DNA from: Calothrix sp. FI2-JRJ7
GTDB lineage: Bacteria; Cyanobacteriota; Cyanobacteriia; Cyanobacteriales; Nostocaceae
DNA: 64,000 nt
Assembly (NCBI GenBank): GCA_019359675.1
Contig: JAHHGX010000002.1
Location: 1 to 64,000 of the forward strand
Direction: 5' to 3'
Part shown: piece after piece, positions 1-64,000 of the stretch
Layout of the letters: each line of letters begins with the position of its first letter
How positions within the stretch are numbered: the first letter of the stretch is position 1
Program-made: the position numbers and the translations under genes
Notes under the pieces: model-generated
The model's input: the letters and a program-made list of their open reading frames with translations, nothing else
Databases searched by the model: none
What the model was told of the DNA's origin: nothing

Positions 1-367
1 CCAAGACTGATTGTCATAAAGCAATACTATTCAGGCGCCTAGCATTATATAACTTGTACCGCTTTGGGTATTGATGGCGCGGCGAAGCCGTGCCGAGACT
101 GATTGTGCCAGTTGCGTAAGTCCTGTTAAAGCTTGCAGATAGTTCGGTACTTACGAACTTACAAAGCTTTTTACAATGGTTTTGTGTGGATGTTTCCGAT
201 AGTTTAGATATGGAAGCAAAGCTATCGGAGCATTGGCAAGACATGTATGGGTTGAATAAAAACTGTACTCGTTACTTTCATCTCGATACCTGGCACTGGC
301 GATTCTAGATTGGGGTTTTGGATTTTCGATTGAGTTTTTGAACTATATTACGTGTACAAAATAAATT
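1..367. other. Intergenic region with gene remnants
   Basis: No convincing gene. Around 114-126 lies TTGCGTAAGTCCTG, the same end sequence as the inverted-repeat element at 2703-2819, so one end of a related element may sit here. A short plus-strand open frame of about 60 codons ends at TAG 306-308 (tail DTWHWRF); it looks protein-like but has no clear start and I do not recognise it. The first 60 bases may belong to a feature left of the window. Confidence 0.35.
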
Positions 368-1228
368 TTGATCGAATCTTTACTGGCGCCTTTTGGTGCA
401 ATAAAAGCACCAACTCGTGTTGCTGCAGAAGTCAAGTTAATAGATATTTTGTTTACTCCTAATGTGCTACAAAACCCAGAGCTTGAACCACTAGGGTTAC
501 TTGGAAAGTTTGCTGAGTTCCCTGCAATAATTGAACCTTTTCGTAACGCTTTGCAAGAAGAGGATATTCCTGATTGTATAATTAGGGTATTAGAAGTTCA
601 AAAAGCATTGCAGCGAGAAGCAAAGCGAAAGAAAACTGTTCTAGAGGAAACCGCAACACCATTTCAATGGATTCTTACACCAACGGTATCATTGGATGTA
701 TTATCCAAATGTAAAGCAGACCCAGACACAAACTGGATGCCCGGAGTGTATTTTACGGCAGAAATATTACGAACAGCAATCGTTGCTATACACGAGTTAC
801 GAAGCGAACCCGAAACTTTGTGGTTAAGGATGTTAGGTCGAGACACAGTACAGAAAAACGCAATTGATGAGTTTATCTCGCTACCAGACAATAACCCTTT
901 CAAGCAAGCGACGCTAGAATGTTTGTACAACTTCAAGCAAAATCTAGAATTCAATAAACCAGAAGATACAGAAGAAACGGAGCTACTTATGAGACTGGCA
1001 CCACTTTATCAACAAGACCGCGAACTTGCCAAGCAAGAAGGAAGAGTCGAAGGAGAACAACGTTTAGTTCTGCGCCTACTTTTTCGTCGTTTTGGTGAGA
1101 TTGACGCATCGATAATTGAACAAGTCAATTCGCTGTCAACAGAGCAATTAGAAGCATTAGGGGAAGCGCTATTAGATTTTTCTGCCTTGAGTGACTTGGA
1201 AGCTTGGTTAAATCAATCACTTCAATAA
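368..1228 (+). CDS. DUF4351-containing cyanobacterial protein, N-terminus probably short
   Basis: Function unknown. The C-terminal 60 residues match my memory of DUF4351 (RLVLRLLFRRFG, then LEALGEALLDFS and LEAWLNQ), a tail often attached to Rpn/PD-(D/E)XK-type proteins that are abundant and mobile in cyanobacteria. The first ~200 residues resemble a cyanobacterial family in which LLGKFAEFPAIIEPFRN and LWLRMLGR are conserved. Relatives as I recall them begin about 15 residues earlier (a segment like RFxHDxFAKDYLEELL). Here the frame is closed upstream by TAA at 362-364 and the first usable start is TTG at 368, so the N-terminus looks clipped and the gene may be a pseudogene. A hairpin follows at 1257-1285. 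Confidence 0.6.
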   Translation: MIESLLAPFGAIKAPTRVAAEVKLIDILFTPNVLQNPELEPLGLLGKFAEFPAIIEPFRNALQEEDIPDCIIRVLEVQKALQREAKRKKTVLEETATPFQWILTPTVSLDVLSKCKADPDTNWMPGVYFTAEILRTAIVAIHELRSEPETLWLRMLGRDTVQKNAIDEFISLPDNNPFKQATLECLYNFKQNLEFNKPEDTEETELLMRLAPLYQQDRELAKQEGRVEGEQRLVLRLLFRRFGEIDASIIEQVNSLSTEQLEALGEALLDFSALSDLEAWLNQSLQ

Positions 1229-1256
1229 AATCAATTCTTTGAAAATTCAAGCATGG

Positions 1257-1285
1257 AAAAGTCGAGAGTAATGTCTCTCGACTTT
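1257..1285 (+). terminator. Hairpin terminator after the DUF4351 gene
   Basis: GTCGAGAG at 1261-1268 pairs perfectly with CTCTCGAC at 1275-1282 around a 6-base loop. It is preceded by AAAA and followed by TTT, so it can act in both directions. A diverged copy follows the DUF4351 tail fragment at 3001-3028. Confidence 0.6.
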
Positions 1286-1335
1286 GCTATTTACCCTACA
1301 TCCCTCAGCGAAAAAATGATAGGTCGGGTAAAGAT

Positions 1336-1689
1336 TCAAAAATCTAACACTATATTTAAGGAAGTGCGTATCAATTCCCAATACTCTTCTTCCAATACTC
1401 CCACTAAATCAAGAACTCGACTATTGTCAAGACCCCGAATTTGTCCAACATCAAGATATCGGTCTTGGTCTAAACCGTTGGTAGGTGTAGCTTTTACATT
1501 TACAACATAGGGTACATTTTTAGTCCCACAGAAGCAATGGTATTACTACGGTTAAAAAACTGTAGCCATTTCCAACATCATTCTGAACTATCAAACAGCA
1601 CGAGTTTTTTTTGCTTCTTTACCTATTGTTGGTTCTAAGTCAACCCAACGTATTTCTCTACGTCGGTAAGTTAAATTACCATTTGCCAT
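1336..1689 (-). pseudogene. MazF/PemK-type toxin, frameshifted
   Basis: Read on the minus strand, ATG at 1689-1687 overlaps the antitoxin stop (TGATG). It gives a MazF-like start (YRRREIRWVDLEPTIGKEAK, then KTRAV), then hits TGA. The homology resumes in another frame (IVQNDVGNGYSFLTVV, ending LLLWD at a stop) and in a third (KNVPYVVNVKATPTNGLDQD, GQIRGLDNSR, WELIRTSLNIVLDF). MazF family proteins are ribosome-independent or ribosome-dependent endoribonucleases of about 110 residues, and the three pieces add up to roughly that. At least two indels are needed, so the toxin should be dead. A plus-strand open frame here (1253-1510) is only its antisense shadow. Confidence 0.75.
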
Positions 1690-1928
1690 CACTCAATACC
1701 ATCACCTACAGTTATATCCCACGCAGCAGCTTCTTTTCGATAAGCTTCGTCTTGTGAATCTTGTATATATGCTGCCTTTAACTCTTCTTGTAAACGTTGC
1801 TTTTTTAATTCTTTGAATACACTATTGATCAAAGCGCTACGGTTTCCTTGATTTTCGCTATTTAATGCCAGTTTATCTACAAAAGCGAGAACATCGTCAT
1901 CAAGGGTTATTGTAACTTTTTTAACCAT
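1689..1928 (-). CDS. Ribbon-helix-helix antitoxin (MazE/CopG-like)
   Basis: A 79-residue protein opening with VKKVTITLDDDVLAFVDKLA, the beta strand plus first helix of ribbon-helix-helix antitoxins, with NRSALINSVFKELKKQR as the second helix. The C-terminal 35 residues would wrap the toxin. The stop overlaps the start of the MazF remnant, the normal antitoxin-toxin arrangement. Three TATCATA direct repeats at 1939-1966, just upstream of its start, are a plausible autoregulatory operator. The antitoxin is intact while its toxin is broken, so it may persist as an orphan regulator or as protection against a related toxin elsewhere in the genome. Confidence 0.75.
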   Translation of the reverse strand: MVKKVTITLDDDVLAFVDKLALNSENQGNRSALINSVFKELKKQRLQEELKAAYIQDSQDEAYRKEAAAWDITVGDGIE

Positions 1929-1938
1929 CTTTTTAGAT

Positions 1939-1966
1939 TATCATAATATCATACTAGCCTATCATA
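1939..1966. promoter_or_regulatory. Triple TATCATA repeat in a divergent promoter region
   Basis: TATCATA occurs at 1939-1945, 1947-1953 and 1960-1966, between the divergent starts of the ribbon-helix-helix antitoxin (1928, minus) and the DUF433 gene (2035, plus). Ribbon-helix-helix antitoxins commonly bind short direct repeats over their own promoter. The assignment is inference. A TATAAT box at 1989-1994 may serve the plus-strand pair. Confidence 0.4.
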
Positions 1967-2034
1967 CTGTTGAAAACTGTATTCACCTTATAATTGTTAC
2001 AATCAAGTCAAGCCTCTATAAATACTTGTATTAT

Positions 2035-2361
2035 ATGACTCTCCAAGAACTAGAAAGTCAGATTCTTGCATTACCCGCAACTGAGAAAGCGGCAATTATT
2101 CAAAGACTAACTCAAACTGTTAACATCGGCGCCAGAGGTATTACAAAAACACCAGGTGTCTGTGGTGGAGAAGCTTGTATTGCTGGTACTCGCATTGCTG
2201 TTTGGTTACTTGTGGAAGCGCGTCGTATTGGTATTACTGAAGCTCAACTTTTACAAGATTATCCTCATATTAGTGCTGCCGACTTGGTTAATGCTTGGCT
2301 GTATACTGATGCACATCCTGAAGAAATTGAAACTGCTATCCATGCGAATGAGGTTGCTTAA
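2035..2361 (+). CDS. DUF433 antitoxin
   Basis: About 108 residues. The C-terminal 75 carry the DUF433 signature (TPGVCGGEACIAGTRIAVW, then DYPHISAADLVNAW), a helix-turn-helix-like domain that acts as antitoxin to PIN-like DUF5615 toxins. The N-terminal 35 residues form an amphipathic helix (LQELESQILALPATEKAAII) seen in similar antitoxins. I chose ATG 2035 over the in-frame TTG at 2026. Its TAA is followed directly by the ATG of the partner at 2362, so the two are translationally linked. Confidence 0.8.
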   Translation: MTLQELESQILALPATEKAAIIQRLTQTVNIGARGITKTPGVCGGEACIAGTRIAVWLLVEARRIGITEAQLLQDYPHISAADLVNAWLYTDAHPEEIETAIHANEVA

Positions 2362-2700
2362 ATGGCACGCTTGTACTCAGATGAGCAGTTTCCAAGGGTA
2401 GTTAGCGAACTTTTACGAACGATGGGACATGATGTATTAACTGTTCAAGAAGCTGGGAATGCAAATCTAGGAATTCCAGATAATGAAGTTTTAGTATTTG
2501 CAGTCAGTAATAATAGGGCTGTTATGACTCTTAACCGTCAAGATTTTGTTCAATTACATAGATTGAATCCTAACCATGCAGGTATTATTATTATCACAAA
2601 TGATATGGATAGGTCGAGGATGGCTACTCGAATTAACGAAGCAATAACAGTGTCAGAACCTTTGGCAGGTAAATTAATTCGTGTAGTTCGTCCAAGTTAA
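2362..2700 (+). CDS. DUF5615 PIN-like toxin
   Basis: A 112-residue protein beginning ARLYSDEQFPRVVSELLRTM with GHDVLTVQEAG, matching the DUF5615 (Mut7-C-like) family of small PIN-fold nucleases. The conserved acidic positions are Asp7 and Glu8 near the start, Asp29 in GHDV, and the later NRQDF. Family members are presumed RNases held in check by DUF433 partners. It directly abuts the DUF433 gene and no frame break is visible, so unlike the neighbouring MazF module this one looks functional. Confidence 0.8.
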   Translation: MARLYSDEQFPRVVSELLRTMGHDVLTVQEAGNANLGIPDNEVLVFAVSNNRAVMTLNRQDFVQLHRLNPNHAGIIIITNDMDRSRMATRINEAITVSEPLAGKLIRVVRPS

Positions 2701-2702
2701 TC

Positions 2703-2819
2703 AGGACTTACGCATGAAAACCTAGAAACCTGGAATATACGTTGATAGCATGTAATAAAGATGACGATTTGTCTGCGACAATGAATGCGTAGAAACGAGG
2801 TTTATGCAGCGTAAGTCCT
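2703..2819. mobile_element. MITE-like element with ~22-bp inverted repeats
   Basis: The left end, AGGACTTACGCATGAAAACCT (2703-2723), matches the reverse complement of the right end (2798-2819) over most of its length. The element is ~117 bp with no coding capacity. A single similar end is at 114-126. The ends resemble those I associate with cyanobacterial DDE transposons, so it is probably moved by a transposase elsewhere. Target duplication is unclear; TTAAT-like sequence lies on both sides. Confidence 0.5.
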
Positions 2820-2881
2820 ATTAATAATTACATTCGTTTTTTGGGTAAGTTAGATATTAGATAAGCACGAAATTAAAAATT

Positions 2882-2971
2882 CAAGCGCAATTAGAGGCAT
2901 TAGGAGAAGCGTTGTTAGATTTTTCTGCTGTAACTGACTTGGAAGCTTGGTTAAATCAAGAACTCCAATAA
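2882..2971 (+). pseudogene. DUF4351 tail fragment, second copy
   Basis: Twenty-nine codons (QAQLEALGEALLDFSAVTD, then LEAWLNQELQ and stop) repeat the end of the gene at 368-1228 with few changes. The copy continues past the stop into a related hairpin at 3001-3028. Nothing upstream of 2882 matches, so only the 3' end survives. Confidence 0.7.
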
Positions 2972-3422
2972 ATTAAATTTTTTGAAAATTAAGTCATGAA
3001 AAAGTTGAGGGTAATATCTCTCGACTTTGACCAGCAAATACAATTTATAGTACATACTACCTATACAAGAGCGACTAAAAATATTTTATTTTTTCCGTAA
3101 CAGCCAAAGCTCCAGGTGTATTCATAACAAGTTGTTTTAATAAAGCGCGGCGAGACTGAATTTTATATACGGCGCCGTTTTCAAAGCTAGTTTAATATTT
3201 CCACATTATTGCACCTCATAGGGGATGTGTACTGCACATCTCCTTTTTCTTAGTTATGTAACTATATATACTTACAATCTAGACAAACCGGATGTTGTAA
3301 TGCCAAGCTGTAAATATTACTGATAATCAAAACTTGGCAGTATAAAAATGGATTTCATCAATCAAGTTAAGAAAACTACTACAGAGGGTAATATATTAAG
3401 TATCAGGTAAAGCAGAACTGCT
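2972..3422. other. Intergenic region before the GT8 gene
   Basis: It contains the diverged hairpin at 3001-3028 (AAAGTTGAGGG with TCTCTCGACTTT) and one GGCGCC at about 3172. I see no other gene or RNA. The promoter of the glycosyltransferase gene is presumably in the last 150 bases, where AT-rich blocks occur, but no box stands out. Confidence 0.3.
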
Positions 3423-4379
3423 ATGCAAAACTTTTGTGAAAGCTCAGAAGATTGCCCAATCAGTATTATTAGTGGAGCAGATGACAGATTTGCAATGGGG
3501 CTTGCTGTTACCCTCTACTCCGCACTGGCAAATTTAGACCCAGGTAGAGCGGTAGACTTTTACATTATTGATGGGGGTATTAGTAATCAAAATAGGCACA
3601 GACTGACAAGAGTATTGAGCAGTGATCGAATTACTGTGAGGCTAAAATGGCTTAAACCAAACTGTGAGTCACTAGGAGAAGTATGGGTTTCTGAGCAATG
3701 GGGTTTAGCAACTTACTTTCGGTTACTAGCACCAGAGCTTTTGCCAACACAGTTGAACCGTGTGATTTATCTAGACAGCGATCTGGTGGTTGAAGGTAGC
3801 TTGGCAAAGCTTTGGGAAGAAGAATTTGACGACTGCCCTGCGCTTGCTGTTCAAGATTACTGGCTTCCCTACGTCTCAACGACATGGGCACTCCACGAGA
3901 CATATCAGGAACTAGGTCTGCCCCCCGATACTCATTATTGCAACTCGGGTGTGATAGTCATGAACCTCAAACATTGGCGAGAAGAGAACTTAGCTCAGAA
4001 AGCTTTGGAATATGTGCGTAAATATCAGAAGATGGATCAAGAGGGCATCAATGCGGTGATGGCTGGCAAATGGAAACTGCTCGATCCCAGATGGAATGTT
4101 CAGATTTGGAGTGTTGTACGCTCTGTGATCGAGCTACCTTGTAAACCAGCAGATCTTCTTCGGAATGCCTTTATCCTGCATTTCACAGCCCCAATTAAGC
4201 CTTGGCATCCTCTTTACAGGCAAGCTGGTGGCGGAGGACGCTTTGCTCATTACCTTAGACAAAGCAATTGGTTTAGTAACCTTGAATACATGAGATGGTT
4301 TGTTAGTACTAGACTCCCTCAAGTGTTCATATTTCCCTTAGCATGGATTAGGGCAAAATATCCGAAGAGCTTCTTTTAA
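3423..4379 (+). CDS. Glycosyltransferase family 8 protein
   Basis: A 318-residue cytosolic glycosyltransferase of the GT8 (galactosyl/glucosyltransferase, LgtC-like) fold. Visible features are the nucleotide-sugar strand ISIISGADDRFAMGL near residue 14, the metal-binding DSD at 118-120 in VIYLDSDLVV, CNSGVIVMNLKHW around 175, and a C-terminal HFTAPIKPW block that completes the donor site. GT8 enzymes retain anomeric configuration and use UDP-glucose or UDP-galactose to build lipopolysaccharide or glycans; the acceptor here is unknown. The gene stands alone, flanked by repeats and broken ORFs, which suggests an accessory or acquired function. Confidence 0.85.
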   Translation: MQNFCESSEDCPISIISGADDRFAMGLAVTLYSALANLDPGRAVDFYIIDGGISNQNRHRLTRVLSSDRITVRLKWLKPNCESLGEVWVSEQWGLATYFRLLAPELLPTQLNRVIYLDSDLVVEGSLAKLWEEEFDDCPALAVQDYWLPYVSTTWALHETYQELGLPPDTHYCNSGVIVMNLKHWREENLAQKALEYVRKYQKMDQEGINAVMAGKWKLLDPRWNVQIWSVVRSVIELPCKPADLLRNAFILHFTAPIKPWHPLYRQAGGGGRFAHYLRQSNWFSNLEYMRWFVSTRLPQVFIFPLAWIRAKYPKSFF

Positions 4380-4390
4380 CAACTAAACCA

Positions 4391-4812
4391 CTAATTACTA
4401 CTTAGCTTTTGTTTAAGCCAAGTTGCAGCTTTACTTGCTGCTTCTTCTACGACTTCTGGTTGATCATAAAACGCAATGTGATTTTTTGTATTCATCCAAT
4501 AGTCTTGCCAAAAGGGAGCATTAGTTTCACCATCTGACTGGAGACAAAATCCACCTGGTGGAAGAATTGCTTCATGGGTACGTCCACCACTGCGCCAGCC
4601 AAAACGTACTGCCCACCTAGATTTATAATTAGTCGATGTCCTTCAATATAGTGTTCTGGAAGTTCTACTGGCTTGAGTCGTTGTACTTCTAGGGTTAAGT
4701 TTTGGCGCCATCCTGCTTGGAAACTAGAAAGAACAACTGAATTATTTGGAGCAGATGGAAAGCGTTGCCCTGTTTGCGGATTAATTAAATTGATACTACT
4801 ATACAAGGTCAC
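4391..4812 (-). pseudogene. Broken ORF: AraC-type N-terminus joined to an unknown tail
   Basis: From 4812 leftward the frame reads VVLSSFQAGWRQNLTLEVQR and LPEHYIEGHRLIINLGGQ, which resembles the N-terminal sensing part of AraC-family regulators; no helix-turn-helix follows. Around 4620-4600 the sense moves to another frame (GWRSGGRTHEAILPPGGFCL, FWQDYWMNTKNHIAFYDQPE, TWLKQKLSSN) and ends at 4391. The tail is protein-like but I do not recognise it. Either one gene with a frameshift or two unrelated fragments fused by deletion would explain this. The longest continuous frame is 4492-4812. Confidence 0.4.
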
Positions 4813-4878
4813 GACAAAGCCCTTAATTTAAGAATACTCTTAATAAATCCTCTTCTTTTTTATATATAACTAACATTT

Positions 4879-5442
4879 ATGCATTTTTTGATGAGCGCGT
4901 TGGTTTCATCGTTGATACTCGTACAATCGGCGCCTGAATGGACAACTTACTCGCAACCCCGTTTAACTAGTGGAGATAGCACACGCTGCCAAATCGAATC
5001 GTTACAAAATGGAAACCAGGTGTCAATGACTGTAAATACAGGTGCCAGTTCTCAAGGAAGCAAAAAAGATAGTATTAAATGTCGATTTGAGATGTCCGTT
5101 GAAATCGAACCTGTACAAGGCTGGTATGCTCAAAGTATTGAACACACTATCAACGGTGGCATTACCAAGGCGCCTGGTGGTAAAGCATTATTGAACGCAC
5201 GCTCTACATTTGCATCCAAAGAGCTATTAAAAATCAAAGAAACTGAATCAAATCCACTAATCAGCCGTTTTCAAAGTTTCCCTATTACCTCTGTAATATC
5301 CAAGTCAAAACAATGCTCCAACTCGTTTCAGGGTTCAACGCCAAAAATGACCTTTGAACTAGAAGCACAAACTCAAGGTGATGCAAGTGTTTCCTTCGGC
5401 GCCGTTGATATCAATATAGTTTACGCCCAATGTTCATCTTAG
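4879..5442 (+). CDS. Secreted protein of unknown function (possibly DUF4360-like)
   Basis: A 187-residue protein with a short hydrophobic N-terminus (LMSALVSSLILVQSAPEW) that looks like a cleaved signal. The rest is polar, with cysteines in TRCQIE, IKCRFEM, SKQCSNS and the final AQCSS, possibly two disulfides. The CRFEMSVEIEPVQGW stretch and the overall beta-rich layout recall DUF4360 secreted proteins, but I am not sure. It probably ends in the periplasm or outside the cell. It precedes psbA by 200 bases with an intervening hairpin, so it is unlikely to be cotranscribed. Confidence 0.5.
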   Translation: MHFLMSALVSSLILVQSAPEWTTYSQPRLTSGDSTRCQIESLQNGNQVSMTVNTGASSQGSKKDSIKCRFEMSVEIEPVQGWYAQSIEHTINGGITKAPGGKALLNARSTFASKELLKIKETESNPLISRFQSFPITSVISKSKQCSNSFQGSTPKMTFELEAQTQGDASVSFGAVDINIVYAQCSS

Positions 5443-5452
5443 AGTCAGTATT

Positions 5453-5480
5453 AGACGGGCAAGGATGCCCGTTCCACAAG
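5453..5480. repeat. Intergenic hairpin repeat (GGGCAAGGATGCCC family)
   Basis: ACGGGCA and TGCCCGT flank AGGA, followed by TCCAC. Close relatives occur at 10972-10994, 25004-25025 and 31333-31355, and a different-arm form at 20264-20284. Most lie just after stop codons, so they may double as terminators. Confidence 0.55.
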
Positions 5481-5553
5481 ACTATTACAAGATAATTACA
5501 AGTTGTATAAGTAACACTGATATATTTGATAACTAATGATAATCACCCATTTC

Positions 5554-6727
<1,174 letters not shown>

Positions 6728-6751
6728 TAAATCTACAACTAAATAAATAAC

Positions 6752-6786
6752 GCAAAAGCGTCTTTAGTGATAAAGGCGCTTTTTGC
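6752..6786 (+). terminator. psbA terminator
   Basis: A long stem: GCAAAAGCG pairs with CGCTTTTTGC, and internally CTTTA pairs with TAAAG around GTGA. The T-run is inside the right arm. Confidence 0.75.
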
Positions 6787-7092
6787 ATGTTTATACGGCG
6801 CCAAATCAGAATACAATTACTCCAAACCATCCGTTTATATCCGTTGCCAGTGGCTTATATCACATTACTGGATATTTTAAATACACTGAAATAACTTTTG
6901 TTTTAATAACTGAGATAAGAAATTAACATCAAAGTTTGTAAACATTTATGTAGATTTATAAACAAACCTGTGTTAACTTTAAGTAGTAGGCGATACATTT
7001 CTATCCCCAGAAACTTGTCCATAAGTTTCTGTCAAAAAAGCTTATAGCTTGAGCTTTTCACCACTAGTAAATTTGTTAAGGGAAATTCTGCT
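6787..7092. other. Upstream region of ocp
   Basis: AT-rich leader with one GGCGCC at about 6798. I saw no gene and no clean HLR1 match. A purine-rich AAGGGAAATT stretch just before the ATG could serve as the ribosome binding site. Confidence 0.3.
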
Positions 7093-8052
7093 ATGCCATT
7101 TACCATCGATTCAGCCCGTAGTATATTTCCTAACACACTATCTGCTGATGCAGTGCCAGCAACGATTGCAAGATTCGCGCAACTCAATGCAGAAGATCAA
7201 CTAGCCTTGATTTGGTTTGCTTACTTAGAAATGGGTACAACCATTACTATTGCAGCTCCCGGCGCTGCTAACATGCAGTTTGCAGAAGCTACTATGAACC
7301 AAATCCGTCAAATGGATTTTCGCGAGCAATCGCAAGTAATGTGCGATTTGACAAATGGTGCTGATACCCCTATTTGTCGTACTTATGGTACTTGGTCTGC
7401 AAATATTAAGTTAGGTTTTTGGTACCAGCTTGGAAAATGGATGGAAGAAGGAATTGTGGCGCCAATTCCAGAAGGTTATCAGCTTTCTGCCAATGCCAGT
7501 GCTGTATTACAGGGAATCAGAAATTTGGAACCCGGACAACAAATTACAGTGCTACGTAATTTTGTAGTTGACATGGGGTATGACCCTAACAAAATGGGTA
7601 ATTATGAACGGGTTTCTGAGCCTGTTGTTCTTCCCAAAGAGTTATCACAACGAGTTAAAGTCACTATTGAAGGTCTTGATAATGCAACCGTGTTGAGCTA
7701 CATGAACAACATGAATGCAAATGATTTCGATGCCCTAATCGAGTTGTTTGAGCCAGACGGTGCTTTACAACCTCCTTTCCAAAGACCAATTGTTGGAAAA
7801 GAAGCTGTATTACGTTTCTTCCGCGAAGATTGTCAAAACCTTAAGTTACTTCCTGAACGCGGTATTCTTGAGCCTGCTGAAGATGGTTATACCCAAATTA
7901 AGGTTACTGGTAAAGTACAAACTCCTTGGTTTGGCGCTGCTGTTGGAATGAATATGGCTTGGAGATTTTTGTTGAATCCCCAAGGTAAGATTTTCTTTGT
8001 TGCTATTGATTTGCTCGCTTCTCCCAAAGAGTTGTTAAACTTGGCTCGATAG
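7093..8052 (+). CDS. ocp: Orange carotenoid protein
   Basis: A 319-residue photoactive carotenoid protein that quenches excitation in phycobilisomes under strong blue-green light. The N-terminal helical carotenoid domain (about 1-165) has Trp41, Tyr44 and Trp110; Arg155 forms the interdomain contact. The C-terminal NTF2-like domain (about 195-315) holds Tyr203 and Trp290, equivalent to Tyr201 and Trp288 of the Synechocystis protein, which hydrogen-bond the keto group of the pigment. The full two-domain length and all key residues argue for a functional OCP. The fluorescence recovery protein gene follows in the same direction, as expected for OCP1-type proteins. Confidence 0.97.
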   Translation: MPFTIDSARSIFPNTLSADAVPATIARFAQLNAEDQLALIWFAYLEMGTTITIAAPGAANMQFAEATMNQIRQMDFREQSQVMCDLTNGADTPICRTYGTWSANIKLGFWYQLGKWMEEGIVAPIPEGYQLSANASAVLQGIRNLEPGQQITVLRNFVVDMGYDPNKMGNYERVSEPVVLPKELSQRVKVTIEGLDNATVLSYMNNMNANDFDALIELFEPDGALQPPFQRPIVGKEAVLRFFREDCQNLKLLPERGILEPAEDGYTQIKVTGKVQTPWFGAAVGMNMAWRFLLNPQGKIFFVAIDLLASPKELLNLAR

Positions 8053-8310
8053 ATAGATACACATTGACATCAAATTTCCGACGATTAAGTGAGCGTTCTT
8101 CAAAATAGAGCGCTCTATTATTTTGTAATTACTAGCATAATCTGGTAATATAATTAGTATCACGTTTTCTTAACTACTTATAAATATTGATTTAAATCAG
8201 AACAATCTCAATTTTGTGGTTGTTTAAATTTGCTGTCAATAATGAGTATTAACTCAAAACTTGATATTGAGTCTAAAAATTTGCTTAACACATATATTTG
8301 AATTCTGACA
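8053..8310 (+). other. ocp-frp spacer
   Basis: 258 bases. A weak hairpin (GAGCG near 8091 with GCGCTC near 8122, then TATTATTTTG) could attenuate transcription between ocp and frp. The length of the spacer suggests frp may have its own promoter. Confidence 0.3.
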
Positions 8311-8637
8311 ATGCAAGCGACAGATACTCAGTGGTCTCAAACAGAACAGGAAGTAGCTAAAGCAGCCTTCGATAAAGCTTACGAACGAGAAATCAATGCT
8401 TTAGCCAAAGAAGTTCATAAAATAGCAGATGCAATCACGCAACTAGATGATATTTGGGTTTTGCATGATTTCTTAAGTGCAAGGCGCCACGATATTGATG
8501 GTAAATATGATTATAGATATTCAGTTCTCGTCTTTGTGTTTGCCAGATTGCTTAAAGAAGGCTGGCTGAATCTTGAAGAACTAGAAGGATTGGCGCCAGA
8601 TAAACTCAAAAAGGTTAGTGCTTTGTCACGCATGTAG
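8311..8637 (+). CDS. frp: Fluorescence recovery protein
   Basis: A 108-residue all-helical protein that dimerises, binds the C-terminal domain of activated OCP and returns it to the orange form, ending phycobilisome quenching. The active patch (Trp50, His53, Asp54 and Arg60 in Synechocystis) is visible as Trp49, His52, Asp53 and Arg59 in IWVLHDFLSARRHDIDGKYD. The length matches the family. Its place downstream of ocp on the same strand supports the call. Confidence 0.93.
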   Translation: MQATDTQWSQTEQEVAKAAFDKAYEREINALAKEVHKIADAITQLDDIWVLHDFLSARRHDIDGKYDYRYSVLVFVFARLLKEGWLNLEELEGLAPDKLKKVSALSRM

Positions 8638-8803
8638 TATCCGAGACTATTGTTTTGAGTCGCTTTTCATCACATTTGGTGAATAAATTTTTAATTGTGC
8701 TATTTCTAAGTATTATTGCCCTTTCTTTCAAATTGAAATGAGGGTAAGCTCAATAGGATAACTAAAAATATATGCAGAAAAGTTAAAACTCAATAGTTTT
8801 GGA

Positions 8804-10210
8804 ATGAAACAACCGTTAATACCTGCTTCGGAGTCAGAAAGACTTCAGGCACTTCAACGATATCAAATTCTAGATACTGCTTCTGAGCAAGCGTTTGATG
8901 ACTTGACTAGTTTAGCAGCCTATATTTGCGGTACTCCTATCGCTTTAATTAGTCTGGTTGATGCAAATCGACAATGGTTTAAATCTAAAGTTGGTTTAGA
9001 AGCGTCTGAAACTCCGCGAGACTTAGCATTTTGCGCTCACGCAATATGTACACCAGATAAAGTACTGATAGTGCCAAATGCTCTGGAAGACGAACGATTT
9101 GTTGCTAACCCTTTAGTAACATCCGAACCAAATATTCGATTTTATATGGGCGCCCCGCTTATGACACCAGATGATTTTGCTCTTGGTACATTATGTGCTA
9201 TTGACGTGGTGCCAAGAGTTCTGACAGAAGAACAAATCATCGCTTTACAAGCTTTAAGTCGTCAAGTTATTAGCCAGTTAGAACTACGAATTAATTTAAT
9301 CAATTTAAAAAACAATATAATAGCGCGCGAAGAGATTGAGAAAAATTTACGCAATACCAACGGACAGTTGAACCAAACTTTAAAAAAATTGCGTCAAACT
9401 CAAGCTCAACTCATCCAAAGTGAAAAAATGTCCAGCTTGGGTCAGGTAGTTGCAGGTGTAGCTCACGAGATAAATAACCCTGTTAACTTTATTGAAGCAA
9501 ATCTGAGTCACATTAAAAGTTATGTTAAAGACTTAGTTGATGTATTAGCACTTTATCAATATTATTATCCTGATGCAAATCCAGAAATTCAAAAACAAAT
9601 CAAAACAATAGATTTACAATATCTGACTGAAGATTTACCCAAGATATTATCATCAATGGAAATGGGTACTGAGCGTATACAGAAAATTGTTTTGTCTTTA
9701 CGTAACTTTTCACGATTAGATGAGGCTGAGAAAAAATCTGTCAATATTCATGAAGGAATCGATAATACACTGCTAATTTTACAACATAGACTCAAAGCTA
9801 CAAAAAAACGTCCAGAAATTCAAATAATTCGAGATTACAGTAACATTCCTCTATTTGAATGTTACCCAGCACAGCTAAATCAAGTATTTATGAACATATT
9901 ATCTAATGCTATTGATGCGATAGAATTCTGTTCAAAGCCTGAAGCTGGTAAAATTTGTATTAAAACTCAAATAAGTCAAACAAAATCTTTAGTTGTAAGA
10001 ATTAGTGATAATGGTACAGGAATAAAGGACGATATACTCAAAAGTATATTTGACCCCTTTTTCACAACAAAACCAGTCGGAAAAGGTACTGGTTTAGGAT
10101 TATCAATTAGTTACCAAATCGTAGTCCAAAAACATGGTGGCACCTTAAAATATAGAACTACGTTAGGTCAAGGAACTGAGTTCTGGATTGAAATTCCTGC
10201 TTGTAGTTAA
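8804..10210 (+). CDS. GAF-domain sensor histidine kinase
   Basis: A 468-residue soluble two-component kinase. Residues ~20-165 form a GAF domain (FDDLTSLAAYICGTPIALIS, FCAHAI, FYMGAPL); residues ~170-210 are a coiled-coil linker. The phosphoacceptor His221 lies in VVAGVAHEINNPVNF. The ATPase part shows the N box (NQVFMNILSNAIDAIE), G1 (ISDNGTGIKDD), F box (IFDPFFTTKPVGKGTGLGLS) and G2. GAF domains preceded by an ILDT motif are common in cyanobacterial kinases and some sense redox or light, but no bilin-binding cysteine is evident. No response regulator is adjacent, so the partner is unknown. It follows ocp-frp but after a 166-base gap. Confidence 0.9.
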   Translation: MKQPLIPASESERLQALQRYQILDTASEQAFDDLTSLAAYICGTPIALISLVDANRQWFKSKVGLEASETPRDLAFCAHAICTPDKVLIVPNALEDERFVANPLVTSEPNIRFYMGAPLMTPDDFALGTLCAIDVVPRVLTEEQIIALQALSRQVISQLELRINLINLKNNIIAREEIEKNLRNTNGQLNQTLKKLRQTQAQLIQSEKMSSLGQVVAGVAHEINNPVNFIEANLSHIKSYVKDLVDVLALYQYYYPDANPEIQKQIKTIDLQYLTEDLPKILSSMEMGTERIQKIVLSLRNFSRLDEAEKKSVNIHEGIDNTLLILQHRLKATKKRPEIQIIRDYSNIPLFECYPAQLNQVFMNILSNAIDAIEFCSKPEAGKICIKTQISQTKSLVVRISDNGTGIKDDILKSIFDPFFTTKPVGKGTGLGLSISYQIVVQKHGGTLKYRTTLGQGTEFWIEIPACS

Positions 10211-10391
10211 AAATAGTAATTTTTTGAGCAATAACAAATAAAATTAAAATTTTAATAAGTAAAAAAATTATATATATCTTATTTAAAATGCGTTTTAAAA
10301 TCAAAACATTAATTACAATCTTTAATAAGATATTGGGTAGATATCATCTTTTTATCAAGATAAAACGTCTATATTTTTACTAGGAAAAAAT
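10211..10391. other. AT-rich spacer
   Basis: No gene or structured element recognised. It is strongly AT-rich. Confidence 0.3.
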
Positions 10392-10520
10392 ATGTTTGGT
10401 ATTGATGTTTATCAAGGTGACGGCGCCGTTGATTGGGCGAGTTAAAAATTCTGGTAAAACTTTCGCTTATGTCAAAGCAACAGAAGGTGTTACCATTAAA
10501 TTGGTTGCAATATTAAGTAG
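10392..10520 (+). pseudogene. Glycoside hydrolase family 25 lysozyme fragment
   Basis: ATG at 10392 opens FGIDVYQGDGAVDWAS, then a stop. The next frame gives VKNSGKTFAYVKATEGVT, together the unmistakable N-terminus of a GH25 muramidase (catalytic Asp in the GIDVYQG strand, then the FAYVKATEG strand). One indel at about 10442 breaks it, and the remaining ~150 residues of the domain are absent, replaced by unrelated sequence with two GGCGCC sites. It is dead. Confidence 0.65.
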
Positions 10521-10617
10521 TAAGTGGTGGCGCCGTTACTTAAGCCAGAAAATCGGCGCCTGGTCAATATTTTTAAGACAATACTTTTGTACCTAATAGT
10601 GCGGGTAAAAATTACTA

Positions 10618-10821
10618 TTAAGGATGAGTACTGGAAACAAGGTGAAGTACATCTCGCACAACGCTGTAACCGCTCAAGTCCCAAAGTAGATAAGCAAGAA
10701 AACCAATCATAGCTAAACGACCGTTCCAAAGTTCGGCTTGAGGAGTAATACCAATATCTCCCGCATTGCGGTCTTTGCCATTATATGCAAGTTCAGTTGC
10801 ATCACTAGGATAACGTTCCAT
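10618..10821 (-). CDS. High-light-inducible protein (Hlip/SCP)
   Basis: A 67-residue one-helix thylakoid protein of the chlorophyll a/b-binding superfamily. The signature AELWNGRLAMIGFLAYLLWD covers residues ~29-48, with the Glu and Asn/Arg that ligate chlorophyll. Hlips bind chlorophyll and carotenoid and protect newly made or damaged photosystem II and chlorophyll synthase. It is monocistronic and faces the GH25 fragment. I looked for an HLR1 site upstream and found only imperfect TTACA repeats at wrong spacing. Confidence 0.9.
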   Translation of the reverse strand: MERYPSDATELAYNGKDRNAGDIGITPQAELWNGRLAMIGFLAYLLWDLSGYSVVRDVLHLVSSTHP

Positions 10822-11254
10822 TGTTTATTCCCTTAACAATCTAATTACATGCTTATGTTACTTACTTAAGTATGCCAAGCTATCTGTCTGTAGTTTCAAA
10901 GTACAAACTACCCTAAAGGATGATTTTTTCAAACCAACGGCGCCAAAAGCTACATTAAGCGATAATGGAACGGGCAAGGAGGCCCATTCCACTAAATGAG
11001 TTTTATATTTATACTGATACTCAATTTTTATTTTATTACAAAATTAAGGTATTGATAATAAATTGATAAGTATTTATATCATGCAAAGTTCATCTTTAAA
11101 TTATCTATCGTTGTACATATTTTTATGAAAAGGTAGCAATTTTTGCATTTTTTATTTATAAAGTTTTTCATTATATTTTTAGTAGTCTAAACTTTGACTA
11201 CCTTTCATAGGCATGTGAAAGTTAATTAAAAGCGTATAAGCATAAAGAAAACAG
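10822..11254. other. Divergent intergenic region
   Basis: It lies between the Hlip gene (minus) and the beta-helix-like gene (plus). It holds a GGGCAAGGAGGCCC-type hairpin repeat at about 10972-10994, one GGCGCC near 10941, and a very AT-rich stretch at 11020-11180. No gene seen. Confidence 0.35.
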
Positions 11255-11818
11255 ATGAAAAATATATTTTTGTTTGGAATAGCTAGTTTGAGTTTAGCTG
11301 GAGTAGTGTTTTGTTCTTCAGTTGCTCTAGCAGAAGAAACTGTATGTGATGGGGACTTAGGTGCTGTTACTTTAGATAATGTAAAAGTACCTAGCGATAA
11401 AAGTTGTAACATGAATGGTACAACTGTAAAAGGTACTATCAAAGTAGAGTCGAATGGCAAGCTTACAGCTTCTGACATCAAAGTAAATGGTAATATTCAG
11501 GCTGAAAAGGCAGAAAATGTAACTGTTAATAACAATTCCAGAGTTGATGGTAGTATCCAGATTAAGGAATCCAAAGCTGCGAACATTACTCGTACACGCA
11601 TCAGACAAGATTTGCAGTTTGAAAAAAACACAAATCAATTAGTTGCCAACGACAATACCATCACCGGAAATTTACAAGCATCTCAAAATACCGGGGGTGT
11701 AGAAATTAGACGCAATAGAATTAATGGTAATTTGCAGTGTAAAGAAAATGCTCCTTCTCCCACTGGAGAAGATAATACAGTGCGAGGTAATAAAGAAGAC
11801 CAGTGTTCAAGTTTGTAG
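11255..11818 (+). CDS. Secreted beta-helix-like repeat protein
   Basis: A 187-residue protein with a classical signal peptide (KNIFLFGIASLSLAGVVF, ending ALAEE). The mature part is made of degenerate ~20-residue steps with the pattern V-x-G-x-I-x-V (VKGTIKVESNGKLTASDIKV, VNGNIQAEKAENVTV, VDGSIQIKESKAANI, ITGNLQASQNTGGVEI, INGNLQCKENAP). This is typical of right-handed beta helices or bactofilin-like polymers. Cysteines near both ends (VCDGD, SCNMN, LQCKE, DQCSS) may cap the coil. Probably periplasmic or surface. Function unknown. It converges on the STAND/WD40 operon. Confidence 0.65.
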   Translation: MKNIFLFGIASLSLAGVVFCSSVALAEETVCDGDLGAVTLDNVKVPSDKSCNMNGTTVKGTIKVESNGKLTASDIKVNGNIQAEKAENVTVNNNSRVDGSIQIKESKAANITRTRIRQDLQFEKNTNQLVANDNTITGNLQASQNTGGVEIRRNRINGNLQCKENAPSPTGEDNTVRGNKEDQCSSL

Positions 11819-11879
11819 ATTGCATTTGGTTATTTAACGATAGTAGGTGGGGCTATGCCTCACATACAACGCCCCAGAA

Positions 11880-14800
11880 TTAAGAGCATAATTTACGGTC
11901 AGCTTCAGAAACTTTAGTATTATTCTGCAGGTAATCTTGTAATAACTCGCATCCTTTTGACATTAAATTTGCTGTCTGAGTATCAGCTAAGTCACGATAA
12001 ACTATTTTACCTTTATTGTTCCCTATCACTAATGTTTTACTGTCGGGAGTAAAACTAATAGTTGAAAATTTCTCATCTTCTTCGTTGATGACTAACTCTA
12101 ATTTGCCTTTACGATTCCACAGCTTTATTTTATCCTCGCTCATAGTAGCGATAGTTTCACCATTCGGGCTAAAGCTGATACTCATGAATCCTTCACCGTT
12201 ACCATTCAGAGTTTGAATCAAATTCCAGTTTTTATCCCATAATTTTACTGTGCTGTCTAAACTAGCTGTCGCTAATATATTATCTTTTGACCAGACCGCA
12301 GCATAAACAGGACGGTTATGAGATGTAATATCCTTAATTAATTTACCGTCTTTATTCCATATTTTTACGGTGTTATCATCGCTTGCTGATGCGATATATT
12401 CACCATTTGGACTAAAACTTACCCAATTAACTGGTTCAGTATGTTTTAATAATTTAGCGATTAATTTACCGTCTTTGCTCCATAATCTTACTGATTTATC
12501 TCTACTTGCTGATGCTAATATTTCTCCATTATGCGCCCAATCAACACTTAATACTCCCTTATCATGTCCTTCTAAAGTATTAATTAGCTTACCGTCGCGA
12601 CTCCATAACTTTACTGTTTTATCACTCGACGCTGAAGCTACAGTTTGACCATTTGGGCTAAAACTTATATCCCAAACTGCACTTTTGTGTCCAGTTAAAG
12701 TATGTTGTAATTTACCATCTGGACTCCAAATTTTCACAGTACCGTCTTCGCTAGAATCGGCAAATGCATCACCGTCAGGAGAATAACTTAGCATTGTTAT
12801 TGCTTTTTTGTGTGCCTCGATAGTTTTTAAAGGTAGATATTGCCAACGCCATAGTCTAATTTTAGTGTCACGACTTGCAGAAGCTAAAGTTTTTCCATCA
12901 CTGCTAAAGAAGGCGCTAGTTACCCAATCATTATTTCCTTTCAAAGTTTCTAACGGTTGCTTTATGGGTTTATCTATTGCGTCAAGTTTCCATAGTTTTA
13001 CTGTTTTATCCCAACCGGTTGAAGCTAATGTTTTTCCATCTGGACTAAAAGCAACACTCATTGCTGCTGGCTTGTGTGCTTGTATTGAATTAAGTAATTT
13101 TCCATCGCGATTCCACAGCTTAACAGTCTCATCCAAACTTGCTGATGCCAACATGTTACTATTCGGCGCCCAAGCTACAGCAAATACTGCATCGCTATGT
13201 CCAGATAAAGTTTGTAACAGCTTACCGTTTTGACTCCACAACTTTATTGTGTTGTCATTTTCTGTCTGATTTTTTTCACTACTCGCTCCGGCCGAGGCAA
13301 TCATACTACCATCTGGCGCCCAAGCTAAACTAGTAACGGGTGTGGTATGTCCTGACAAAGTGGCAAGTACTTTTCCTTGTTGATTCCATAATCTAATAAT
13401 ATTATCGGCGCCTCCCGATGCAATAGTTTGCCCCGAAGGACTGAACGTGACGCTATTTACTACTTCGTTATGTGGAAATATTCTTAATAATTTACCGTCA
13501 ATAGTCCACAATTTAACGGTTCTATCAGCACTTCCAGAGACTAGCATTTTACCATCAGGACTAAACGCGACACTATTAACACGCTTACTATGCGCTTTTA
13601 ATATACGTAATTTTTTACCATTTGCCTGCCAAAGTCGGACTGTTCCATCACTACTCGCAGAAGCAATTAACTGATTATTGGCACTAAATACAACACTATT
13701 TACATCAGCAAGATGTCCTTCTAAACGGTTGATTTCGCGCACCCGCATTCCGTAAGTTGCTTGATAAAGTGCTGTTCTAACAATTTGCTTCGTTTCCTCA
13801 TCAGGTAAAAGTACGTTATCAATTTTTCTACCTGCGCGCAATCCTTCACGTAAAGCATCAATATCTTTACCCAAAGCAAATAAAGCTTCACTCGATACAC
13901 TTGCTGCAACGCTAGCGGTAATAACAGCTTTGCGTCCAGTAGAAAAAGCAGTCCAAATAGAACCCATTAATAGTACGATACCCAAAGCTGAGGCAACAAG
14001 GGCATTTTTGAGTAAGCGATTCGTTTTTACTTGACTAGTACGTAGCTTTTCGGTCTCAAGAAGTTCTGCTTGTAACTTTTGCTGTTCAATTTCCGAAAGT
14101 AAACGTTCACGTTCAACACGACTAAATTCATCGCGTTTTCGCAGTTCCTTTAATTCGCCTAGTAAATCAGAACCAGTAACTTGATATTCTGCGGGAATTT
14201 TACCTTGTTTGTTATGGCGAAGTGCGCTTTCTAAACGAGAAATTTCTTGTTCGTTAGTTTGCACTTGTGCGCGCAGTTGTTTAACTTGTTCTTGCAAGCT
14301 AAGTTCAGTTTGTTGAAGACTGCGAATTAAATCAACAAGGTAATCGTGAATTAACTGGTACCGTTCGGGGACATCAGGATAAAGCACTACTAGTCCTGAA
14401 CGTACTAATATTTCTAATACTAATTCTAATTTATTGACATCTTCTAATTCTGCAAGTTCTATGGCTAGTTCGGCGCGAGTTTTAAAAGGACGCTTATTAT
14501 TTTCGTCTGTAAGTAAGTATAATACTAAAAATGCAGCACGTTCATTTTCTTTACCGCAGTCGCTGATTAATTCTGCTAAATATCTTTGAATTAGCTTGTT
14601 TGGACGAAACTGCTGATATTTAGCAAGGGTTAAAATTCGCTCATCTTGAAGTTGGGCACCAACTACTTGCAGTTCAATTGGTCTTACCTCCCCCAATTCC
14701 ACAGATAAATCATCAACCAAAGCATCGATTAATTCAGGTTCAAGATGATATTGCGAACGCTGCGTCAACTCACGAATCACCGATGATGCATCTTGACGTG

Positions 14801-17012
14801 AAAAGTTCTTTAATTGATAACGGATACTTTTATCTAAAATATTTTCGTTAACTGGTGCAATTTTTTCTAAATGTTTAAATTCTAATAATTTGTGTAAGTA
14901 ATCTTCACGTAAAGACAAAATTACTTTGACAAATGCCACATCCATAGAGTCGCACAAAAACTTGTCGAACTCAGCTAGTTGACCTGGCTTATTACAATCA
15001 GAGAAAAACTCTTCTACCTGGTCAAAAATTAATACTGTAATAATACGATTTTGGGCATTTTGCTGTAAGAGTTCTAAAACCCCATCGATTGTAATTGGCG
15101 TATTCGGGTAAGGTGGAATATCTTCTTCAAGGGCTGCTTTACGAATCGTAACAGGTTTTGTTGAAGCAATTGCATTACTTAACGCTTTCCCCAATTCTTG
15201 TATCCAATCTGTATATACTTGTAAAACTACAGGTATAGCAATTTGGTCACCTATTGCCCTTTGTTGTAATGCCGGCACTAACCCAGCTGTGACAGTGGAA
15301 CTTTTACCAACGCCACTATGACCATGTATAACCGTTAACTTTTGGTCGGGACGGCTAATTCTGGCAATTAAATTTTGTACATCTCTTTGTCTACCAGAAG
15401 CGATAATTTCTAAAGCAACACTACCACTCGGCGCCGGAGAATTAACTATAGGGGTAGTAGCATGACGCTGCGGTTTTAACCGACCTGCTCCAATAAATGC
15501 GCGTAACCCATACTGTTGTTCAACCGAACGTCGCTTTTGCCGTATTACAAAAGCTTCAAGATAGCGTCCTAATTCAAAATACAACCCACGTAACCATCGC
15601 AATAAACGAATATATTTATATACTTCGTATCTATAATCACTATTTTCTAAAGCAGCTTCTAAGTCTTTACTAGCTAACTCTATTTGTTCCAAAGCATTTT
15701 TCTGTTCACCTTGACGCTGTAATGCTTTCGCTAAAGTAAGACGATATATTTGTTCTTTTAATAAAGGAAACGAGTTTGGCTGCGAATCATTATGTTTAGA
15801 CGCTTCATCAAGTCGCAATAATGCTACACGCGCTTGTTTGCTAGCAATTACCCAATTTTCTCTAGCTATAGCAACCTGCGCTAAAAACCCAGAATCACAA
15901 GCAAGCTGAAAATGAGTACCATAATCATGATGTAAATTTTGTGACTTTAATGCTAGTTGTTGCAACTCATCCCATAATTTCACGTGTTGCAAAACATCGG
16001 CTAAAAGTCCAATAATTTGAGCCGTTAAATCTGGGCGCCGAGCGGCTTCAAAAACATCAAGGCACTGCTGTAAGTAACACTTAGCTTCTTGCCAGCGTTC
16101 TTGATGTTCTACATGTACCCGTTCAGCTAAACGGTAATAACTTAGTCCTAAATAGAAAACTAATACTCCTTGACGAAGCAAGAATATTGAAGGAGGAACA
16201 GGAGGATAACTAAAAAGAGGAGCAGAGGGAATAGTGAAGGCAGAAGAAGAAACCCAAAACTTTAAACTTTCCTGAAAATATTCAATAGCTAAATCAATAC
16301 GGTTGCTGGCATAATAATCTAACCCAGCAATAAATTTAACTGAAGCGTTTAGTTCCGGCTCTAGTTCGATACCACGATGCTGTAACTCTTTGATACAAGA
16401 GCGAAATTCGTAACTACTATAATCCCAAACTTGTCCAAGCGTGGTGTGAGGATGCTCACCTTCTGGAACACCATTAATATCTAAAATTTTGGCGAACAGC
16501 GAATTAGTTTTTGTCTTTAAAAAATCTTGTAACTCCTCAGTAGTCAACTCGAAGCGAATAGGAGTTGCTGCCCAACTAGTAAAATCTGGTGCGAACCGCC
16601 GCAGTTTTCGCAGCAGTTCATCGTTAACCCAAAATACCATCGGGAAAGGATGTCGTTTACGGAATTCATCACGAATATGGTTGATGGTTCGCAGTAAATC
16701 ATCGAGTTCTTCTACCGACTCCAAACCCAAAATCATTAAAGCTGAAGGTTGGGAACTTCCTATTTCGGAGTGAATTGTCGAATATAAACTAATCGCATTA
16801 CTTTTTAGCGTTACCTTATGAATTCGATAACCATCACCTATTTCTTCTTCCAGGCGCCGCAGCATCTTTTGACGCAAAAAGCCATAATTGCAACCCACTA
16901 AACAGAGCGAAAACTGTCCAATTGAAAATGTGATTGCACGACGCAAACTATTAACAGCGCGCTCATTGGCTGCTATAACATTTTCTGAGTAAAAGGGGCT
17001 TTTTCCAACCAT
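11880..17012 (-). CDS. STAND ATPase with TPR region, membrane helix and 14 WD40 repeats
   Basis: 1710 residues. The N-terminal ~175 residues form an AAA-like domain whose P-loop position (LCLVGCNYGFLRQK) lacks the GKS/T core; 200-500 are TPR-like helices. At ~540-900 lies a STAND NTPase (nSTAND1 type) with Walker A GHSGVGKSS at 564-572 and Walker B VLIFDQVEEF at 661-670. Residues 900-1000 are coiled coil, and 1004-1024 are one hydrophobic helix. From 1098 come 14 WD40 repeats, enough for two seven-bladed propellers. STAND proteins switch on by nucleotide-driven assembly after a sensor domain binds a ligand; here the propellers are the likely sensor. No effector domain is visible. The start overlaps the upstream ATPase gene by 40 bases. 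Confidence 0.88.
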   Translation of the reverse strand: MVGKSPFYSENVIAANERAVNSLRRAITFSIGQFSLCLVGCNYGFLRQKMLRRLEEEIGDGYRIHKVTLKSNAISLYSTIHSEIGSSQPSALMILGLESVEELDDLLRTINHIRDEFRKRHPFPMVFWVNDELLRKLRRFAPDFTSWAATPIRFELTTEELQDFLKTKTNSLFAKILDINGVPEGEHPHTTLGQVWDYSSYEFRSCIKELQHRGIELEPELNASVKFIAGLDYYASNRIDLAIEYFQESLKFWVSSSAFTIPSAPLFSYPPVPPSIFLLRQGVLVFYLGLSYYRLAERVHVEHQERWQEAKCYLQQCLDVFEAARRPDLTAQIIGLLADVLQHVKLWDELQQLALKSQNLHHDYGTHFQLACDSGFLAQVAIARENWVIASKQARVALLRLDEASKHNDSQPNSFPLLKEQIYRLTLAKALQRQGEQKNALEQIELASKDLEAALENSDYRYEVYKYIRLLRWLRGLYFELGRYLEAFVIRQKRRSVEQQYGLRAFIGAGRLKPQRHATTPIVNSPAPSGSVALEIIASGRQRDVQNLIARISRPDQKLTVIHGHSGVGKSSTVTAGLVPALQQRAIGDQIAIPVVLQVYTDWIQELGKALSNAIASTKPVTIRKAALEEDIPPYPNTPITIDGVLELLQQNAQNRIITVLIFDQVEEFFSDCNKPGQLAEFDKFLCDSMDVAFVKVILSLREDYLHKLLEFKHLEKIAPVNENILDKSIRYQLKNFSRQDASSVIRELTQRSQYHLEPELIDALVDDLSVELGEVRPIELQVVGAQLQDERILTLAKYQQFRPNKLIQRYLAELISDCGKENERAAFLVLYLLTDENNKRPFKTRAELAIELAELEDVNKLELVLEILVRSGLVVLYPDVPERYQLIHDYLVDLIRSLQQTELSLQEQVKQLRAQVQTNEQEISRLESALRHNKQGKIPAEYQVTGSDLLGELKELRKRDEFSRVERERLLSEIEQQKLQAELLETEKLRTSQVKTNRLLKNALVASALGIVLLMGSIWTAFSTGRKAVITASVAASVSSEALFALGKDIDALREGLRAGRKIDNVLLPDEETKQIVRTALYQATYGMRVREINRLEGHLADVNSVVFSANNQLIASASSDGTVRLWQANGKKLRILKAHSKRVNSVAFSPDGKMLVSGSADRTVKLWTIDGKLLRIFPHNEVVNSVTFSPSGQTIASGGADNIIRLWNQQGKVLATLSGHTTPVTSLAWAPDGSMIASAGASSEKNQTENDNTIKLWSQNGKLLQTLSGHSDAVFAVAWAPNSNMLASASLDETVKLWNRDGKLLNSIQAHKPAAMSVAFSPDGKTLASTGWDKTVKLWKLDAIDKPIKQPLETLKGNNDWVTSAFFSSDGKTLASASRDTKIRLWRWQYLPLKTIEAHKKAITMLSYSPDGDAFADSSEDGTVKIWSPDGKLQHTLTGHKSAVWDISFSPNGQTVASASSDKTVKLWSRDGKLINTLEGHDKGVLSVDWAHNGEILASASRDKSVRLWSKDGKLIAKLLKHTEPVNWVSFSPNGEYIASASDDNTVKIWNKDGKLIKDITSHNRPVYAAVWSKDNILATASLDSTVKLWDKNWNLIQTLNGNGEGFMSISFSPNGETIATMSEDKIKLWNRKGKLELVINEEDEKFSTISFTPDSKTLVIGNNKGKIVYRDLADTQTANLMSKGCELLQDYLQNNTKVSEADRKLCS

Positions 17013-18319
17013 GACTTAAACTTCTGCGTTTCTGCTAAAACTGGGTTGACTGCAAACCAAGCACCTTCACAATCCCGGTACTCGAACACAAATAAACTGC
17101 GTAATAAAGTGTGGTATTCAATATCACCCTTGACTTTTTGTTCTTTGACAACCTGAAATATCAAATCCCACTCTTCTGAGTCAATAGGATTTGCGCGAAA
17201 ATCACGATGGCGCCGAATCACCATTTCTACACAATCGCGGTCAAAAGGTGGGTCTTGTTCGCGTACACAAACAAATAGCAGTCCGAGTAAATCCCGAACA
17301 TGACCGCCACTAATTAAACACAACCTATCGAGTGTTTCTTGGCTATCGAATACTTCTTTTATTAACCCGAGTCTATCAATTATAGGAATATCAGGAAAAG
17401 CACGCGCTAATACCATTTGTCGCATTAACGATAATCCGACACCATTAATTTCTCCTGTACGCTGTCTTACAGGTATCATTGGTAACACTTGAGGAGCAAC
17501 ACCACCACCCAAGCGTTGCTGAAGATGAACGCTATCGTTCGAGAAAGTTAAAGCTAAAGGGATTGTATAAACAACATGGCAATTTAGCTTACGAAGCTGC
17601 TCACCACGGTCGATAAATAGATGTTCAGGTAAAGAACGTCCCGAAGGTAAGGGTCGAATGTCCACCCGGTCGAGGTTATCGACGATAACAACGAGTCCTT
17701 TTTTGCCTGTCGCTTTCAACTCAGTAATCGCGCGTGCTAAAAGTTCCTGGTTAATCGAGTTTAAGATATTTTCGGTGCGTGGTTCTAAATAATCGCGTAG
17801 TCGGCGCCGTAAATTCGGACTTTCTTTCGTTTTGGCAGTAATTTTTGCAATACCCACCGATAATTCACCTTGCAGTTCCAAATCGAGTGGTGTTTGCAAA
17901 AAATTAACAATTTCTCCAAACAGCTTGTTAAAATATCCGGGTTTCAGCCGAATATTGATAGCTTCGAGACTTTCGCTAACTTGACCTGCAATTGCTATCA
18001 AAATATCAGTCACATCCAAATCCACTACATCCAAAACTTGCGTGGATTCAAAATAGACGACATGAAAACCAGCTTGTTCCAGTTCTGCCTTCAGACGCCA
18101 TAACTCAGTTGATTTACCGCAACCAATATGACCTGTAAACAGTTGGCAAGTAGGAGTATTAGGTGAAATCCGAGTGATAGTACGCCCTAAAGCCTCAATG
18201 ATTTTACCACCCCGCACTTGTGCAAAATCAATATAATAGCTTCGGTCTACAGCGTTTTCCATCATTAGCGGTTTGCTCGGATTGCACGCTTGGTAAAATC
18301 TATCTAAATCTAAGAGCAT
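16973..18319 (-). CDS. P-loop ATPase paired with the STAND/WD40 protein
   Basis: About 448 residues, cytosolic AAA-type ATPase. Walker A is FTGHIGCGKSTELW (core at 65-73), Walker B is LVVIVDNLDRVD with a hydrophobic strand before it, and the C-terminal half (from ~300) looks helical and winged-helix-like. I chose ATG 18319 over the TTG two codons earlier. The last 40 bases overlap the start of the 1710-residue gene, so translation should be coupled and the two products probably act in one complex. The pairing of a compact ATPase with a STAND/WD40 protein is seen in other cyanobacteria to my knowledge, but no activity is assigned. Confidence 0.8.
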   Translation of the reverse strand: MLLDLDRFYQACNPSKPLMMENAVDRSYYIDFAQVRGGKIIEALGRTITRISPNTPTCQLFTGHIGCGKSTELWRLKAELEQAGFHVVYFESTQVLDVVDLDVTDILIAIAGQVSESLEAINIRLKPGYFNKLFGEIVNFLQTPLDLELQGELSVGIAKITAKTKESPNLRRRLRDYLEPRTENILNSINQELLARAITELKATGKKGLVVIVDNLDRVDIRPLPSGRSLPEHLFIDRGEQLRKLNCHVVYTIPLALTFSNDSVHLQQRLGGGVAPQVLPMIPVRQRTGEINGVGLSLMRQMVLARAFPDIPIIDRLGLIKEVFDSQETLDRLCLISGGHVRDLLGLLFVCVREQDPPFDRDCVEMVIRRHRDFRANPIDSEEWDLIFQVVKEQKVKGDIEYHTLLRSLFVFEYRDCEGAWFAVNPVLAETQKFKSWLEKAPFTQKML

Positions 18320-18924
18320 AACCAATATAACTTACTAGTTGACAGATAATCGTTATAAACAAACAGCGCTCTTGTTAATGGCTAACAGAAAAAACTTAAA
18401 AGCGCAAGCCCCAAACATGAGAGCGCATTAGTAATTAGCTTTGATGCATCCAATTTAAAAACACAACTTCCAAACTTTAATTTTCGGATTTTTAATTAAA
18501 ACGCTTTACAAACACATCTAATTTTGGTTTATTTATATTAGGTACATATTCTTTAATGTCTTATTTTTACAGTTACACAAAATTAGGCAAATCTTAGAGT
18601 TGCCGCTTGGTCAATATAATACTTACTTCTGAAAAAATAGATTAACTACCCAAAAGAAAATATTAGATTTTAATTTTTTGAAAATATCCCCCCTATCTAA
18701 CTTACGTAGCAAAAATCTATACTATTAAAACTTAAAATATTAAAATATAAATCAAAAAATATTTATAGCAACCAGTCTAAGATACCTAATCAAAGTTAGC
18801 TTAATTAAGTAATGAAGTATAATTGTTCTATAAGAATAAAAACAAACGAAAGCTCAGTTCGCTCTTTAATACTTTAAGCAAAGTATACAAGTAATGTTAA
18901 ACTTTGGCTAAAAATAATTGTGTA
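18320..18924. other. Long AT-rich region upstream of the ATPase-STAND operon
   Basis: About 600 bases with many A/T tracts. Apart from the presumed operon promoter in the first ~100 bases left of 18420, I see no gene, RNA or clear repeat. Confidence 0.3.
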
Positions 18925-19164
18925 TCAATCTTTGCAGTTTCCTAGACGTAAACAGTCTTGAATTTTTTCGTCGCGTGCGGCAACTAAATAACTTGTTGAC
19001 TGTGATTTATGGTTTTGCGGTATAAATACATTAGCTGTTTGATGGGCGCCTTGCTTTAAAACCGATGACGTTAGAACAGCAAAACTCTCACCTATATTAC
19101 ATAAAAATACAGGTAATACCATCATTCCGAGACAAGCAATCCGACTCATATAAAACCCCAGCAA
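18925..19164 (-). CDS. Small secreted protein, unknown
   Basis: A 79-residue protein with a hydrophobic N-terminus (SRIACLGMMVLPVFLCNIGE, ending SFAVL) that looks like a signal peptide. The mature part is short and polar, ending IQDCLRLGNCKD with a Cys pair that could form a disulfide. Start may be Met1 or Met6 (MSRIAC). No family recognised. Confidence 0.5.
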   Translation of the reverse strand: MLGFYMSRIACLGMMVLPVFLCNIGESFAVLTSSVLKQGAHQTANVFIPQNHKSQSTSYLVAARDEKIQDCLRLGNCKD

Positions 19165-19473
19165 AATAAATGAATATGCTGGTAGATGCGACGATGATAA
19201 TTGTGATAAAAAGAACTGAGCATCGTATGTTTTGTGATTGACTTAATATACTAATATTCAGTTCCAGGCGCCGAATTCCAAGCTACAAATAAAAAATTTG
19301 AATTGTTACAATTCGACTTCCTACTCATTTATGCACACAAAACCTTAGCAAAACCGGATGAAAATCGAGGTTAGGCACAAAAAAACTTCGTAGTGACTGC
19401 TGCAATATATACAATAGATACAATAGTTAATAGACTTTTGCCCAACGACTACCCACTCAGCTACTCGCGACTC
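19165..19473. other. Spacer before tatC
   Basis: It contains one GGCGCC near 19268. An in-frame extension of tatC to a GTG at 19393 is open, but its sequence does not look like TatC. No other gene seen. Confidence 0.3.
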
Positions 19474-20259
19474 ATGACGACATCTAACGACGCAGCAACT
19501 ACACCCGATATAGACCTCGAAGGGTACAATGACTCATATAGCCCCGATAACGAGCTACCTTACGAAGTTGAAATGTCGCTCTTCGACCATCTCGAAGAAC
19601 TAAGACTACGAATTTTTTACTCGTTAATTGCAGTTGTCATATCAGCGGTTGGCTGTTTTATCGCTGTAAAACCGCTGGTCAAGCTTCTTGAAGTCCCTGC
19701 ACACGGTATCAAATTTTTACAGTTGGCGCCTGGAGAGTTTTTCTTTGTCTCCATCAAAGTCGCTGGATACAGTGGTTTAGTAATTGCTAGTCCCTTCATT
19801 CTGTATCAAATTGTTCAATTCGTTTTGCCTGGACTCACACGTAAAGAACGTCGTTTGCTGGCACCTGTAGTTTTTGGTTCAAGTATACTATTTGTTGGTG
19901 GTCTAGTATTCGCATACCTTTTATTAATTCCAGCAGCTTTAAACTTTTTTATTACCTACGGCGCCGATGTCGTCGAACAATCTTGGTCTATCGAAAAATA
20001 TTTCGAGTTTATTTTATTACTTTTGTTTAGCACAGGGTTAGCGTTTCAAATCCCTATCGTGCAAATGCTGCTTGGCGCCTTAAATATCGTCTCATCAGCA
20101 CAAATGTTAGCTGGGTGGCGTGCGGTAATTATGGGAGCAGTAGTATTAGGCGCCGTCCTCACACCCTCCACCGACCCTTTAACACAAAGCTTACTAGCAG
20201 GAGCAGTATTGATTTTATACTTCGGTGGCATTGGCTTTGTAAAACTAATCGGAAAATGA
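19474..20259 (+). CDS. tatC: Sec-independent protein translocase TatC
   Basis: About 261 residues from ATG 19474, chosen because the conserved region starts only at EVEMSLFDHLEELRLRIFYS and an earlier GTG would add 27 unlikely residues. TatC is the six-helix receptor of twin-arginine signal peptides in thylakoid and plasma membranes. Visible marks are HLEELR at the cytosolic N-terminus, the FFFVSIKVA segment, FVLPGLTRKERR and the TPSTDPLTQ loop. The Rieske protein PetC, encoded 2.7 kb downstream, is a known Tat-type client with a membrane-anchoring RR motif, so the proximity is meaningful. A hairpin follows at 20264-20284. Confidence 0.95.
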   Translation: MTTSNDAATTPDIDLEGYNDSYSPDNELPYEVEMSLFDHLEELRLRIFYSLIAVVISAVGCFIAVKPLVKLLEVPAHGIKFLQLAPGEFFFVSIKVAGYSGLVIASPFILYQIVQFVLPGLTRKERRLLAPVVFGSSILFVGGLVFAYLLLIPAALNFFITYGADVVEQSWSIEKYFEFILLLLFSTGLAFQIPIVQMLLGALNIVSSAQMLAGWRAVIMGAVVLGAVLTPSTDPLTQSLLAGAVLILYFGGIGFVKLIGK

Positions 20260-20263
20260 AGTA

Positions 20264-20284
20264 GCACAGGCATCTTGCCTGTGC
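20264..20284. terminator. tatC hairpin (GCACAGGC / GCCTGTGC)
   Basis: GCACAGGC (20264-20271) and GCCTGTGC (20277-20284) form a perfect 8-bp stem immediately after the tatC stop. No T-run follows. It is similar to the repeat at 25004-25025. Confidence 0.5.
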
Positions 20285-20556
20285 ATTACATGTATTTTTA
20301 TTTACCACAGACACACAGAGTACACAGAGGGAGTAAGAGAAATTTTGGCAACGGATGATAAACGGATGTAACGGATAGTTGATTTTAAAGAGTAGGGTGT
20401 GTGACGCCACCAAGATTTTAAAACGAAGCGCAGTACTGGTAGCGTCACGCACCATACTTTTGTTTGTAAAGGGAAACGCTGGGTAACGCAGTATAGTAAT
20501 GAATATGGAATAACTCAGATATTTTTCGCTTTGTTTCGAGGTATTGGTGACTAGGA
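20285..20556. repeat. Patch of dispersed intergenic repeats
   Basis: It has an ACCACAGACACACAGAG block (about 20305; relatives at 49680 and 54170), an AACGGATGTAACGGAT block (about 20350-20380; relatives near 49745 and 61990), and TGACGCCACC/GGTAGCGTCACGC arms at about 20402-20450. No gene. Confidence 0.45.
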
Positions 20557-21054
20557 ATGACAACGTGTTTTCGGTTATATAAATCTTCCGACTATGCAGT
20601 GCTTGAAGCTATGATGCTTGCTCTTTATGCTGAAGAGATAAAGGGTGAAGAAATGTCAGTAGTAAAAATAGCTAATACAGTTAATAAATTTACTGGGGAA
20701 TCAAATCGAGGATGTATTTATATTTTTGAACACCAAGACAATTTGATTGGTTATGCCATTTTAATCTACTTCTGGAGTAATGAATTCGGCGACGAGATAC
20801 TTAATATTGGCGAATTATTTATTAAAACAGAATACAGAGAACAGGGTATTGGCAGAAAGTTTTTTGATTTTCTGTCAAACAAGTTTAAAAATAAAGCTGT
20901 TGCTTTTTGCCTTGAAACTACTAAGGAAAGTCACAACGCATATAATTTTTATCAAAAATTAGGATTCCGAGAACATAAAAATACTGTTTTATTCGTCGAT
21001 TTGACAGGAGCCATCGCTTTTAATCCAGATTATAATACAGCAGATTGCGAGTAA
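20557..21054 (+). CDS. GNAT family N-acetyltransferase
   Basis: A 165-residue acetyltransferase with the acetyl-CoA binding motif A in ELFIKTEYREQGIGRKFFDF (Q/R-x-x-G-x-G/A form) and motif B in ESHNAYNFYQKLGF. The N-terminal RLYKSSDYAVLEAMM is the usual first strand and helix. The substrate cannot be told. It stands alone between repeat-rich spacers. Confidence 0.85.
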   Translation: MTTCFRLYKSSDYAVLEAMMLALYAEEIKGEEMSVVKIANTVNKFTGESNRGCIYIFEHQDNLIGYAILIYFWSNEFGDEILNIGELFIKTEYREQGIGRKFFDFLSNKFKNKAVAFCLETTKESHNAYNFYQKLGFREHKNTVLFVDLTGAIAFNPDYNTADCE

Positions 21055-21555
21055 ATGAGGTACACCAATATTTGTCGTATAAATAGGTAAAATAGAAACT
21101 CTACCTAATTTGATTAATTACTAACATTTTAGACATTTTTCAATTACTGTACCTCACCAACCTGCAATCTGCTGTATTGCTGGGAATAACATTATTCTAC
21201 CCAGTGGAGAGTTTCTCAAAGATGCTTGGGAGTTTATTGTGCAAAAGCGAAAGTTGAAAGGAGAGCAATGAATGGTGATTCTCAGTATCTGCTAAGAGAA
21301 GCGCATTTAGTACAAAAGTGAAAAGTTACAAGAGAGCTAAAATAAGTATTTAAACTTTCAATGTTTAGACAATTTTAAATAAGAGCTTATTTATAAAGTA
21401 AATCTTGAAAAGCTAAAACGTAGGTTGGCTTTGTTGTGGTGTAACCGAACATTCTAAGCACTATGTTGGGTTGTGCTGTCGCTACACCCAACCTACATAG
21501 GTTTAATATCTTTAATTTTGTATATATAAGTATAAAATACTTTACTCTCGTTTAA
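21055..21555. other. Spacer with a gene tail remnant and repeats
   Basis: An open stretch at about 21170-21271 encodes an unidentified tail (GNNIILPSGEFLKDAWEF, then KRKLKGEQ and stop) without a start, probably a gene remnant. At 21420-21500 an inverted pair (GTAGGTTGG and CCAACCTACA around a TGTTGGGTTGTGCTGTCG core) belongs to a dispersed repeat, with a relative at 59594-59668. Confidence 0.4.
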
Positions 21556-21867
21556 CTATTCGATTAACCACTCGGCTGCGCGCTCACCTAAGTCAAGTGG
21601 TATGCTAACAGCTTTACCCAAACGTGGTTTTTCGCGCGTTTGTAGAATAAACGCTTGTACTTGGGATGTGCCACCCATCGCATTTAAATAGTTCGCTACG
21701 TCGTCTAAATGCGCTTGATACTCCCCTTCACTCAGGGGGAAAGAGGCTTGCTCTGCATACTTCCACATTATTTGGATAAATATTTTACCCTGTGTACGGC
21801 GAAATTGCACGTCGTATGAGTATCCCCACTTATCGATTAACATCTGACGCAGTTCTTGTCCTGTCAT
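21556..21867 (-). CDS. DUF3067 family protein
   Basis: About 103 residues of a family found in cyanobacteria and plastid-bearing eukaryotes. The conserved blocks are all present: MTGQELRQMLIDKWGYSYDV at the start, GKIFIQIMWKYAEQASFPL, and PRLGKAVSIPLDLGERAAEW near the end. I chose ATG 21867; an in-frame GTG five codons upstream is less likely. It is divergent from petC, an arrangement I recall in other cyanobacteria, which hints at a link to cytochrome b6f biogenesis. No activity is known to me. Confidence 0.85.
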   Translation of the reverse strand: MTGQELRQMLIDKWGYSYDVQFRRTQGKIFIQIMWKYAEQASFPLSEGEYQAHLDDVANYLNAMGGTSQVQAFILQTREKPRLGKAVSIPLDLGERAAEWLIE

Positions 21868-22151
21868 AAATATACCCCCCACAATAATTTTACAATTTGT
21901 GATGATGTTAATTTACGTAACTCAAGTATGATAAGAATATAAAGAAATGTAATGCTACCATAAAAGATGCTGGGATCATCTCGCTTAAGGAGAGAGTTCG
22001 GCAGGGTGAAAGCGCGTTGCACTAGGATTCCCTCGTGTTCGTGCTGCCATATGAAATTGTGGGTCATGGCATCTAGATAAGACTGGAGTCTCAAGATAAA
22101 GTTAGAACTCAAGTCTATTTTGTTAAAAAAATAAACAAAGAACCTAAGATT
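21868..22151. other. Divergent DUF3067/petC promoter region
   Basis: 284 bases carrying the promoters of both genes. An ATCATCTCGCTTAAGGAGAG segment at ~21975 and nearby complementary bits may fold in the petC leader. I cannot name an operator. Confidence 0.3.
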
Positions 22152-22691
22152 ATGGCTCAATTTTCTGAATCAGCTGATGTGCCTGATATGGGGCGACGCC
22201 AGTTCATGAACCTTTTAACGTTCGGAACTGTGACAGGAGTAGCGTTGGGAGCATTGTATCCCGTCATAAATTATTTTATTCCGCCAGCTAGTGGTGGTGG
22301 TGGTGGTGGCGCCACAGCAAAAGACGAATTGGGAAATGATGTTAGCGTTACTAAGTTTCTCGATAGCCATAATGTAGGCGACCGTGTTTTGGTTCAAGGA
22401 CTGAAGGGAGACCCCACATATATTGTTGTTGAAAGCAAGGAAGCGATTACCGATTACGGTATCAACGCAGTGTGTACCCATTTGGGATGTGTTGTGCCTT
22501 GGAACGCAGCAGAAAATAAATTTAAGTGCCCTTGTCACGGTTCGCAGTATGATGCAACTGGTAAAGTAGTTCGTGGTCCAGCGCCAAGGTCTTTGGCACT
22601 AAGCCATGCCAGCACGCAAGATGACAAAATTGTCCTTACCTCTTGGACAGAAACCGACTTCCGCACTGGCGAAGAACCTTGGTGGGCTTAA
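22152..22691 (+). CDS. petC: Cytochrome b6f Rieske iron-sulfur subunit
   Basis: A 179-residue thylakoid protein that carries electrons from plastoquinol to cytochrome f. The N-terminal [13 protein letters not shown] plus the hydrophobic helix is a twin-arginine membrane anchor. A glycine hinge (SGGGGGGAT) follows at about 48-55. The 2Fe-2S ligands are Cys108 and His110 in CTHLGC and Cys126 and His129 in CPCHGS, with the disulfide pair Cys113/Cys128. The length is normal for PetC1. petA follows after 51 bases, the standard petCA operon. Confidence 0.97.
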
Positions 22692-22742
22692 TCCTAAATA
22701 TTTCCTAACCCTGAATCGCGAAAAACAATAGTCCTTATTGAG

Positions 22743-23744
22743 ATGAGAAAAACTTGCACAACGATGCGGTTAAATGCCGCTTTTAGAGTAATGACAAAAT
22801 CATTGCTCGTTGTGATAGCAGCTGTGGGAATTATTTTCACCAGCGATATCGCATTACCCCAAACCGCTGCTGCATACCCTTTCTGGGCGCAGCAAACTTA
22901 CCCAGAAACCCCTCGTGAACCGACCGGACGGATTGTTTGCGCGAATTGTCACCTTGCTGCAAAACCAGCTGAAGTTGAAGTTCCTCAAGCTGTACTACCT
23001 GACACTGTATTTGAAGCGGTTGTTAAAATCCCTTACGATACTAACGTGCAGCAGGTTGGTGCAGATGGTTCCAAGGTTGGTCTAAACGTTGGCGCCGTAT
23101 TAATGCTTCCTGATGGTTTTAAAATTGCACCCGAAGACCGTATTCCTGAAGAAATGAAGGAAAAACTCAACGGTGTATATTACCAACCTTATCGTGAAGA
23201 TAAAGAAAATGTTGTTTTGGTAGGACCCTTACCAGGAGAACAGTATCAAGAAATTATATTCCCTGTTCTTTCTCCCGACCCCAGAAGCGACAAGAGTGTT
23301 CAGTTTGGTAAATACTCGGTTCACTTAGGCGCCAACCGTGGACGTGGACAAGTCTACCCTACAGGTGAAAAGAGCAACAATAATCAATACACCGCTCCTG
23401 CTGCTGGTACTATCAGCAAAATAACCAAGCAAGAGGACGAAGACGGTAACGTCAAGTATGCGGTTGATATTCAGAGCGAAGAAGGAAAAACAGTTACCGA
23501 ACTAGTTCCTGCTGGGCCTGAGTTGATTGTATCGGAAGGACAAACTGTAAAATCTGGTGACGCGCTCACCAATAACCCTAACGTTGGTGGTTTCGGGCAG
23601 AAAGACACCGAAATCGTACTTCAAGATGCTACTCGTGTTGGCTGGTTAGTTGGATTTGTTTCTTTAACCATGCTCGCGCAAATAATGCTGGTTTTGAAGA
23701 AGAAACAAGTAGAAAAAGTCCAAGCTGCCGAAATGAATTTCTAA
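22743..23744 (+). CDS. petA: Cytochrome f
   Basis: A 333-residue c-type cytochrome of the b6f complex. The signal peptide runs to about residue 44 (LPQTAAA), and the mature chain starts at Tyr45 ([10 protein letters not shown]), whose amino group is the axial haem ligand. The haem-binding CANCH is at 66-70. The large lumenal domain is followed by a C-terminal membrane helix ([20 protein letters not shown]) and a basic stromal tail. The start could be Met1 or Met8 (MRLNAAF). Second gene of the petCA operon; a terminator follows at 23776-23803. Confidence 0.97.
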
Positions 23745-23775
23745 ATCTTGGTCAAATTAAATCAATATATTACAT

Positions 23776-23803
23776 AAGACAGGTTAAATAACCTGCCTTT
23801 TTT
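23776..23803 (+). terminator. petCA terminator
   Basis: CAGGTT pairs with AACCTG, followed by CCTTTTTT. Directly downstream of petA. Confidence 0.7.
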
Positions 23804-23848
23804 ATTTTAAGTAAGGTGGCCCGAAGCCCACCATACAATTTTCAAAAA

Positions 23849-24481
23849 TTAATAACAAATAAAATATACAGGTTTATGAGTACGAATAAAATTCGTCACC
23901 ATATCTCTTTCAGTAGTAGTAGGTGTTGCAAAACAACCTGCCGTACCACTATTAGAATTTTGCTTCAAAGCAGACGGGTCATAGTGAACACCAAGCTCTG
24001 AACGTCCGGTTGTAAAAGTGGGTGTCATTGATGACCATACCCCACCAAACTCGCCATCTTTAAATTCTACGACTCCAGGAAAATCAAACTTATAAACACC
24101 AAAAGGTAAAGGCGCCTGAGAAGCTGCTACATGTGATGGTGTTTGGTTGTTTGCCCGACCAGATACACCACGTACAGTGCTGGTGTTTATAACTTGACCA
24201 TTACGGTCAATTAATCGAACATTATATACTCTTAATCCATTAATATTTTCTGTTGTCCTATTAGCAACTATGCGGGCGCCACGAATAACAGTTATAAAAT
24301 CATTTGCAATCCAACGATTAGCTCCAATTTGTACCCATTTTCTAGAGCCTGAAAATACAGGTTCACTAATTACATTTACTTCTGTACCGTTAATTAAAGA
24401 ACCGACTGGTTCACCGTTTGCGCGATTACGAACTGTAAGAGAATCACCATCTTTTGTAGAAATATATGCAGTAAAACCCAT
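23849..24481 (-). CDS. SH3-like plus L,D-transpeptidase-like protein
   Basis: 210 residues. The first ~75 resemble a bacterial SH3 domain (DSLTVRNRANGEPVGSLING, VQIGANRWI), which usually binds peptidoglycan. The second half has HYDPSA followed by NSGTAGCFATPTTTERDMV, reminiscent of the His/Cys motif of YkuD-type L,D-transpeptidases or a related DUF. No signal peptide is visible, so export is uncertain; it may be phage- or contractile-injection-related. It converges on petA. I am moderately sure of SH3 and less of the catalytic part. Confidence 0.55.
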   Translation of the reverse strand: MGFTAYISTKDGDSLTVRNRANGEPVGSLINGTEVNVISEPVFSGSRKWVQIGANRWIANDFITVIRGARIVANRTTENINGLRVYNVRLIDRNGQVINTSTVRGVSGRANNQTPSHVAASQAPLPFGVYKFDFPGVVEFKDGEFGGVWSSMTPTFTTGRSELGVHYDPSALKQNSNSGTAGCFATPTTTERDMVTNFIRTHKPVYFICY

Positions 24482-24651
24482 TAGTTTATACCTTATAAAT
24501 AATTGAAGTTATTAGATTTATTGTTGTATTGATAACAAATACTTCAACTTGTCAAAAAGTAATTCCTGAAAATGGCTCAAAGTGCGGTATACCGTACCTA
24601 ACGTTCCGGAAAGCACACCAGCATTAATATTGCAACAAATGTAAATAATGC

Positions 24652-24669
24652 TTTACATTTATTTACATA
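24652..24669 (+). promoter_or_regulatory. HLR1 site (RpaB-binding consensus)
   Basis: TTTACATT-TA-TTTACATA fits (G/T)TTACA(A/T)(A/T)-NN-(G/T)TTACA(A/T)(A/T) at every position. It lies 35 bases before the ATG of the small membrane protein gene. A further inverted copy of the half site (AATGTAAA, about 24639) precedes it. RpaB binds HLR1 to control high-light and photosystem genes in cyanobacteria. Confidence 0.65.
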
Positions 24670-24703
24670 AGTTAATAAAGATTTAACTAGGAGCTAGAAC
24701 GTT

Positions 24704-24931
24704 ATGATGACCGTATTAATTTCATTATTTGTAGTGGGTTGGGTTGCAGTTTCGTTGATTGGTAGTTTGGCGTATTTCATGGGTGAGCAGAGCAAACCTA
24801 TCCATGAACGCAATTGGAGTTCTGACTTTGATAAACTGGCTTATAGCATTACAGGTAAAGATGTTGATTACAGTGAGCGTATTCCTGCTTATGGGATGGA
24901 TGCTTATGCTAGCCAAGTAGTTAAAGGTTAA
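24704..24931 (+). CDS. Small one-helix thylakoid-type membrane protein
   Basis: A 75-residue protein with one N-terminal membrane helix (TVLISLFVVGWVAVSLIGSL). A conserved-looking polar segment follows (YFMGEQSKPIHERNWSSD), and the C-terminus is soluble and Tyr-rich. It resembles the small photosystem II-associated proteins of cyanobacteria, possibly Psb35 (Ssl2148 type), but I cannot confirm the family. AGGAG just before the ATG is a good ribosome binding site. The perfect HLR1 upstream and a strong terminator at 24965-24999 show a regulated single-gene unit linked to light. Confidence 0.7.
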   Translation: MMTVLISLFVVGWVAVSLIGSLAYFMGEQSKPIHERNWSSDFDKLAYSITGKDVDYSERIPAYGMDAYASQVVKG

Positions 24932-24964
24932 TTTTGAAAGCTTGTTTTTAATCAATATGAATAT

Positions 24965-24999
24965 AAAAAAGAACCTCTGTACTGAAGAGGTTCTTTTTT
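24965..24999 (+). terminator. Strong rho-independent terminator
   Basis: GAACCTCT (24971-24978) pairs with AGAGGTTC (24986-24993), flanked by A6 and T6. Effective in both directions; it ends the small membrane protein gene. Confidence 0.85.
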
Positions 25000-25003
25000 G
25001 GAT

Positions 25004-25025
25004 GCACAGGCAAGGATGCCTGTGC
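25004..25025. repeat. Hairpin repeat (GCACAGGCAAGGATGCCTGTGC)
   Basis: A perfect 9-bp stem around AGGA, member of the GGGCAAGGATGCCC family, overlapping the end of the minus-strand gene at 25025. It may terminate that gene. Confidence 0.5.
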
Positions 25026-25630
25026 TACAAGAAGGTTGATTTTTTGATTTTTTGCTCACGAATGGCTCCTGCTTGACAGTCACGTAACCATATGTCAACA
25101 GCTTGACCAACTACACCATTACTACTATCGCGCGGTGGACTTGGAACTTGTTTACTTACCGGGAATGAGCCAGTTTGAGTAAACATCATGACTTTACGCC
25201 AACCTGTACTAGTTTTCGTTACCAGTAGCCAGTGAAATTCTTGTAACTCTACAGCTTGCTTTGCTATATACCGTCGCTCTAACGTTGTAAAAAATATTTG
25301 TTCGACACCTTCAGAAAGAGTTTTTGCCGTATTTTCACTGCTAACATTTGGATTTAGTGGCAAAGGTTTAAATTCTGGTCTACCAGCAGTAAGCATGTAG
25401 CCGAAAGTGTCGCCTCTGCGAGTCAGGCGCCTAGCACGTTGACTAGCACGATTTGCGTAGCTAGGCAAATCCCGCATTAGGTTAGTAGTAATTAATTCTA
25501 GACTTTGCCGGGAACACAAGCTTTCGCTTTTGTTAATACCCCAAACAGGCAACAAGGATACATTCGAGACAAATAGCCACAACCCACATACGAAGCACAA
25601 GCTATAACATTTCCCGACTGTAAATATCAT
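25025..25630 (-). CDS. Conserved secreted protein of unknown function
   Basis: A 201-residue protein with a hydrophobic N-terminus ([20 protein letters not shown]) that is either a signal peptide or an anchor. The rest is soluble: an arginine-rich helix ([14 protein letters not shown]) and a beta-rich end ([20 protein letters not shown]). The start overlaps the pyrF stop by four bases (ATGA type), so it is cotranscribed with pyrF. I do not recognise the family. Confidence 0.6.
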
Positions 25631-26337
25631 ACTATTGCCACTTCATCGCATATCATTTTCCAGGCTAGCGCAGGTTCCTTGGCGGCGGTGATGGGACGAC
25701 CGATGACAAGGAAACTGGCGCCTGCTTGGAATGCTTTTTTGGGGGTAAAAGTGCGTTGTTGGTCACCTTTTTCCGCCCAATCCGGACGAACACCAGGACA
25801 TACTAGCAAAAAATCATCACCACATGTATTACGTAGTTGTGCCACTTCTTGAGGTGAACACACGGCGCCATCCAAGCCAGCTTCTTTTGCCATTAATGCC
25901 ATTTGTAAGGCATATTCGGGCAGTTCAAGAGGTATTCGCAGGTCAAAAGCTAATTGGCGTGAAGAAATGCTGGTAAGCAAGGTAATAGCAATTAATTTGG
26001 GAGGTTCAACGCCTGATTGATTGGCGCCTTCTTTTACTGCTTCGGTTGCCTTCAATAGAGCGTCACGTCCATTTGTAGCATGAACAGTCAGTAAATCTAC
26101 GCCATAACGCCCAGCAGCACGACAGGCGCCTGCAACAGTATTGGGGATATCATGAAATTTCAAATCAAGGAAAATTCGTTTTTGGCGAGATTTTAAAATT
26201 TCGAGAATTTGCGGGCCAGTGCTTGTAAAAAGCTCCAACCCAACCTTCCAAAAAGTAACTTCGGGTAATTTGTCAATAAGTGCCACAGCATCATCAATTG
26301 TTGCGACATCTAGGGGAACAATTATTTTGTTGAACAT
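25627..26337 (-). CDS. pyrF: Orotidine 5'-phosphate decarboxylase
   Basis: A 236-residue enzyme making UMP from OMP, the last step of de novo pyrimidine synthesis. The TIM-barrel signature is clear: [15 protein letters not shown] at strand one, [17 protein letters not shown] with the catalytic Asp-Lys-Asp network, [11 protein letters not shown], and the phosphate-binding FLVIGRPIT near the end. Length is typical of the group I bacterial enzyme. It lies 50 bases after tyrS on the same strand. Confidence 0.95.
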
Positions 26338-26386
26338 TGGATGAAATAGTTTCGGATTGAAGTATGGTGGCTTATGCCACCTTACA

Positions 26387-27634
26387 TTACGGTATTAGAC
26401 GAATAAAATTTTTCTTTCCTAGCTGCAAAACTTTACCGTGTAACTCTTCAGGGTTTTGAAAAGTTGTTTCGGCATCAGAGACCTTCTCGGAATCCAACTT
26501 TACCCCCCCTTCCTGAATTTTACGCCTACCTTCACCACCGCTTTTACACAACCCACTTAAATTTAAAATAGAAGCTAACCGCGCAGGAAATTCAAGCCCA
26601 GATAAAGAAAACTCTGGAATTTCTCCTTGCTGACCTGCTGATTCTGCTGCTTTTTTCGCTTCGGCGGCGGCTACTTCTCCGTGGTACTGTTTAACTATTT
26701 CCCAAGCTAGGAGTTTTTGCTTATCGCGCGCTTCTGTGGGCAAACTATCCAAAGGTAAATTTGTTAACAGTTCAAAATAAGATTCCAACAAATTATCAGG
26801 TGTTGCTTGAAGCTTTTGGTATTTATTATTCGGATGCTCTGATAAACCTATGTAATTATTCAGAGACTTCGACATTTTTTGTACGCCATCAGTGCCTATC
26901 AAAATCGGTGTTAATAAACCAAACTGAGGCTTCTGTCCAAAATGTCGCTGTAAATCACGCCCCACAGCAATGTTAAATTTTTGGTCAGTACCACCTAATT
27001 CAACATCTGACTCGACGGCAACAGAATCATAACCCTGCATTAACGGATACAGGAACTCATGAAGGAAAATAGGATTCTGTGCTTTATACCGTATGTCAAA
27101 TCCTTCTTTCTCAAGCATTTGTCCTACAGTCATTGTAGAAAGTAACTCTAAAATTTTGGCTAAATCCAGTTTGGCCAGCCATTCCGAGTTATGACGGATT
27201 TCAAGACGGTTGGGTGTATCAAAATCTAATATGGGACGTACTTGGTCAAGATAAGTTTTGGCATTTTCACGCACTTCTTCAGTAGTTAATTGGCGCCTAA
27301 CATCAGATTTACCTGTTGGGTCGCCAATACGAGCGGTAAAATCACCAATAATCAAAACTGCCGTATGTCCTGCATCCTGAAAAGCTCGTAATTTTCGCAC
27401 AGGTATGCTATGACCTAAATGTATATCTGTGCCAGTAGCATCAATACCTAACTTTACTCGCAAAGGACGGTTAATTTTTGTTAACAAATCTTCAAGATTT
27501 TCAGTTTCGCTTGCCTTATCGGTGGCATGTGGGAAAATTTCTACAGTACCACGATGCAACCACGTTCGGGGGCGCGCTCCTACAGGAGTCTGTTGTAGAG
27601 TCTTTAAGGAAGACTGATTAGTTATACTTTGCAC
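26387..27634 (-). CDS. tyrS: Tyrosyl-tRNA synthetase
   Basis: A 415-residue class I synthetase. The HIGH-type motif is HLGH in [15 protein letters not shown], and KMSKS is intact ([14 protein letters not shown]). A C-terminal S4-like RNA-binding domain closes the protein ([20 protein letters not shown]). These features and the length fit the TyrZ-type bacterial enzyme. The start is GTG at 27634; the first ~25 residues are poorly conserved, so a slightly later start is possible. Confidence 0.95.
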
Positions 27635-27776
27635 TTCTTTTAGTCAGGTTGATTACAGTCAATATAAATTTAACGCGCAGGGTTTGGAGCCAAACTAATA
27701 TAATTACAAAAAATTGACCGCGAGCAAAGCCCTTTTGAAAATATACTTACATATACAAGTGAGGAAGTGAAATCCC

Positions 27777-29699
27777 GTGTCGTCTAGGACTTTTGAAGAT
27801 AAAAACCCCCGAGGTCAGACTGCATCTGGTTTTGAGTTTATAAAGGGAGTCGGTCAGGTAACTGGCGGCACCTTACTCGCCATTACCATGCTGACAAGTT
27901 CGATTGTTGCTGGAGGGCTGGTAGGATTAGCGATTAGCTTCCGCAATCTCCCCGATGTCAGACAGCTACGCAATTTTTTCCCCTCTGAAACCACTTACTT
28001 CTATGATGTTAAGGGTAAACTCCTAGCGAGTATCCACGGGGAAGCAAACCGCGAAGTAGTACCTCTTGACCGCATTTCACCAAATATTAAGCGCGCGGTA
28101 CTCGCGAGCGAAGACAGTGACTTTTATTTTCACCACGGTATTAACCCTAAAGGTGTTGGACGTGCCCTAGCTAGCAACCTCAGAGGTGGAAGTGTTCGCG
28201 AGGGTGGTTCGACGATTACGATGCAGTTGGTGAAAAATTTATTTTTATCGCGTCGTCGTGAATTTACCCGTAAAATCGCAGAAGCAGTACTCGCTATTCG
28301 TTTAGAGCAAATTCTTTCCAAAGACCAAATATTAGAAATGTACCTCAATCAAGTATATTGGGGTCATAATAATTATGGTGTACAAACCGCAGCGCGCAGT
28401 TATTTCAACAAAGCCGCTGAGAATTTGACTATAGCAGAATCAGCGATGATGGCTGCTTTAATTCAGGCACCGGAAGAATATAGTCCCTTTGCTTCGATGA
28501 AAAAAGCGAAGGAACAGCAGGAAATTGTGCTAGGACGAATGCTCACATTGGGTTGGATAACTCAAGCTGAACACGACCAAGCAGTAAATGAAAAAATTAA
28601 ACTAGGTAAAATCCGTTCGTTCCAAGGTAGCGCATTACCTTATGTAACAAACGCAGTATCAGCAGAATTAGCCAAAAAATTTGGACGTGAATTACTGCTC
28701 AAAGGCGGGATGCGCGTCCAAACAACTGTTGATTCTGAGTTTCAACGCATGGCGGAAGAAACTGTTGGCAAGTGGCACGGAAGACTTTTACGTCAAGGTT
28801 TATATAAAAACCAAATAGCTTTGGTAGCTGTTGACCCTAGAACGCACTTTATTAAAGCGCTTGTGGGTGGTGTCGATGCCAAAACTAGTGAATTTAACCG
28901 TGCGACACAAGCTTTACGCCAACCAGGTTCATCATTTAAGCCATTCGTTTACTATGCAGCTTTTGCAACTGGTAAATACGCACCAAGCTCGACAGTCGTA
29001 GATTCTCCAGTTAGCTACCGTGATGGTGATGGCTGGTATTATCCAAGAAACTACGATGGTGGTTTCAGTGGCGCCATGTCAATTCGTACAGCTTTAGCGC
29101 AGTCACGTAACATTCCAGTTATTAAGATTGGTAAAACGATAGGCATGAATAAAGTCGTTGAAACTAGTCGTACCTTGGGAATTATGAGTCCAATGGAACC
29201 TGTAACTTCTCTACCATTAGGCGCCATAGGTGTAACACCATTAGAAATGGCTACTGCTTACGCTACTTTCGCGAACTACGGTTGGCAATCTCCGTCAACC
29301 GTGATTATGCGCGTCACCGATAGTAGCGGTAATGTCATGCTTGATAATACGCCGAAACCCCAATTGGTTCTTGACCCTTGGGCGAGTGCATCAACTATTG
29401 ATATTATGCGTGCGGTAATTACTGAGGGTACAGGTAAAAACGCGGCAATTGGGCGCCCAGCAGCAGGTAAAACGGGTACAACATCTTCAGAAAAAGATAT
29501 TTGGTTCGTAGGAACTGTACCGCAGTTAACAACAGCGGTTTGGGTCGGTCGAGACGACAACCGACAACTCGCAAGCGGCGCCACGGGTGGTACGATGGTA
29601 ACTCCTATTTGGGCTGACTTCATGCAACGCGCACTCAAAGGAGTACCAGTACAAAACTTCAAGTCACCATCACAATTCCCACGTCCAAAAGCAGACTAA
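27777..29699 (+). CDS. Class A penicillin-binding protein (PBP1a type)
   Basis: 640 residues. A membrane anchor at about 28-55 (TGGTLLAITMLTSSIVAGGL) precedes a GT51 glycosyltransferase domain (ASEDSDFYFHHGINPKGVGR with the catalytic Glu, GGSTITMQLVKNLF). The transpeptidase domain has the SxxK serine in PGSSFKPFVYY, SRN in AQSRNIPVI and KTGTT. It polymerises and cross-links peptidoglycan in the periplasm. The start is GTG 27777, supported by a GAGGAAG ribosome binding site eight bases earlier. The gene is divergent from tyrS. Several such paralogues are usual in filamentous cyanobacteria. Confidence 0.95.
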   Translation: MSSRTFEDKNPRGQTASGFEFIKGVGQVTGGTLLAITMLTSSIVAGGLVGLAISFRNLPDVRQLRNFFPSETTYFYDVKGKLLASIHGEANREVVPLDRISPNIKRAVLASEDSDFYFHHGINPKGVGRALASNLRGGSVREGGSTITMQLVKNLFLSRRREFTRKIAEAVLAIRLEQILSKDQILEMYLNQVYWGHNNYGVQTAARSYFNKAAENLTIAESAMMAALIQAPEEYSPFASMKKAKEQQEIVLGRMLTLGWITQAEHDQAVNEKIKLGKIRSFQGSALPYVTNAVSAELAKKFGRELLLKGGMRVQTTVDSEFQRMAEETVGKWHGRLLRQGLYKNQIALVAVDPRTHFIKALVGGVDAKTSEFNRATQALRQPGSSFKPFVYYAAFATGKYAPSSTVVDSPVSYRDGDGWYYPRNYDGGFSGAMSIRTALAQSRNIPVIKIGKTIGMNKVVETSRTLGIMSPMEPVTSLPLGAIGVTPLEMATAYATFANYGWQSPSTVIMRVTDSSGNVMLDNTPKPQLVLDPWASASTIDIMRAVITEGTGKNAAIGRPAAGKTGTTSSEKDIWFVGTVPQLTTAVWVGRDDNRQLASGATGGTMVTPIWADFMQRALKGVPVQNFKSPSQFPRPKAD

Positions 29700-29710
29700 A
29701 ATATACGGTT

Positions 29711-29738
29711 GTAGAGACGTGATTAATCACGTCTCTAC
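29711..29738. terminator. 28-base palindrome, bidirectional terminator
   Basis: GTAGAGACGTGATT and its exact complement form a 28-base palindrome between the convergent PBP and DUF1825 genes. A related palindrome (GTAGAGACGTTACATGTAACG...) is at 60573-60600, so this is also a dispersed repeat. Confidence 0.6.
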
Positions 29739-29739
29739 G

Positions 29740-30063
29740 TTATTTTTGTTTTTCAAGTTCTGCTTTCATGCGCTGCAAGGTCATCTCCATTTGGTCAAAC
29801 ATCTGTTGTGGGGTAACACCAAACTGACCAAGCTGAGTTTTAAGCTGTTCCATTGTCATTTGTGCCATAAAGTCTTCGGATAGCTCAAAGCGCTTCATAA
29901 AGATTCTATAGCGCTCCATCATCGCTTCCATTTGTTCGATAAACAACTTTTTACCTTCACGGTCAAATTTACCGTAACCGTTACCAAGTTTAATCAAAGC
30001 TTGGTAATCATCAAACAGCAGCTTTGCTTCTTGTTGAATTATATCAGAGTCAAAGAATCCCAT
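29740..30063 (-). CDS. DUF1825 family protein
   Basis: About 107 residues, all-helical. The blocks MGFFDSDIIQQEAKLLFDDY, YGKFDREGKKLFIEQME and RFELSEDFMAQMT are characteristic of DUF1825, which is confined to cyanobacteria and relatives. ATG 30063 is chosen since family members begin MGFFDS; the frame is open 12 codons further. Function unknown. Confidence 0.88.
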   Translation of the reverse strand: MGFFDSDIIQQEAKLLFDDYQALIKLGNGYGKFDREGKKLFIEQMEAMMERYRIFMKRFELSEDFMAQMTMEQLKTQLGQFGVTPQQMFDQMEMTLQRMKAELEKQK

Positions 30064-30411
30064 GTTGCTCCCGGTTCGCTGAGTCACAACTCCCAGCAAG
30101 TTTCTATATTTTTATAACTTTTACCTCTATAATTTCATTCTAGTCTAGGCTGATAATCTGGTATGCTATGGTTTTTGTACGGTTTTTTACCGCGATTCCA
30201 ACACTTGACGTTAAAACCTGCCTTTGTAGGTATCGTGATGGCAAGAATTAGCTGAATGTAATAACCTTTATGAAAAACTTTTACAATATATAGTATACCT
30301 TTTTGTTAGAATCGCACTCACAAACCGGGTTTCCACACAAAATCATTGTTTTCATTACAAGATATCAATAAGGAAACCCGGTTTCTATAACTTATTCATT
30401 AATGCGCGTCT
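30064..30411. repeat. Intergenic region with a paired-palindrome repeat
   Basis: It contains one member of the AAACCSGGTTTC repeat pair: imperfect palindromes at about 30320-30334 and 30372-30386. The rest is AT-rich, with a GGTTTTTTACCG segment at ~30180. No gene seen. Confidence 0.5.
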
Positions 30412-30783
30412 ATGTTTAAAAATCAGCATAAAAACCGCAGTATCGCTGCTGTATTAGCTTTTTCTGGAACGCTGACTGTTTCAGGATTACATAAATTTTA
30501 CCTCGGACAACCTTTGTGGGGTGTCATATATGTCCTCCTCTCGTGGACACCAATACCTAAAGTTGCTAGTGCTATTGAGGGAGTTTGGTTTTTAGCTCAG
30601 GATGAAGATACTTTTGACCGTAATTTTAATTTAGGTTCCGCAGCCAGAATTTCTCAAGCTGCGGGTAAACAAGTTTCTTCCATTGCCGAAGCACTCCGTG
30701 AGCTAGAAGCTTTACGTCAAGATGGCTTAATTACTGAGTACGAATTTGAACAAAAGCGGCGCCAGTTACTTGAACATATTTAG
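30412..30783 (+). CDS. TM2 domain protein with SHOCT-like tail
   Basis: 123 residues. The TM2 part (SIAAVLAFSGTLTVSGLHKF, YLGQPLWGVIYVLLSWTPIP) gives two membrane helices joined by a short turn. The C-terminal 35 residues (ALRELEALRQDGLITEYEFE, then QKRRQLLEHI) match the SHOCT oligomerisation motif. Function unknown. The next gene starts two bases after its stop, so the two form an operon. Confidence 0.85.
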   Translation: MFKNQHKNRSIAAVLAFSGTLTVSGLHKFYLGQPLWGVIYVLLSWTPIPKVASAIEGVWFLAQDEDTFDRNFNLGSAARISQAAGKQVSSIAEALRELEALRQDGLITEYEFEQKRRQLLEHI

Positions 30784-30785
30784 TC

Positions 30786-31313
30786 ATGCCATTTTCTTTT
30801 AATTCCAGACTGCAAAAACTGCAAAATCAAATACTTAGTAATCCTTATTACCGTTTGCAGACAGTAGAAGAATTAACTGTAGCTGCACAACTTGGTATTA
30901 GGATTGATGCAAATCAAGCTACGGTAGACGATTGGTTAAGACTGCCAGGATTTTCTATTCATCAAGCGCGTACGCTGGCAGAATTATCACGTTCTGGTAT
31001 TAAATATTACTGTATAGAAGATATTGCAGCGGCTTTGAGTATATCTCCTGCGCGTTTGGAAGCATTAAAACTAATACTTGATTTTAGTTATTACGATGAA
31101 GACGAATTAGAAATTTCTACTAAACAAATTAATCCAAATACAGCGACAATAGAAGCGCTGCTGAAAGTTCCATTTATTGAGTTGGCTTTGGCTGAGGCTG
31201 TAATAGAGAATAGGTTAGAGGGTGGACTGTATCGAGATATTGTTGATTTTCAAAGGCGCCTGAATTTACCAGGTGATGTATTGGCGCAGTTGATGTATTA
31301 TTTGAAGTTTTAG
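30786..31313 (+). CDS. Helix-hairpin-helix (ComEA-like) protein
   Basis: 175 residues with two helix-hairpin-helix repeats: IDANQATVDDWLRLPGFSIH at about 35-55 and INPNTATIEALLKVPFIE at about 117-135. The NpNtAt...L..lPgi pattern is that of ComEA, which binds DNA. No signal peptide or membrane anchor is seen, unlike true ComEA, so a role in natural competence is uncertain. Immediately downstream of the TM2 gene. Confidence 0.75.
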   Translation: MPFSFNSRLQKLQNQILSNPYYRLQTVEELTVAAQLGIRIDANQATVDDWLRLPGFSIHQARTLAELSRSGIKYYCIEDIAAALSISPARLEALKLILDFSYYDEDELEISTKQINPNTATIEALLKVPFIELALAEAVIENRLEGGLYRDIVDFQRRLNLPGDVLAQLMYYLKF

Positions 31314-31399
31314 GAAGATAGAGGAGGGGGGGCGGGCAGGGATGCCCGCTCCACAATTCACAGTTTATTCACAATTTATTCACAATCTGTACAATTGGG

Positions 31400-31999
31400 T
31401 TAGATTAGGCCTGTGCGATTGAAAGGGAAAAATCTAAATACTGCGCGACCGATGACGTTTTTGCTAGGTAAAAATCCCCAATAGCGTGAGTCGTTACTGT
31501 CGTTGCGGTTGTCTCCCATGACAAACAACTGGTTGGGTGGGACTTGGGTTTTGTTAAATAGCTGTCTTGGGTCTTGCTGGATGTAATTATCTTTGAGGTA
31601 ATCTTCTTGAAGGGGTGTACCGTTGACATAAACCCTATTTCTAGTCACTTGTATCGAGTCACCTGGTTGACCAATAATGCGTTTTATAAAAGCTTGGTCT
31701 TTCGGATATCCCCTTCGCTGTAACTCTGGTGGTGGGGTAAAAACAACAATATCGCCGAAATGCGGTGGATGAAAATGATAAGATACTTTTTCAACTACTA
31801 ATCTATCACCCTTATGTAATGTCGGCACCATTGAATCTGAGGGTATATAGCGGGGTTCAGCAATATACGTGCGAATTAAAAAGGCTAAAATCAGCGCAAT
31901 AACAACTAAAAAGATGTTCTCGCGAACGTTTCGCCAAACTTGGACTGACGCTGAATTTTGTTTGACATCGCTTTCTTGAGCGCTTTCTTGAGAGGTCAT
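31400..31999 (-). CDS. lepB: Signal peptidase I
   Basis: A 199-residue membrane-bound serine protease that removes signal peptides. A single N-terminal helix (NIFLVVIALILAFLIRTYIA) is followed by box B with the catalytic Ser (YIPSDSMVPTLHKGDRLVVE), box D with the catalytic Lys (AFIKRIIGQPGDSI) and box E (MGDNRNDSNDSRYWG). Length and order fit cyanobacterial LepB proteins. It converges on the ComEA-like gene, with a GGGCAGGGATGCCC hairpin repeat between them (31333-31355). Confidence 0.95.
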   Translation of the reverse strand: MTSQESAQESDVKQNSASVQVWRNVRENIFLVVIALILAFLIRTYIAEPRYIPSDSMVPTLHKGDRLVVEKVSYHFHPPHFGDIVVFTPPPELQRRGYPKDQAFIKRIIGQPGDSIQVTRNRVYVNGTPLQEDYLKDNYIQQDPRQLFNKTQVPPNQLFVMGDNRNDSNDSRYWGFLPSKNVIGRAVFRFFPFNRTGLI

Positions 32000-32246
32000 A
32001 TCGATAATTAAACCCAGTTATACATTTTCAGACTTGAACTTTGGCGCTTTGGAGCTTTAACGCTGATTATATATAAATATACCCGAACCGCGTATACTTT
32101 ATATTTTAAAAAATTTCATTGATTTTAAATTGATAATTTATTATTGGCAAATAAAATTTTGTATTATAAAATTCTCGTATTAAAAAAATATTTTCATGCA
32201 ATTAAACAATTTAAGCAGCATAATATCCTTCCTGTTCTTTGTCTAG

Positions 32247-32573
32247 ATGATTTTGAAAGTCTGTTTAAATATCCTCAAGAATTTGACTACCGCTTGTACT
32301 CCGGGTAGTCGGAACTTTAGGAGTTTTTTTACTGCTACAGGACGTGGAGGTTTATCTGAAAGTCCTTTTGAACCATTACAAGATTTAAAACTTTTTTCTA
32401 ATTGGGTAACATTGGCGCCATCAAATACCGCGCAGTCTTCTACTGCTGACAATGTTGAGAAAAATCAAATTGTAGAGGCGAGTTATTGGGTTGCAGATAG
32501 TAATGGAAATGTCGAATTGATGGCGCCTGCTTCCAAATTAAACAGGACTTTCGCAAAAATTTTGTCATGCTGA
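32247..32573 (+). pseudogene. C-terminal remnant of a filamentous-haemagglutinin-like protein
   Basis: The frame encodes LTTACTPGSRNFRSFFTATG, RGGLSESPFEPLQ, NWVTLAPSN and IVEASYWVADSNGNVEL. This matches, from memory, the tail of large cyanobacterial haemagglutination-activity (two-partner secretion, beta-helix) proteins, where a C-rich GxGGLPxSP motif precedes the stop. Only about 95 residues remain, with no signal or beta helix. A dispersed repeat (GTCATGCTGAACG... CATCTCAGAGATTC, 32563-32621) follows directly and the truncated TPR gene lies beyond it. Confidence 0.6.
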
Positions 32574-34179
32574 ACGTAGTGTAAAGTGGAGCTTTTCCCG
32601 CAGGGTAGCATCTCAGAGATTCTACCCTACCATAAAAGAAAACTTCATATTCTTCTAATCGTCGTTGTAATTCTAAAGATATTAATTCTAAATCGACTTC
32701 TTGATTTTCTAGCCAAGGAATATCGCGTAGTGTTAAATCTTGATTCAAGTTGGCTAATGCTGTGGGCAAAGCAATGATTAAGTCTTCAATTACACTAGTA
32801 TAAACATCACTAAAAACTTGATAATAAGTAGCTATTAACCAATTGTGTAAACTAATTATATCTGGTGAGCTTTCCCACAGTTTAATTGTTGTATCAGCGA
32901 GAGTCTGCCAATCCTGATTTTGCCAAACTTTTGATTTTATTCGTGGTAAAATATGTTCATTAAGATTAACTTCTACCAAAGAGTCGGAGCCAAACTTTTG
33001 TAAATGTTCTTGACTCGAAGTTTGTGCTTGCTCTAAATTGTCATTTACTATAAATTCTTCTATCTGTTTTAAACTTAACAGCTTTTGTCGTTGCGAAATT
33101 ACTTTAATATTTTCTTGCTGTCGTACTAGTTTATTAGTTTGTTGTAGATTTTGCCATTCGCGATGTGCTGCCTGTAATTGCCCTTGTTTCGCGTAAGCAA
33201 ATCCCCGCAAATAACGACTTTGTTCGGTTTTAATATCGGTTAATTCCGATATGGCTATTGACCATTCTTCTGTTTTAATTGCTACAATACCTAAACGTAT
33301 TTTACAGTCTGTGGAATTTGGTAAGAGTACTGCTGCTGATTTATATAATGTTGTTGCTTCAGTGAAATTACCTGCTTTTTCAGCTTGAAGACCTAAACGA
33401 TATTTTTCTTTACCTTTAACAGTACGCTGAAGTTTTTCGAGTAATGCGATACCGTCTTGACGCCGAAATTTATTTAAGGCAGCTTCTAAAAGCGCGATTG
33501 CACTCCTTAATCTACCTTCATTTAAGGCAATGTTTGCTTTTGTAAAAGCAGTGTAATAAATTTTTTCTTGTTTAACTTGAGTTTCACAAGCTGCTATTAA
33601 TTGCTTTACAGATAAAGTTGGGTATAACTGTTCAGCTTGATTATAGATACTAATGGCGCCTTCAAAAAAACGTCTTTCTGCTTGTGTATCAGCTTCTTGT
33701 ACTAATTTACGGAAATCTTCACGCTGCTTTAATTCTGTTTGACAGTTGCTAATCGTCTGTGATATTTGCTCATCCTGAAGAATTTTACCAGCACGCTTGC
33801 ATAATTCTAAAGCGTCTAATAATATTTTAGTTTCGTGTGGATTGTTATTATCTTGCTGCAAAAGAGATTTGGCGCCATTGAGTAACTTATTTGCTTGTGT
33901 TACTTGTGCTTGCCATTTCTGCAAATCTTGATTAATCTTCTCTAAAGTATCACCTAATATATAAGAGCGCAGTAAACGCTCCCAAAATTCAGGTTGCTTA
34001 GACCATGCAGAAATCGCTTTTTGACCAGTAAGTACTGCTTGCCGTAAATTTTTACTTTCAGCTAGCGTTCGTGCTTTTTGCGTCTTACGTTTCGTCGCAT
34101 CTGCTAATTTCCAAGCATCAACAACTCCTACACCTAATACATTTTTACTAAAATTATTAAAAATTTGTAGAAAGCTCAT
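32440..34179 (-). CDS. TPR-type protein, 3' end truncated
   Basis: 579 codons as an open frame. From the start to about residue 515 it is a coherent helical repeat protein (KANIALNEGRLRSAIALLEA, EKAGNFTEATTLYKSAAVLL, AKQGQLQAAHREWQNLQ). After about 32635 the translation (GRVESLRCYPAGKAPLYTTF onward) is simply the antisense of a dispersed repeat and of the haemagglutinin remnant, so the native C-terminus is missing. It is third in an operon with the zinc-ribbon/LysM and Hsp70 genes, overlapping the former by four bases. It may be a scaffold or co-chaperone for the Hsp70. Confidence 0.65.
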   Translation of the reverse strand: MSFLQIFNNFSKNVLGVGVVDAWKLADATKRKTQKARTLAESKNLRQAVLTGQKAISAWSKQPEFWERLLRSYILGDTLEKINQDLQKWQAQVTQANKLLNGAKSLLQQDNNNPHETKILLDALELCKRAGKILQDEQISQTISNCQTELKQREDFRKLVQEADTQAERRFFEGAISIYNQAEQLYPTLSVKQLIAACETQVKQEKIYYTAFTKANIALNEGRLRSAIALLEAALNKFRRQDGIALLEKLQRTVKGKEKYRLGLQAEKAGNFTEATTLYKSAAVLLPNSTDCKIRLGIVAIKTEEWSIAISELTDIKTEQSRYLRGFAYAKQGQLQAAHREWQNLQQTNKLVRQQENIKVISQRQKLLSLKQIEEFIVNDNLEQAQTSSQEHLQKFGSDSLVEVNLNEHILPRIKSKVWQNQDWQTLADTTIKLWESSPDIISLHNWLIATYYQVFSDVYTSVIEDLIIALPTALANLNQDLTLRDIPWLENQEVDLELISLELQRRLEEYEVFFYGRVESLRCYPAGKAPLYTTFSMTKFLRKSCLIWKQAPSIRHFHYYLQPNNSPLQFDFSQHCQQ

Positions 34180-34679
34180 CCTGCCTCCTTACAATTTGGT
34201 ACTTTAAAAACCTCCCCCTTCTCAATCTCGTTTTCTCGTCCTTTGAGTTGGGGATTCGCTTGTACCATCAACTGCCAAGAGGCACCTTGACCACACAATT
34301 TTTCTGTAATAATACTAAGATTGTCTCCACTCTTTACAGTATAAGTAGCTGGTTGTATTGCTTTAAGTGGTGTATTTAAAACAGCAGGAGTTGATGGAGT
34401 AGGAACAACTATCACCGGATTTGGAATATTGATTGTGGCATTGATAGACTGCGGTTGAATAAATAAAAAACTGCTTATAGTTCCAATTCCCAAACCAATA
34501 AGAAAAACAAACCCAATAACTGCAAATTGCCAAGCTTGAATTTTAGTCGGTGTGCTTGTTTCGACTTCAGAAAGCTGAGACAGTCTTTGAATTAAAGTCA
34601 AATCAGTATCGCAGTTCGGGCAACTATTACCTTCGATTTCTTTATAACCGCATACCGGACACTCAAGCTTAATGCTCAT
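34176..34679 (-). CDS. Zinc-ribbon, membrane helix and LysM protein
   Basis: 167 residues. The N-terminal ribbon has two CxxC pairs (LECPVCGYKEIEGNSCPNCD), followed by a membrane helix (FAVIGFVFLIGLGIGTISSF). A proline/threonine-rich linker precedes a C-terminal LysM-like domain (ATYTVKSGDNLSIITEKLCG, then LMVQANPQL). The zinc ribbon should face the cytosol and the LysM the periplasm. It overlaps both neighbours by four bases, so the Hsp70, this protein and the TPR protein are made together; it may tether the Hsp70 partner to the envelope. That role is inference. Confidence 0.8.
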   Translation of the reverse strand: MSIKLECPVCGYKEIEGNSCPNCDTDLTLIQRLSQLSEVETSTPTKIQAWQFAVIGFVFLIGLGIGTISSFLFIQPQSINATINIPNPVIVVPTPSTPAVLNTPLKAIQPATYTVKSGDNLSIITEKLCGQGASWQLMVQANPQLKGRENEIEKGEVFKVPNCKEAG

Positions 34680-36889
34680 CGCTTCAACCCCGTAACAATA
34701 GTAGTGCTGGGCAATTTGCTGTCAATCCAGCGTTGAATATCAGGTTGTAACGAGTTCCAAAGTCGTTCAGCTTCGTGTTGATCAACACTTTCCATTGCAG
34801 CAAGCATACGCATGAGTTTTTCAATCATTGCGTTTGCCTGAGTTGGGTCAACTCTTTTAGCTTGACGAATAGCAAACAAACACGCATCGACTAATTTTAC
34901 TTCATTAGGTAAATTCTCAAATTCTCTTCTAAGCTCTTGAGTTTTTGACTCCATTTTATAGAGATTATTCGAGGTGATGGCATCTCGTAACTCGGTGCAG
35001 TGCTTTTCAAGTCTTTCCTGCTGTTGTTGGGGAATCAAAAATCCGCAAAGGTCAACTATTTGCTCCGAGTCTTGAATCAAAGAATCTGCTTCTAAGCGTT
35101 CGTTTGACATCGAGACTTGGAATTTTTCTAAATTTTTGACAGCACGCTCACGTAAATCAACTCTTTCTTCTCCAGTTATTGGTTCAATAATTTGGTTAGC
35201 TAGCTGTACAACGGGAATAGCCAAAATTAGTGCATTTTCAACTCCCAATGCTGTTAAATTTTGGTCGTTGAGACGTGCAATTGCCTCTTCAAGCTCTCGA
35301 TAGATTTTCTCGTCGGAGCGACCACGCGAAAAAGTGCAGCTAACTTTGACCGAAGGGTCATTTTTGAGATGAGCAGTTATGCCTAAATCACTGTTTTTCT
35401 CATCTAACTCCAAATAAACTTGAATTTCGGTTCCTGCTGGGTATTTTTGCTCTAAACCCAACCACATTTCGCCAATAATTTCGTCTTTTTCAACACCATC
35501 TGTTTTGTGCTTAACGAAGTCAGGACTAAAAAATCGAAAGTGAATCAAGCGCTGACCGTCAACCACAGTCCGAAAAGTGTGTGAAGTGGTGACAGGTAAA
35601 ATATCACCTCTATTAATAACCTTATGATTATCGTCAACTAGCTCAATATAATAATCGCGTGACACAGTAGTAACTTTATCAGTCAGTCCCGCAGCAACAA
35701 TTGCGGCGCCTTCAGCAACAGCGTACATTGGACGAGGATGCACTACAACTTTGTCGTTTCCAAACGCTGCTTTAACTTTGTTTTGTACAAAAGGAATTTG
35801 TGAAGAACCACCGACCAAAAGTACTACATCTACCATATCCAAGCTAGACTCAGCTTCAACTAATGCTTGACGGCAAATTGTAATCGAACGTTCAACCAAA
35901 TCAGCTATAAGTTCCTCGAACAACTTGCGAGCAATTTCAACTTCAACAGGAACCGCAAGTCCTAACTCATCAACTATAGGAGTAGAAGGATTGATTAAAG
36001 CTACACTCGCATTACTTAACTCAAACTTCGCGCGTTCGACAGCCATTTTCAAGTCAGCATTAAATCGCACTTTCTGATAATGCGGCATTTTGGCGATTAA
36101 AGCGTCAATATCACCAATTTTTTCGTTATTAGCAACTTGCTCTTTCACATAATTGATAATTCGCGAGTCAATATCGTCTCCACCTAACCATAAATCTCCT
36201 GCTTTTCCTTGTTCAATAAACGAAGTTCCAGCAGACGTAATTAAAGAAGCGTCAAAAGTACCACCACCAAAGTCATAAACCAAAATAGTTTTGACATCTT
36301 CACTAGTTGGAGAAAAACCATACGAAATAGCTGCTGCTGTTGGTTCTGGTAATAGTTCCAAAGGAGTGATACCAGCTTTTAAAGCAGCTGTACGTGTAGC
36401 GTGACGTTGTTTGTCGTTGAAGTAAGCAGGGATGGTAATTACTGCTTGATTAATAACTTCTCCGACTTTGCCCATTTTTTCGTAGTATAGTTGAGTATTT
36501 TTCACTACTTGCTTGAGAATTTCGGCAGAAATATCTTCTGGTTGATATTCTTTACCTCCCAACCATACTGCGATTCCGTTATCTGTTCCTTGGGAAGGTT
36601 GAGAAATTTTATAACCAAACTTTGACTTTTGTTCTTGAACTGTTTTATCCGCAAAATCTCGACCTATCAAGCGTTTAATCGAGACAATCACATTTTCAGC
36701 ATCAGCACGTTGTTGATTGTAAGCTTTTTCACCAACACACAGATTATTTTGTTCGCAAGCGACTACAGAGCGCGTTAATTTTCTATCTGGAGGTGTATTG
36801 TTATCAGCAGTTATTACTTCTACTTCTGCTAGTTTAAATGCTGCTACTGAGTTAGTAGTTCCTAAGTCGATACCTATTGCTTTGCCCAT
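34676..36889 (-). CDS. Atypical Hsp70 family protein
   Basis: 737 residues. The ATPase domain is intact: [15 protein letters not shown] at the start, VITIPAYFNDKQRHATRTAA, EPTAAAISYGF, ILVYDFGGGTFDASLI and VLLVGGSSQIPFVQNKV. The substrate-binding part from about 400 is divergent from DnaK, and a helical C-terminus runs to 737 without the EEVD-like or Gly-rich tail. It is one of several Hsp70 relatives that cyanobacteria keep; it should not be equated with the main dnaK. First gene of a three-gene operon. Confidence 0.85.
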   Translation of the reverse strand: MGKAIGIDLGTTNSVAAFKLAEVEVITADNNTPPDRKLTRSVVACEQNNLCVGEKAYNQQRADAENVIVSIKRLIGRDFADKTVQEQKSKFGYKISQPSQGTDNGIAVWLGGKEYQPEDISAEILKQVVKNTQLYYEKMGKVGEVINQAVITIPAYFNDKQRHATRTAALKAGITPLELLPEPTAAAISYGFSPTSEDVKTILVYDFGGGTFDASLITSAGTSFIEQGKAGDLWLGGDDIDSRIINYVKEQVANNEKIGDIDALIAKMPHYQKVRFNADLKMAVERAKFELSNASVALINPSTPIVDELGLAVPVEVEIARKLFEELIADLVERSITICRQALVEAESSLDMVDVVLLVGGSSQIPFVQNKVKAAFGNDKVVVHPRPMYAVAEGAAIVAAGLTDKVTTVSRDYYIELVDDNHKVINRGDILPVTTSHTFRTVVDGQRLIHFRFFSPDFVKHKTDGVEKDEIIGEMWLGLEQKYPAGTEIQVYLELDEKNSDLGITAHLKNDPSVKVSCTFSRGRSDEKIYRELEEAIARLNDQNLTALGVENALILAIPVVQLANQIIEPITGEERVDLRERAVKNLEKFQVSMSNERLEADSLIQDSEQIVDLCGFLIPQQQQERLEKHCTELRDAITSNNLYKMESKTQELRREFENLPNEVKLVDACLFAIRQAKRVDPTQANAMIEKLMRMLAAMESVDQHEAERLWNSLQPDIQRWIDSKLPSTTIVTGLKR

Positions 36890-37138
36890 TGTTTGAAAAT
36901 ATGTATGTATAAAATATTATTTTTATTAAAAATTAACTTTTCAAATACTATTTATACATATCAAGTACTGAATAAGTTCAGTAAAAATACTTGAAATATG
37001 ATTAAGTAAGTGGGGCTATGTCTCACATACAACACCCCCTAGTCTCCCGATAAAATAGCAAAAAAAAGTGGTAAAGGTGTTGAAACCTCTACCACTTTCA
37101 AATATTGAGTTAAGACTAAAGTATTATTACTAAAGTAC
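36890..37138. other. Spacer with clpC terminator and hairpin repeat
   Basis: A GTGGGGCTATGTCTCACATACAAC repeat lies near 37011 (relative at 11848). The clpC terminator, read on the minus strand, is at 37065-37098: AGTGGTAGAGGT pairs with ACCTTTACCACT and then runs into T8. Confidence 0.6.
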
Positions 37139-39619
37139 TTATGCTTCTACACCTGCTCCAGGTGTTAACAGTTCGCGACGTTCACTAGAACGAACGACGA
37201 CGTTATTGTTCTCATCGACATCAATGACGGCAACATCACCATCTTTAATGCGACCGGAGAGAATTTCCTCAGCAAGGCTATCCTCTAACAAGCGCATAAT
37301 TGCGCGACGTAAAGGTCTTGCACCATAGCTGGGGTTGTAACCTTCTTGGATAAGACGGTCTTTGAAGCGGTCGGTGATTTCCATCGTAATGCCTTTTTCG
37401 CCCAGGCGCCCGAAGACTTCCTTGAGCATGATTTCGGCAATTTCGGAAACTTCCTGCTTGTTCAACTGACGGAAGACGATAATTTCGTCGAGTCGGTTGA
37501 GGAACTCTGGACGGAAGTAGTTCTTCAGTTCTTCGTTAACTAAGAACTTGATACGGTTGTACTGGGATTCGCTAGCATCTTCGGCAAACTCGAAACCAAT
37601 ACCACCACCACCTTTTTCAATAACCTTAGAACCAATGTTCGAGGTCAAGATTAATAAGGTGTTCTTGAAGTCTACGGTACGTCCTTTCGCATCGGTAAGG
37701 CGCCCGTCTTCAAGAATTTGCAGCAGCATATTAAATACATCGGGGTGTGCTTTTTCGATTTCGTCGAAAAGTACCACGGTGTAAGGTCTACGGCGTACTG
37801 CTTCGGTTAACTGTCCACCTTCGTTGTATCCTACATAACCTGGAGGCGAACCGATGAGCTTAGAAACGGTGTGACGTTCCATGTACTCGGACATGTCAAG
37901 ACGAATCATTGCTTCTTCTGAACCAAAGAAGTATGAAGCCAATGATTTCGCTAACTCGGTTTTACCAACACCAGTAGGACCAGAGAATACAAAGCTAGCA
38001 ATTGGTCGGTTGGGGTTCTTCAAACCAACACGTGCGCGTCGAATTGCTCTCGACACAGCTTTAACTGCATCTTCTTGACCAATAAGACGCTGGTGCAAGG
38101 TGTCTTCCATGTGCAACAGCTTCTCAGATTCTGACTCAGTAAGCTTGTTGACTGGTACACCTGTCCAAGATGCCACAATGTGAGCAATGTCTTCTTCGGT
38201 AACAACGGGTTCATCGCCACCTTCAGTCTTCGTGCCACTTACTTTGCTTTGAGCAATGGCGCGAATTTCGGCTTTGATTTCCATTTCCCGGTCGCGCAAC
38301 TCACCTGCACGGTCGAAGTCTTGACCGCGTACTGCATCGTCTTTCTCTTTGAGAATTTGACGCAGTTCTTTATCAAGTTCTTTAGCTGCGGGGGGAAGTT
38401 GAGAATTAATTAAACGTACCCGTGAACCAGCTTCATCAACTAAGTCGATAGCTTTGTCGGGCAAATAACGGTCAGATATATAACGGTCAGATAATTTCGC
38501 TGCTGCTACCAAAGCTTCATCAGAAATTTTCAGCTTGTGGTGTTGCTCGTAGCGGTCACGTAAACCATATAAAATTTCAATGGTTTCATCTACTGACGGT
38601 TCACCCACCATTACTGGCTGGAAGCGACGTTCTAGGGCTGCATCGCGCTCGATGTGTTTACGGTACTCATCAAGGGTTGTGGCACCGATACACTGCAATT
38701 CTCCGCGTGCCAAAGCTGGCTTGAGGATATTTGCTGCGTCGATGGCGCCTTCTGCTGCACCAGCACCAATTAGGGTGTGAACCTCGTCGATTACTAATAT
38801 TACATTTCCCGCTTGTCGAATCTCATCCATGATTTTCTTCAAGCGTTCTTCAAATTCACCTCGATATTTGGTTCCTGCTACAAGCAAACCAATATCAAGA
38901 GTGACTACACGTTTATCTTCTAAAATGTCAGGTACATCTTTAGTGGCAATACGTGTTGCCAAACCTTCAGCAATAGCAGTTTTACCTACGCCAGGTTCAC
39001 CAATTAATACGGGGTTGTTCTTAGTCCGACGGCCAAGAATTTGGATTACCCGCTCAATTTCCTTAGCACGTCCCACAACAGGGTCAAGCTTACCGTCGAT
39101 TGCCATTTGGGTCAAATTTGAACCAAATTCATCCAACGTTGGGGTTTTGGTGCGGCTGGAAGGTCCACCTTGTGTTACCTCAGCGGTTTCGCCCAACATC
39201 CGAATGACTTGAGTGCGGACTTTCGATAAATCTACACCGAGGTTTTCTAGAACTCTAGCTGCTACACCTTCACCTTCGCGGATTAAGCCCAACAGCAGAT
39301 GCTCGGTGCCAATATAGTTGTGCCCCAACTGGCGAGCCTCTTCTAAGGAGAGTTCTAAAACTCGTTTGGCGCGTGGCGTAAACGGAATTTCCACAGCGAC
39401 AAAGCCCGAACCTCGACCTATGATTTTTTCTACTTCAATCCGAGCGTCTTTGAGATTGACACCCATCGATTTCAGCACTTTAGCTGCAACTCCGGTACCT
39501 TCGCCAATTAGACCCAGGAGGATCTGCTCAGTACCGACGAAATTATGCCCAAGACGGCGAGCCTCTTCTTGGGCAAGCATAATCACCTTAATGGCTTTTT
39601 CTGTGAAGCGTTCAAACAT
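37139..39619 (-). CDS. clpC: ATP-dependent Clp protease ATPase ClpC
   Basis: About 826 residues from ATG 39619, where the family's [20 protein letters not shown] begins; the frame is open 39 codons further upstream but without ClpC similarity. Domains are two Clp N repeats (1-150), AAA1 ([15 protein letters not shown], Walker [13 protein letters not shown]), a UVR middle domain (~420-460), AAA2 ([17 protein letters not shown]) and the C-terminal D2-small domain. ClpC unfolds proteins for ClpP in the stroma-like cytosol and is essential in cyanobacteria. Monocistronic with its own terminator. Confidence 0.96.
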
Positions 39620-40097
39620 ATTTTTCCCATCACCTGCGTCGTGCCGGTATGCTGATTTTAGCACAGCCAAATAAGTCGGGTGCCTGTATAAAGGTGTAGA
39701 CAACCGAAATCGACGTAGCGAGTTTACAAGTTCCAATATGAACTTTTTTAACTTGTTTTACTGTTTATAAGTACACTGATTGGCGTTGAGATGCTTCTGT
39801 AGGGCTTATTTTGGGCAAACTTGTGACCATGAGTGTTGAGATATGTCAATACGCCCCCAAGTGAAAATATTTAACATTTTCTTTATTGCTCGTCAAGTCG
39901 AATTTGAACTTTAAGCTACAATTTCCATGAAATTATCATCACATTTTCTAAAAATTTATTTTCACTCACTAAAAATAAAGATTTATTAAATTAACGTTAA
40001 GCTTATTCAAAAACCTCAGAAACCAGGTTTCTAAGCAAGATTGTTGTTTTTATTACAATATTCAGCAAGAAACCAGGTTTCTAAATTTTTATGCATA
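39620..40097. repeat. clpC upstream region with a paired-palindrome repeat
   Basis: AGAAACCAGGTTTCT occurs at 40018-40032 and again at 40068-40082, 50 bases apart, just after the rimI stop. The clpC promoter should lie within 39640-39900, but I cannot pick a box. No gene. Confidence 0.55.
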
Positions 40098-40670
40098 TTA
40101 ATCTACAAATGTCAAGTCCCAGCCAGATTCATTTAGGCGCCTTTTAATGGTATCAAGCCAAGTATTAAGAGTTAGAGTGAATTGTGGCGCCTGGATATCA
40201 CCCAGCCAAAGAATCAAAGCATCTTCGTCATTGTCTTTGTAGTATCGGCGGCGTCGCCCTGCTGTTTTGAAACCAAATTTTTGATATAAATTAATGGCGC
40301 CTACATTTGAAGGACGGACTTCGAGAGTGGCCCGCTCCAAACCATGTTCGTGAGCAGTCTTGAGAAGCGAAAATAGTACAGCTTGTCCCAAACCTTGGTT
40401 TTGATATCGAGGATGAACCGCCAAAATCGTAATATGCGCTTCATCTAAAATCGACCAAAAACAACCCATTCCTGATAATTCGTTAGAAGCAGGGGAAGAG
40501 GTAGAACCAAGCAAAACAGAGTTTGGACTCTCTAACTCTCGCTGATACCCATCAAGTGTCCATAACCCACCAAAACAAGCTTGGTCAAGTTCAACTAAAG
40601 CACCCAAGTGCTTATGTGTCAATGATTGGATTTCTAAATTTAATGTGTTCACACTTATTGGTAATGGCAC
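40098..40670 (-). CDS. rimI: Ribosomal-protein-alanine N-acetyltransferase RimI-like
   Basis: A 190-residue GNAT. The acetyl-CoA loop is HPRYQNQGLGQAVLFSLL with EVRPSNVGAINLYQKFGF after it, the RimI hallmark pair (RxxNxxAxxLYxxxGF). The N-terminal LDQACFGGLWTLDGYQREL is also typical. RimI proteins acetylate the N-terminal alanine of S18 and sometimes other proteins. The tail of ~30 residues is longer than in E. coli. It is divergent from lysA. Confidence 0.85.
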   Translation of the reverse strand: MPLPISVNTLNLEIQSLTHKHLGALVELDQACFGGLWTLDGYQRELESPNSVLLGSTSSPASNELSGMGCFWSILDEAHITILAVHPRYQNQGLGQAVLFSLLKTAHEHGLERATLEVRPSNVGAINLYQKFGFKTAGRRRRYYKDNDEDALILWLGDIQAPQFTLTLNTWLDTIKRRLNESGWDLTFVD

Positions 40671-40814
40671 ATCCCATCTGTAAACTAAAGGTGGGAATAT
40701 TTACTCTGTAACAAAAATTTAATAATTTAGATAAAGATTGGTTTGCGCTCTATCTAGCAAACTAACCATTACATGTACATGCCCGTCTAGTAAACAACGA
40801 CAAATTTTAACGTT

Positions 40815-42218
40815 ATGGTATCGACACATCCGGCTAAGGTTCAAGATTCTGGTAGTAAATATTTACCGATTGTTACAAAAAATAACATTGATATTTCTCC
40901 AAATCAATCTCTGTTACCGATTACAGCTAAGGTAAATAGTCACGACCATCTTGAAATTGGAGGTTGTGACGTTAAAAATTTAGTTCACCAATTTGGCTCA
41001 CCCTTATACATAGTAGACGAAGAAACATTACGTACAGCTTGCCGCCAGTACCGCGATAGTTTCCAGCGTTATTATAAGGGCTGCTCACAGGTATTATACG
41101 CTTCTAAGGCATGGAGTTTAACGGCAATCTGCGCTATCGTTCATTCTGAAGGTTTAGGTATAGACGTAGTTTCAGGGGGCGAATTGTACACAGCATTAAA
41201 TGCGGGTGTCAACCCTAGTCAAATTTATTTTCACGGAAATAATAAATCGCGCCAAGAGCTTGTTTTCGCTATAGAGTCAAACATTACTATTGTTGTTGAT
41301 AACTGGTATGAGCTAGAAACATTATTTGAATTAGCTTCCACCACCTCGGTATCAGTACGAATAATGTTGCGGTTAACACCGGGTATTGAGTGTCATACTC
41401 ATGAGTATATTCGTACTGGACATTTAGACAGTAAATTTGGGTTTGACCCGAACCAACTTGGGGAAGTATTCGAGTATGTCAGTAAGCAAAGCAAGCTCAA
41501 CTGTGTAGGAGTTCATGCTCACATTGGTTCTCAAATTTTTGAGCGTCAACCACATCGTGACCTAGCAGCGGTGATGGTGCAATGGTTAGAACAAGCAGCA
41601 AGTTATGGGTTAGCTATAACCGAGTTAAATGTAGGTGGTGGTTTAGGAACTAAATATATTGAGTCCGATGACCCACCAAGTATTGAAGAATGGGTAAAAC
41701 CAATTTGCGAGGTTATTCAATCCGCATGTGAGAAACTTTCTTTACCTTTACCCAAACTGCTATCTGAACCAGGACGCTCTTTAATTGCCACTTCTTGCGT
41801 CACAGCGTATACTATTGGTTCATCAAAACAAATTCCTGGAATCCGTAACTACATAGCAGTTGACGGTGGTATGTCAGATAATCCTCGTCCAATTACTTAT
41901 CAATCAGTTTACCGCGCGGTCGTCGCGAACAAAATGTCGGATAAGTGTAGCGAAACCGTAACAGTTGCCGGAAAGCACTGTGAATCAGGAGATATTCTAA
42001 TCAAGAATGCTGAGTTACCTTTAACTCAACCAGGAGATATTTTGGTTGTAATGGCAACGGGTGCGTACAATTACAGTATGGCATCGAACTATAATCGCCT
42101 GCCTCGTCCGGCAGCGGTTTTAGTATCGAACGGCGAAGCAAATATTATTTTGCAACGCGAAACATACCAAGATTTAATTCGACAAGATTGTTTACCAGAA
42201 AGACTTCAAAAAAGTTAA
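40815..42218 (+). CDS. lysA: Diaminopimelate decarboxylase
   Basis: A 467-residue PLP enzyme converting meso-diaminopimelate to lysine. The PLP lysine is in VLYASKAWS, the cofactor phosphate loop includes LNVGGGLGTKY, and the substrate residues are in EPGRSLIA and the CESGDIL block of the C-terminal barrel. The first ~45 residues are a non-conserved extension. Followed by cdaA and uppS on the same strand, a conserved cyanobacterial cluster as far as I recall. Heptamer repeats (GAGTTAT) at 42226-42260 separate it from cdaA. Confidence 0.95.
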   Translation: MVSTHPAKVQDSGSKYLPIVTKNNIDISPNQSLLPITAKVNSHDHLEIGGCDVKNLVHQFGSPLYIVDEETLRTACRQYRDSFQRYYKGCSQVLYASKAWSLTAICAIVHSEGLGIDVVSGGELYTALNAGVNPSQIYFHGNNKSRQELVFAIESNITIVVDNWYELETLFELASTTSVSVRIMLRLTPGIECHTHEYIRTGHLDSKFGFDPNQLGEVFEYVSKQSKLNCVGVHAHIGSQIFERQPHRDLAAVMVQWLEQAASYGLAITELNVGGGLGTKYIESDDPPSIEEWVKPICEVIQSACEKLSLPLPKLLSEPGRSLIATSCVTAYTIGSSKQIPGIRNYIAVDGGMSDNPRPITYQSVYRAVVANKMSDKCSETVTVAGKHCESGDILIKNAELPLTQPGDILVVMATGAYNYSMASNYNRLPRPAAVLVSNGEANIILQRETYQDLIRQDCLPERLQKS

Positions 42219-42225
42219 AAGTTAA

Positions 42226-42260
42226 GAGTTATGAGTTATGAGTTATGAGTTATGAGTTAC
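42226..42260. repeat. Heptamer tandem repeat (GAGTTAT x5)
   Basis: Five heptamers (four GAGTTAT and a final GAGTTAC) between lysA and cdaA. Such short tandemly repeated repetitive heptamers are typical of filamentous cyanobacteria. A different heptamer array is at 57536-57556. Confidence 0.8.
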
Positions 42261-42344
42261 CTTAAAGTGTTGATTCTTAACTCCGCGCCTCCTAACTTCT
42301 AACTCCTAACTAATTAAAGGCAGAGTAGTACATTTCCAGATGTC

Positions 42345-43265
42345 ATGAGAGATTGGTGGAAGCAATGGCTGATAGCGGGATGGTCGCAGTCCTTGCTACT
42401 AAAGACTCTGGATATTTTGTTAGTACTGGCGCTGACTTATATGATGCTGGTTCTAATTAACGAACGGCGAACGCTGCGGATGGTACTGGGATTTGTGATC
42501 TTAATGCTAGCTTCAGTTTTGTCGCATCAGTGGGGGCTGGAACTGCTAAATTTTGTATTGGAAAAGTTAGTGATTGGCTGTGCGGTGGCAATGGCGGTTG
42601 CACTTCAATCTGAGTTTCGGCGATTTTTAGAGTTATTGGGACGGGGAGAGTTTAAGAAGCTATTTCAGCCTTCAACTCTGGCGCTTCCCAAGTCAGATAG
42701 CACAATTGATGAAATTGTTGAAGCTGTTAGAGAATTGTCGAAAAGTCGGATTGGAGCGCTATTGATTATAGAAACAACAGGTCCAATAGACGAAAGAGAT
42801 TTTTCTGTGCCCGGAGTAAAATTAAATGCTGAAGTTTCTAAAGAACTAATCCAAACAATTTTTCAGCCCAAGACACTTTTACACGACGGTGCTACATTAG
42901 TACGTGGCTCTCGGATTCTCGCATCGGGTATAATCTTACCGCTATCGGGACGCACAGCCTCGCGCCAGTTGGGTACACGCCACCGGGCGGCGATGGGTAT
43001 TACTGAGCGGGTCGAAAATTGTATTTGTGTAGTTGTATCAGAAGAGACGGGTTCAATTTCTTTGGCAGAAAGGGGAACCCTAAATAGACCATTAACTATT
43101 GCGAAGTTAAAAGAGTTGCTCGAAGATAAACTGTCACCTACTATTGACCGGGAAGCAGTGGCGCCTGGTTTACTAAGTTTGGGGCGAAAAATTCGGAGCA
43201 AAAGCCTCTTTGTAGTTTCACGATTACTCGGATTACCATCGACCGCTCCTCGGGATAAAAAATGA
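42345..43265 (+). CDS. cdaA: Diadenylate cyclase CdaA
   Basis: A 306-residue membrane enzyme that makes c-di-AMP from two ATP. Three N-terminal hydrophobic helices (about 15-85) precede the DAC domain with its two catalytic motifs, DGA (LLHDGATLV) and RHR ([13 protein letters not shown]), and [16 protein letters not shown]. The C-terminal ~55 residues are poorly conserved. c-di-AMP controls potassium and osmotic balance and cell-wall homeostasis, which fits the neighbouring lysA and uppS. Its stop overlaps the uppS start by four bases. Confidence 0.94.
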
Positions 43266-44011
43266 CAGCACAACAGACAGAACTGCGAGTTTTACCCTCT
43301 GACTTGAAACGCGAATTATTACCAAAGCACGTTGCAGTGATTTGTGACGGCAATGGTCGGTGGGCTAGGCATAGAGGACTACCCCGTATAATGGGTCACA
43401 AACGCGGGGTTGAGTCTCTCAAGCAATTACTACGTACCTGTAATGATTGGGGAATAGAAGCGTTAACCGCGTATGCTTTTTCAACTGAAAACTGGAAACG
43501 ACCCCAGGAAGAAGTTGATTTTTTAATGACTTTATTTCAGGTAGTTTTGCGTAATGAGTTGCGCGAGATGATGAAAGAGAATGTACGCATAAAGTTTGCT
43601 GGTAACTTAAATGCACTTCCAACTGCTTTGCAAGAGCAAATCAGTGACGCAATGGAAGAAACGCGGAACAATCGCGGTATAAAGTTTACTATTGCCACTA
43701 ATTATGGTGGTAGACAAGAGATATTATCAGCTTGTCGCGCGATTGCTGAAAAAGTCGAGCAAGGTTTGCTTAAACCTTCAGAAATTGACGAAGCTATTTT
43801 TGAGAGCCATCTTTACACCGCTGGCATTGGCGACCCAGATTTATTAATTCGCACAAGCGGGGAAATGCGGATTAGCAACTTCCTGCTATGGCAGATTGCT
43901 TACACTGAAATATATATTACAGATGCACTTTGGCCCGATTTCGACCGCGACGAATTTCACCGTGCCTTATTAAGTTTTCAAAAGCGCGAACGACGGTTTG
44001 GAAAAGCCTAA
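43262..44011 (+). CDS. uppS: Isoprenyl transferase (undecaprenyl diphosphate synthase)
   Basis: A 249-residue cis-prenyltransferase that builds the C55 lipid carrier for peptidoglycan and glycans. The signature is complete: [20 protein letters not shown] with the catalytic Asp, [24 protein letters not shown], and [20 protein letters not shown] with the terminal [18 protein letters not shown] overlap with cdaA indicates coupled translation. A GGTGGGCACTGCCCACC hairpin at 44018-44034 ends the operon and the convergent DUF3143 gene. Confidence 0.96.
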
Positions 44012-44017
44012 ATTTAG

Positions 44018-44034
44018 GGTGGGCACTGCCCACC
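44018..44034. terminator. GGTGGGC / GCCCACC hairpin between convergent genes
   Basis: Perfect 7-bp stem with ACT loop. A second copy of the repeat lies at 49626-49642. No long T-run, so the terminator role is inferred from position. Confidence 0.45.
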
Positions 44035-44048
44035 TTACGAGGTACTCA

Positions 44049-44321
44049 TTAAGGGCCTGCAAACACTGCTTGTTCAACATCTTGACGAGAGAGCGAATAT
44101 TTAAACGACCGCTGAATATCTTGCCCATTTTCTCCAGCTTGGATGTATCGAACCGTAATTTGTTCGACATCAAGCCATAATTCCGCGTTCCAGTTGGTTT
44201 GTTCTAGGTGCCAGCAATGTAGTTCGCGGTTGTCTTGCTCACAACCTTGGTCGCGTAACCATTGTTCAATTTCTGGCAAGGGATGGCTGTATAAAGGTGT
44301 GTCAGGAGAAAGTTGAGACAT
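44049..44321 (-). CDS. DUF3143 family protein
   Basis: A 90-residue soluble protein (PLYSHPLPEIEQWLRDQGCE, WNAELWLDVEQITVRYI, FKYSLSRQDVEQAVFAGP) of a small cyanobacterial family. It sits at the end of the dnaK-dnaJ-J protein cluster, which is its usual location in my memory. Function unknown. Confidence 0.82.
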   Translation of the reverse strand: MSQLSPDTPLYSHPLPEIEQWLRDQGCEQDNRELHCWHLEQTNWNAELWLDVEQITVRYIQAGENGQDIQRSFKYSLSRQDVEQAVFAGP

Positions 44322-44417
44322 AAGTTATGTACTGAGGATAAAAACACCTGTAAGTCATAATCACAAGCATCAGAGAATAATGACTACATTAATATTAAAA
44401 ATTTTATCTTTTTTAGC

Positions 44418-44939
44418 TTATAAACGGCTATTTAATGTATTAGGTTTCGTTGATGCAGGCAATTTGGTAATTTGTTGTTCAACAGAAACAGATTGTTGAT
44501 GAATAGAAACAAATGCACTATCTCCGCGCGTTAAACCGACCACAGCAACAAGTAACAAGCAACCTACAAACGTCAGCCCTAGGATAAAGAGTGCAAAAAG
44601 TTCACCACCTGAAAGCGGACGGTCGGTAGCATCAAGATAAGCTGACTTACTCCAATCGTAAGAATTATATGGACGATTTAAATCGGGAGGCGCCTGGATA
44701 ACCCCAAAACGTGAATAACCAATTTTGAAGTCATAGTTTAATCGTCGCTCAGGACTGCTGAGGGTCGCATAAGCTTCATTAATTTCCCGAAATTTCGCAG
44801 TAGCAACTTTCTCTGATAACTCAGTAGTATCTGGGTGGTACAGTTTGCTGAGTTCACGATATGCGCGTCGAATATCAATTACTGACGCACTTGGATGCAG
44901 TCCTAGCAATGCGTAATAAGTTGGTTCCGGCTCTTGCAT
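44418..44939 (-). CDS. Membrane-anchored J-domain protein
   Basis: 173 residues. The J domain (YYALLGLHPSASVIDIRRAY, YHPDTTELS with the HPD triad) covers 7-72 and should stimulate an Hsp70. A membrane helix follows at about 111-133 (FALFILGLTFVGCLLLVAVV), then a polar tail. It probably recruits the neighbouring DnaK to a membrane, perhaps the thylakoid. Confidence 0.88.
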   Translation of the reverse strand: MQEPEPTYYALLGLHPSASVIDIRRAYRELSKLYHPDTTELSEKVATAKFREINEAYATLSSPERRLNYDFKIGYSRFGVIQAPPDLNRPYNSYDWSKSAYLDATDRPLSGGELFALFILGLTFVGCLLLVAVVGLTRGDSAFVSIHQQSVSVEQQITKLPASTKPNTLNSRL

Positions 44940-45066
44940 TTTCCCGCCACTAAAATAAGAGTGAATGATTAATAGCTACTATTAGTAAGCTTTCTATTAT
45001 TCTAAAGCTATTGAACATGCGCTAATCAAACATGAAACATTGAGTAATAGTGGTTTGGGCATAGGT

Positions 45067-46062
45067 CTACAGTAAGTCAGCGCGTGGTTTAAAAGTCTCA
45101 ATTTGGCGTAACTTTTCATAAAGTTCGCGTTCTTGGTCGCTGATAGTTCTGGGAGTAACAATCTGAATTTCGACAAGTTGGTCTCCACGCTTACCAGCTT
45201 CGTTAGGATAACCCTTATTAGCTAAACGAAATCTTTGACCCGAACGTACCCCACTTGGTATTGACATTTTAACAGGGCCATCTAGCGTTGGCGCCTCTAT
45301 TTGCCCACCTAACACAGCTTCACTTGGGGTAACAGGAACTTGGCACAATATATTTAAGCCTTCAAGTTTGAACTGTGAATTTGGCTCAACTGTTATTTTT
45401 AAGTATAAATCACCACCGTTTATACCCTGGTCACGTAGTCGAATCGTTTGACCAGTCACCATACCAGCAGGCATATTTACCTCCAACGAGCGTCCATCTT
45501 CAAGACGAATTCGTTCCAAACCACCTTGATAAGCTTTACTGAGCGGAATAGTTAGACGCGCTTCGATATCACGACGCTGTGGTCGCTCCTTCGCGTTGTA
45601 AGACACTTTGCTTCTGGTATTGCGGAACGGGTCGCTGCTACCATTTGTGTAGCCATTAGAAGCCGTTCTTGTTTCTTTACTAGTGGCGCCAACACCAATT
45701 ACTTGGTTGATAAAATCATCAAAACTACTGTATTGACCAGGGTCTACAGTACCATTGCTACGATTATTTTTATTACTACCAGACCAAGTGGCGCCTTTTG
45801 GAGTTTTGCTTGTAAAACCTTTTTGCTTCCAATGACGACAATATTCGTCGTACTGTGCGCGTCGAACTTCGTCTAAAAGAACTTCTTTAGCTTCATTAAT
45901 ATCTTTAAATTTTTCTGCGGCTTGCTCATTTCCTTGGTTGCGGTCAGGATGAAATTGAAGCGCTAATTTTCGATAAGCTTTCCTAATATCCTCATACGAG
46001 GCATCTTTGGATACTCCTAAAATTTCGTAATAATCTCGAAAATTCTGCAAATTGAGTGACAT
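45067..46062 (-). CDS. dnaJ: DnaJ-type co-chaperone (class II, no zinc finger)
   Basis: 331 residues: J domain at 8-75 with HPD in [14 protein letters not shown], a Ser/Asn-rich linker (~90-165), and two C-terminal beta domains ([40 protein letters not shown]). The cysteine-rich zinc domain of class I DnaJ is absent. It lies 323 bases downstream of the dnaK gene, the arrangement of the dnaK3-dnaJ pair known in Synechocystis. Confidence 0.92.
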
Positions 46063-46385
46063 AATTAGGTGTTTAACTAATATATGAGCGATTTTTCTAT
46101 TTAGACCAGTAATCAGACTAATAAATAGAAATTATAAAGTTTTACTTGTTGAACGTGCAGTAAGCGTAGCGCATCTATTGAGTAGAAACCGGGTTTCTTG
46201 TTCGATATCTTGTAATAAGAACGAGGATTTGGCGTAGAAACCCGGTTTCTTTGCATAAATCCTGTCCGTATTAAACAATGTTCCTGATATAGAATTTATT
46301 ACGTAGCATTAAATTACTACATAATTAACGAGTAGCAGATACTTAATATGGCGTAAAGGCGGGAAAACCCGCCATTACTCTACAA
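46063..46385. repeat. dnaK-dnaJ spacer with a paired-palindrome repeat
   Basis: AGAAACCGGGTTTCT at 46184-46198 and AGAAACCCGGTTTCT at 46236-46250, 52 bases apart. It sits between two genes likely to be cotranscribed, so the mRNA would carry two strong hairpins. GGCGGGAAAACCCGCC at 46356-46371 is another hairpin, just after the dnaK stop. Confidence 0.6.
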
Positions 46386-48593
46386 TTACAGCCAATCATC
46401 ATCGTCATCATCCCAGTTATCTCGATAACTTGGACGGTCGCGACGTGAGTCAGGAGGTTTGCCAAAGTCCGAACGTCCTCCTCTACCGTAATCATTTCTT
46501 GAATCTCGATCAGAATTTCTTCCAGAAGAACCATAATCGCGGTCAGGGTCTCGACCATAATCACGCCCATAATCACGATTTGAATCACGACCATAATCAC
46601 GATTTGAATCTCGACTATAGTCTCTGCCGTAATCACGGTTGGAGTCTCGACCATAATCACGGTTGGAGTCGCGACCATAATCACGACCATAATCACGATT
46701 ATCTCGGTCGTCTTTATCGCCACCTGTAAATATGTCGCGAATGGTGCCGAACAAATCATCATCTTCATCATCCGCATAGTACGCGCGCACTTCGCGGTTC
46801 AATTCGGACAATGCATCTTGAAGGTCAGCATAAGATTGGTCGATACCTCGGTCGTCGTTTGCTTGTAATGCTTCACGCAGTTCACGACATATATTATCAA
46901 TACGCTGGCGCCGACTGCGGGCAAACTGCATTCCAAAATCTAAAGCGACTTCTCGCAGTTGACGTTCTGCCTGTAAAATCAATGCTTCAGCACGAGTACG
47001 CTTTTCGACTTTTTCTTTACGTTGACGGTCGGTTTCAGCGAATTTCTCAGCATCGCGAATAGCTTGGGTAATTTCTGACTCGCTCAATGTCGAGGCGCCT
47101 TGAATAGTTATACTTTGTTCGCGCCCAGTCGTGCGGTCGAGGGCTGTTACTTGTAATATCCCGTTAGCATCTATATCAAAAGATACTTGTACCTGGGGTA
47201 TACCACGTGGTGCTGGGGGAATACCATAAAGCTTGAAACGACCAAGGGATTTATTATCTACTGCCATTTCCCGCTCACCTTGAACTACGTGAATTTCCAC
47301 AGTATTTTGGTTATTTTCTGACGTGGAGAAAATATCCGAACGACGAACGGGAATTGTAGTATTGCGGGGAATTAATTTCTTTGCTACACCACCTATTGTT
47401 TCTAACCCTATTGATAGTGGTGTGACATCGAGTAGTAAAACATCTTTGAGTTCACCGCCAATAATACCAGCTTGAATAGCGGCGCCTATTGCCACAACTT
47501 CATCAGGGTTAACATTTTCATTGGCTTCAATACCAATTAAATCTTCGACTAACCTTTTTACCATTGGCATCCGCGTCGAACCACCCACTAATACCACTTC
47601 GTCGATATCATCAGGACGCAAACCAGCATCTCGAAGCGCACGTTTAACAGGTGTTCGTACTCGCATTAATAAATCTTCACATAACCCTTCAAACTCAGAA
47701 CGAGTTAGTCGTGTTTCAATGTGCTGAGGACCATCTTCGGTAGCAGTAATAAAGGGCAAATTAATATCAGTAACACTAACGGCAGAAAGTTCGATTTTGG
47801 CTTTCTCGGCGCCTTCGAGTAAACGCTGTAAAGCTTGACGGTCACTGCGTCGTAAATCTACACCGTGTTCTTCTTGAAATTTCTCTGCCAACCAATCAAC
47901 TATTTTTTTATCAAAATCATTACCACCAAGCTGAGTATCTCCACTAGTGGACTTTACTTCAAAAACACCATCTCCAACTTCCAGCACCGAGACATCAAAA
48001 GTTCCACCACCCAAGTCAAACACCAGGATAGTTTCGCTACGACCTTTATCTAAACCGTAAGCTAAAGATGCAGCAGTTGGCTCGTTAAGAATTCTTAAAA
48101 CGTCCAAACCAGCAATTCTGCCAGCATCGCGTGTAGCTTGACGCTGCGAATCGTTAAAATAAGCAGGAACTGTAATAACTGCACCAGTTACTTTTTCTCC
48201 CAAATAGCGACTAGCATCGTCTGCCAACTTCTTCAAAATCATTGAGGAAATTTCTTCGGGAGAGAAATCTTTACCCAAACGGGGACATACAATTTTAATA
48301 TTACTAACTTCGTCTTTGCGAATTGTGTAAGGAACGCGCTTTGATTCGGGACTAAGCTCAGAATACTTACGTCCAATAAAGCGCTTAACAGCGAAATATG
48401 TATTTTGTGGGTTTAGAACGGTTTGGCGCCGTGCCATTTGTCCAACAACTCTTTCACCGTCTTTGCTAAAGCCGACAACGGAGGGTGTTGTACGTGTTCC
48501 TTCAGCATTGGCAATCACCACCGGCTTGCCACCCTCCATGACAGCAACTACTGAGTTGGTTGTACCCAGGTCAATGCCGACTACCTTGCCCAT
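46386..48593 (-). CDS. dnaK: Hsp70 chaperone DnaK (DnaK3-like) with repetitive tail
   Basis: 735 residues. The ATPase domain has [60 protein letters not shown] and [17 protein letters not shown]; the substrate domain has [18 protein letters not shown]. After a helical lid (to ~610) comes a strongly charged tail of ~110 residues built from RDYGRDSN-type units, ending WDDDDDDWL. No EEVD-like end. The tail, the [19 protein letters not shown] segment before it and the dnaJ neighbour point to DnaK3, which in Synechocystis associates with membranes. The start codon context and length are clear. Confidence 0.92.
46430..46720 (-). repeat. In-frame repeats encoding RDYGRDSN units
   Basis: Within the end of dnaK, units of 12 to 24 bases (TCACGACCATAATCACG-like) repeat about ten times with small changes. 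The protein reads as a string of RDYGRD and SNRDYGRD. Slippage or unequal exchange can change copy number in frame. Confidence 0.75.
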
Positions 48594-48750
48594 GCGTTAC
48601 TGTTCTCCTAATTTATCTTAATAAAACTATTTGTTTCGTTAGAAACCTTAGCTTGACTTATTGTATCTTGCACTCGAAAAAATGAAGGCAGAAGGCTGCT
48701 ACACATAGATTCAATATATATCCCTTTTCCTTTTTCTCTCCTAAGACTCT

Positions 48751-49599
48751 GTGAACCTGAAGACGCAACTTATTACTCACCTGAATCAAATTGTTCGCGA
48801 CCGCGACCCATACATAGCATCGGGTGGACATTTCTTTGTCCAGCAGTACATTCAAACTTCATTTGCCCAATGGGGAAGTGTGGAAATCCACACCTTTAAA
48901 GTTGGCGGTAAAAACTGTAGCAATCTCATATTGAATTTACCTTGTCAGGTGGAGTCTGAAAAGGCTAGCTTGCCACCAATTTTAATCGGCGCCCATTACG
49001 ACACTGTACCAGGTTCTCCTGGCGCCGATGATAACGCTACGGGTGTAGCAGTATTACTCGAACTCGCGCGCATGTTCGCTACTGAGCCAGCTAAATATCC
49101 TTTGCGACTCGTTGCATTTGATATGGAAGAGTATGGCTTAATGGGAAGTATTAGCTACGCGGCAAAACTTAAAGAAGAACAGCAACCTTTAAGATTGATG
49201 ATTTCGCTAGAAATGCTAGGGTACTGCGTAAAAACACCTAATTCACAAGCGTATCCGGCGCCGTTAGAGAAGATTTATCCAAATCGTGGCGACTTTATAG
49301 CGTTAATTGGTACCTGGCGAACACTACGTGACTTAATAAGTATCAGTCGCAGCATACGTAAAGTTGGTGTACCAAGTCAGTGGTTGCCTGTACCTAATCG
49401 CGGTTTAATTGTGCGAGATACTAGGCGTAGTGACCACGCGCCATTTTGGGATGCGGGTTATCCCGCGATAATGATTACTGATACCGCGAATATGAGAAAT
49501 CCTCATTATCATAAGCCGAGTGATACTATTGAGACTTTAGATTTGGATTTTTTGACGGGCGTGTGTGAGGGGATAGAAAAGGGTATTCGGAAATTGTAA
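48751..49599 (+). CDS. M28 family zinc peptidase
   Basis: 282 residues with the M28 metal sites: GAHYDTVPGSPGADDNATGV (His and bridging Asp), FDMEEYGLMGS (catalytic Glu pair), the RRSDHAPFWDAG segment and NPHYHKPSDT (last His). M28 enzymes are aminopeptidases or glutaminyl-cyclase-like. No signal peptide is seen, so it is probably cytosolic. The start is GTG 48751. It is divergent from dnaK. Confidence 0.88.
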   Translation: MNLKTQLITHLNQIVRDRDPYIASGGHFFVQQYIQTSFAQWGSVEIHTFKVGGKNCSNLILNLPCQVESEKASLPPILIGAHYDTVPGSPGADDNATGVAVLLELARMFATEPAKYPLRLVAFDMEEYGLMGSISYAAKLKEEQQPLRLMISLEMLGYCVKTPNSQAYPAPLEKIYPNRGDFIALIGTWRTLRDLISISRSIRKVGVPSQWLPVPNRGLIVRDTRRSDHAPFWDAGYPAIMITDTANMRNPHYHKPSDTIETLDLDFLTGVCEGIEKGIRKL

Positions 49600-49625
49600 C
49601 TGACCGGAATACGCTTTCAAGGGTA

Positions 49626-49763
49626 AGGTGGGCACTGCCCACCCTACACATGAATAGTGCAGTCAATATAATTATTTTTTACCACACACAGACACAGAGA
49701 CAGAGTGGAGGGTAAGAGAAATTGGTTAGCAACTCCTGAGAGCGGATGTAACGGATGAATTAT
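49626..49763. repeat. Repeat patch after the M28 gene
   Basis: It contains GGTGGGCACTGCCCACC (49626-49642), an ACACACAGACACAGAGACAG block (~49682) and CGGATGTAACGGATG (~49743). All three have relatives elsewhere in the window. Confidence 0.5.
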
Positions 49764-50342
49764 TTATTCAAACTGGATTTTGTCATAAATATCAGCTAAA
49801 GCTATCTCAAAAGTCATCGAATTCAAACAAAGCGTTTCATTCAAATCATCGTATTCAGTAAAAGTCCAACGCTTATCATCAGTTTTAAAATATTGCTCGA
49901 CATGTACTTCGTATTGGTCGATTAAAATATATTCTTGAAAAGTCGGAATAGTCCGATATGCGGCAAACTTATCATCTTTATCATAACTTTTAGTAGATTT
50001 CGATAAAACTTCACCAATTACTAACGGATTGGTTATTGTATCCTGGCGCCCTTCTTGCATTTGTAAGTCGCCTTGAACTACCATCACATCTGGATAAGTA
50101 TAAATACGTTTTTTGGGAATCCATAACCTTTGGTCAGCAACAGAGACTCGATAAGGTTGGCGCCTTAGTACATAATTAAGCGTACCACCTAAGTTAATAG
50201 CGATTTGACTATGATTCGGCGTACCACCAGTCATAAGTATAATTTCACCATCAATGTACTCATGGCGTTCGAGCGAGTTAATCTCTAACTCTAAATATTC
50301 TTCACACGTATAATATTTTTTTTCTTCAACTTGTGCAATCAT
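49764..50342 (-). CDS. Uma2 family endonuclease-like protein (DUF820)
   Basis: 192 residues matching the cyanobacterially expanded Uma2/DUF820 family with a PD-(D/E)XK fold: YTCEEYLELEINSLERHEYI, DGEIILMTGGTPNHSQIA, TYPDVMVVQGDLQ with the metal Asp, LVIGEVLSKSTKSYDKDDKF with Glu-x-x-Ser replacing the usual Glu-x-Lys spacing, and TFQEYILIDQYEVHVEQY. Many copies occur per genome and they move often. Activity is unproven. Confidence 0.88.
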   Translation of the reverse strand: MIAQVEEKKYYTCEEYLELEINSLERHEYIDGEIILMTGGTPNHSQIAINLGGTLNYVLRRQPYRVSVADQRLWIPKKRIYTYPDVMVVQGDLQMQEGRQDTITNPLVIGEVLSKSTKSYDKDDKFAAYRTIPTFQEYILIDQYEVHVEQYFKTDDKRWTFTEYDDLNETLCLNSMTFEIALADIYDKIQFE

Positions 50343-50448
50343 CGGTTATTACCCCCAATCCGTCCAAGCCTTTATCTAATATTGTACAAGCGAACTCGCG
50401 CAAAGTGGGTTTGTTGGGAAAAATAAGCATAAGTTAGGTTCTCAAATA

Positions 50449-50874
50449 ATGGATACAAACCGCACTTTAGAGAAAACGAACTCTCAATTAATAACTTATT
50501 CTAATCAAAGAGGCGCCCTTTACAACAAATACAAGTCTAAAATTATTCACAATCCTTGTTTAGGTAGGACATTAGTGAGTTTTCAAGCTAACAAAGAAGC
50601 CCAGTTTTCTTGGTTTAAATACCGAGAGGGATTTTCAGAAAAGCTTGTTACATACCTAATTGAGACTTTAAAACCAAAACCAGGCGCCTTACTTGACCCA
50701 TTTTCAGGAATTGGAACATCGTTATTTACTACAAGTGATTTAAACTGGCAAACTATTGGCATTGAGCTTTTACCCGTTGGTGTTTTTTCCATAGAAGCAA
50801 AAATAAATGCACGAACAGTAGATGTAGAAGCTTTAATACCATTTTTATATGAAGATGCACATTATTACTCTTAG
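50449..50874 (+). pseudogene. DNA methyltransferase fragment (N4/N6 type)
   Basis: A 141-codon frame. Near the middle is LLDPFSGIGTSLFTTSDLNW followed by QTIGIELLPV, the S-adenosylmethionine motif I (DPFxGxGT) and the acidic strand two of DNA methylases related to restriction-modification enzymes. The frame stops at 50872, and no catalytic (D/N/S)PP(Y/W) motif is found here or downstream. It therefore looks like a truncated N-terminal half. The product may still be made but should be inactive. Confidence 0.6.
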
Positions 50875-51008
50875 CCCCCCTTATTAAGGGGGGTGGGGGA
50901 ATTTAATTGTATGCAGCTTCATATTAGATTGGTATAAGCTTAATTGTAAACCAAATAAAAACCATAAATTTTTCTGATTACTATGATCAGCAGTACGCAT
51001 TTAATCAT

Positions 51009-51755
51009 TTAGGCATTACTAAAGGCGCCTTTCCTGAGTCTCAATAAATAGAACTCAAGAACAGTACAAGGTGAATTTTTATTCCAAGCTAAACGACGAC
51101 AAAGTTCGTCATCAAGCTTACCTTCAGGGCTTTCCCATTTTTTAAGTAAAGATTCTAGTGTATGGGATGGAGTATTACAGTTGGAAGCTAAAGACCAACG
51201 AGTTACACAGTAATTATCATCAACTAAACTTTCTAAAACACTGATGCTTGTATTCGGATGTTGAGCAACATCGCTACGAATAACAGAACTACGATGCGTC
51301 GCTAATTTTTCTAGAATTTCAGTAGGTATTTGTCCATAACTACCAATTGAATTTATCAAAAATTTTCTCAGAGTTTTTTCATCATATTTACGAGAAATTA
51401 TTTCAGCAACAACGTGGCTAGGTGTATTGTGATTTTCAGAGTCAAATAATTCATATTCTCGCCATAGACGTTCAAGAATTTCTACAGGCGTATTACGATT
51501 ACTGACAACTTTACTTTTAACTTTGAGGCTTGAGTCGTTTGCAAGTTCAATTAAAATGTGTGCAGGAGTATTCCTACAACTTGCAATTTTTTCTCTAACT
51601 ACCTCCGCTTCATCATTTGCAAGTGCTTCTATAATTTCAACAGGTATATCTTCTCGTCTCAAACGAGGGGTAACTAAATTAAGCCGTATATTAACATCCT
51701 TATCTTGAGTTAGCTCAAGTAAACAGTTCAAAGGAAGATTCTCGTTCTCAGACAC
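51009..51755 (-). pseudogene. Leucine-rich-repeat-variant protein fragment (3' part)
   Basis: 248 codons of LRV-type repeats of about 24 residues with NTP-x-x-(I/V)LE-x-L cores (CRNTPAHILIELANDSSLKV, NRNTPVEILERL, HPNTSISVLESLVDDNYC, NCNTPSHTLESLLKKW). The similarity extends upstream of the ATG in the same frame (NTPVHVLEQLIKDDDAIVRK), and a frame change near 51818-51835 links it to the preceding fragment. One decaying locus from 54016 to 51009 explains all five pieces. Confidence 0.6.
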
Positions 51756-51787
51756 TACTTTGCGAACTATCGCATCATCATCTTTAA

Positions 51788-51985
51788 TTAATTGTTCAAG
51801 TACATGTACTGGTGTATTTGTTCTAGAAGAAGTGCTACGCGCGAATTGATATCGCCATGTTTAGCTAAGTATTCTTGAAATTGATGAAAATTTGCGAAAT
51901 TGTTAATTATAAACCCTTTAGTTTTATCGTTCTCAAATTTTATCTCTTTTGCTAACTGTATACGATAAAGTTCTAAGAATGGCAT
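51788..51985 (-). pseudogene. Internal fragment of the LRV locus
   Basis: 65 codons (FLELYRIQLAKEIKFENDKT, NINSRVA-like end), continuous in frame with upstream sequence up to an in-frame TAA at 52075-52073. The 28 codons between (KVPSTYNSRTHEWEDWGIFW and onward) look coding, so that stop may be premature. It shifts frame at its own end into the 3' fragment. Confidence 0.45.
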
Positions 51986-52072
51986 GTTCGGGTAATCAAA
52001 CCAGAATATACCCCAGTCTTCCCATTCATGGGTTCTAGAGTTATAAGTTGATGGAACTTTGATTCCCTCAGA

Positions 52073-52636
52073 TTAATTCGCTAATTTTACTATAATATCT
52101 GGAGGGCATGAAGGATTTTTACATACATCTTCACGAACATATTTTTCTGAATTATTGGCTAATTCGTGTAAAATATGAGTTGGTGTATTCGGATTTATTG
52201 CTAAATAGTAGTTTATCGAAGAGTAAGCTATTTCCTTCATAGCCAATTCTTCTAAAATGTGAGGTGGAGTTTTAGAGTTACTTGCTAATTCTTCGTAAGC
52301 TTTAGTAGCATTCGCAACAAGTTGCTGAAAATATTCTTTTCTCTTTTTTTCTGGGATAGAAGAATTAAAAGCTAGTGCTAAACGCATATCCCAATCTTGA
52401 TACTGCCCTTGTGGATTCTTAGGTAAAGTAAGTTTTTCTTGTAACCTATCTCTAATTAAAGTTGGAGTATTGGGATTACCAAGTAAAGCAACTGCTACAG
52501 AACGAAAATTGTTAATACTGAAATTTGGTAACTCTAGTTTAGTAGCTAATTTTTCTAGAATATCAATTGGTGTAGCTTCTGATTTTGCTATAGTTAACCA
52601 AGCTTCTTTAATATTAAACATATTTTTAATTTTCAT
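52073..52636 (-). pseudogene. LRV repeat protein, middle ORF
   Basis: 187 codons. Repeats include EATPIDILEKLATKLELP, GNPNTPTLIRDRLQEKL, NSKTPPHILEELAMKEIAYS, NPNTPTHILHELANNSEKYV and NPSCPPDIIVKLAN. The ATG overlaps the stop of the preceding ORF (52626-52853). It could be a genuine second gene of an LRV operon; the in-frame continuation past its stop makes me favour decay. Confidence 0.5.
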
Positions 52637-52853
52637 CTACAATAAAATCGTCTTCATCATCTAAGTCTTGTGTATTATTATAGAAAAATTCTGCTATTTC
52701 CCCTTCATCTTCATATTGTCTATTTTCACTAAGTTTCAAATTGCTATCATTTGCATCAATGATATTATCTAAAAGCTGATGTCGTAAATTTGCTGATGTT
52801 TGAGTACACATAGCGAGTTCAAGAAAAATTTCGTAATCTTCTGCTTCTAGCAA
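52626..52853 (-). pseudogene. Acidic C-terminal piece of the first LRV gene
   Basis: Reads LLEAEDYEIFLELAMCTQTS, QLLDNIIDANDSN and the acidic end DLDDEDDFIVDEN. In this frame the sequence is open back into the 3' end of the 52865-54016 gene. Restoring one A in the A5 run at 52873-52869 would fuse them as TPDLIKKLTVKKLLEAED. It is therefore probably the lost C-terminus of that gene. Confidence 0.55.
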
Positions 52854-52864
52854 CTTTTTAACAG

Positions 52865-54016
52865 TTAATTTTTGATAAGGTCAGGCGTTTTTGGATTCTT
52901 AAATACTGCTAAACGAACCTTTAAAGAAGGATGTTGGGCTAATTGTTCTAATGTAGAGCTTAGTACATTTAGATGTTTTGCAACAGATAAAGGAAAATCT
53001 ACTAGTTGTGCAAGCGTTTCACCTGGAGTATTTGGATTATCAACTAACTCCTCTTTATATCTATTTTTGCGTCCAGAATTATATTTGATTAGTTCTGCTA
53101 ATACAACGGGAGGTAAGTCAGGTCTCATGGAGATATACTCATGGTGTTTAGGTAATAACTCTACTAAAGCTTGTTCAGAAGCATTAGGATGCTTTGAAAT
53201 TGTTTCCGTAATCTCTTGGTAATAATGATTTACTAATAAGTCGAGTACTTCTTTTGGTGTAGCAAGGTTATATACAACAGCAAACTGAATTTTCTCTTCT
53301 GAATCTTGTGCTAGCTTTGCTAAGGTTTCGTGTGGTGTATATGGGTTACGCGCAACTGCTAAACGAATCCAAGACCAAGGACTATCTGCAAGTACAGCTA
53401 ATTCCTCTGGGTTAGTTTCCCAGTTTTGAGCTATTTGATGTTGAGCCTCTATTTGCTCTATTACTTTTGTGAGGCTGTTATGGTGATATTTAACAGCTAT
53501 GCGAATTGGTAACTCTAAATCTCCTGCTAATTGTTCTAGAGTCGCATCAGGGGTATCTGGATGCGCTGCGGCTTTGAGTCGTTCTTCGATAATTGGGGAA
53601 AGTGCGAGTCTTTGTAGTAATTTTACCCGATGCCTCGGCGCCATGTATGGATTTTCAATTCCTTCAATTAGTCTATGTCCCGGCATCCACTCGCTAACCA
53701 AAACTTCAGGAACAGGCGCAAATTTTAATAACTCCGCTACGAGTCGGTCGTTTTGCCCTAACGGCGCCGTTTTCATTGCCGTTTCTGCAATTTCCTGCCA
53801 ATCTTCACCTGCTTCTCCAGCGAAGTTAACATGCATACTCGCAGCTTCAGCGACTTGGAAATTTGTACTGTTAGCTAGCACTTCCAAAAGTTGACGCGGC
53901 GCCTCACTATAATTAGCAACGGCAAGCTGAAATTCAACAGGTTGGCCAGCTAGCTGTTCTGGATGTTCTATAAATTGTTGCAGTTCCGAAAGGGTAAGCA
54001 CTTGAGGTGACTGCAT
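52865..54016 (-). CDS. Leucine-rich-repeat-variant (LRV) protein, frameshifted near its end
   Basis: 383 residues. After an N-terminal SELQQFIEHPEQLAGQPVEF segment the chain is composed of LRV/HEAT-like helical repeats (EAPRQLLEVLANSTNFQVAE, HPDTPDATLEQLAGDLELPI, NPYTPHETLAKLAQDSEEKI, NLATPKEVLDLLVNHY, NPNTPGETLAQLVDFPL). Such superhelical repeats mediate protein binding. It stops at a one-base slip in an A run, just before sequence that would continue it (see 52626-52853). The truncated product should still fold for most of its length. Confidence 0.65.
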   Translation of the reverse strand: MQSPQVLTLSELQQFIEHPEQLAGQPVEFQLAVANYSEAPRQLLEVLANSTNFQVAEAASMHVNFAGEAGEDWQEIAETAMKTAPLGQNDRLVAELLKFAPVPEVLVSEWMPGHRLIEGIENPYMAPRHRVKLLQRLALSPIIEERLKAAAHPDTPDATLEQLAGDLELPIRIAVKYHHNSLTKVIEQIEAQHQIAQNWETNPEELAVLADSPWSWIRLAVARNPYTPHETLAKLAQDSEEKIQFAVVYNLATPKEVLDLLVNHYYQEITETISKHPNASEQALVELLPKHHEYISMRPDLPPVVLAELIKYNSGRKNRYKEELVDNPNTPGETLAQLVDFPLSVAKHLNVLSSTLEQLAQHPSLKVRLAVFKNPKTPDLIKN

Positions 54017-54357
54017 GGTTATTTAGTTTAAAATAAATAATTTTATATAGTACCCATGAATTATTAAATCTGGCTTGAAAATTTAACATAAGTTTACGAA
54101 TGAATTAGTGGTTTGTGTCATTAAAGTTGGGAATTAGGTGCCGTTGCTTCGCGCATTTCTTAACTCTTATCTCTGTGGACTCTGTGTCTCTGTGGTAAAT
54201 AGATATACCATTTAAATTAATTACATATTCAAAACGTAAAAATCTTAAAGATGCGCGCGAAAGCGGGAAAACTGCGTTTACGTTCGCGACTCATGACAGG
54301 AGCGAGATGCGCGCGAAAGCGGGAAAACTGCGTTTACGTTCCTGAGTATGACAGTGG
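54017..54357. repeat. Spacer with a 56-base tandem duplication
   Basis: A 56-base unit starting AGATGCGCGCGAAAGCGGGA at 54249 is repeated from 54305, almost exactly over the first 38 bases. A CTCTGTGGACTCTGTGTCTC block (~54172) is the reverse complement of the ACAGAG repeats at 20305 and 49682. No gene seen. Confidence 0.55.
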
Positions 54358-55293
54358 TTAATTAGCGTGAACTTTAGGTTTTAGTTTGATTAAGTCGTCG
54401 ATATTGCGCTTTATGGTGTTGCAAATAGTATCGAGGGGTAAGTCGTTTGCGTCGTAGCCAAAGGGGTTTTCTATTTCTAAGCCAATTGCTTCTATACCAA
54501 ATAGTGTAAAGCTAATTAATGCTGATACAAAGCCTGTCCACCATCCTAAACTAGCGACCATTTGAAATGGTAGTGATAGGCAGTAAAGTAATAATAGTTG
54601 TTTAAGATGTATTGCGTAAGCTAGTGGCATTGGTGTTCGCAATATTCTTTCACAGGCGCCAAGGTTGTCAACTAATTGGTTAACTAGTTCTTGCATCGCT
54701 GAAAGTTGATAGCTATTTATACAGTTACGGTCGTATTGATGCTGTAAATAATCTCCTATCCAAAAGGCAACTTCGAGAGGAGGATTATCTATCATTGTTA
54801 ACTTTGCGTACCGTGTTTCAGGCATGAGTTCTTCTAACTCGGCATTGACTTGTTCTCCTCGCAAATGAATTTTTGTCGCTACCGCAAATGCTACTAATAA
54901 ATATAATGTTGCAATTTTGCTTTTTCTATCTTCGTATTCAATTTCATTTACCGAAACCCATATTTGCCGAGCTAGATTTCGGACATTATTAACCATAGAC
55001 CCCCAACACTTTCGACCTTCCCAAAAGCGTTCGTATGCAGTATTAGTACGAAATACAAGCAATAAACCTAAAACGATACTCGGTATGAGACTGCCTAAAA
55101 TAGGTTGTGATACAGGCAACTTGTAATAATGAAGTACCGAAATGAAAACGGCAAAAATCCCGCAACCTGTAACTCGTCTATGTATTGCTCTGATAACAGA
55201 ACCTTTTATTTGCAGTGCGCTTTTTAGCCAGTATCCTCTTTCAGCAGGCATATTAATTAAATAATATTTATTTGGTACGCGCGTTAAATGCAT
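54358..55293 (-). CDS. Bestrophin family protein
   Basis: A 311-residue membrane protein. The family marks are GSLIPSIVLGLLLVFRTNTA followed by YERFWEGRKCWGSMVNNVRN (the RTN-x-AYxRWWExR-like block), and LPFQMVASLGWWTGFVSALI with ENPFGYDANDLPLD near the C-terminus. Bestrophins are pentameric anion channels; thylakoid members shape ion balance in algae and plants, and cyanobacterial ones are candidate chloride or bicarbonate channels. Four hydrophobic segments are visible. Monocistronic. Confidence 0.88.
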   Translation of the reverse strand: MHLTRVPNKYYLINMPAERGYWLKSALQIKGSVIRAIHRRVTGCGIFAVFISVLHYYKLPVSQPILGSLIPSIVLGLLLVFRTNTAYERFWEGRKCWGSMVNNVRNLARQIWVSVNEIEYEDRKSKIATLYLLVAFAVATKIHLRGEQVNAELEELMPETRYAKLTMIDNPPLEVAFWIGDYLQHQYDRNCINSYQLSAMQELVNQLVDNLGACERILRTPMPLAYAIHLKQLLLLYCLSLPFQMVASLGWWTGFVSALISFTLFGIEAIGLEIENPFGYDANDLPLDTICNTIKRNIDDLIKLKPKVHAN

Positions 55294-55429
55294 TTTGCAC
55301 GCTTTTTAACAATGTACCTGATTTCACTGTTAAATTTAACGCTCAACCGAAGGAGTTGCCAAGGATACATATGTATGTTTATAGTAAATAAGCCCTCTTG
55401 GTGCCGGAGAGGAGTTAGGGAAAAATAAA

Positions 55430-55806
55430 ATTAAAAGCGGCAACTAAGATATTGTTTTTCGTCTGCTTGTGTTGATATGTGAACCATCATATCTTTGTCA
55501 CATGTTCCGGCTGAGTGACCTTGTAAAATTTGCATTTTTTGTGATAGTCTACAGTTTTGAAACATTGCTTTTTTCGGTGAAGGTTACGTAATCGTTTGCT
55601 TTGCAAGGGATTGTTGCGGAAACGTTGTTTACTACGATTTGCACGGTTAGGTCTTTTGCAAGAATACAGTTGTTTAATTGTCCGTTTGGGTGATTAACAA
55701 TCGTGCCGCTTTTACATAGTACTGAGGCTTCTGCTGGTAAGGATAAAAGATTCCAGGTAAGTCTACCAAGTAGGTATATTACTAGTTTTGAATATGTGTT
55801 AATAAG
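55430..55806 (-). pseudogene. Degenerate small secreted protein gene
   Basis: On the minus strand a frame without a standard start reads LLGRLTWNLLSLPAEASVLC, NHPNGQLNNCILAKDLTVQI, NVSATIPCKANDYVTFTEKS and then stops. Sense continues in another frame (MFQNCRLSQKMQILQGHSAG, TCDKDMMVHISTQADEKQYL, SCRF) to TAA at 55430. Removing one A from the A6 run at the junction joins them. Cysteines are regularly spaced, and the N-terminus looks like a signal peptide. I do not recognise the family. Confidence 0.45.
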
Positions 55807-56117
55807 TGGTTTTTATTGATGGATTTAAGAAACCTGGTTTCTTTTGGTTAAAATTGAAGATTGTTATGCTTAGTGTTTAAGAAACCAGGTTTCTGTGTTT
55901 TATTAAAATAAAGGGCACCTTATTAAGATGCCCTGTTATGCAGGTAAATCCATAATAGGATGTTACCTACACCTTCCCAACAATCAGCAACAGTGACTAA
56001 TTCCACGTTAGCCACATCACAGTCATAGACGTGAATAATAGTAATTTTATTAACGTGTAAACTTATATGACAGTAGTATATACACTGATTTTTTTTGAGG
56101 AAAGGGAAAAGTTACTA
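55807..56117. repeat. Spacer with a paired-palindrome repeat and an ORF remnant
   Basis: AGAAACCTGGTTTCT at 55828-55842 and AGAAACCAGGTTTCT at 55880-55894, 52 bases apart. A hairpin AGGGCA/TGCCCT lies at about 55913-55935. A start-less minus frame (HVYDCDVANVELVTVADCWE, then GVGNILLWIYLHN) may be a further remnant. Confidence 0.5.
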
Positions 56118-57428
56118 TTACGTGTCTAGTTCTTGTTTAGCGTGATTGTAGCGGTAAGATACTCCGGAAACGGCGCCTAGCAACAGCCATGAAAGCGCAT
56201 TGAGTCGCAGGTCAAATAAACTTACGTCTAGTGTATTAAAAATTACCCATGATATGACAATTAGGAAATAGCTGAAGAATATTAGTTTGTCTTGTTCAGA
56301 ACATATTGATTGTTTTAGTACTCGTATACTGGAGATTAAAATCCAGATAATTAAGCTTATAAATAATAGTGTGTTGGGTATTCCTATTTCTGCGGATAGC
56401 ATCAAAAATAAGTTGTGGGGGTGTCCTAGCCAAATGTGCATTTTTTCTTGGTATACGGGGGTAAAGTTTCTTAGTCCCCAACCTGTTAAAGGACGCTGTT
56501 GTGCCATTGACCAGGCAAACTGCCATTGTGTTGTTCGCATTAGTTGAACTGGTCGGTCTGGAAACATTTGGTCGTTTAAACGTGCCCAAAAGAATGCTGG
56601 AACGAAAGTACGAAATATCCCAGCGATAGATGTCGGTGCGAATGCTGCTAAAAGTACACTAACTGTAACGGCGCCAAAAAAACCAACTATAAGGCGCCAT
56701 CCTTTGAAAACTGCATAAGCAACACAAGCTAAAATTGCTATTAACCAAGCATTACGGGAATTAGTTAATATCAATGCGGCAAAATTGAGAAGCACAGCAA
56801 CTGTCAGAAAGAGTAATGAGTGCTGAGTTCTGAGTGCTGAGTACGAAATACCAATATTTTCTTCTATCTTTTCTAACCACAATCCAGATGCGAGAATAAA
56901 AACTATTACCAAATACCCAGCTAGGATATTCGCGTACATAAATACAGAAGACATGCGACCTAGAGGGTTTCCACCAGGTGTAATTGTCCAACCAAATATA
57001 TTAAAGATTAATTCCGGAGTTTTTAAGCCTAAGAACATTTGTCCTAAACCAAGTAATGCAACTGGTATAGAAGTAATTACCATTATCCAAGCAAGGCGCC
57101 GTAGTTGGGCTGTTGTTTGAATTAAAGTATCAAAGGCACAAAATAATAAAATGAAAGGTACAAAATTTGGTAATCCCAGTAGTGCGGGTATTTTTTCCTG
57201 TGCAAAGGCTGTTGTGATAATAAGCACTAAGCTAAAAATGCCAAATCCCTGATTAATAGGGCGCCGTACAATACTTTTGTACTTAAATAACCAAGTAATA
57301 AGTAGTGCCAAGCTTAAGTTAATCACCCCCAATACTGGCATTAGAGGAAAAATCAACACTCCAACTTGGGCGAAATTCCAAGGTAGTTGTAATTTTGAAT
57401 CTGGATGCTGTGAACCGTGTTTAGTCAT
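56118..57428 (-). CDS. O-antigen ligase-like membrane protein (Wzy_C family)
   Basis: 436 residues with about ten to twelve membrane helices and one larger loop near residues 275-345 containing FFWARLNDQMFPDRPVQLMR, RPLTGWGLRNFTPVYQEKMH and LGHPHNLFLMLSAEIGIPNT. The GxGxxxF...HxHN pattern is that of O-antigen ligases and polymerases. It probably transfers or polymerises lipid-linked glycans at the plasma membrane. A five-fold heptamer repeat lies inside the gene at 56811-56845. Alone on this strand; acceptor unknown. Confidence 0.82.
   Translation of the reverse strand: MTKHGSQHPDSKLQLPWNFAQVGVLIFPLMPVLGVINLSLALLITWLFKYKSIVRRPINQGFGIFSLVLIITTAFAQEKIPALLGLPNFVPFILLFCAFDTLIQTTAQLRRLAWIMVITSIPVALLGLGQMFLGLKTPELIFNIFGWTITPGGNPLGRMSSVFMYANILAGYLVIVFILASGLWLEKIEENIGISYSALRTQHSLLFLTVAVLLNFAALILTNSRNAWLIAILACVAYAVFKGWRLIVGFFGAVTVSVLLAAFAPTSIAGIFRTFVPAFFWARLNDQMFPDRPVQLMRTTQWQFAWSMAQQRPLTGWGLRNFTPVYQEKMHIWLGHPHNLFLMLSAEIGIPNTLLFISLIIWILISSIRVLKQSICSEQDKLIFFSYFLIVISWVIFNTLDVSLFDLRLNALSWLLLGAVSGVSYRYNHAKQELDT
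56811..56845. repeat. Heptamer tandem repeat within the ligase gene
   Basis: GAGTAAT, GAGTGCT, GAGTTCT, GAGTGCT, GAGTACG in a row, 35 bases, encoding SALRTQHS-type residues on the minus strand in an extramembrane stretch. It is the same class of heptamer as at 42226-42260. Confidence 0.6.
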
Positions 57429-57535
57429 TTGTCAAAAGTAGTATTGCTAATTGTTTTTGGTCTTTTGCCCGCTCGTCCTGGGTCTAATGACGAAAGACTA
57501 ACGTCAAATGACTAATAACTTTTAAACTTTTAAAC

Positions 57536-57556
57536 TAATGACTAATGACTAATGAC
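57536..57556. repeat. Heptamer tandem repeat (CTAATGA x3)
   Basis: Three perfect heptamers between the YaaW gene and the ligase gene, with degenerate neighbours from 57465 (GACTAACGTCAAATGACTAA). Confidence 0.6.
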
Positions 57557-57563
57557 ATTAAAG

Positions 57564-58427
57564 TCAAGCCGGTTCCCAACATTCTTCGCCACGAGTTAGA
57601 CGAATTTGTGCGATTGTAAAAATCGTGGGGATTATCCGACCGTAATTTGTTGCTATTGCACGCCACCCTAAATCAGCAAGAAACCATGTCCACATCATTG
57701 GACCAATAAAGGCAAACACTGTACGCGCGGCGCCGTATCGTGCTGCATTTATCGCCATTCCTTGACGTGCCATCTGTAAACCCACGTAATTTTGGAATTG
57801 GTCGGCTGCTATTTTTCCTCCTTGAATTGCGGCTTGACGTGCCATTTGATACGCTGCAAAATGCGTAGCAAATTGACGCGCAATTTGTCTGAGCAACAGC
57901 GGTTGCACTACCGAAGTTAAAGCTAACGCGCTACCTCCTTTAAATAGCAGTCCGAGTGGGTCGGGTTGCAATAATAAAGGTAGTGGTTCGTTTGTGGATA
58001 TCGATTTTGCCAGCTGCGCTTGTACTCGCTCGGTTAACTTTTGTTTTTCCGCAGGGGGTAATTTTCGCCAAACGCGCCCTAATAAATGTAGAAAAAGTTC
58101 AGCTTCTAAATCAACTGTCGCCAAATCATCTGAATAAGTTACTTTTAAATACTTACAAACCTGAATTAGGGCTTGTCGGTAGGTAACTTGATTGGTGCGT
58201 CCCCGTAAAACCGTAATACCATCGGCGGCTAAATAGCGAAAGCGTTCTTCTAGCGCCGATAGCCAAGCTTCACGGCTTTGGCTTTGCACTTCGATTGGTT
58301 CGGGTGTCTGTACGTAATCGAGGGGGTTGAATTTACGACTAAACAAGATTGCTGTTAAATCCTTTAATTCATCCTCTGTTGCCAGTTCCAAGGCTTCCCT
58401 CAGTTCATCCAATTTCCCTTCCTCCAA
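57564..58427 (-). CDS. YaaW family protein
   Basis: 287 residues. The N-terminus (DELREALELATEDELKDLTA, ILFSRKFNPLDYV) matches the start of YaaW/UPF0174 proteins. The middle is helical; the C-terminal third has hydrophobic stretches (ALALTSVVQPLLLRQIARQF, VFAFIGPMMWTWFLADLGW) that may contact membrane. No biochemical role is established to my knowledge. It is divergent from the FAD protein gene. Confidence 0.75.
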   Translation of the reverse strand: MEEGKLDELREALELATEDELKDLTAILFSRKFNPLDYVQTPEPIEVQSQSREAWLSALEERFRYLAADGITVLRGRTNQVTYRQALIQVCKYLKVTYSDDLATVDLEAELFLHLLGRVWRKLPPAEKQKLTERVQAQLAKSISTNEPLPLLLQPDPLGLLFKGGSALALTSVVQPLLLRQIARQFATHFAAYQMARQAAIQGGKIAADQFQNYVGLQMARQGMAINAARYGAARTVFAFIGPMMWTWFLADLGWRAIATNYGRIIPTIFTIAQIRLTRGEECWEPA

Positions 58428-58550
58428 ATCGCGCAGCTTGTTCTCTGTTCCCTATTCTACTATCAGCTTTTCGTGGTCAATGGTAATAGTAGTAGCTAAC
58501 AGCTAATTCATTATTGACCACTTATACATTAACCATTTACCACGCTCCCT

Positions 58551-59597
58551 ATGACAGATGTTGTAATAATAGGCGCCGGAATGGCTGGTTTAGTTTGCGC
58601 GCAGCAGTTAACCCAAGCTGGTTATTCGGTGTTAGTAGTTGAAAAATCGCGTGGTTTTGGTGGCAGAGTCGCAACTCGTCGCTTACATAATACTTGTGCT
58701 GACCACGGTGCATGTTACCTCAAGCCCAAAGGTAAATTAATGACTCAGTTCGTTGAGTTATTAATACAACGTAACATTCTTCAAGTTTGGAACGGTACTT
58801 TTATGGAAAAGACACAGAATATTGTGTCTTCGATGCAACCGAGGTATGTAAGTCCTACTGGAATGAGTTCTATAGCTAAGTTTCTGGCACAAGGTTTGGA
58901 TGTAATTCTTGAACAGCGTGTTGTTGAAGTTAATTTTGATGATAATCAATGGTGCCTAACTCTTGAATCAACAACGGCGCCAATAACAGCGAAAGCCTTA
59001 ATTATCGCAATTCCTGCCCCCCAAGCTTTAACCTTACTTGAACCACTCGAAGGTAGTATTCTTAATTCCACATTTATTAACAAACTACGTTCGGTTCAAT
59101 TCTTCCCAAGTATCACCGTCATGGCTGGCTATCCAGCTACGTCAACACCAGTTCCTCAATGGAAAGCCATAACATTTGATAATGATAATACCCTAGGATG
59201 GATTGGTTTCGATAGCACTAAACGTCTTAACCCCTCACAACCTGTTTTCGTAGTTCAAAGTAGCGCTGATTTTGCCGCACAAAATTTAGAGGCTCAAGAT
59301 TTACAGCCTGTAGGACAACAGATGTTACGTACTGTCTCCAACTCGGTCGGATTTGACTGGCTTGCATCGCCTGATTGGTTACAAGTTCATCGTTGGCGTT
59401 ATGCTTTTCCTAGCACTCCCTTACAAGAAACTTTTTTAACTGCCGAAACTTTACAACCCTTAGTGTGCTGCGGTGATTGGTGTGGAGGTAACTTAATTTC
59501 AGGCGCCATTTATTCTGGACTCAGCGCAGCAAGTGCTGTAAACTCTCAACTTCAACCCAATACCACCCTCAAAGATTTGAACTTCATACAATTGTAG
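58551..59597 (+). CDS. FAD-dependent amine-oxidase/renalase-like protein
   Basis: 348 residues. The Rossmann FAD motif is at the very start (DVVIIGAGMAGLVCAQQLTQ), with VVEKSRGFGGRVATRR as the second FAD-contacting loop and DHGACYLK after it. A C-terminal CCGDWCGGNLISGAIYSGLS closes the FAD site. The RxxGGRVATRR and GACYL features are those of renalase-like NAD(P)-dependent oxidoreductases. The substrate is unknown. Cytosolic, monocistronic; a dispersed GTTGGGTTACACC repeat follows. Confidence 0.82.
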   Translation: MTDVVIIGAGMAGLVCAQQLTQAGYSVLVVEKSRGFGGRVATRRLHNTCADHGACYLKPKGKLMTQFVELLIQRNILQVWNGTFMEKTQNIVSSMQPRYVSPTGMSSIAKFLAQGLDVILEQRVVEVNFDDNQWCLTLESTTAPITAKALIIAIPAPQALTLLEPLEGSILNSTFINKLRSVQFFPSITVMAGYPATSTPVPQWKAITFDNDNTLGWIGFDSTKRLNPSQPVFVVQSSADFAAQNLEAQDLQPVGQQMLRTVSNSVGFDWLASPDWLQVHRWRYAFPSTPLQETFLTAETLQPLVCCGDWCGGNLISGAIYSGLSAASAVNSQLQPNTTLKDLNFIQL

Positions 59598-60222
59598 GTT
59601 GGGTGCAGCGGCAGCGTAACCCAACATCAACATTATTAATGTTATCAATGTTGGGTTACACCTACGTACCTCTTAAGTATATATACTTAGTATTCAAATA
59701 ATCTTAAGAAATAATTAAAAAAATTTATTACACTACCTATCCTAAAAATTGTTTCATAGAATAGATGAGTCGTAAGTTTTGATACCAACTACTTAATTAC
59801 ACTTATTTGTATATTTACTATACAACAATCTTTTTGCCAGATAATTTGTATTAATTGATACATGTTAGTAAAAATACAGCAATTAGAGCTAGTAACTGTA
59901 ATTGGTAAGTGGAGAAGGTAATTCTTAATAATATATTCATTATTAAAGAATGGCGCCCAAAATGTTCACAATGAGTTTTGTGTATTTTTTGCGCGAAAAG
60001 TCAGAAAATCTAAATAATTAAGATAAGGATGCTTACTAAATTTGGATGTCGGCAGACTTATGTTGATTAGTAAAAATTTGTTTACTAAAGATGAACTTTT
60101 GTTTAAGAAGCAAAATATAACTCAAGTAGTTTGATAAATTGAAAAACTCACTTGATCAAAATTTGTTTGCTTACAACAACTGTAAACTTAGTCATGTTTC
60201 AATTAATCAAGGAAGTATAGAT
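59598..60222. other. Long AT-rich spacer
   Basis: An inverted dispersed repeat occupies 59594-59668 (TAGGTTGGGTGCAGC and GTTGGGTTACACCTACG). One GGCGCC is at about 59952. A frame open from TTG 60139 runs into the next gene. Otherwise I see nothing. Confidence 0.35.
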
Positions 60223-60570
60223 ATGGAAACTGCTGTTAAATTAACATTGCAATCAGTTGTTGGAGAAATACAAAAGGTTTTAGATACATATTCTTACACT
60301 CCTTATCAACAAGTATTTGCAATTCCTGACATAAATCAAGACTTAATAGATTATGTAGCGGCGCAGATTCCTTGCTTAGATAGCGATTTTGATACAGCGT
60401 GTGGAATCAATTATAAGTTACCACGTAACCCTTTGCAAGCAAAGTTGCACGTGCAAAGTATAATTCACCAAGGAATTTGTTCGATTATGGAACAAAAATC
60501 TGAATGGATTAGCAGATTGTTTAATGACACAGTTCAACCAAATTGCGAACCTTCACACTGGTTTGGATAA
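60223..60570 (+). CDS. Conserved hypothetical protein
   Basis: About 115 residues from ATG 60223, supported by AAGGAAG eight bases before it; the frame is open back to 60139. Helical (TAVKLTLQSVVGEIQKVLDT, DINQDLIDYVAAQIP), with two conserved-looking cysteines and the end NCEPSHWFG. I do not recognise it. A GTAGAGACGTTACATGTAACG palindrome at 60573-60600 follows as a probable terminator. Confidence 0.55.
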   Translation: METAVKLTLQSVVGEIQKVLDTYSYTPYQQVFAIPDINQDLIDYVAAQIPCLDSDFDTACGINYKLPRNPLQAKLHVQSIIHQGICSIMEQKSEWISRLFNDTVQPNCEPSHWFG

Positions 60571-60572
60571 TT

Positions 60573-60600
60573 GTAGAGACGTTACATGTAACGTCTCTAC
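60573..60600. terminator. Palindromic terminator repeat
   Basis: GTAGAGACGTTACA and its complement form an almost perfect 28-base palindrome directly after the stop at 60570. It shares its arms with the palindrome at 29711-29738. Confidence 0.55.
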
Positions 60601-60708
60601 ATAATATTTATCGCGTTTCCCGGTCTAGCGAAGTACGTTTTTAAAGTTGCTTATTCTGGTAGTAAAGAATTAGATGTACCTCATTTGCTTAGGAAACGCT
60701 ATATCAAT

Positions 60709-61041
60709 TTATTTACTTGCGTCATATCCCCAATTTTTGAGGGAATAATACCAGCGGGTGTGTTCAATATCACCCTCTGGTTTTTGTGCTGAGTGACGAT
60801 GAATATAGCTCACTACTTTTTTCATGTGGGCAAAATCTTCTTCTGAATATTCATCTTCGTCTTTTTGCAGTAACTCAATAATATACTTTCCAGATTGATG
60901 CCCAACTGATTCGTCTTCCCCGTCTTTCGTCATCCCTACGGATTTTGATTTTTCCGTATCTAACCATGACTCCAATTCTTTTGGTTTCATGTTTACTGAC
61001 GTGCGGAATTCTTCTATTACAGATTTTACTTCTTTAGTCAT
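60709..61041 (-). CDS. DUF3140 family protein
   Basis: A 110-residue soluble helical protein: VIEEFRTSVNMKPKELESWL, DTEKSKSVGMTKDGEDESVG, HQSGKYIIELLQKDEDEYSE and SYIHRHSAQKPEGD. This matches DUF3140, a family that usually travels with DUF2945 genes as here. Role unknown, possibly stress related. The DUF2945 gene ends 15 bases upstream, so the two form an operon. Confidence 0.8.
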   Translation of the reverse strand: MTKEVKSVIEEFRTSVNMKPKELESWLDTEKSKSVGMTKDGEDESVGHQSGKYIIELLQKDEDEYSEEDFAHMKKVVSYIHRHSAQKPEGDIEHTRWYYSLKNWGYDASK

Positions 61042-61056
61042 AGTTTTTATTGGTGT

Positions 61057-61326
61057 TTAATCTACTTTTTCAAGTGAATCTGGTTTGTGTGCTGCAACAT
61101 CACCACTTTTGTCACTTTTAACTAAATACTGAGGATTATCCTTAGAAGCTGCTACGTGATGTCCTTTTATATCTGTGGGTGAGGTGAGTTTTTCTTCGAC
61201 TTCTCCTACGGTTTCTCCACGTGAAGTCTTCCATTTAACTCTGTCACCTGCTTTTAATTCTTCAGACACGGGTTTCGTCCTTTTACTTTCTACTTTATAT
61301 ACCCGCTTATTATGTTTGCTACCCAA
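61057..61326 (-). CDS. DUF2945 (HVA1 Tudor-like) protein
   Basis: 89 residues, Lys/Glu-rich. The conserved core is ELKAGDRVKWKTSRGETVGE, then IKGHHVAASKDNPQYLVKSD and the ending HKPDSLEKV, typical of the DUF2945 or hypervirulence-associated Tudor domain, a small SH3-like barrel. First gene of the DUF2945-DUF3140 operon. Confidence 0.82.
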   Translation of the reverse strand: MGSKHNKRVYKVESKRTKPVSEELKAGDRVKWKTSRGETVGEVEEKLTSPTDIKGHHVAASKDNPQYLVKSDKSGDVAAHKPDSLEKVD

Positions 61327-61459
61327 ACCTGATTAATCAGTCTTGGGTATAAATTATTTTATCTATCTGCTTGGGGATATTTACGAAAATAAATTTGCAC
61401 CTACGCAGTAAAATAAAGATTTGTTAATAAAACTTAAAAGGTAACGCGCGACTTCATAT

Positions 61460-61981
61460 ATGAATATCCAACCGGAATTTCTCCAATATACTCAGTGGTC
61501 GGGAATTGCGACTTTAGCTTTAGCCGCTATCGCAATTTTAGCTTTTGTTTTTAAATGGGGTATTCGCTTTCGACTTGTGGGTACAACCGGGTTTATGTTA
61601 GTTGTTACAGGAGGTTTGTTTGCCTTATCACTGGCGCCACTAACACGAACAGTAATTCCCGGCGCCGTTCGCTACAACTTAGTCTACGACAATGGAGCGA
61701 CGCAAACCGTAATTTCACTTAAGAACGATATCACCCAAACCCAACTCGATGCCACTCTTCGCCAAGCTGCAAGTGATTTGTACTCCTCTGGGCGCCTCGG
61801 TGCTGGTACTAATAATCTCATGTTAATCCGCGCACGTACTGTAATTCATCCAGAACCAGGTGTTTCAATACCTTTGTACATTGGACAAGCCAAACGCTCT
61901 TTGGCTAGTCGCGATGACTCAAGCATGGCAGTTGAAATTTTTGAAGATAAATTTGCTTTATTAGCAAAACCAACAGCATAA
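61460..61981 (+). CDS. ycf51: Ycf51 (DUF2518) family protein
   Basis: 173 residues, conserved in cyanobacteria and some plastid genomes. Two membrane helices (SGIATLALAAIAILAFVF and GTTGFMLVVTGGLFALSLAP) anchor a soluble domain (VRYNLVYDNGATQTVISLKN, LGAGTNNLMLIRARTVIHPE). Probably in the thylakoid or plasma membrane. Function unknown. ATG 61460 is the natural start. Confidence 0.85.
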   Translation: MNIQPEFLQYTQWSGIATLALAAIAILAFVFKWGIRFRLVGTTGFMLVVTGGLFALSLAPLTRTVIPGAVRYNLVYDNGATQTVISLKNDITQTQLDATLRQAASDLYSSGRLGAGTNNLMLIRARTVIHPEPGVSIPLYIGQAKRSLASRDDSSMAVEIFEDKFALLAKPTA

Positions 61982-62203
61982 GCAACGGATGCAACGGATG
62001 TAACGGATGCATAAGTTATCCGTTCTTTCCGTTGCCAATTTGTGTTTCCCGATACAATTCTTATTATTTTGCAATAAAATATTACTTGAAGGTAGTTTAA
62101 GTATAACTTAATGCATATGTATTAACAAATTGGAAGCTGATACTTATAGTTAAGAACTGTATCAAAAAGTATGCAGAAATGTTACTGTTAGTTAATTAGT
62201 TAT
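61982..62203. other. Spacer with ACGGATG tandem repeat
   Basis: CAACGGATG, CAACGGATG, TAACGGATG in tandem at 61983-62009, then an inverted GTTATCCGTTC. The same motif occurs at 20346-20380 and 49743. No gene. Confidence 0.5.
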
Positions 62204-63385
62204 ATGCCTAATAAATTTTTAACCGAAAAGTTGTCTACTCAAACTTCTAGTTCGTTATCTTTCCTTGCAGTTGCCCCTGCGAAGATAATTCGCGGTACCC
62301 AAGTGTTGGCAGCTGCTGTTGATGATATTGCCCGTTTGGGTAAGCGTCCTTTGATTATTGGTGGTAAAACGCTGACTGCAATTGAAGGTTTTCTGAAGCC
62401 TGTTTTAAATGCTTCTTCGTTGCAATGCTCATGTGCTTGTTACACTCCTGATTGTAGTGAAGCTAGTTTGCTTTCTTTACGTGCAGAAGCCAAAAAGCAT
62501 TCTTGTGATGTGATTATTGGCGTAGGTGGTGGTAAAGCACTAGATACAGCGAAGCTTATTGCTTATCAGTTAGATGTGCCTGTAGTGACAGTTCCAACTT
62601 CGGCGGCAACTTGTGCTGGATGGACTGCTTTATCAAACGTCTATTCGGATGAGGGAGCATTTCTTTACGATGTTGGGTTAGCGCACTGTCCTGATTTGGT
62701 TATTTTAGATTACGATTTGGTGCAAACGGCGCCAACTCGGACTTTAGTGGCAGGAATTGGCGATGCTTTAGCTAAGTGGTATGAAGCTTCGGTTAGTAGT
62801 GGGCACTCTGAGCAAACTATGATTATTGCTGCCGTTCAGCAAGCACGTGTATTACGCGATATTCTCTTCCAAAAATCCTCACAAGCCCTAAAAGAACCTG
62901 GTGGTGATGCTTGGCGCGAAGTTGTTGATGCTTCTGTTCTCATGGCAGGGGTAATTGGTGGTTTGGGTGGCGCCCAATGTCGAACGGTTGCAGCACATGC
63001 AGTTCACAATGGATTAACTCATATTTGCGGGCGCCATAGTATCCACGGTGAGAAAGTAGCTTTTGGAATTTTAGTGCAGTTGCGTTTAGAAGAGATGGTT
63101 CAAGGTAGCCAACTCGCTTCCTCTGCAAGACAACAGTTGTTAAAGTTCTATGCAGAAATTGGTTTGCCGCGTAATTTGAATGATCTAGGTTTGGGAGATG
63201 TGACTCTGCGACAACTACTTTGTGCCGCAGAAATTGCCCTCGACCCCAAATCAGATATTCATAGATTACCGTTTAAAGTTTCCTCTGAACAGTTGATGGC
63301 AGCAATGGTATCTACGACGGCGCCAATAGATAATACGATGAGTCGCGTTTCGGTGTTGGAAGTGAGTGACGAGGTTGAGCAATGA
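62204..63385 (+). CDS. Iron-containing alcohol dehydrogenase family (GldA-like)
   Basis: 393 residues of the glycerol-dehydrogenase-like group. The NAD site is VIIGVGGGKALDTAKLIAYQ with VVTVPTSAATCAGWTALSNV after it. Metal ligands are the Asp in GDALAKWYEA and two His in AAHAVHNGLTHI and HSIHGEKVAFG. GldA oxidises glycerol, and relatives reduce other small ketones. In this operon, with an aminotransferase overlapping by four bases, the substrate may be an amino-acid-related carbonyl rather than glycerol. Confidence 0.85.
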   Translation: MPNKFLTEKLSTQTSSSLSFLAVAPAKIIRGTQVLAAAVDDIARLGKRPLIIGGKTLTAIEGFLKPVLNASSLQCSCACYTPDCSEASLLSLRAEAKKHSCDVIIGVGGGKALDTAKLIAYQLDVPVVTVPTSAATCAGWTALSNVYSDEGAFLYDVGLAHCPDLVILDYDLVQTAPTRTLVAGIGDALAKWYEASVSSGHSEQTMIIAAVQQARVLRDILFQKSSQALKEPGGDAWREVVDASVLMAGVIGGLGGAQCRTVAAHAVHNGLTHICGRHSIHGEKVAFGILVQLRLEEMVQGSQLASSARQQLLKFYAEIGLPRNLNDLGLGDVTLRQLLCAAEIALDPKSDIHRLPFKVSSEQLMAAMVSTTAPIDNTMSRVSVLEVSDEVEQ

Positions 63386-64000
63386 GTTTAAGTTGGATTA
63401 AGTCCGCAGAACGCATACAAAATTTACCGGCTTATCCGTTTGCCCGGTTAGATGAACTTAAGGCAAACGCACGGCAACAAGGTTTAGATTTGATTGATTT
63501 GGGAATGGGTAATCCCGATGGTAGTACACCTCAACCAGTCATTGATGCTGCGGTGAAAGCGTTGCAGAACCCTGCAAATCACGGTTATCCACCATTTGAA
63601 GGAACTGCTAGTTTTCGAGGTTGTATAACAAATTGGTACTATCGTCGCTATGGTGTAAAGTTAGACTCCGACAGTGAAGCTTTACCTTTACTTGGTTCTA
63701 AAGAAGGTTTGGCACATTTAGCGCTAGCTTATATTAATCCAGGTGATGTTGTCTTAGTGCCTTCGCCATCGTACCCAGTACATTTTCGTGGTCCGTTAAT
63801 TGCTGGGGGAGACGTTTATAGCTTAGTTCTGAAGCCAGAAAATAATTGGTTAATTGATTTAGCGGCAATTCCTGATGAGGTCGCACGTAAAGCTAAAATT
63901 CTTTATTTCAATTATCCTAGTAATCCAACTGCGGCAACTGCTCCGCGTGAATTTTTTGAAGAAATAGTTGCTTTTGCTCGTAAGTATGAAATTCTGCTAG
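63382..64000 (+). CDS. Class I/II aminotransferase, cut by the window end
   Basis: The first 206 codons of a PLP-dependent aminotransferase of the LL-diaminopimelate/aspartate aminotransferase group: AERIQNLPAYPFARLDELKA, DLIDLGMGNPDGSTPQPVID, LLGSKEGLAHLALAYINPGD, PSPSYPVHFRGPLIAGGDVY and LYFNYPSNPTAATA. The PLP lysine lies beyond 64000. The ATG overlaps the stop of the GldA-like gene (ATGA), so they are translated together. Confidence 0.88.
   Translation, partial: MSLSWIKSAERIQNLPAYPFARLDELKANARQQGLDLIDLGMGNPDGSTPQPVIDAAVKALQNPANHGYPPFEGTASFRGCITNWYYRRYGVKLDSDSEALPLLGSKEGLAHLALAYINPGDVVLVPSPSYPVHFRGPLIAGGDVYSLVLKPENNWLIDLAAIPDEVARKAKILYFNYPSNPTAATAPREFFEEIVAFARKYEILL

What the first reader, a model, noticed from the sequence alone, without database searches (positions are those of the whole stretch)
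1..64000. GGCGCC as a highly iterated palindrome in place of HIP1
Reading by eye I count about 97 GGCGCC sites, one per ~660 bases, spread over genes on both strands and intergenic DNA. At an assumed 40% GC, chance gives about four. The classic cyanobacterial palindrome GCGATCGC was not seen at all. Alternative iterated palindromes are known in some cyanobacteria, but I cannot say whether this one is described for this lineage. Flanks look symmetric in many cases (TGGCGCCA, CGGCGCCG, AGGCGCCT).
Basis: partly seen in the sequence, partly recalled or inferred. Interest (0 to 1): 0.7.

Follow-up and report, generated by a model that had tools for sequence, protein, structure and literature searches.

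The report
GGCGCC replaces HIP1 across a genus
A six-letter palindrome, GGCGCC, occurs about once every 580 bases in this cyanobacterium's genome, in place of the palindrome most of its relatives repeat; its whole genus shares it, and the way copies wear out suggests that a leftover restriction-system enzyme methylates its inner C.

Summary
In detail: 98 GGCGCC in the window (chance 3.8) and no GCGATCGC; 14,889 and 31 in the 8.66-Mb genome. In 464 kb it is the most enriched of 4,096 hexamers, 18-20 times expectation.

It is an alternate highly iterated palindrome as Elhai (2015) described for Calothrix PCC 7103, so the phenomenon is known.

New here: (1) all 7 genus genomes searched have it; 42 other family members sampled have at most 530 copies each. 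Elhai judged alternate HIPs sporadic. (2) All 7 carry one vertically inherited cytosine methyltransferase whose relatives often sit beside a HindVP endonuclease; HindVP genomes avoid the site. In the genus none was found beside it. (3) In 295 aligned ancestral sites, inner C-to-T changes are twice expectation and all other changes 0.39 times. This fits methylation at GG(m5C)GCC plus maintenance of the site. (4) G080, a distant genome, may be a weaker parallel.

Caveats: against CpG background the C-to-T excess shrinks to 1.4; intergenic sites show weaker suppression; gains are few. Methylation is inferred; selection versus biased repair is open. Flank symmetry was not supported.

The parts
34..63324. 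98 copies of the palindrome GGCGCC, spread over genes on both strands and intergenic DNA. First bases run from 34, 385, 2128, 3171, 4704 to 62728, 62969, 63030, 63319; the full list is in the output. The methyltransferase genes discussed lie outside the window (own contigs C79 and C38).
   Evidence: Exact count and positions; phases

Best explanation
GGCGCC is an alternate highly iterated palindrome that became established in the ancestor of this genus (Calothrix PCC 7102, 7103, 7716, NIES-4105, HK-06, MAG C42_A2020_038 and this genome). Proposed mechanism: an orphan C5-cytosine methyltransferase, left over from a HindVP-type (GRCGYC) restriction-modification system whose endonuclease was lost, methylates the inner cytosine on both strands, GG(m5C)GCC. 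With the endonuclease gone and HIP1 driven out by GATC avoidance, the methylated hexamer took over the role of HIP1 and went from avoided to most abundant. Each site is kept by a weak per-site advantage or by a repair bias of equal effect, and is lost chiefly by deamination of the methylated C. Shown: genus-wide abundance; near-absence of HIP1 in the five genus genomes sampled at 180-200 kb; one vertically inherited methyltransferase with no endonuclease found beside it; suppression of changes limited to the hexamer; excess of inner C-to-T. Inferred: methylation itself, the exact target, the order of events, the role, and selection versus repair bias.
For: 7 of 7 genus genomes have 7,475-20,380 copies. 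HIP1 0, 0, 0, 3, 0 in 180-200 kb each of own, PCC 7102, PCC 7716, PCC 7103, NIES-4105. The C79 methyltransferase and its six genus relatives form one clade, SH-aLRT 99, quick tree without bootstrap, in a conserved neighbourhood in five of the six relatives. 14 of 25 non-genus relatives have a clustered ORF upstream, HindVP in 4 of 4 tested. All 32 of 386 genomes with HindVP have at most 160 GGCGCC. GACGTC 5 against 43 and GGCGTC 17.5 against 43 expected. At 12% divergence 78 of 93 own sites persist, 84%, against a mean of 49.5% for hexamers, first of 350. Singleton changes at positions 1-6 are 0.22, 0.12, 1.44, 1.08, 0.29, 0.60 of expectation, flanks 0.85-1.63. Pooled over two regions: inner C-to-T 92 against 45.4, other changes 49 against 126.6; GC-only control words 177 against 198.9. 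At the inner pair 92 of 96 changes are C-to-T.
Against: No methylation data. Against a CpG background the region-1 excess of C-to-T is about 67 against 47 (my sum; both include CpGs at site edges), and at codon third positions only 0.214 against 0.194. Outside ORFs suppression of other changes is weak, 13 against 19.3, and absent at the outermost position, 7 against 6.3. Region 2 alone gives 18 against 30.9. Summed over all changes GGCGCC ranks only about 85th of 640 words for constancy, and own-to-PCC 7103 conservation only about 303rd of 1,414. Gains: 7 against 1.53 by a loose rule, but strict listing gives 4 single-step cases, one of them already GGCGCC in the outgroup. Eight of ten genomes with the methyltransferase and no HindVP lack the HIP. 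The endonuclease scrap near the gene in MAG C42 fell below the BLAST threshold.
Confidence: 0.7

Rival explanations
1. Elhai's ratchet in full: a mismatch repair directed by G(m5C) keeps mutations that create GmeC sites, so GGCGCC accumulated as a by-product, with no function of the sequence itself, up to about one site per kilobase.
For: The base his scheme needs methylated, the inner C, is the one with the C-to-T excess. Density is near one per 600 bases. Close pairs under 100 bp are fewer than random, 165 against about 241 over six sets.
Against: The suppression stops at the hexamer edges, whereas repair that works over about a kilobase should protect neighbours alike. Spacing is otherwise near random, coefficient of variation 0.86-1.03. 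His suggested need for a second methyltransferase copy is not met in PCC 7102, which has one. Strict gains are few.
Confidence: 0.3
2. Another of the genome's methyltransferases, not the C79 gene, methylates and maintains GGCGCC.
For: Own genome has nine PF00145 matches, some fragments; only the C79/C38 family was followed across genomes. Amino-methyltransferases were not searched for.
Against: The C79 gene is in all 7 genus genomes, its family is tied to HindVP, and G080, GGCGCC-rich, has a member while its congener G014 has none.
Confidence: 0.12
3. A relic: GGCGCC rose once in the ancestor and now only decays.
For: In region 1, 62 three-of-four losses against 17 one-of-four patterns, few of them clean gains.
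Against: Changes other than inner C-to-T are 0.39 of expectation; exchange with NIES-4105 is balanced, 15 own-only and 14 NIES-4105-only.
Confidence: 0.1
4. A by-product of codon or amino-acid use, such as Gly-Ala pairs written GGC GCC.
For: 117 of 192 coding ancestral sites are in that frame.
Against: Sites occur in all phases, both strands and outside ORFs; other GC-only words show neither the excess nor the suppression; 42 family members lack it.
Confidence: 0.02

Closest known systems
GGCGCC alternate HIP of Calothrix PCC 7103 and D253 (Elhai 2015, PMC4390886)
   Same: Same hexamer, same genus, HIP1 nearly absent, related cytosine methyltransferase present, similar density.
   Different: Here shown as a trait of the whole genus (7 of 7), with one shared orphan gene, a substitution spectrum pointing to the inner C, and no need for a second copy.
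HIP1, GCGATCGC
   Same: GC-rich palindrome near one per kilobase with cognate orphan methyltransferases (Elhai 2015).
   Different: Different sequence; GATC is avoided here (155 against 1,070 expected) and HIP1 has 31 copies in 8.66 Mb.
HindVP-type restriction-modification system (PF09519 with an m5C methyltransferase)
   Same: The methyltransferase is up to 72% identical to non-genus relatives, 14 of 25 of which have the upstream HindVP-type ORF.
   Different: No HindVP in this genome and the target is abundant, not avoided. GRCGYC as the HindVP target is recalled; Elhai assigns GrCGyC to the PCC 7103 enzymes.

Membership tests
Highly iterated palindromes (HIP class, Elhai 2015) | GC-rich palindrome, extreme outlier in observed/expected | tested here: met
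   762 against 42.6, first of 4,096 hexamers
Highly iterated palindromes (HIP class, Elhai 2015) | Roughly 1,000-2,000 copies per Mb, spread genome-wide | tested here: met
   1,719 per Mb; 0.9-2.4 per kb in 21 stretches
Highly iterated palindromes (HIP class, Elhai 2015) | Alternate HIPs occur only where HIP1 is low | tested here: met
   31 HIP1 in the genome; 0-3 in 180-200 kb of five genus genomes
Highly iterated palindromes (HIP class, Elhai 2015) | A methyltransferase able to modify the sequence is present | tested here: inconclusive
   Candidate genes on C79 and C38; specificity and activity not testable here
HindVP (GRCGYC) restriction-modification system | m5C methyltransferase of the HindVP-associated family | tested here: met
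HindVP (GRCGYC) restriction-modification system | HindVP endonuclease (PF09519) | tested here: not met
   0 matches in G000, up to 5 candidates scored; none by tblastn in the fetched loci L014-L019 of the six relatives; the six were not searched genome-wide
HindVP (GRCGYC) restriction-modification system | Inner C of GRCGYC methylated | not testable with these tools
   Only indirect: C-to-T excess at that base

The most novel reading that the evidence does not exclude
When a restriction-modification system loses its endonuclease in a lineage that has lost HIP1, the stranded methyltransferase's target can flip from avoided to the commonest hexamer of the genome and then be kept site by site through the radiation of a genus; this happened here and, independently and more weakly, in G080.
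Probability: 0.45. Interest if true: 0.7.

Novelty: new member of a known kind. Interest (0 to 1): 0.5.

Why it matters
What HIP1 does is a long-standing question. A genus in which another palindrome with one candidate enzyme has taken its place is a natural experiment: seven sequenced species, a nameable gene and a measurable balance of gain and loss. It weakens one of two arguments that Elhai gave for a HIP1-specific function (that alternates do not persist in clades) and offers indirect evidence for the methylated position that his model required.

Tried and rejected
The maximal-order Markov expectation (49) was rejected as circular. The reversed word CCGCGG is a poor control: an Eco29kI-type endonuclease (PF09517) and an m5C methyltransferase sit together on C61 and probably explain its 8 copies (the CCGCGG target is recalled). 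G229 (2,493 copies) looked like another case, but a 27-kb sample has 8 against 6.8 expected and it has no such methyltransferase. G374, G053, G334 and G300 were also sampled (10-52 kb) and show no excess. The 20-kb anchors L110 and L096 were poorly syntenic and enter no count. Rfam on the window: 0 matches at gathering threshold. HIP1 in the eight other genomes with the methyltransferase and no HindVP could not be sampled as planned; G300 alone had 20 HIP1 in 40 kb. Instead, the 11 of 25 non-genus loci without the upstream ORF were read: 1-12 HIP1 each and no GGCGCC. Literature; in the held library only PMC4390886 holds GGCGCC together with HIP1 or with Calothrix. Its supplements were not read, and most subscription papers are not held.

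In mending it I corrected several malformed fields, added results against my reading (CpG background, intergenic sites, word ranks, strict gains, the 5-candidate limit, G080's composition) and lowered the probability of the novel case from 0.5 to 0.45 for the G080 composition caveat.
Full report
1. Observation. The window holds 98 GGCGCC, with 3.8 expected by composition and 5.9 by a first-order Markov model, and no GCGATCGC. The genome (8.66 Mb, 91 contigs) holds 14,889 GGCGCC and 31 GCGATCGC. Over 464 kb of own sequence GGCGCC is the most enriched of 4,096 hexamers, 762 observed and 42.6 expected, at 0.9-2.4 per kb in all 21 stretches. GATC (155 observed, 1,070 expected) and GGCC (98 observed, 878 expected) are strongly avoided; avoidance of GATC alone would remove HIP1. 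Symmetric flanks are 228 of 762, about what marginal flank frequencies give (215, my arithmetic). The unit is the hexamer.

2. Who has it. In a phylum sample of 386 genomes, 42 others of the same family have at most 530 copies each. In the genus search 7 of 7 genomes have 7,475-20,380, that is 1,150-1,720 per Mb with rounded genome sizes. A search of named genomes with the two own methyltransferases found 185 relatives and kept the best 80. GGCGCC was recounted in 28 of those genomes. Six have exactly the counts of the six other genus members: PCC 7102, PCC 7103, PCC 7716, NIES-4105, MAG C42_A2020_038 and HK-06. The other 22 have 1-277. PCC 7102 is filed as Dulcicalothrix desertica. Both of Elhai's GGCGCC strains fit this clade: PCC 7103 directly, and D253 as 94% identical to it in his Table 1 (passage).

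3. The enzyme. The own genome has nine PF00145 matches, some of them fragments. Two are short m5C methyltransferases, on C79 and C38, 61% identical and best matched by one PADLOC model. The C79 copy and its six genus relatives form a clade with SH-aLRT 99 in a quick tree without bootstrap. In five of the six relatives it lies between the same two neighbours, a RuBisCO-like and a GHL10 gene, identified by Pfam in the PCC 7102 locus. PCC 7102 and MAG C42 have one copy at E up to 1e-40, own and PCC 7103 two, and the others more rows, some partial. Of 25 non-genus relatives examined, 14 have a clustered ORF just upstream, which is HindVP (PF09519) in the 4 of 14 tested. No such endonuclease was found by tblastn in the fetched loci of the six genus relatives. 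In MAG C42 a short stretch upstream resembles the endonuclease C-terminus; it was below the BLAST threshold and is suggestive only.

4. Enzyme and site counts. In 386 genomes 41 carry the methyltransferase at E up to 1e-80 and 32 carry HindVP, some in pieces; 31 carry both. At most five candidates were scored per genome in these two calls, so absences are not firm. All 32 HindVP genomes have at most 160 GGCGCC. Ten have the methyltransferase without HindVP: own 14,889, G080 9,489, and eight with 3-277. Loss of the endonuclease is thus compatible with the new HIP but does not bring it about alone. G080 has 54% GC and 123 against 34.7 expected in 61 kb, with HIP1 1; its congener G014 has 343 copies and no such methyltransferase. 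Part of the G080 difference is composition: its reversed-word control is also high, 2,450 against 172-367 in three congeners. G080's gene has no HindVP in its genome.

5. Turnover. Own contig C79 (180 kb) was aligned with PCC 7102, PCC 7716, PCC 7103 (5-6% apart) and NIES-4105 (12%). To NIES-4105, 78 of 93 own sites persist (84%; hexamer mean 49.5%; first of 350 words). To PCC 7102 and PCC 7716 GGCGCC ranks about 6th of 1,380 and 4th of 1,407, but to PCC 7103 only about 303rd of 1,414. Of 62 three-of-four patterns 54 are single-step, 42 of these inner C-to-T; with an outgroup letter, 18 of 22 confirm loss, 1 points to gain and 3 are other. Matched for codon position and base, 215 ancestral sites show 0.22, 0.12, 1.44, 1.08, 0.29 and 0.60 of expected change at positions 1-6, and flanks 0.85-1.63. 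Summed over all changes the word is at 0.70 and only about 85th of 640 words, since C-to-T at the centre offsets the rest.

6. Replication and controls. A second region (own C65) has less four-way cover (44 kb). Alone it gives inner C-to-T 29 against 10.2, other changes 18 against 30.9, gains 0 against 0.40. Pooled (295 sites, 163 kb): 92 against 45.4, 49 against 126.6, gains 7 against 1.53. GC-only control words: loss 177 against 198.9, gain 149 against 264.0 (all). Poisson tails are 3e-15 for suppression and 8e-10 for C-to-T. Against CpG background instead of all C, the region-1 C-to-T count is 67 against about 47 (includes CpGs at site edges), with almost no excess at codon third positions (0.214 against 0.194). 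The ratio of C-to-T to other changes is still 7.8 times that of other CpGs. Outside ORFs the pooled figures are 11 against 4.8 and 13 against 19.3, so suppression there is weak. Gains are soft: a strict listing has four single-step cases, one already GGCGCC in the outgroup. Exchange with NIES-4105 is balanced, 15 own-only and 14 NIES-4105-only.

7. Reading. C-to-T excess limited to the inner C, with other changes of that base suppressed (92 of 96 changes at the inner pair are C-to-T), is what m5C there predicts. Suppression of other changes up to the hexamer edge is what maintenance of the site predicts. In a simple mutation-selection-drift picture an 18-fold excess needs a scaled advantage near 3, with loss factors near 0.2 and gain factors near 3 (my arithmetic). 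The data are in that neighbourhood but do not tell selection from an equally strong repair bias.

8. Relation to the 2015 model. The inner C is the base Elhai's scheme needs. Against his text, the alternate HIP is a clade trait and a second methyltransferase copy is not needed. The sharp hexamer edge does not favour repair acting at a distance. A mild shortage of close pairs (165 against about 241 under 100 bp) is in line with a saturating benefit.

9. Literature. In the held library one paper holds GGCGCC with HIP1 or with Calothrix. I read its abstract, sections 12, 13, 18 (part 1 of 2), 19 and passages; other papers were seen as search listings only. No later report of genus-wide GGCGCC turned up.

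Noticed in passing
L009:1462-3345 and L009:2-1216 (own contig C61): An Eco29kI-type endonuclease (PF09517) with an m5C methyltransferase, beside a gene with pPIWI_RE-associated domains; probably behind the near-absence of CCGCGG (8 copies).
   Followed up: partly
L202-L211 and L279-L288 (PCC 7103): PCC 7103 carries 61 of 141 changes at ancestral GGCGCC sites against 29% of region-1 background singletons (p about 0.0003), and more GATC than its sisters PCC 7102 and PCC 7716 (99 against 59 and 53): the HIP may be loosening in the strain that was studied in 2015.
   Followed up: partly
L212-L221 (NIES-4105): CGCGCG is 9.2 times expected (152 copies in 200 kb), against 3.5-4.8 in four sister genomes: a possible second iterated palindrome.
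   Followed up: no
own 464-kb sample (window, L094-L113): Many words are nearly absent: CCATGG, GAGCTC, GCATGC, GTCGAC, GTGCAC, TGCGCA 0 each; also non-palindromic GAGCCC/GGGCTC 0 and GAGCAC/GTGCTC 2, a pattern like a GDGCHC specificity.
   Followed up: no
window 5645-8052: A psbA-type gene and an orange carotenoid protein gene side by side; the psbA region is 91% identical to plasmid copies of NIES-4105 and PCC 7716.
   Followed up: no
window 11880-18325: A 1,710-aa WD40-repeat protein with an nSTAND1 NTPase domain beside a KAP-like P-loop protein.
   Followed up: no
L019 and L254 (HK-06): A second, shorter copy of the same methyltransferase family lies next to the first on the HK-06 contig.
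   Followed up: no
own sites, 464-kb sample: G before and C after GGCGCC are rare flanks (79 and 81 of 762 by summing), so GGGCGCC is disfavoured.
   Followed up: no
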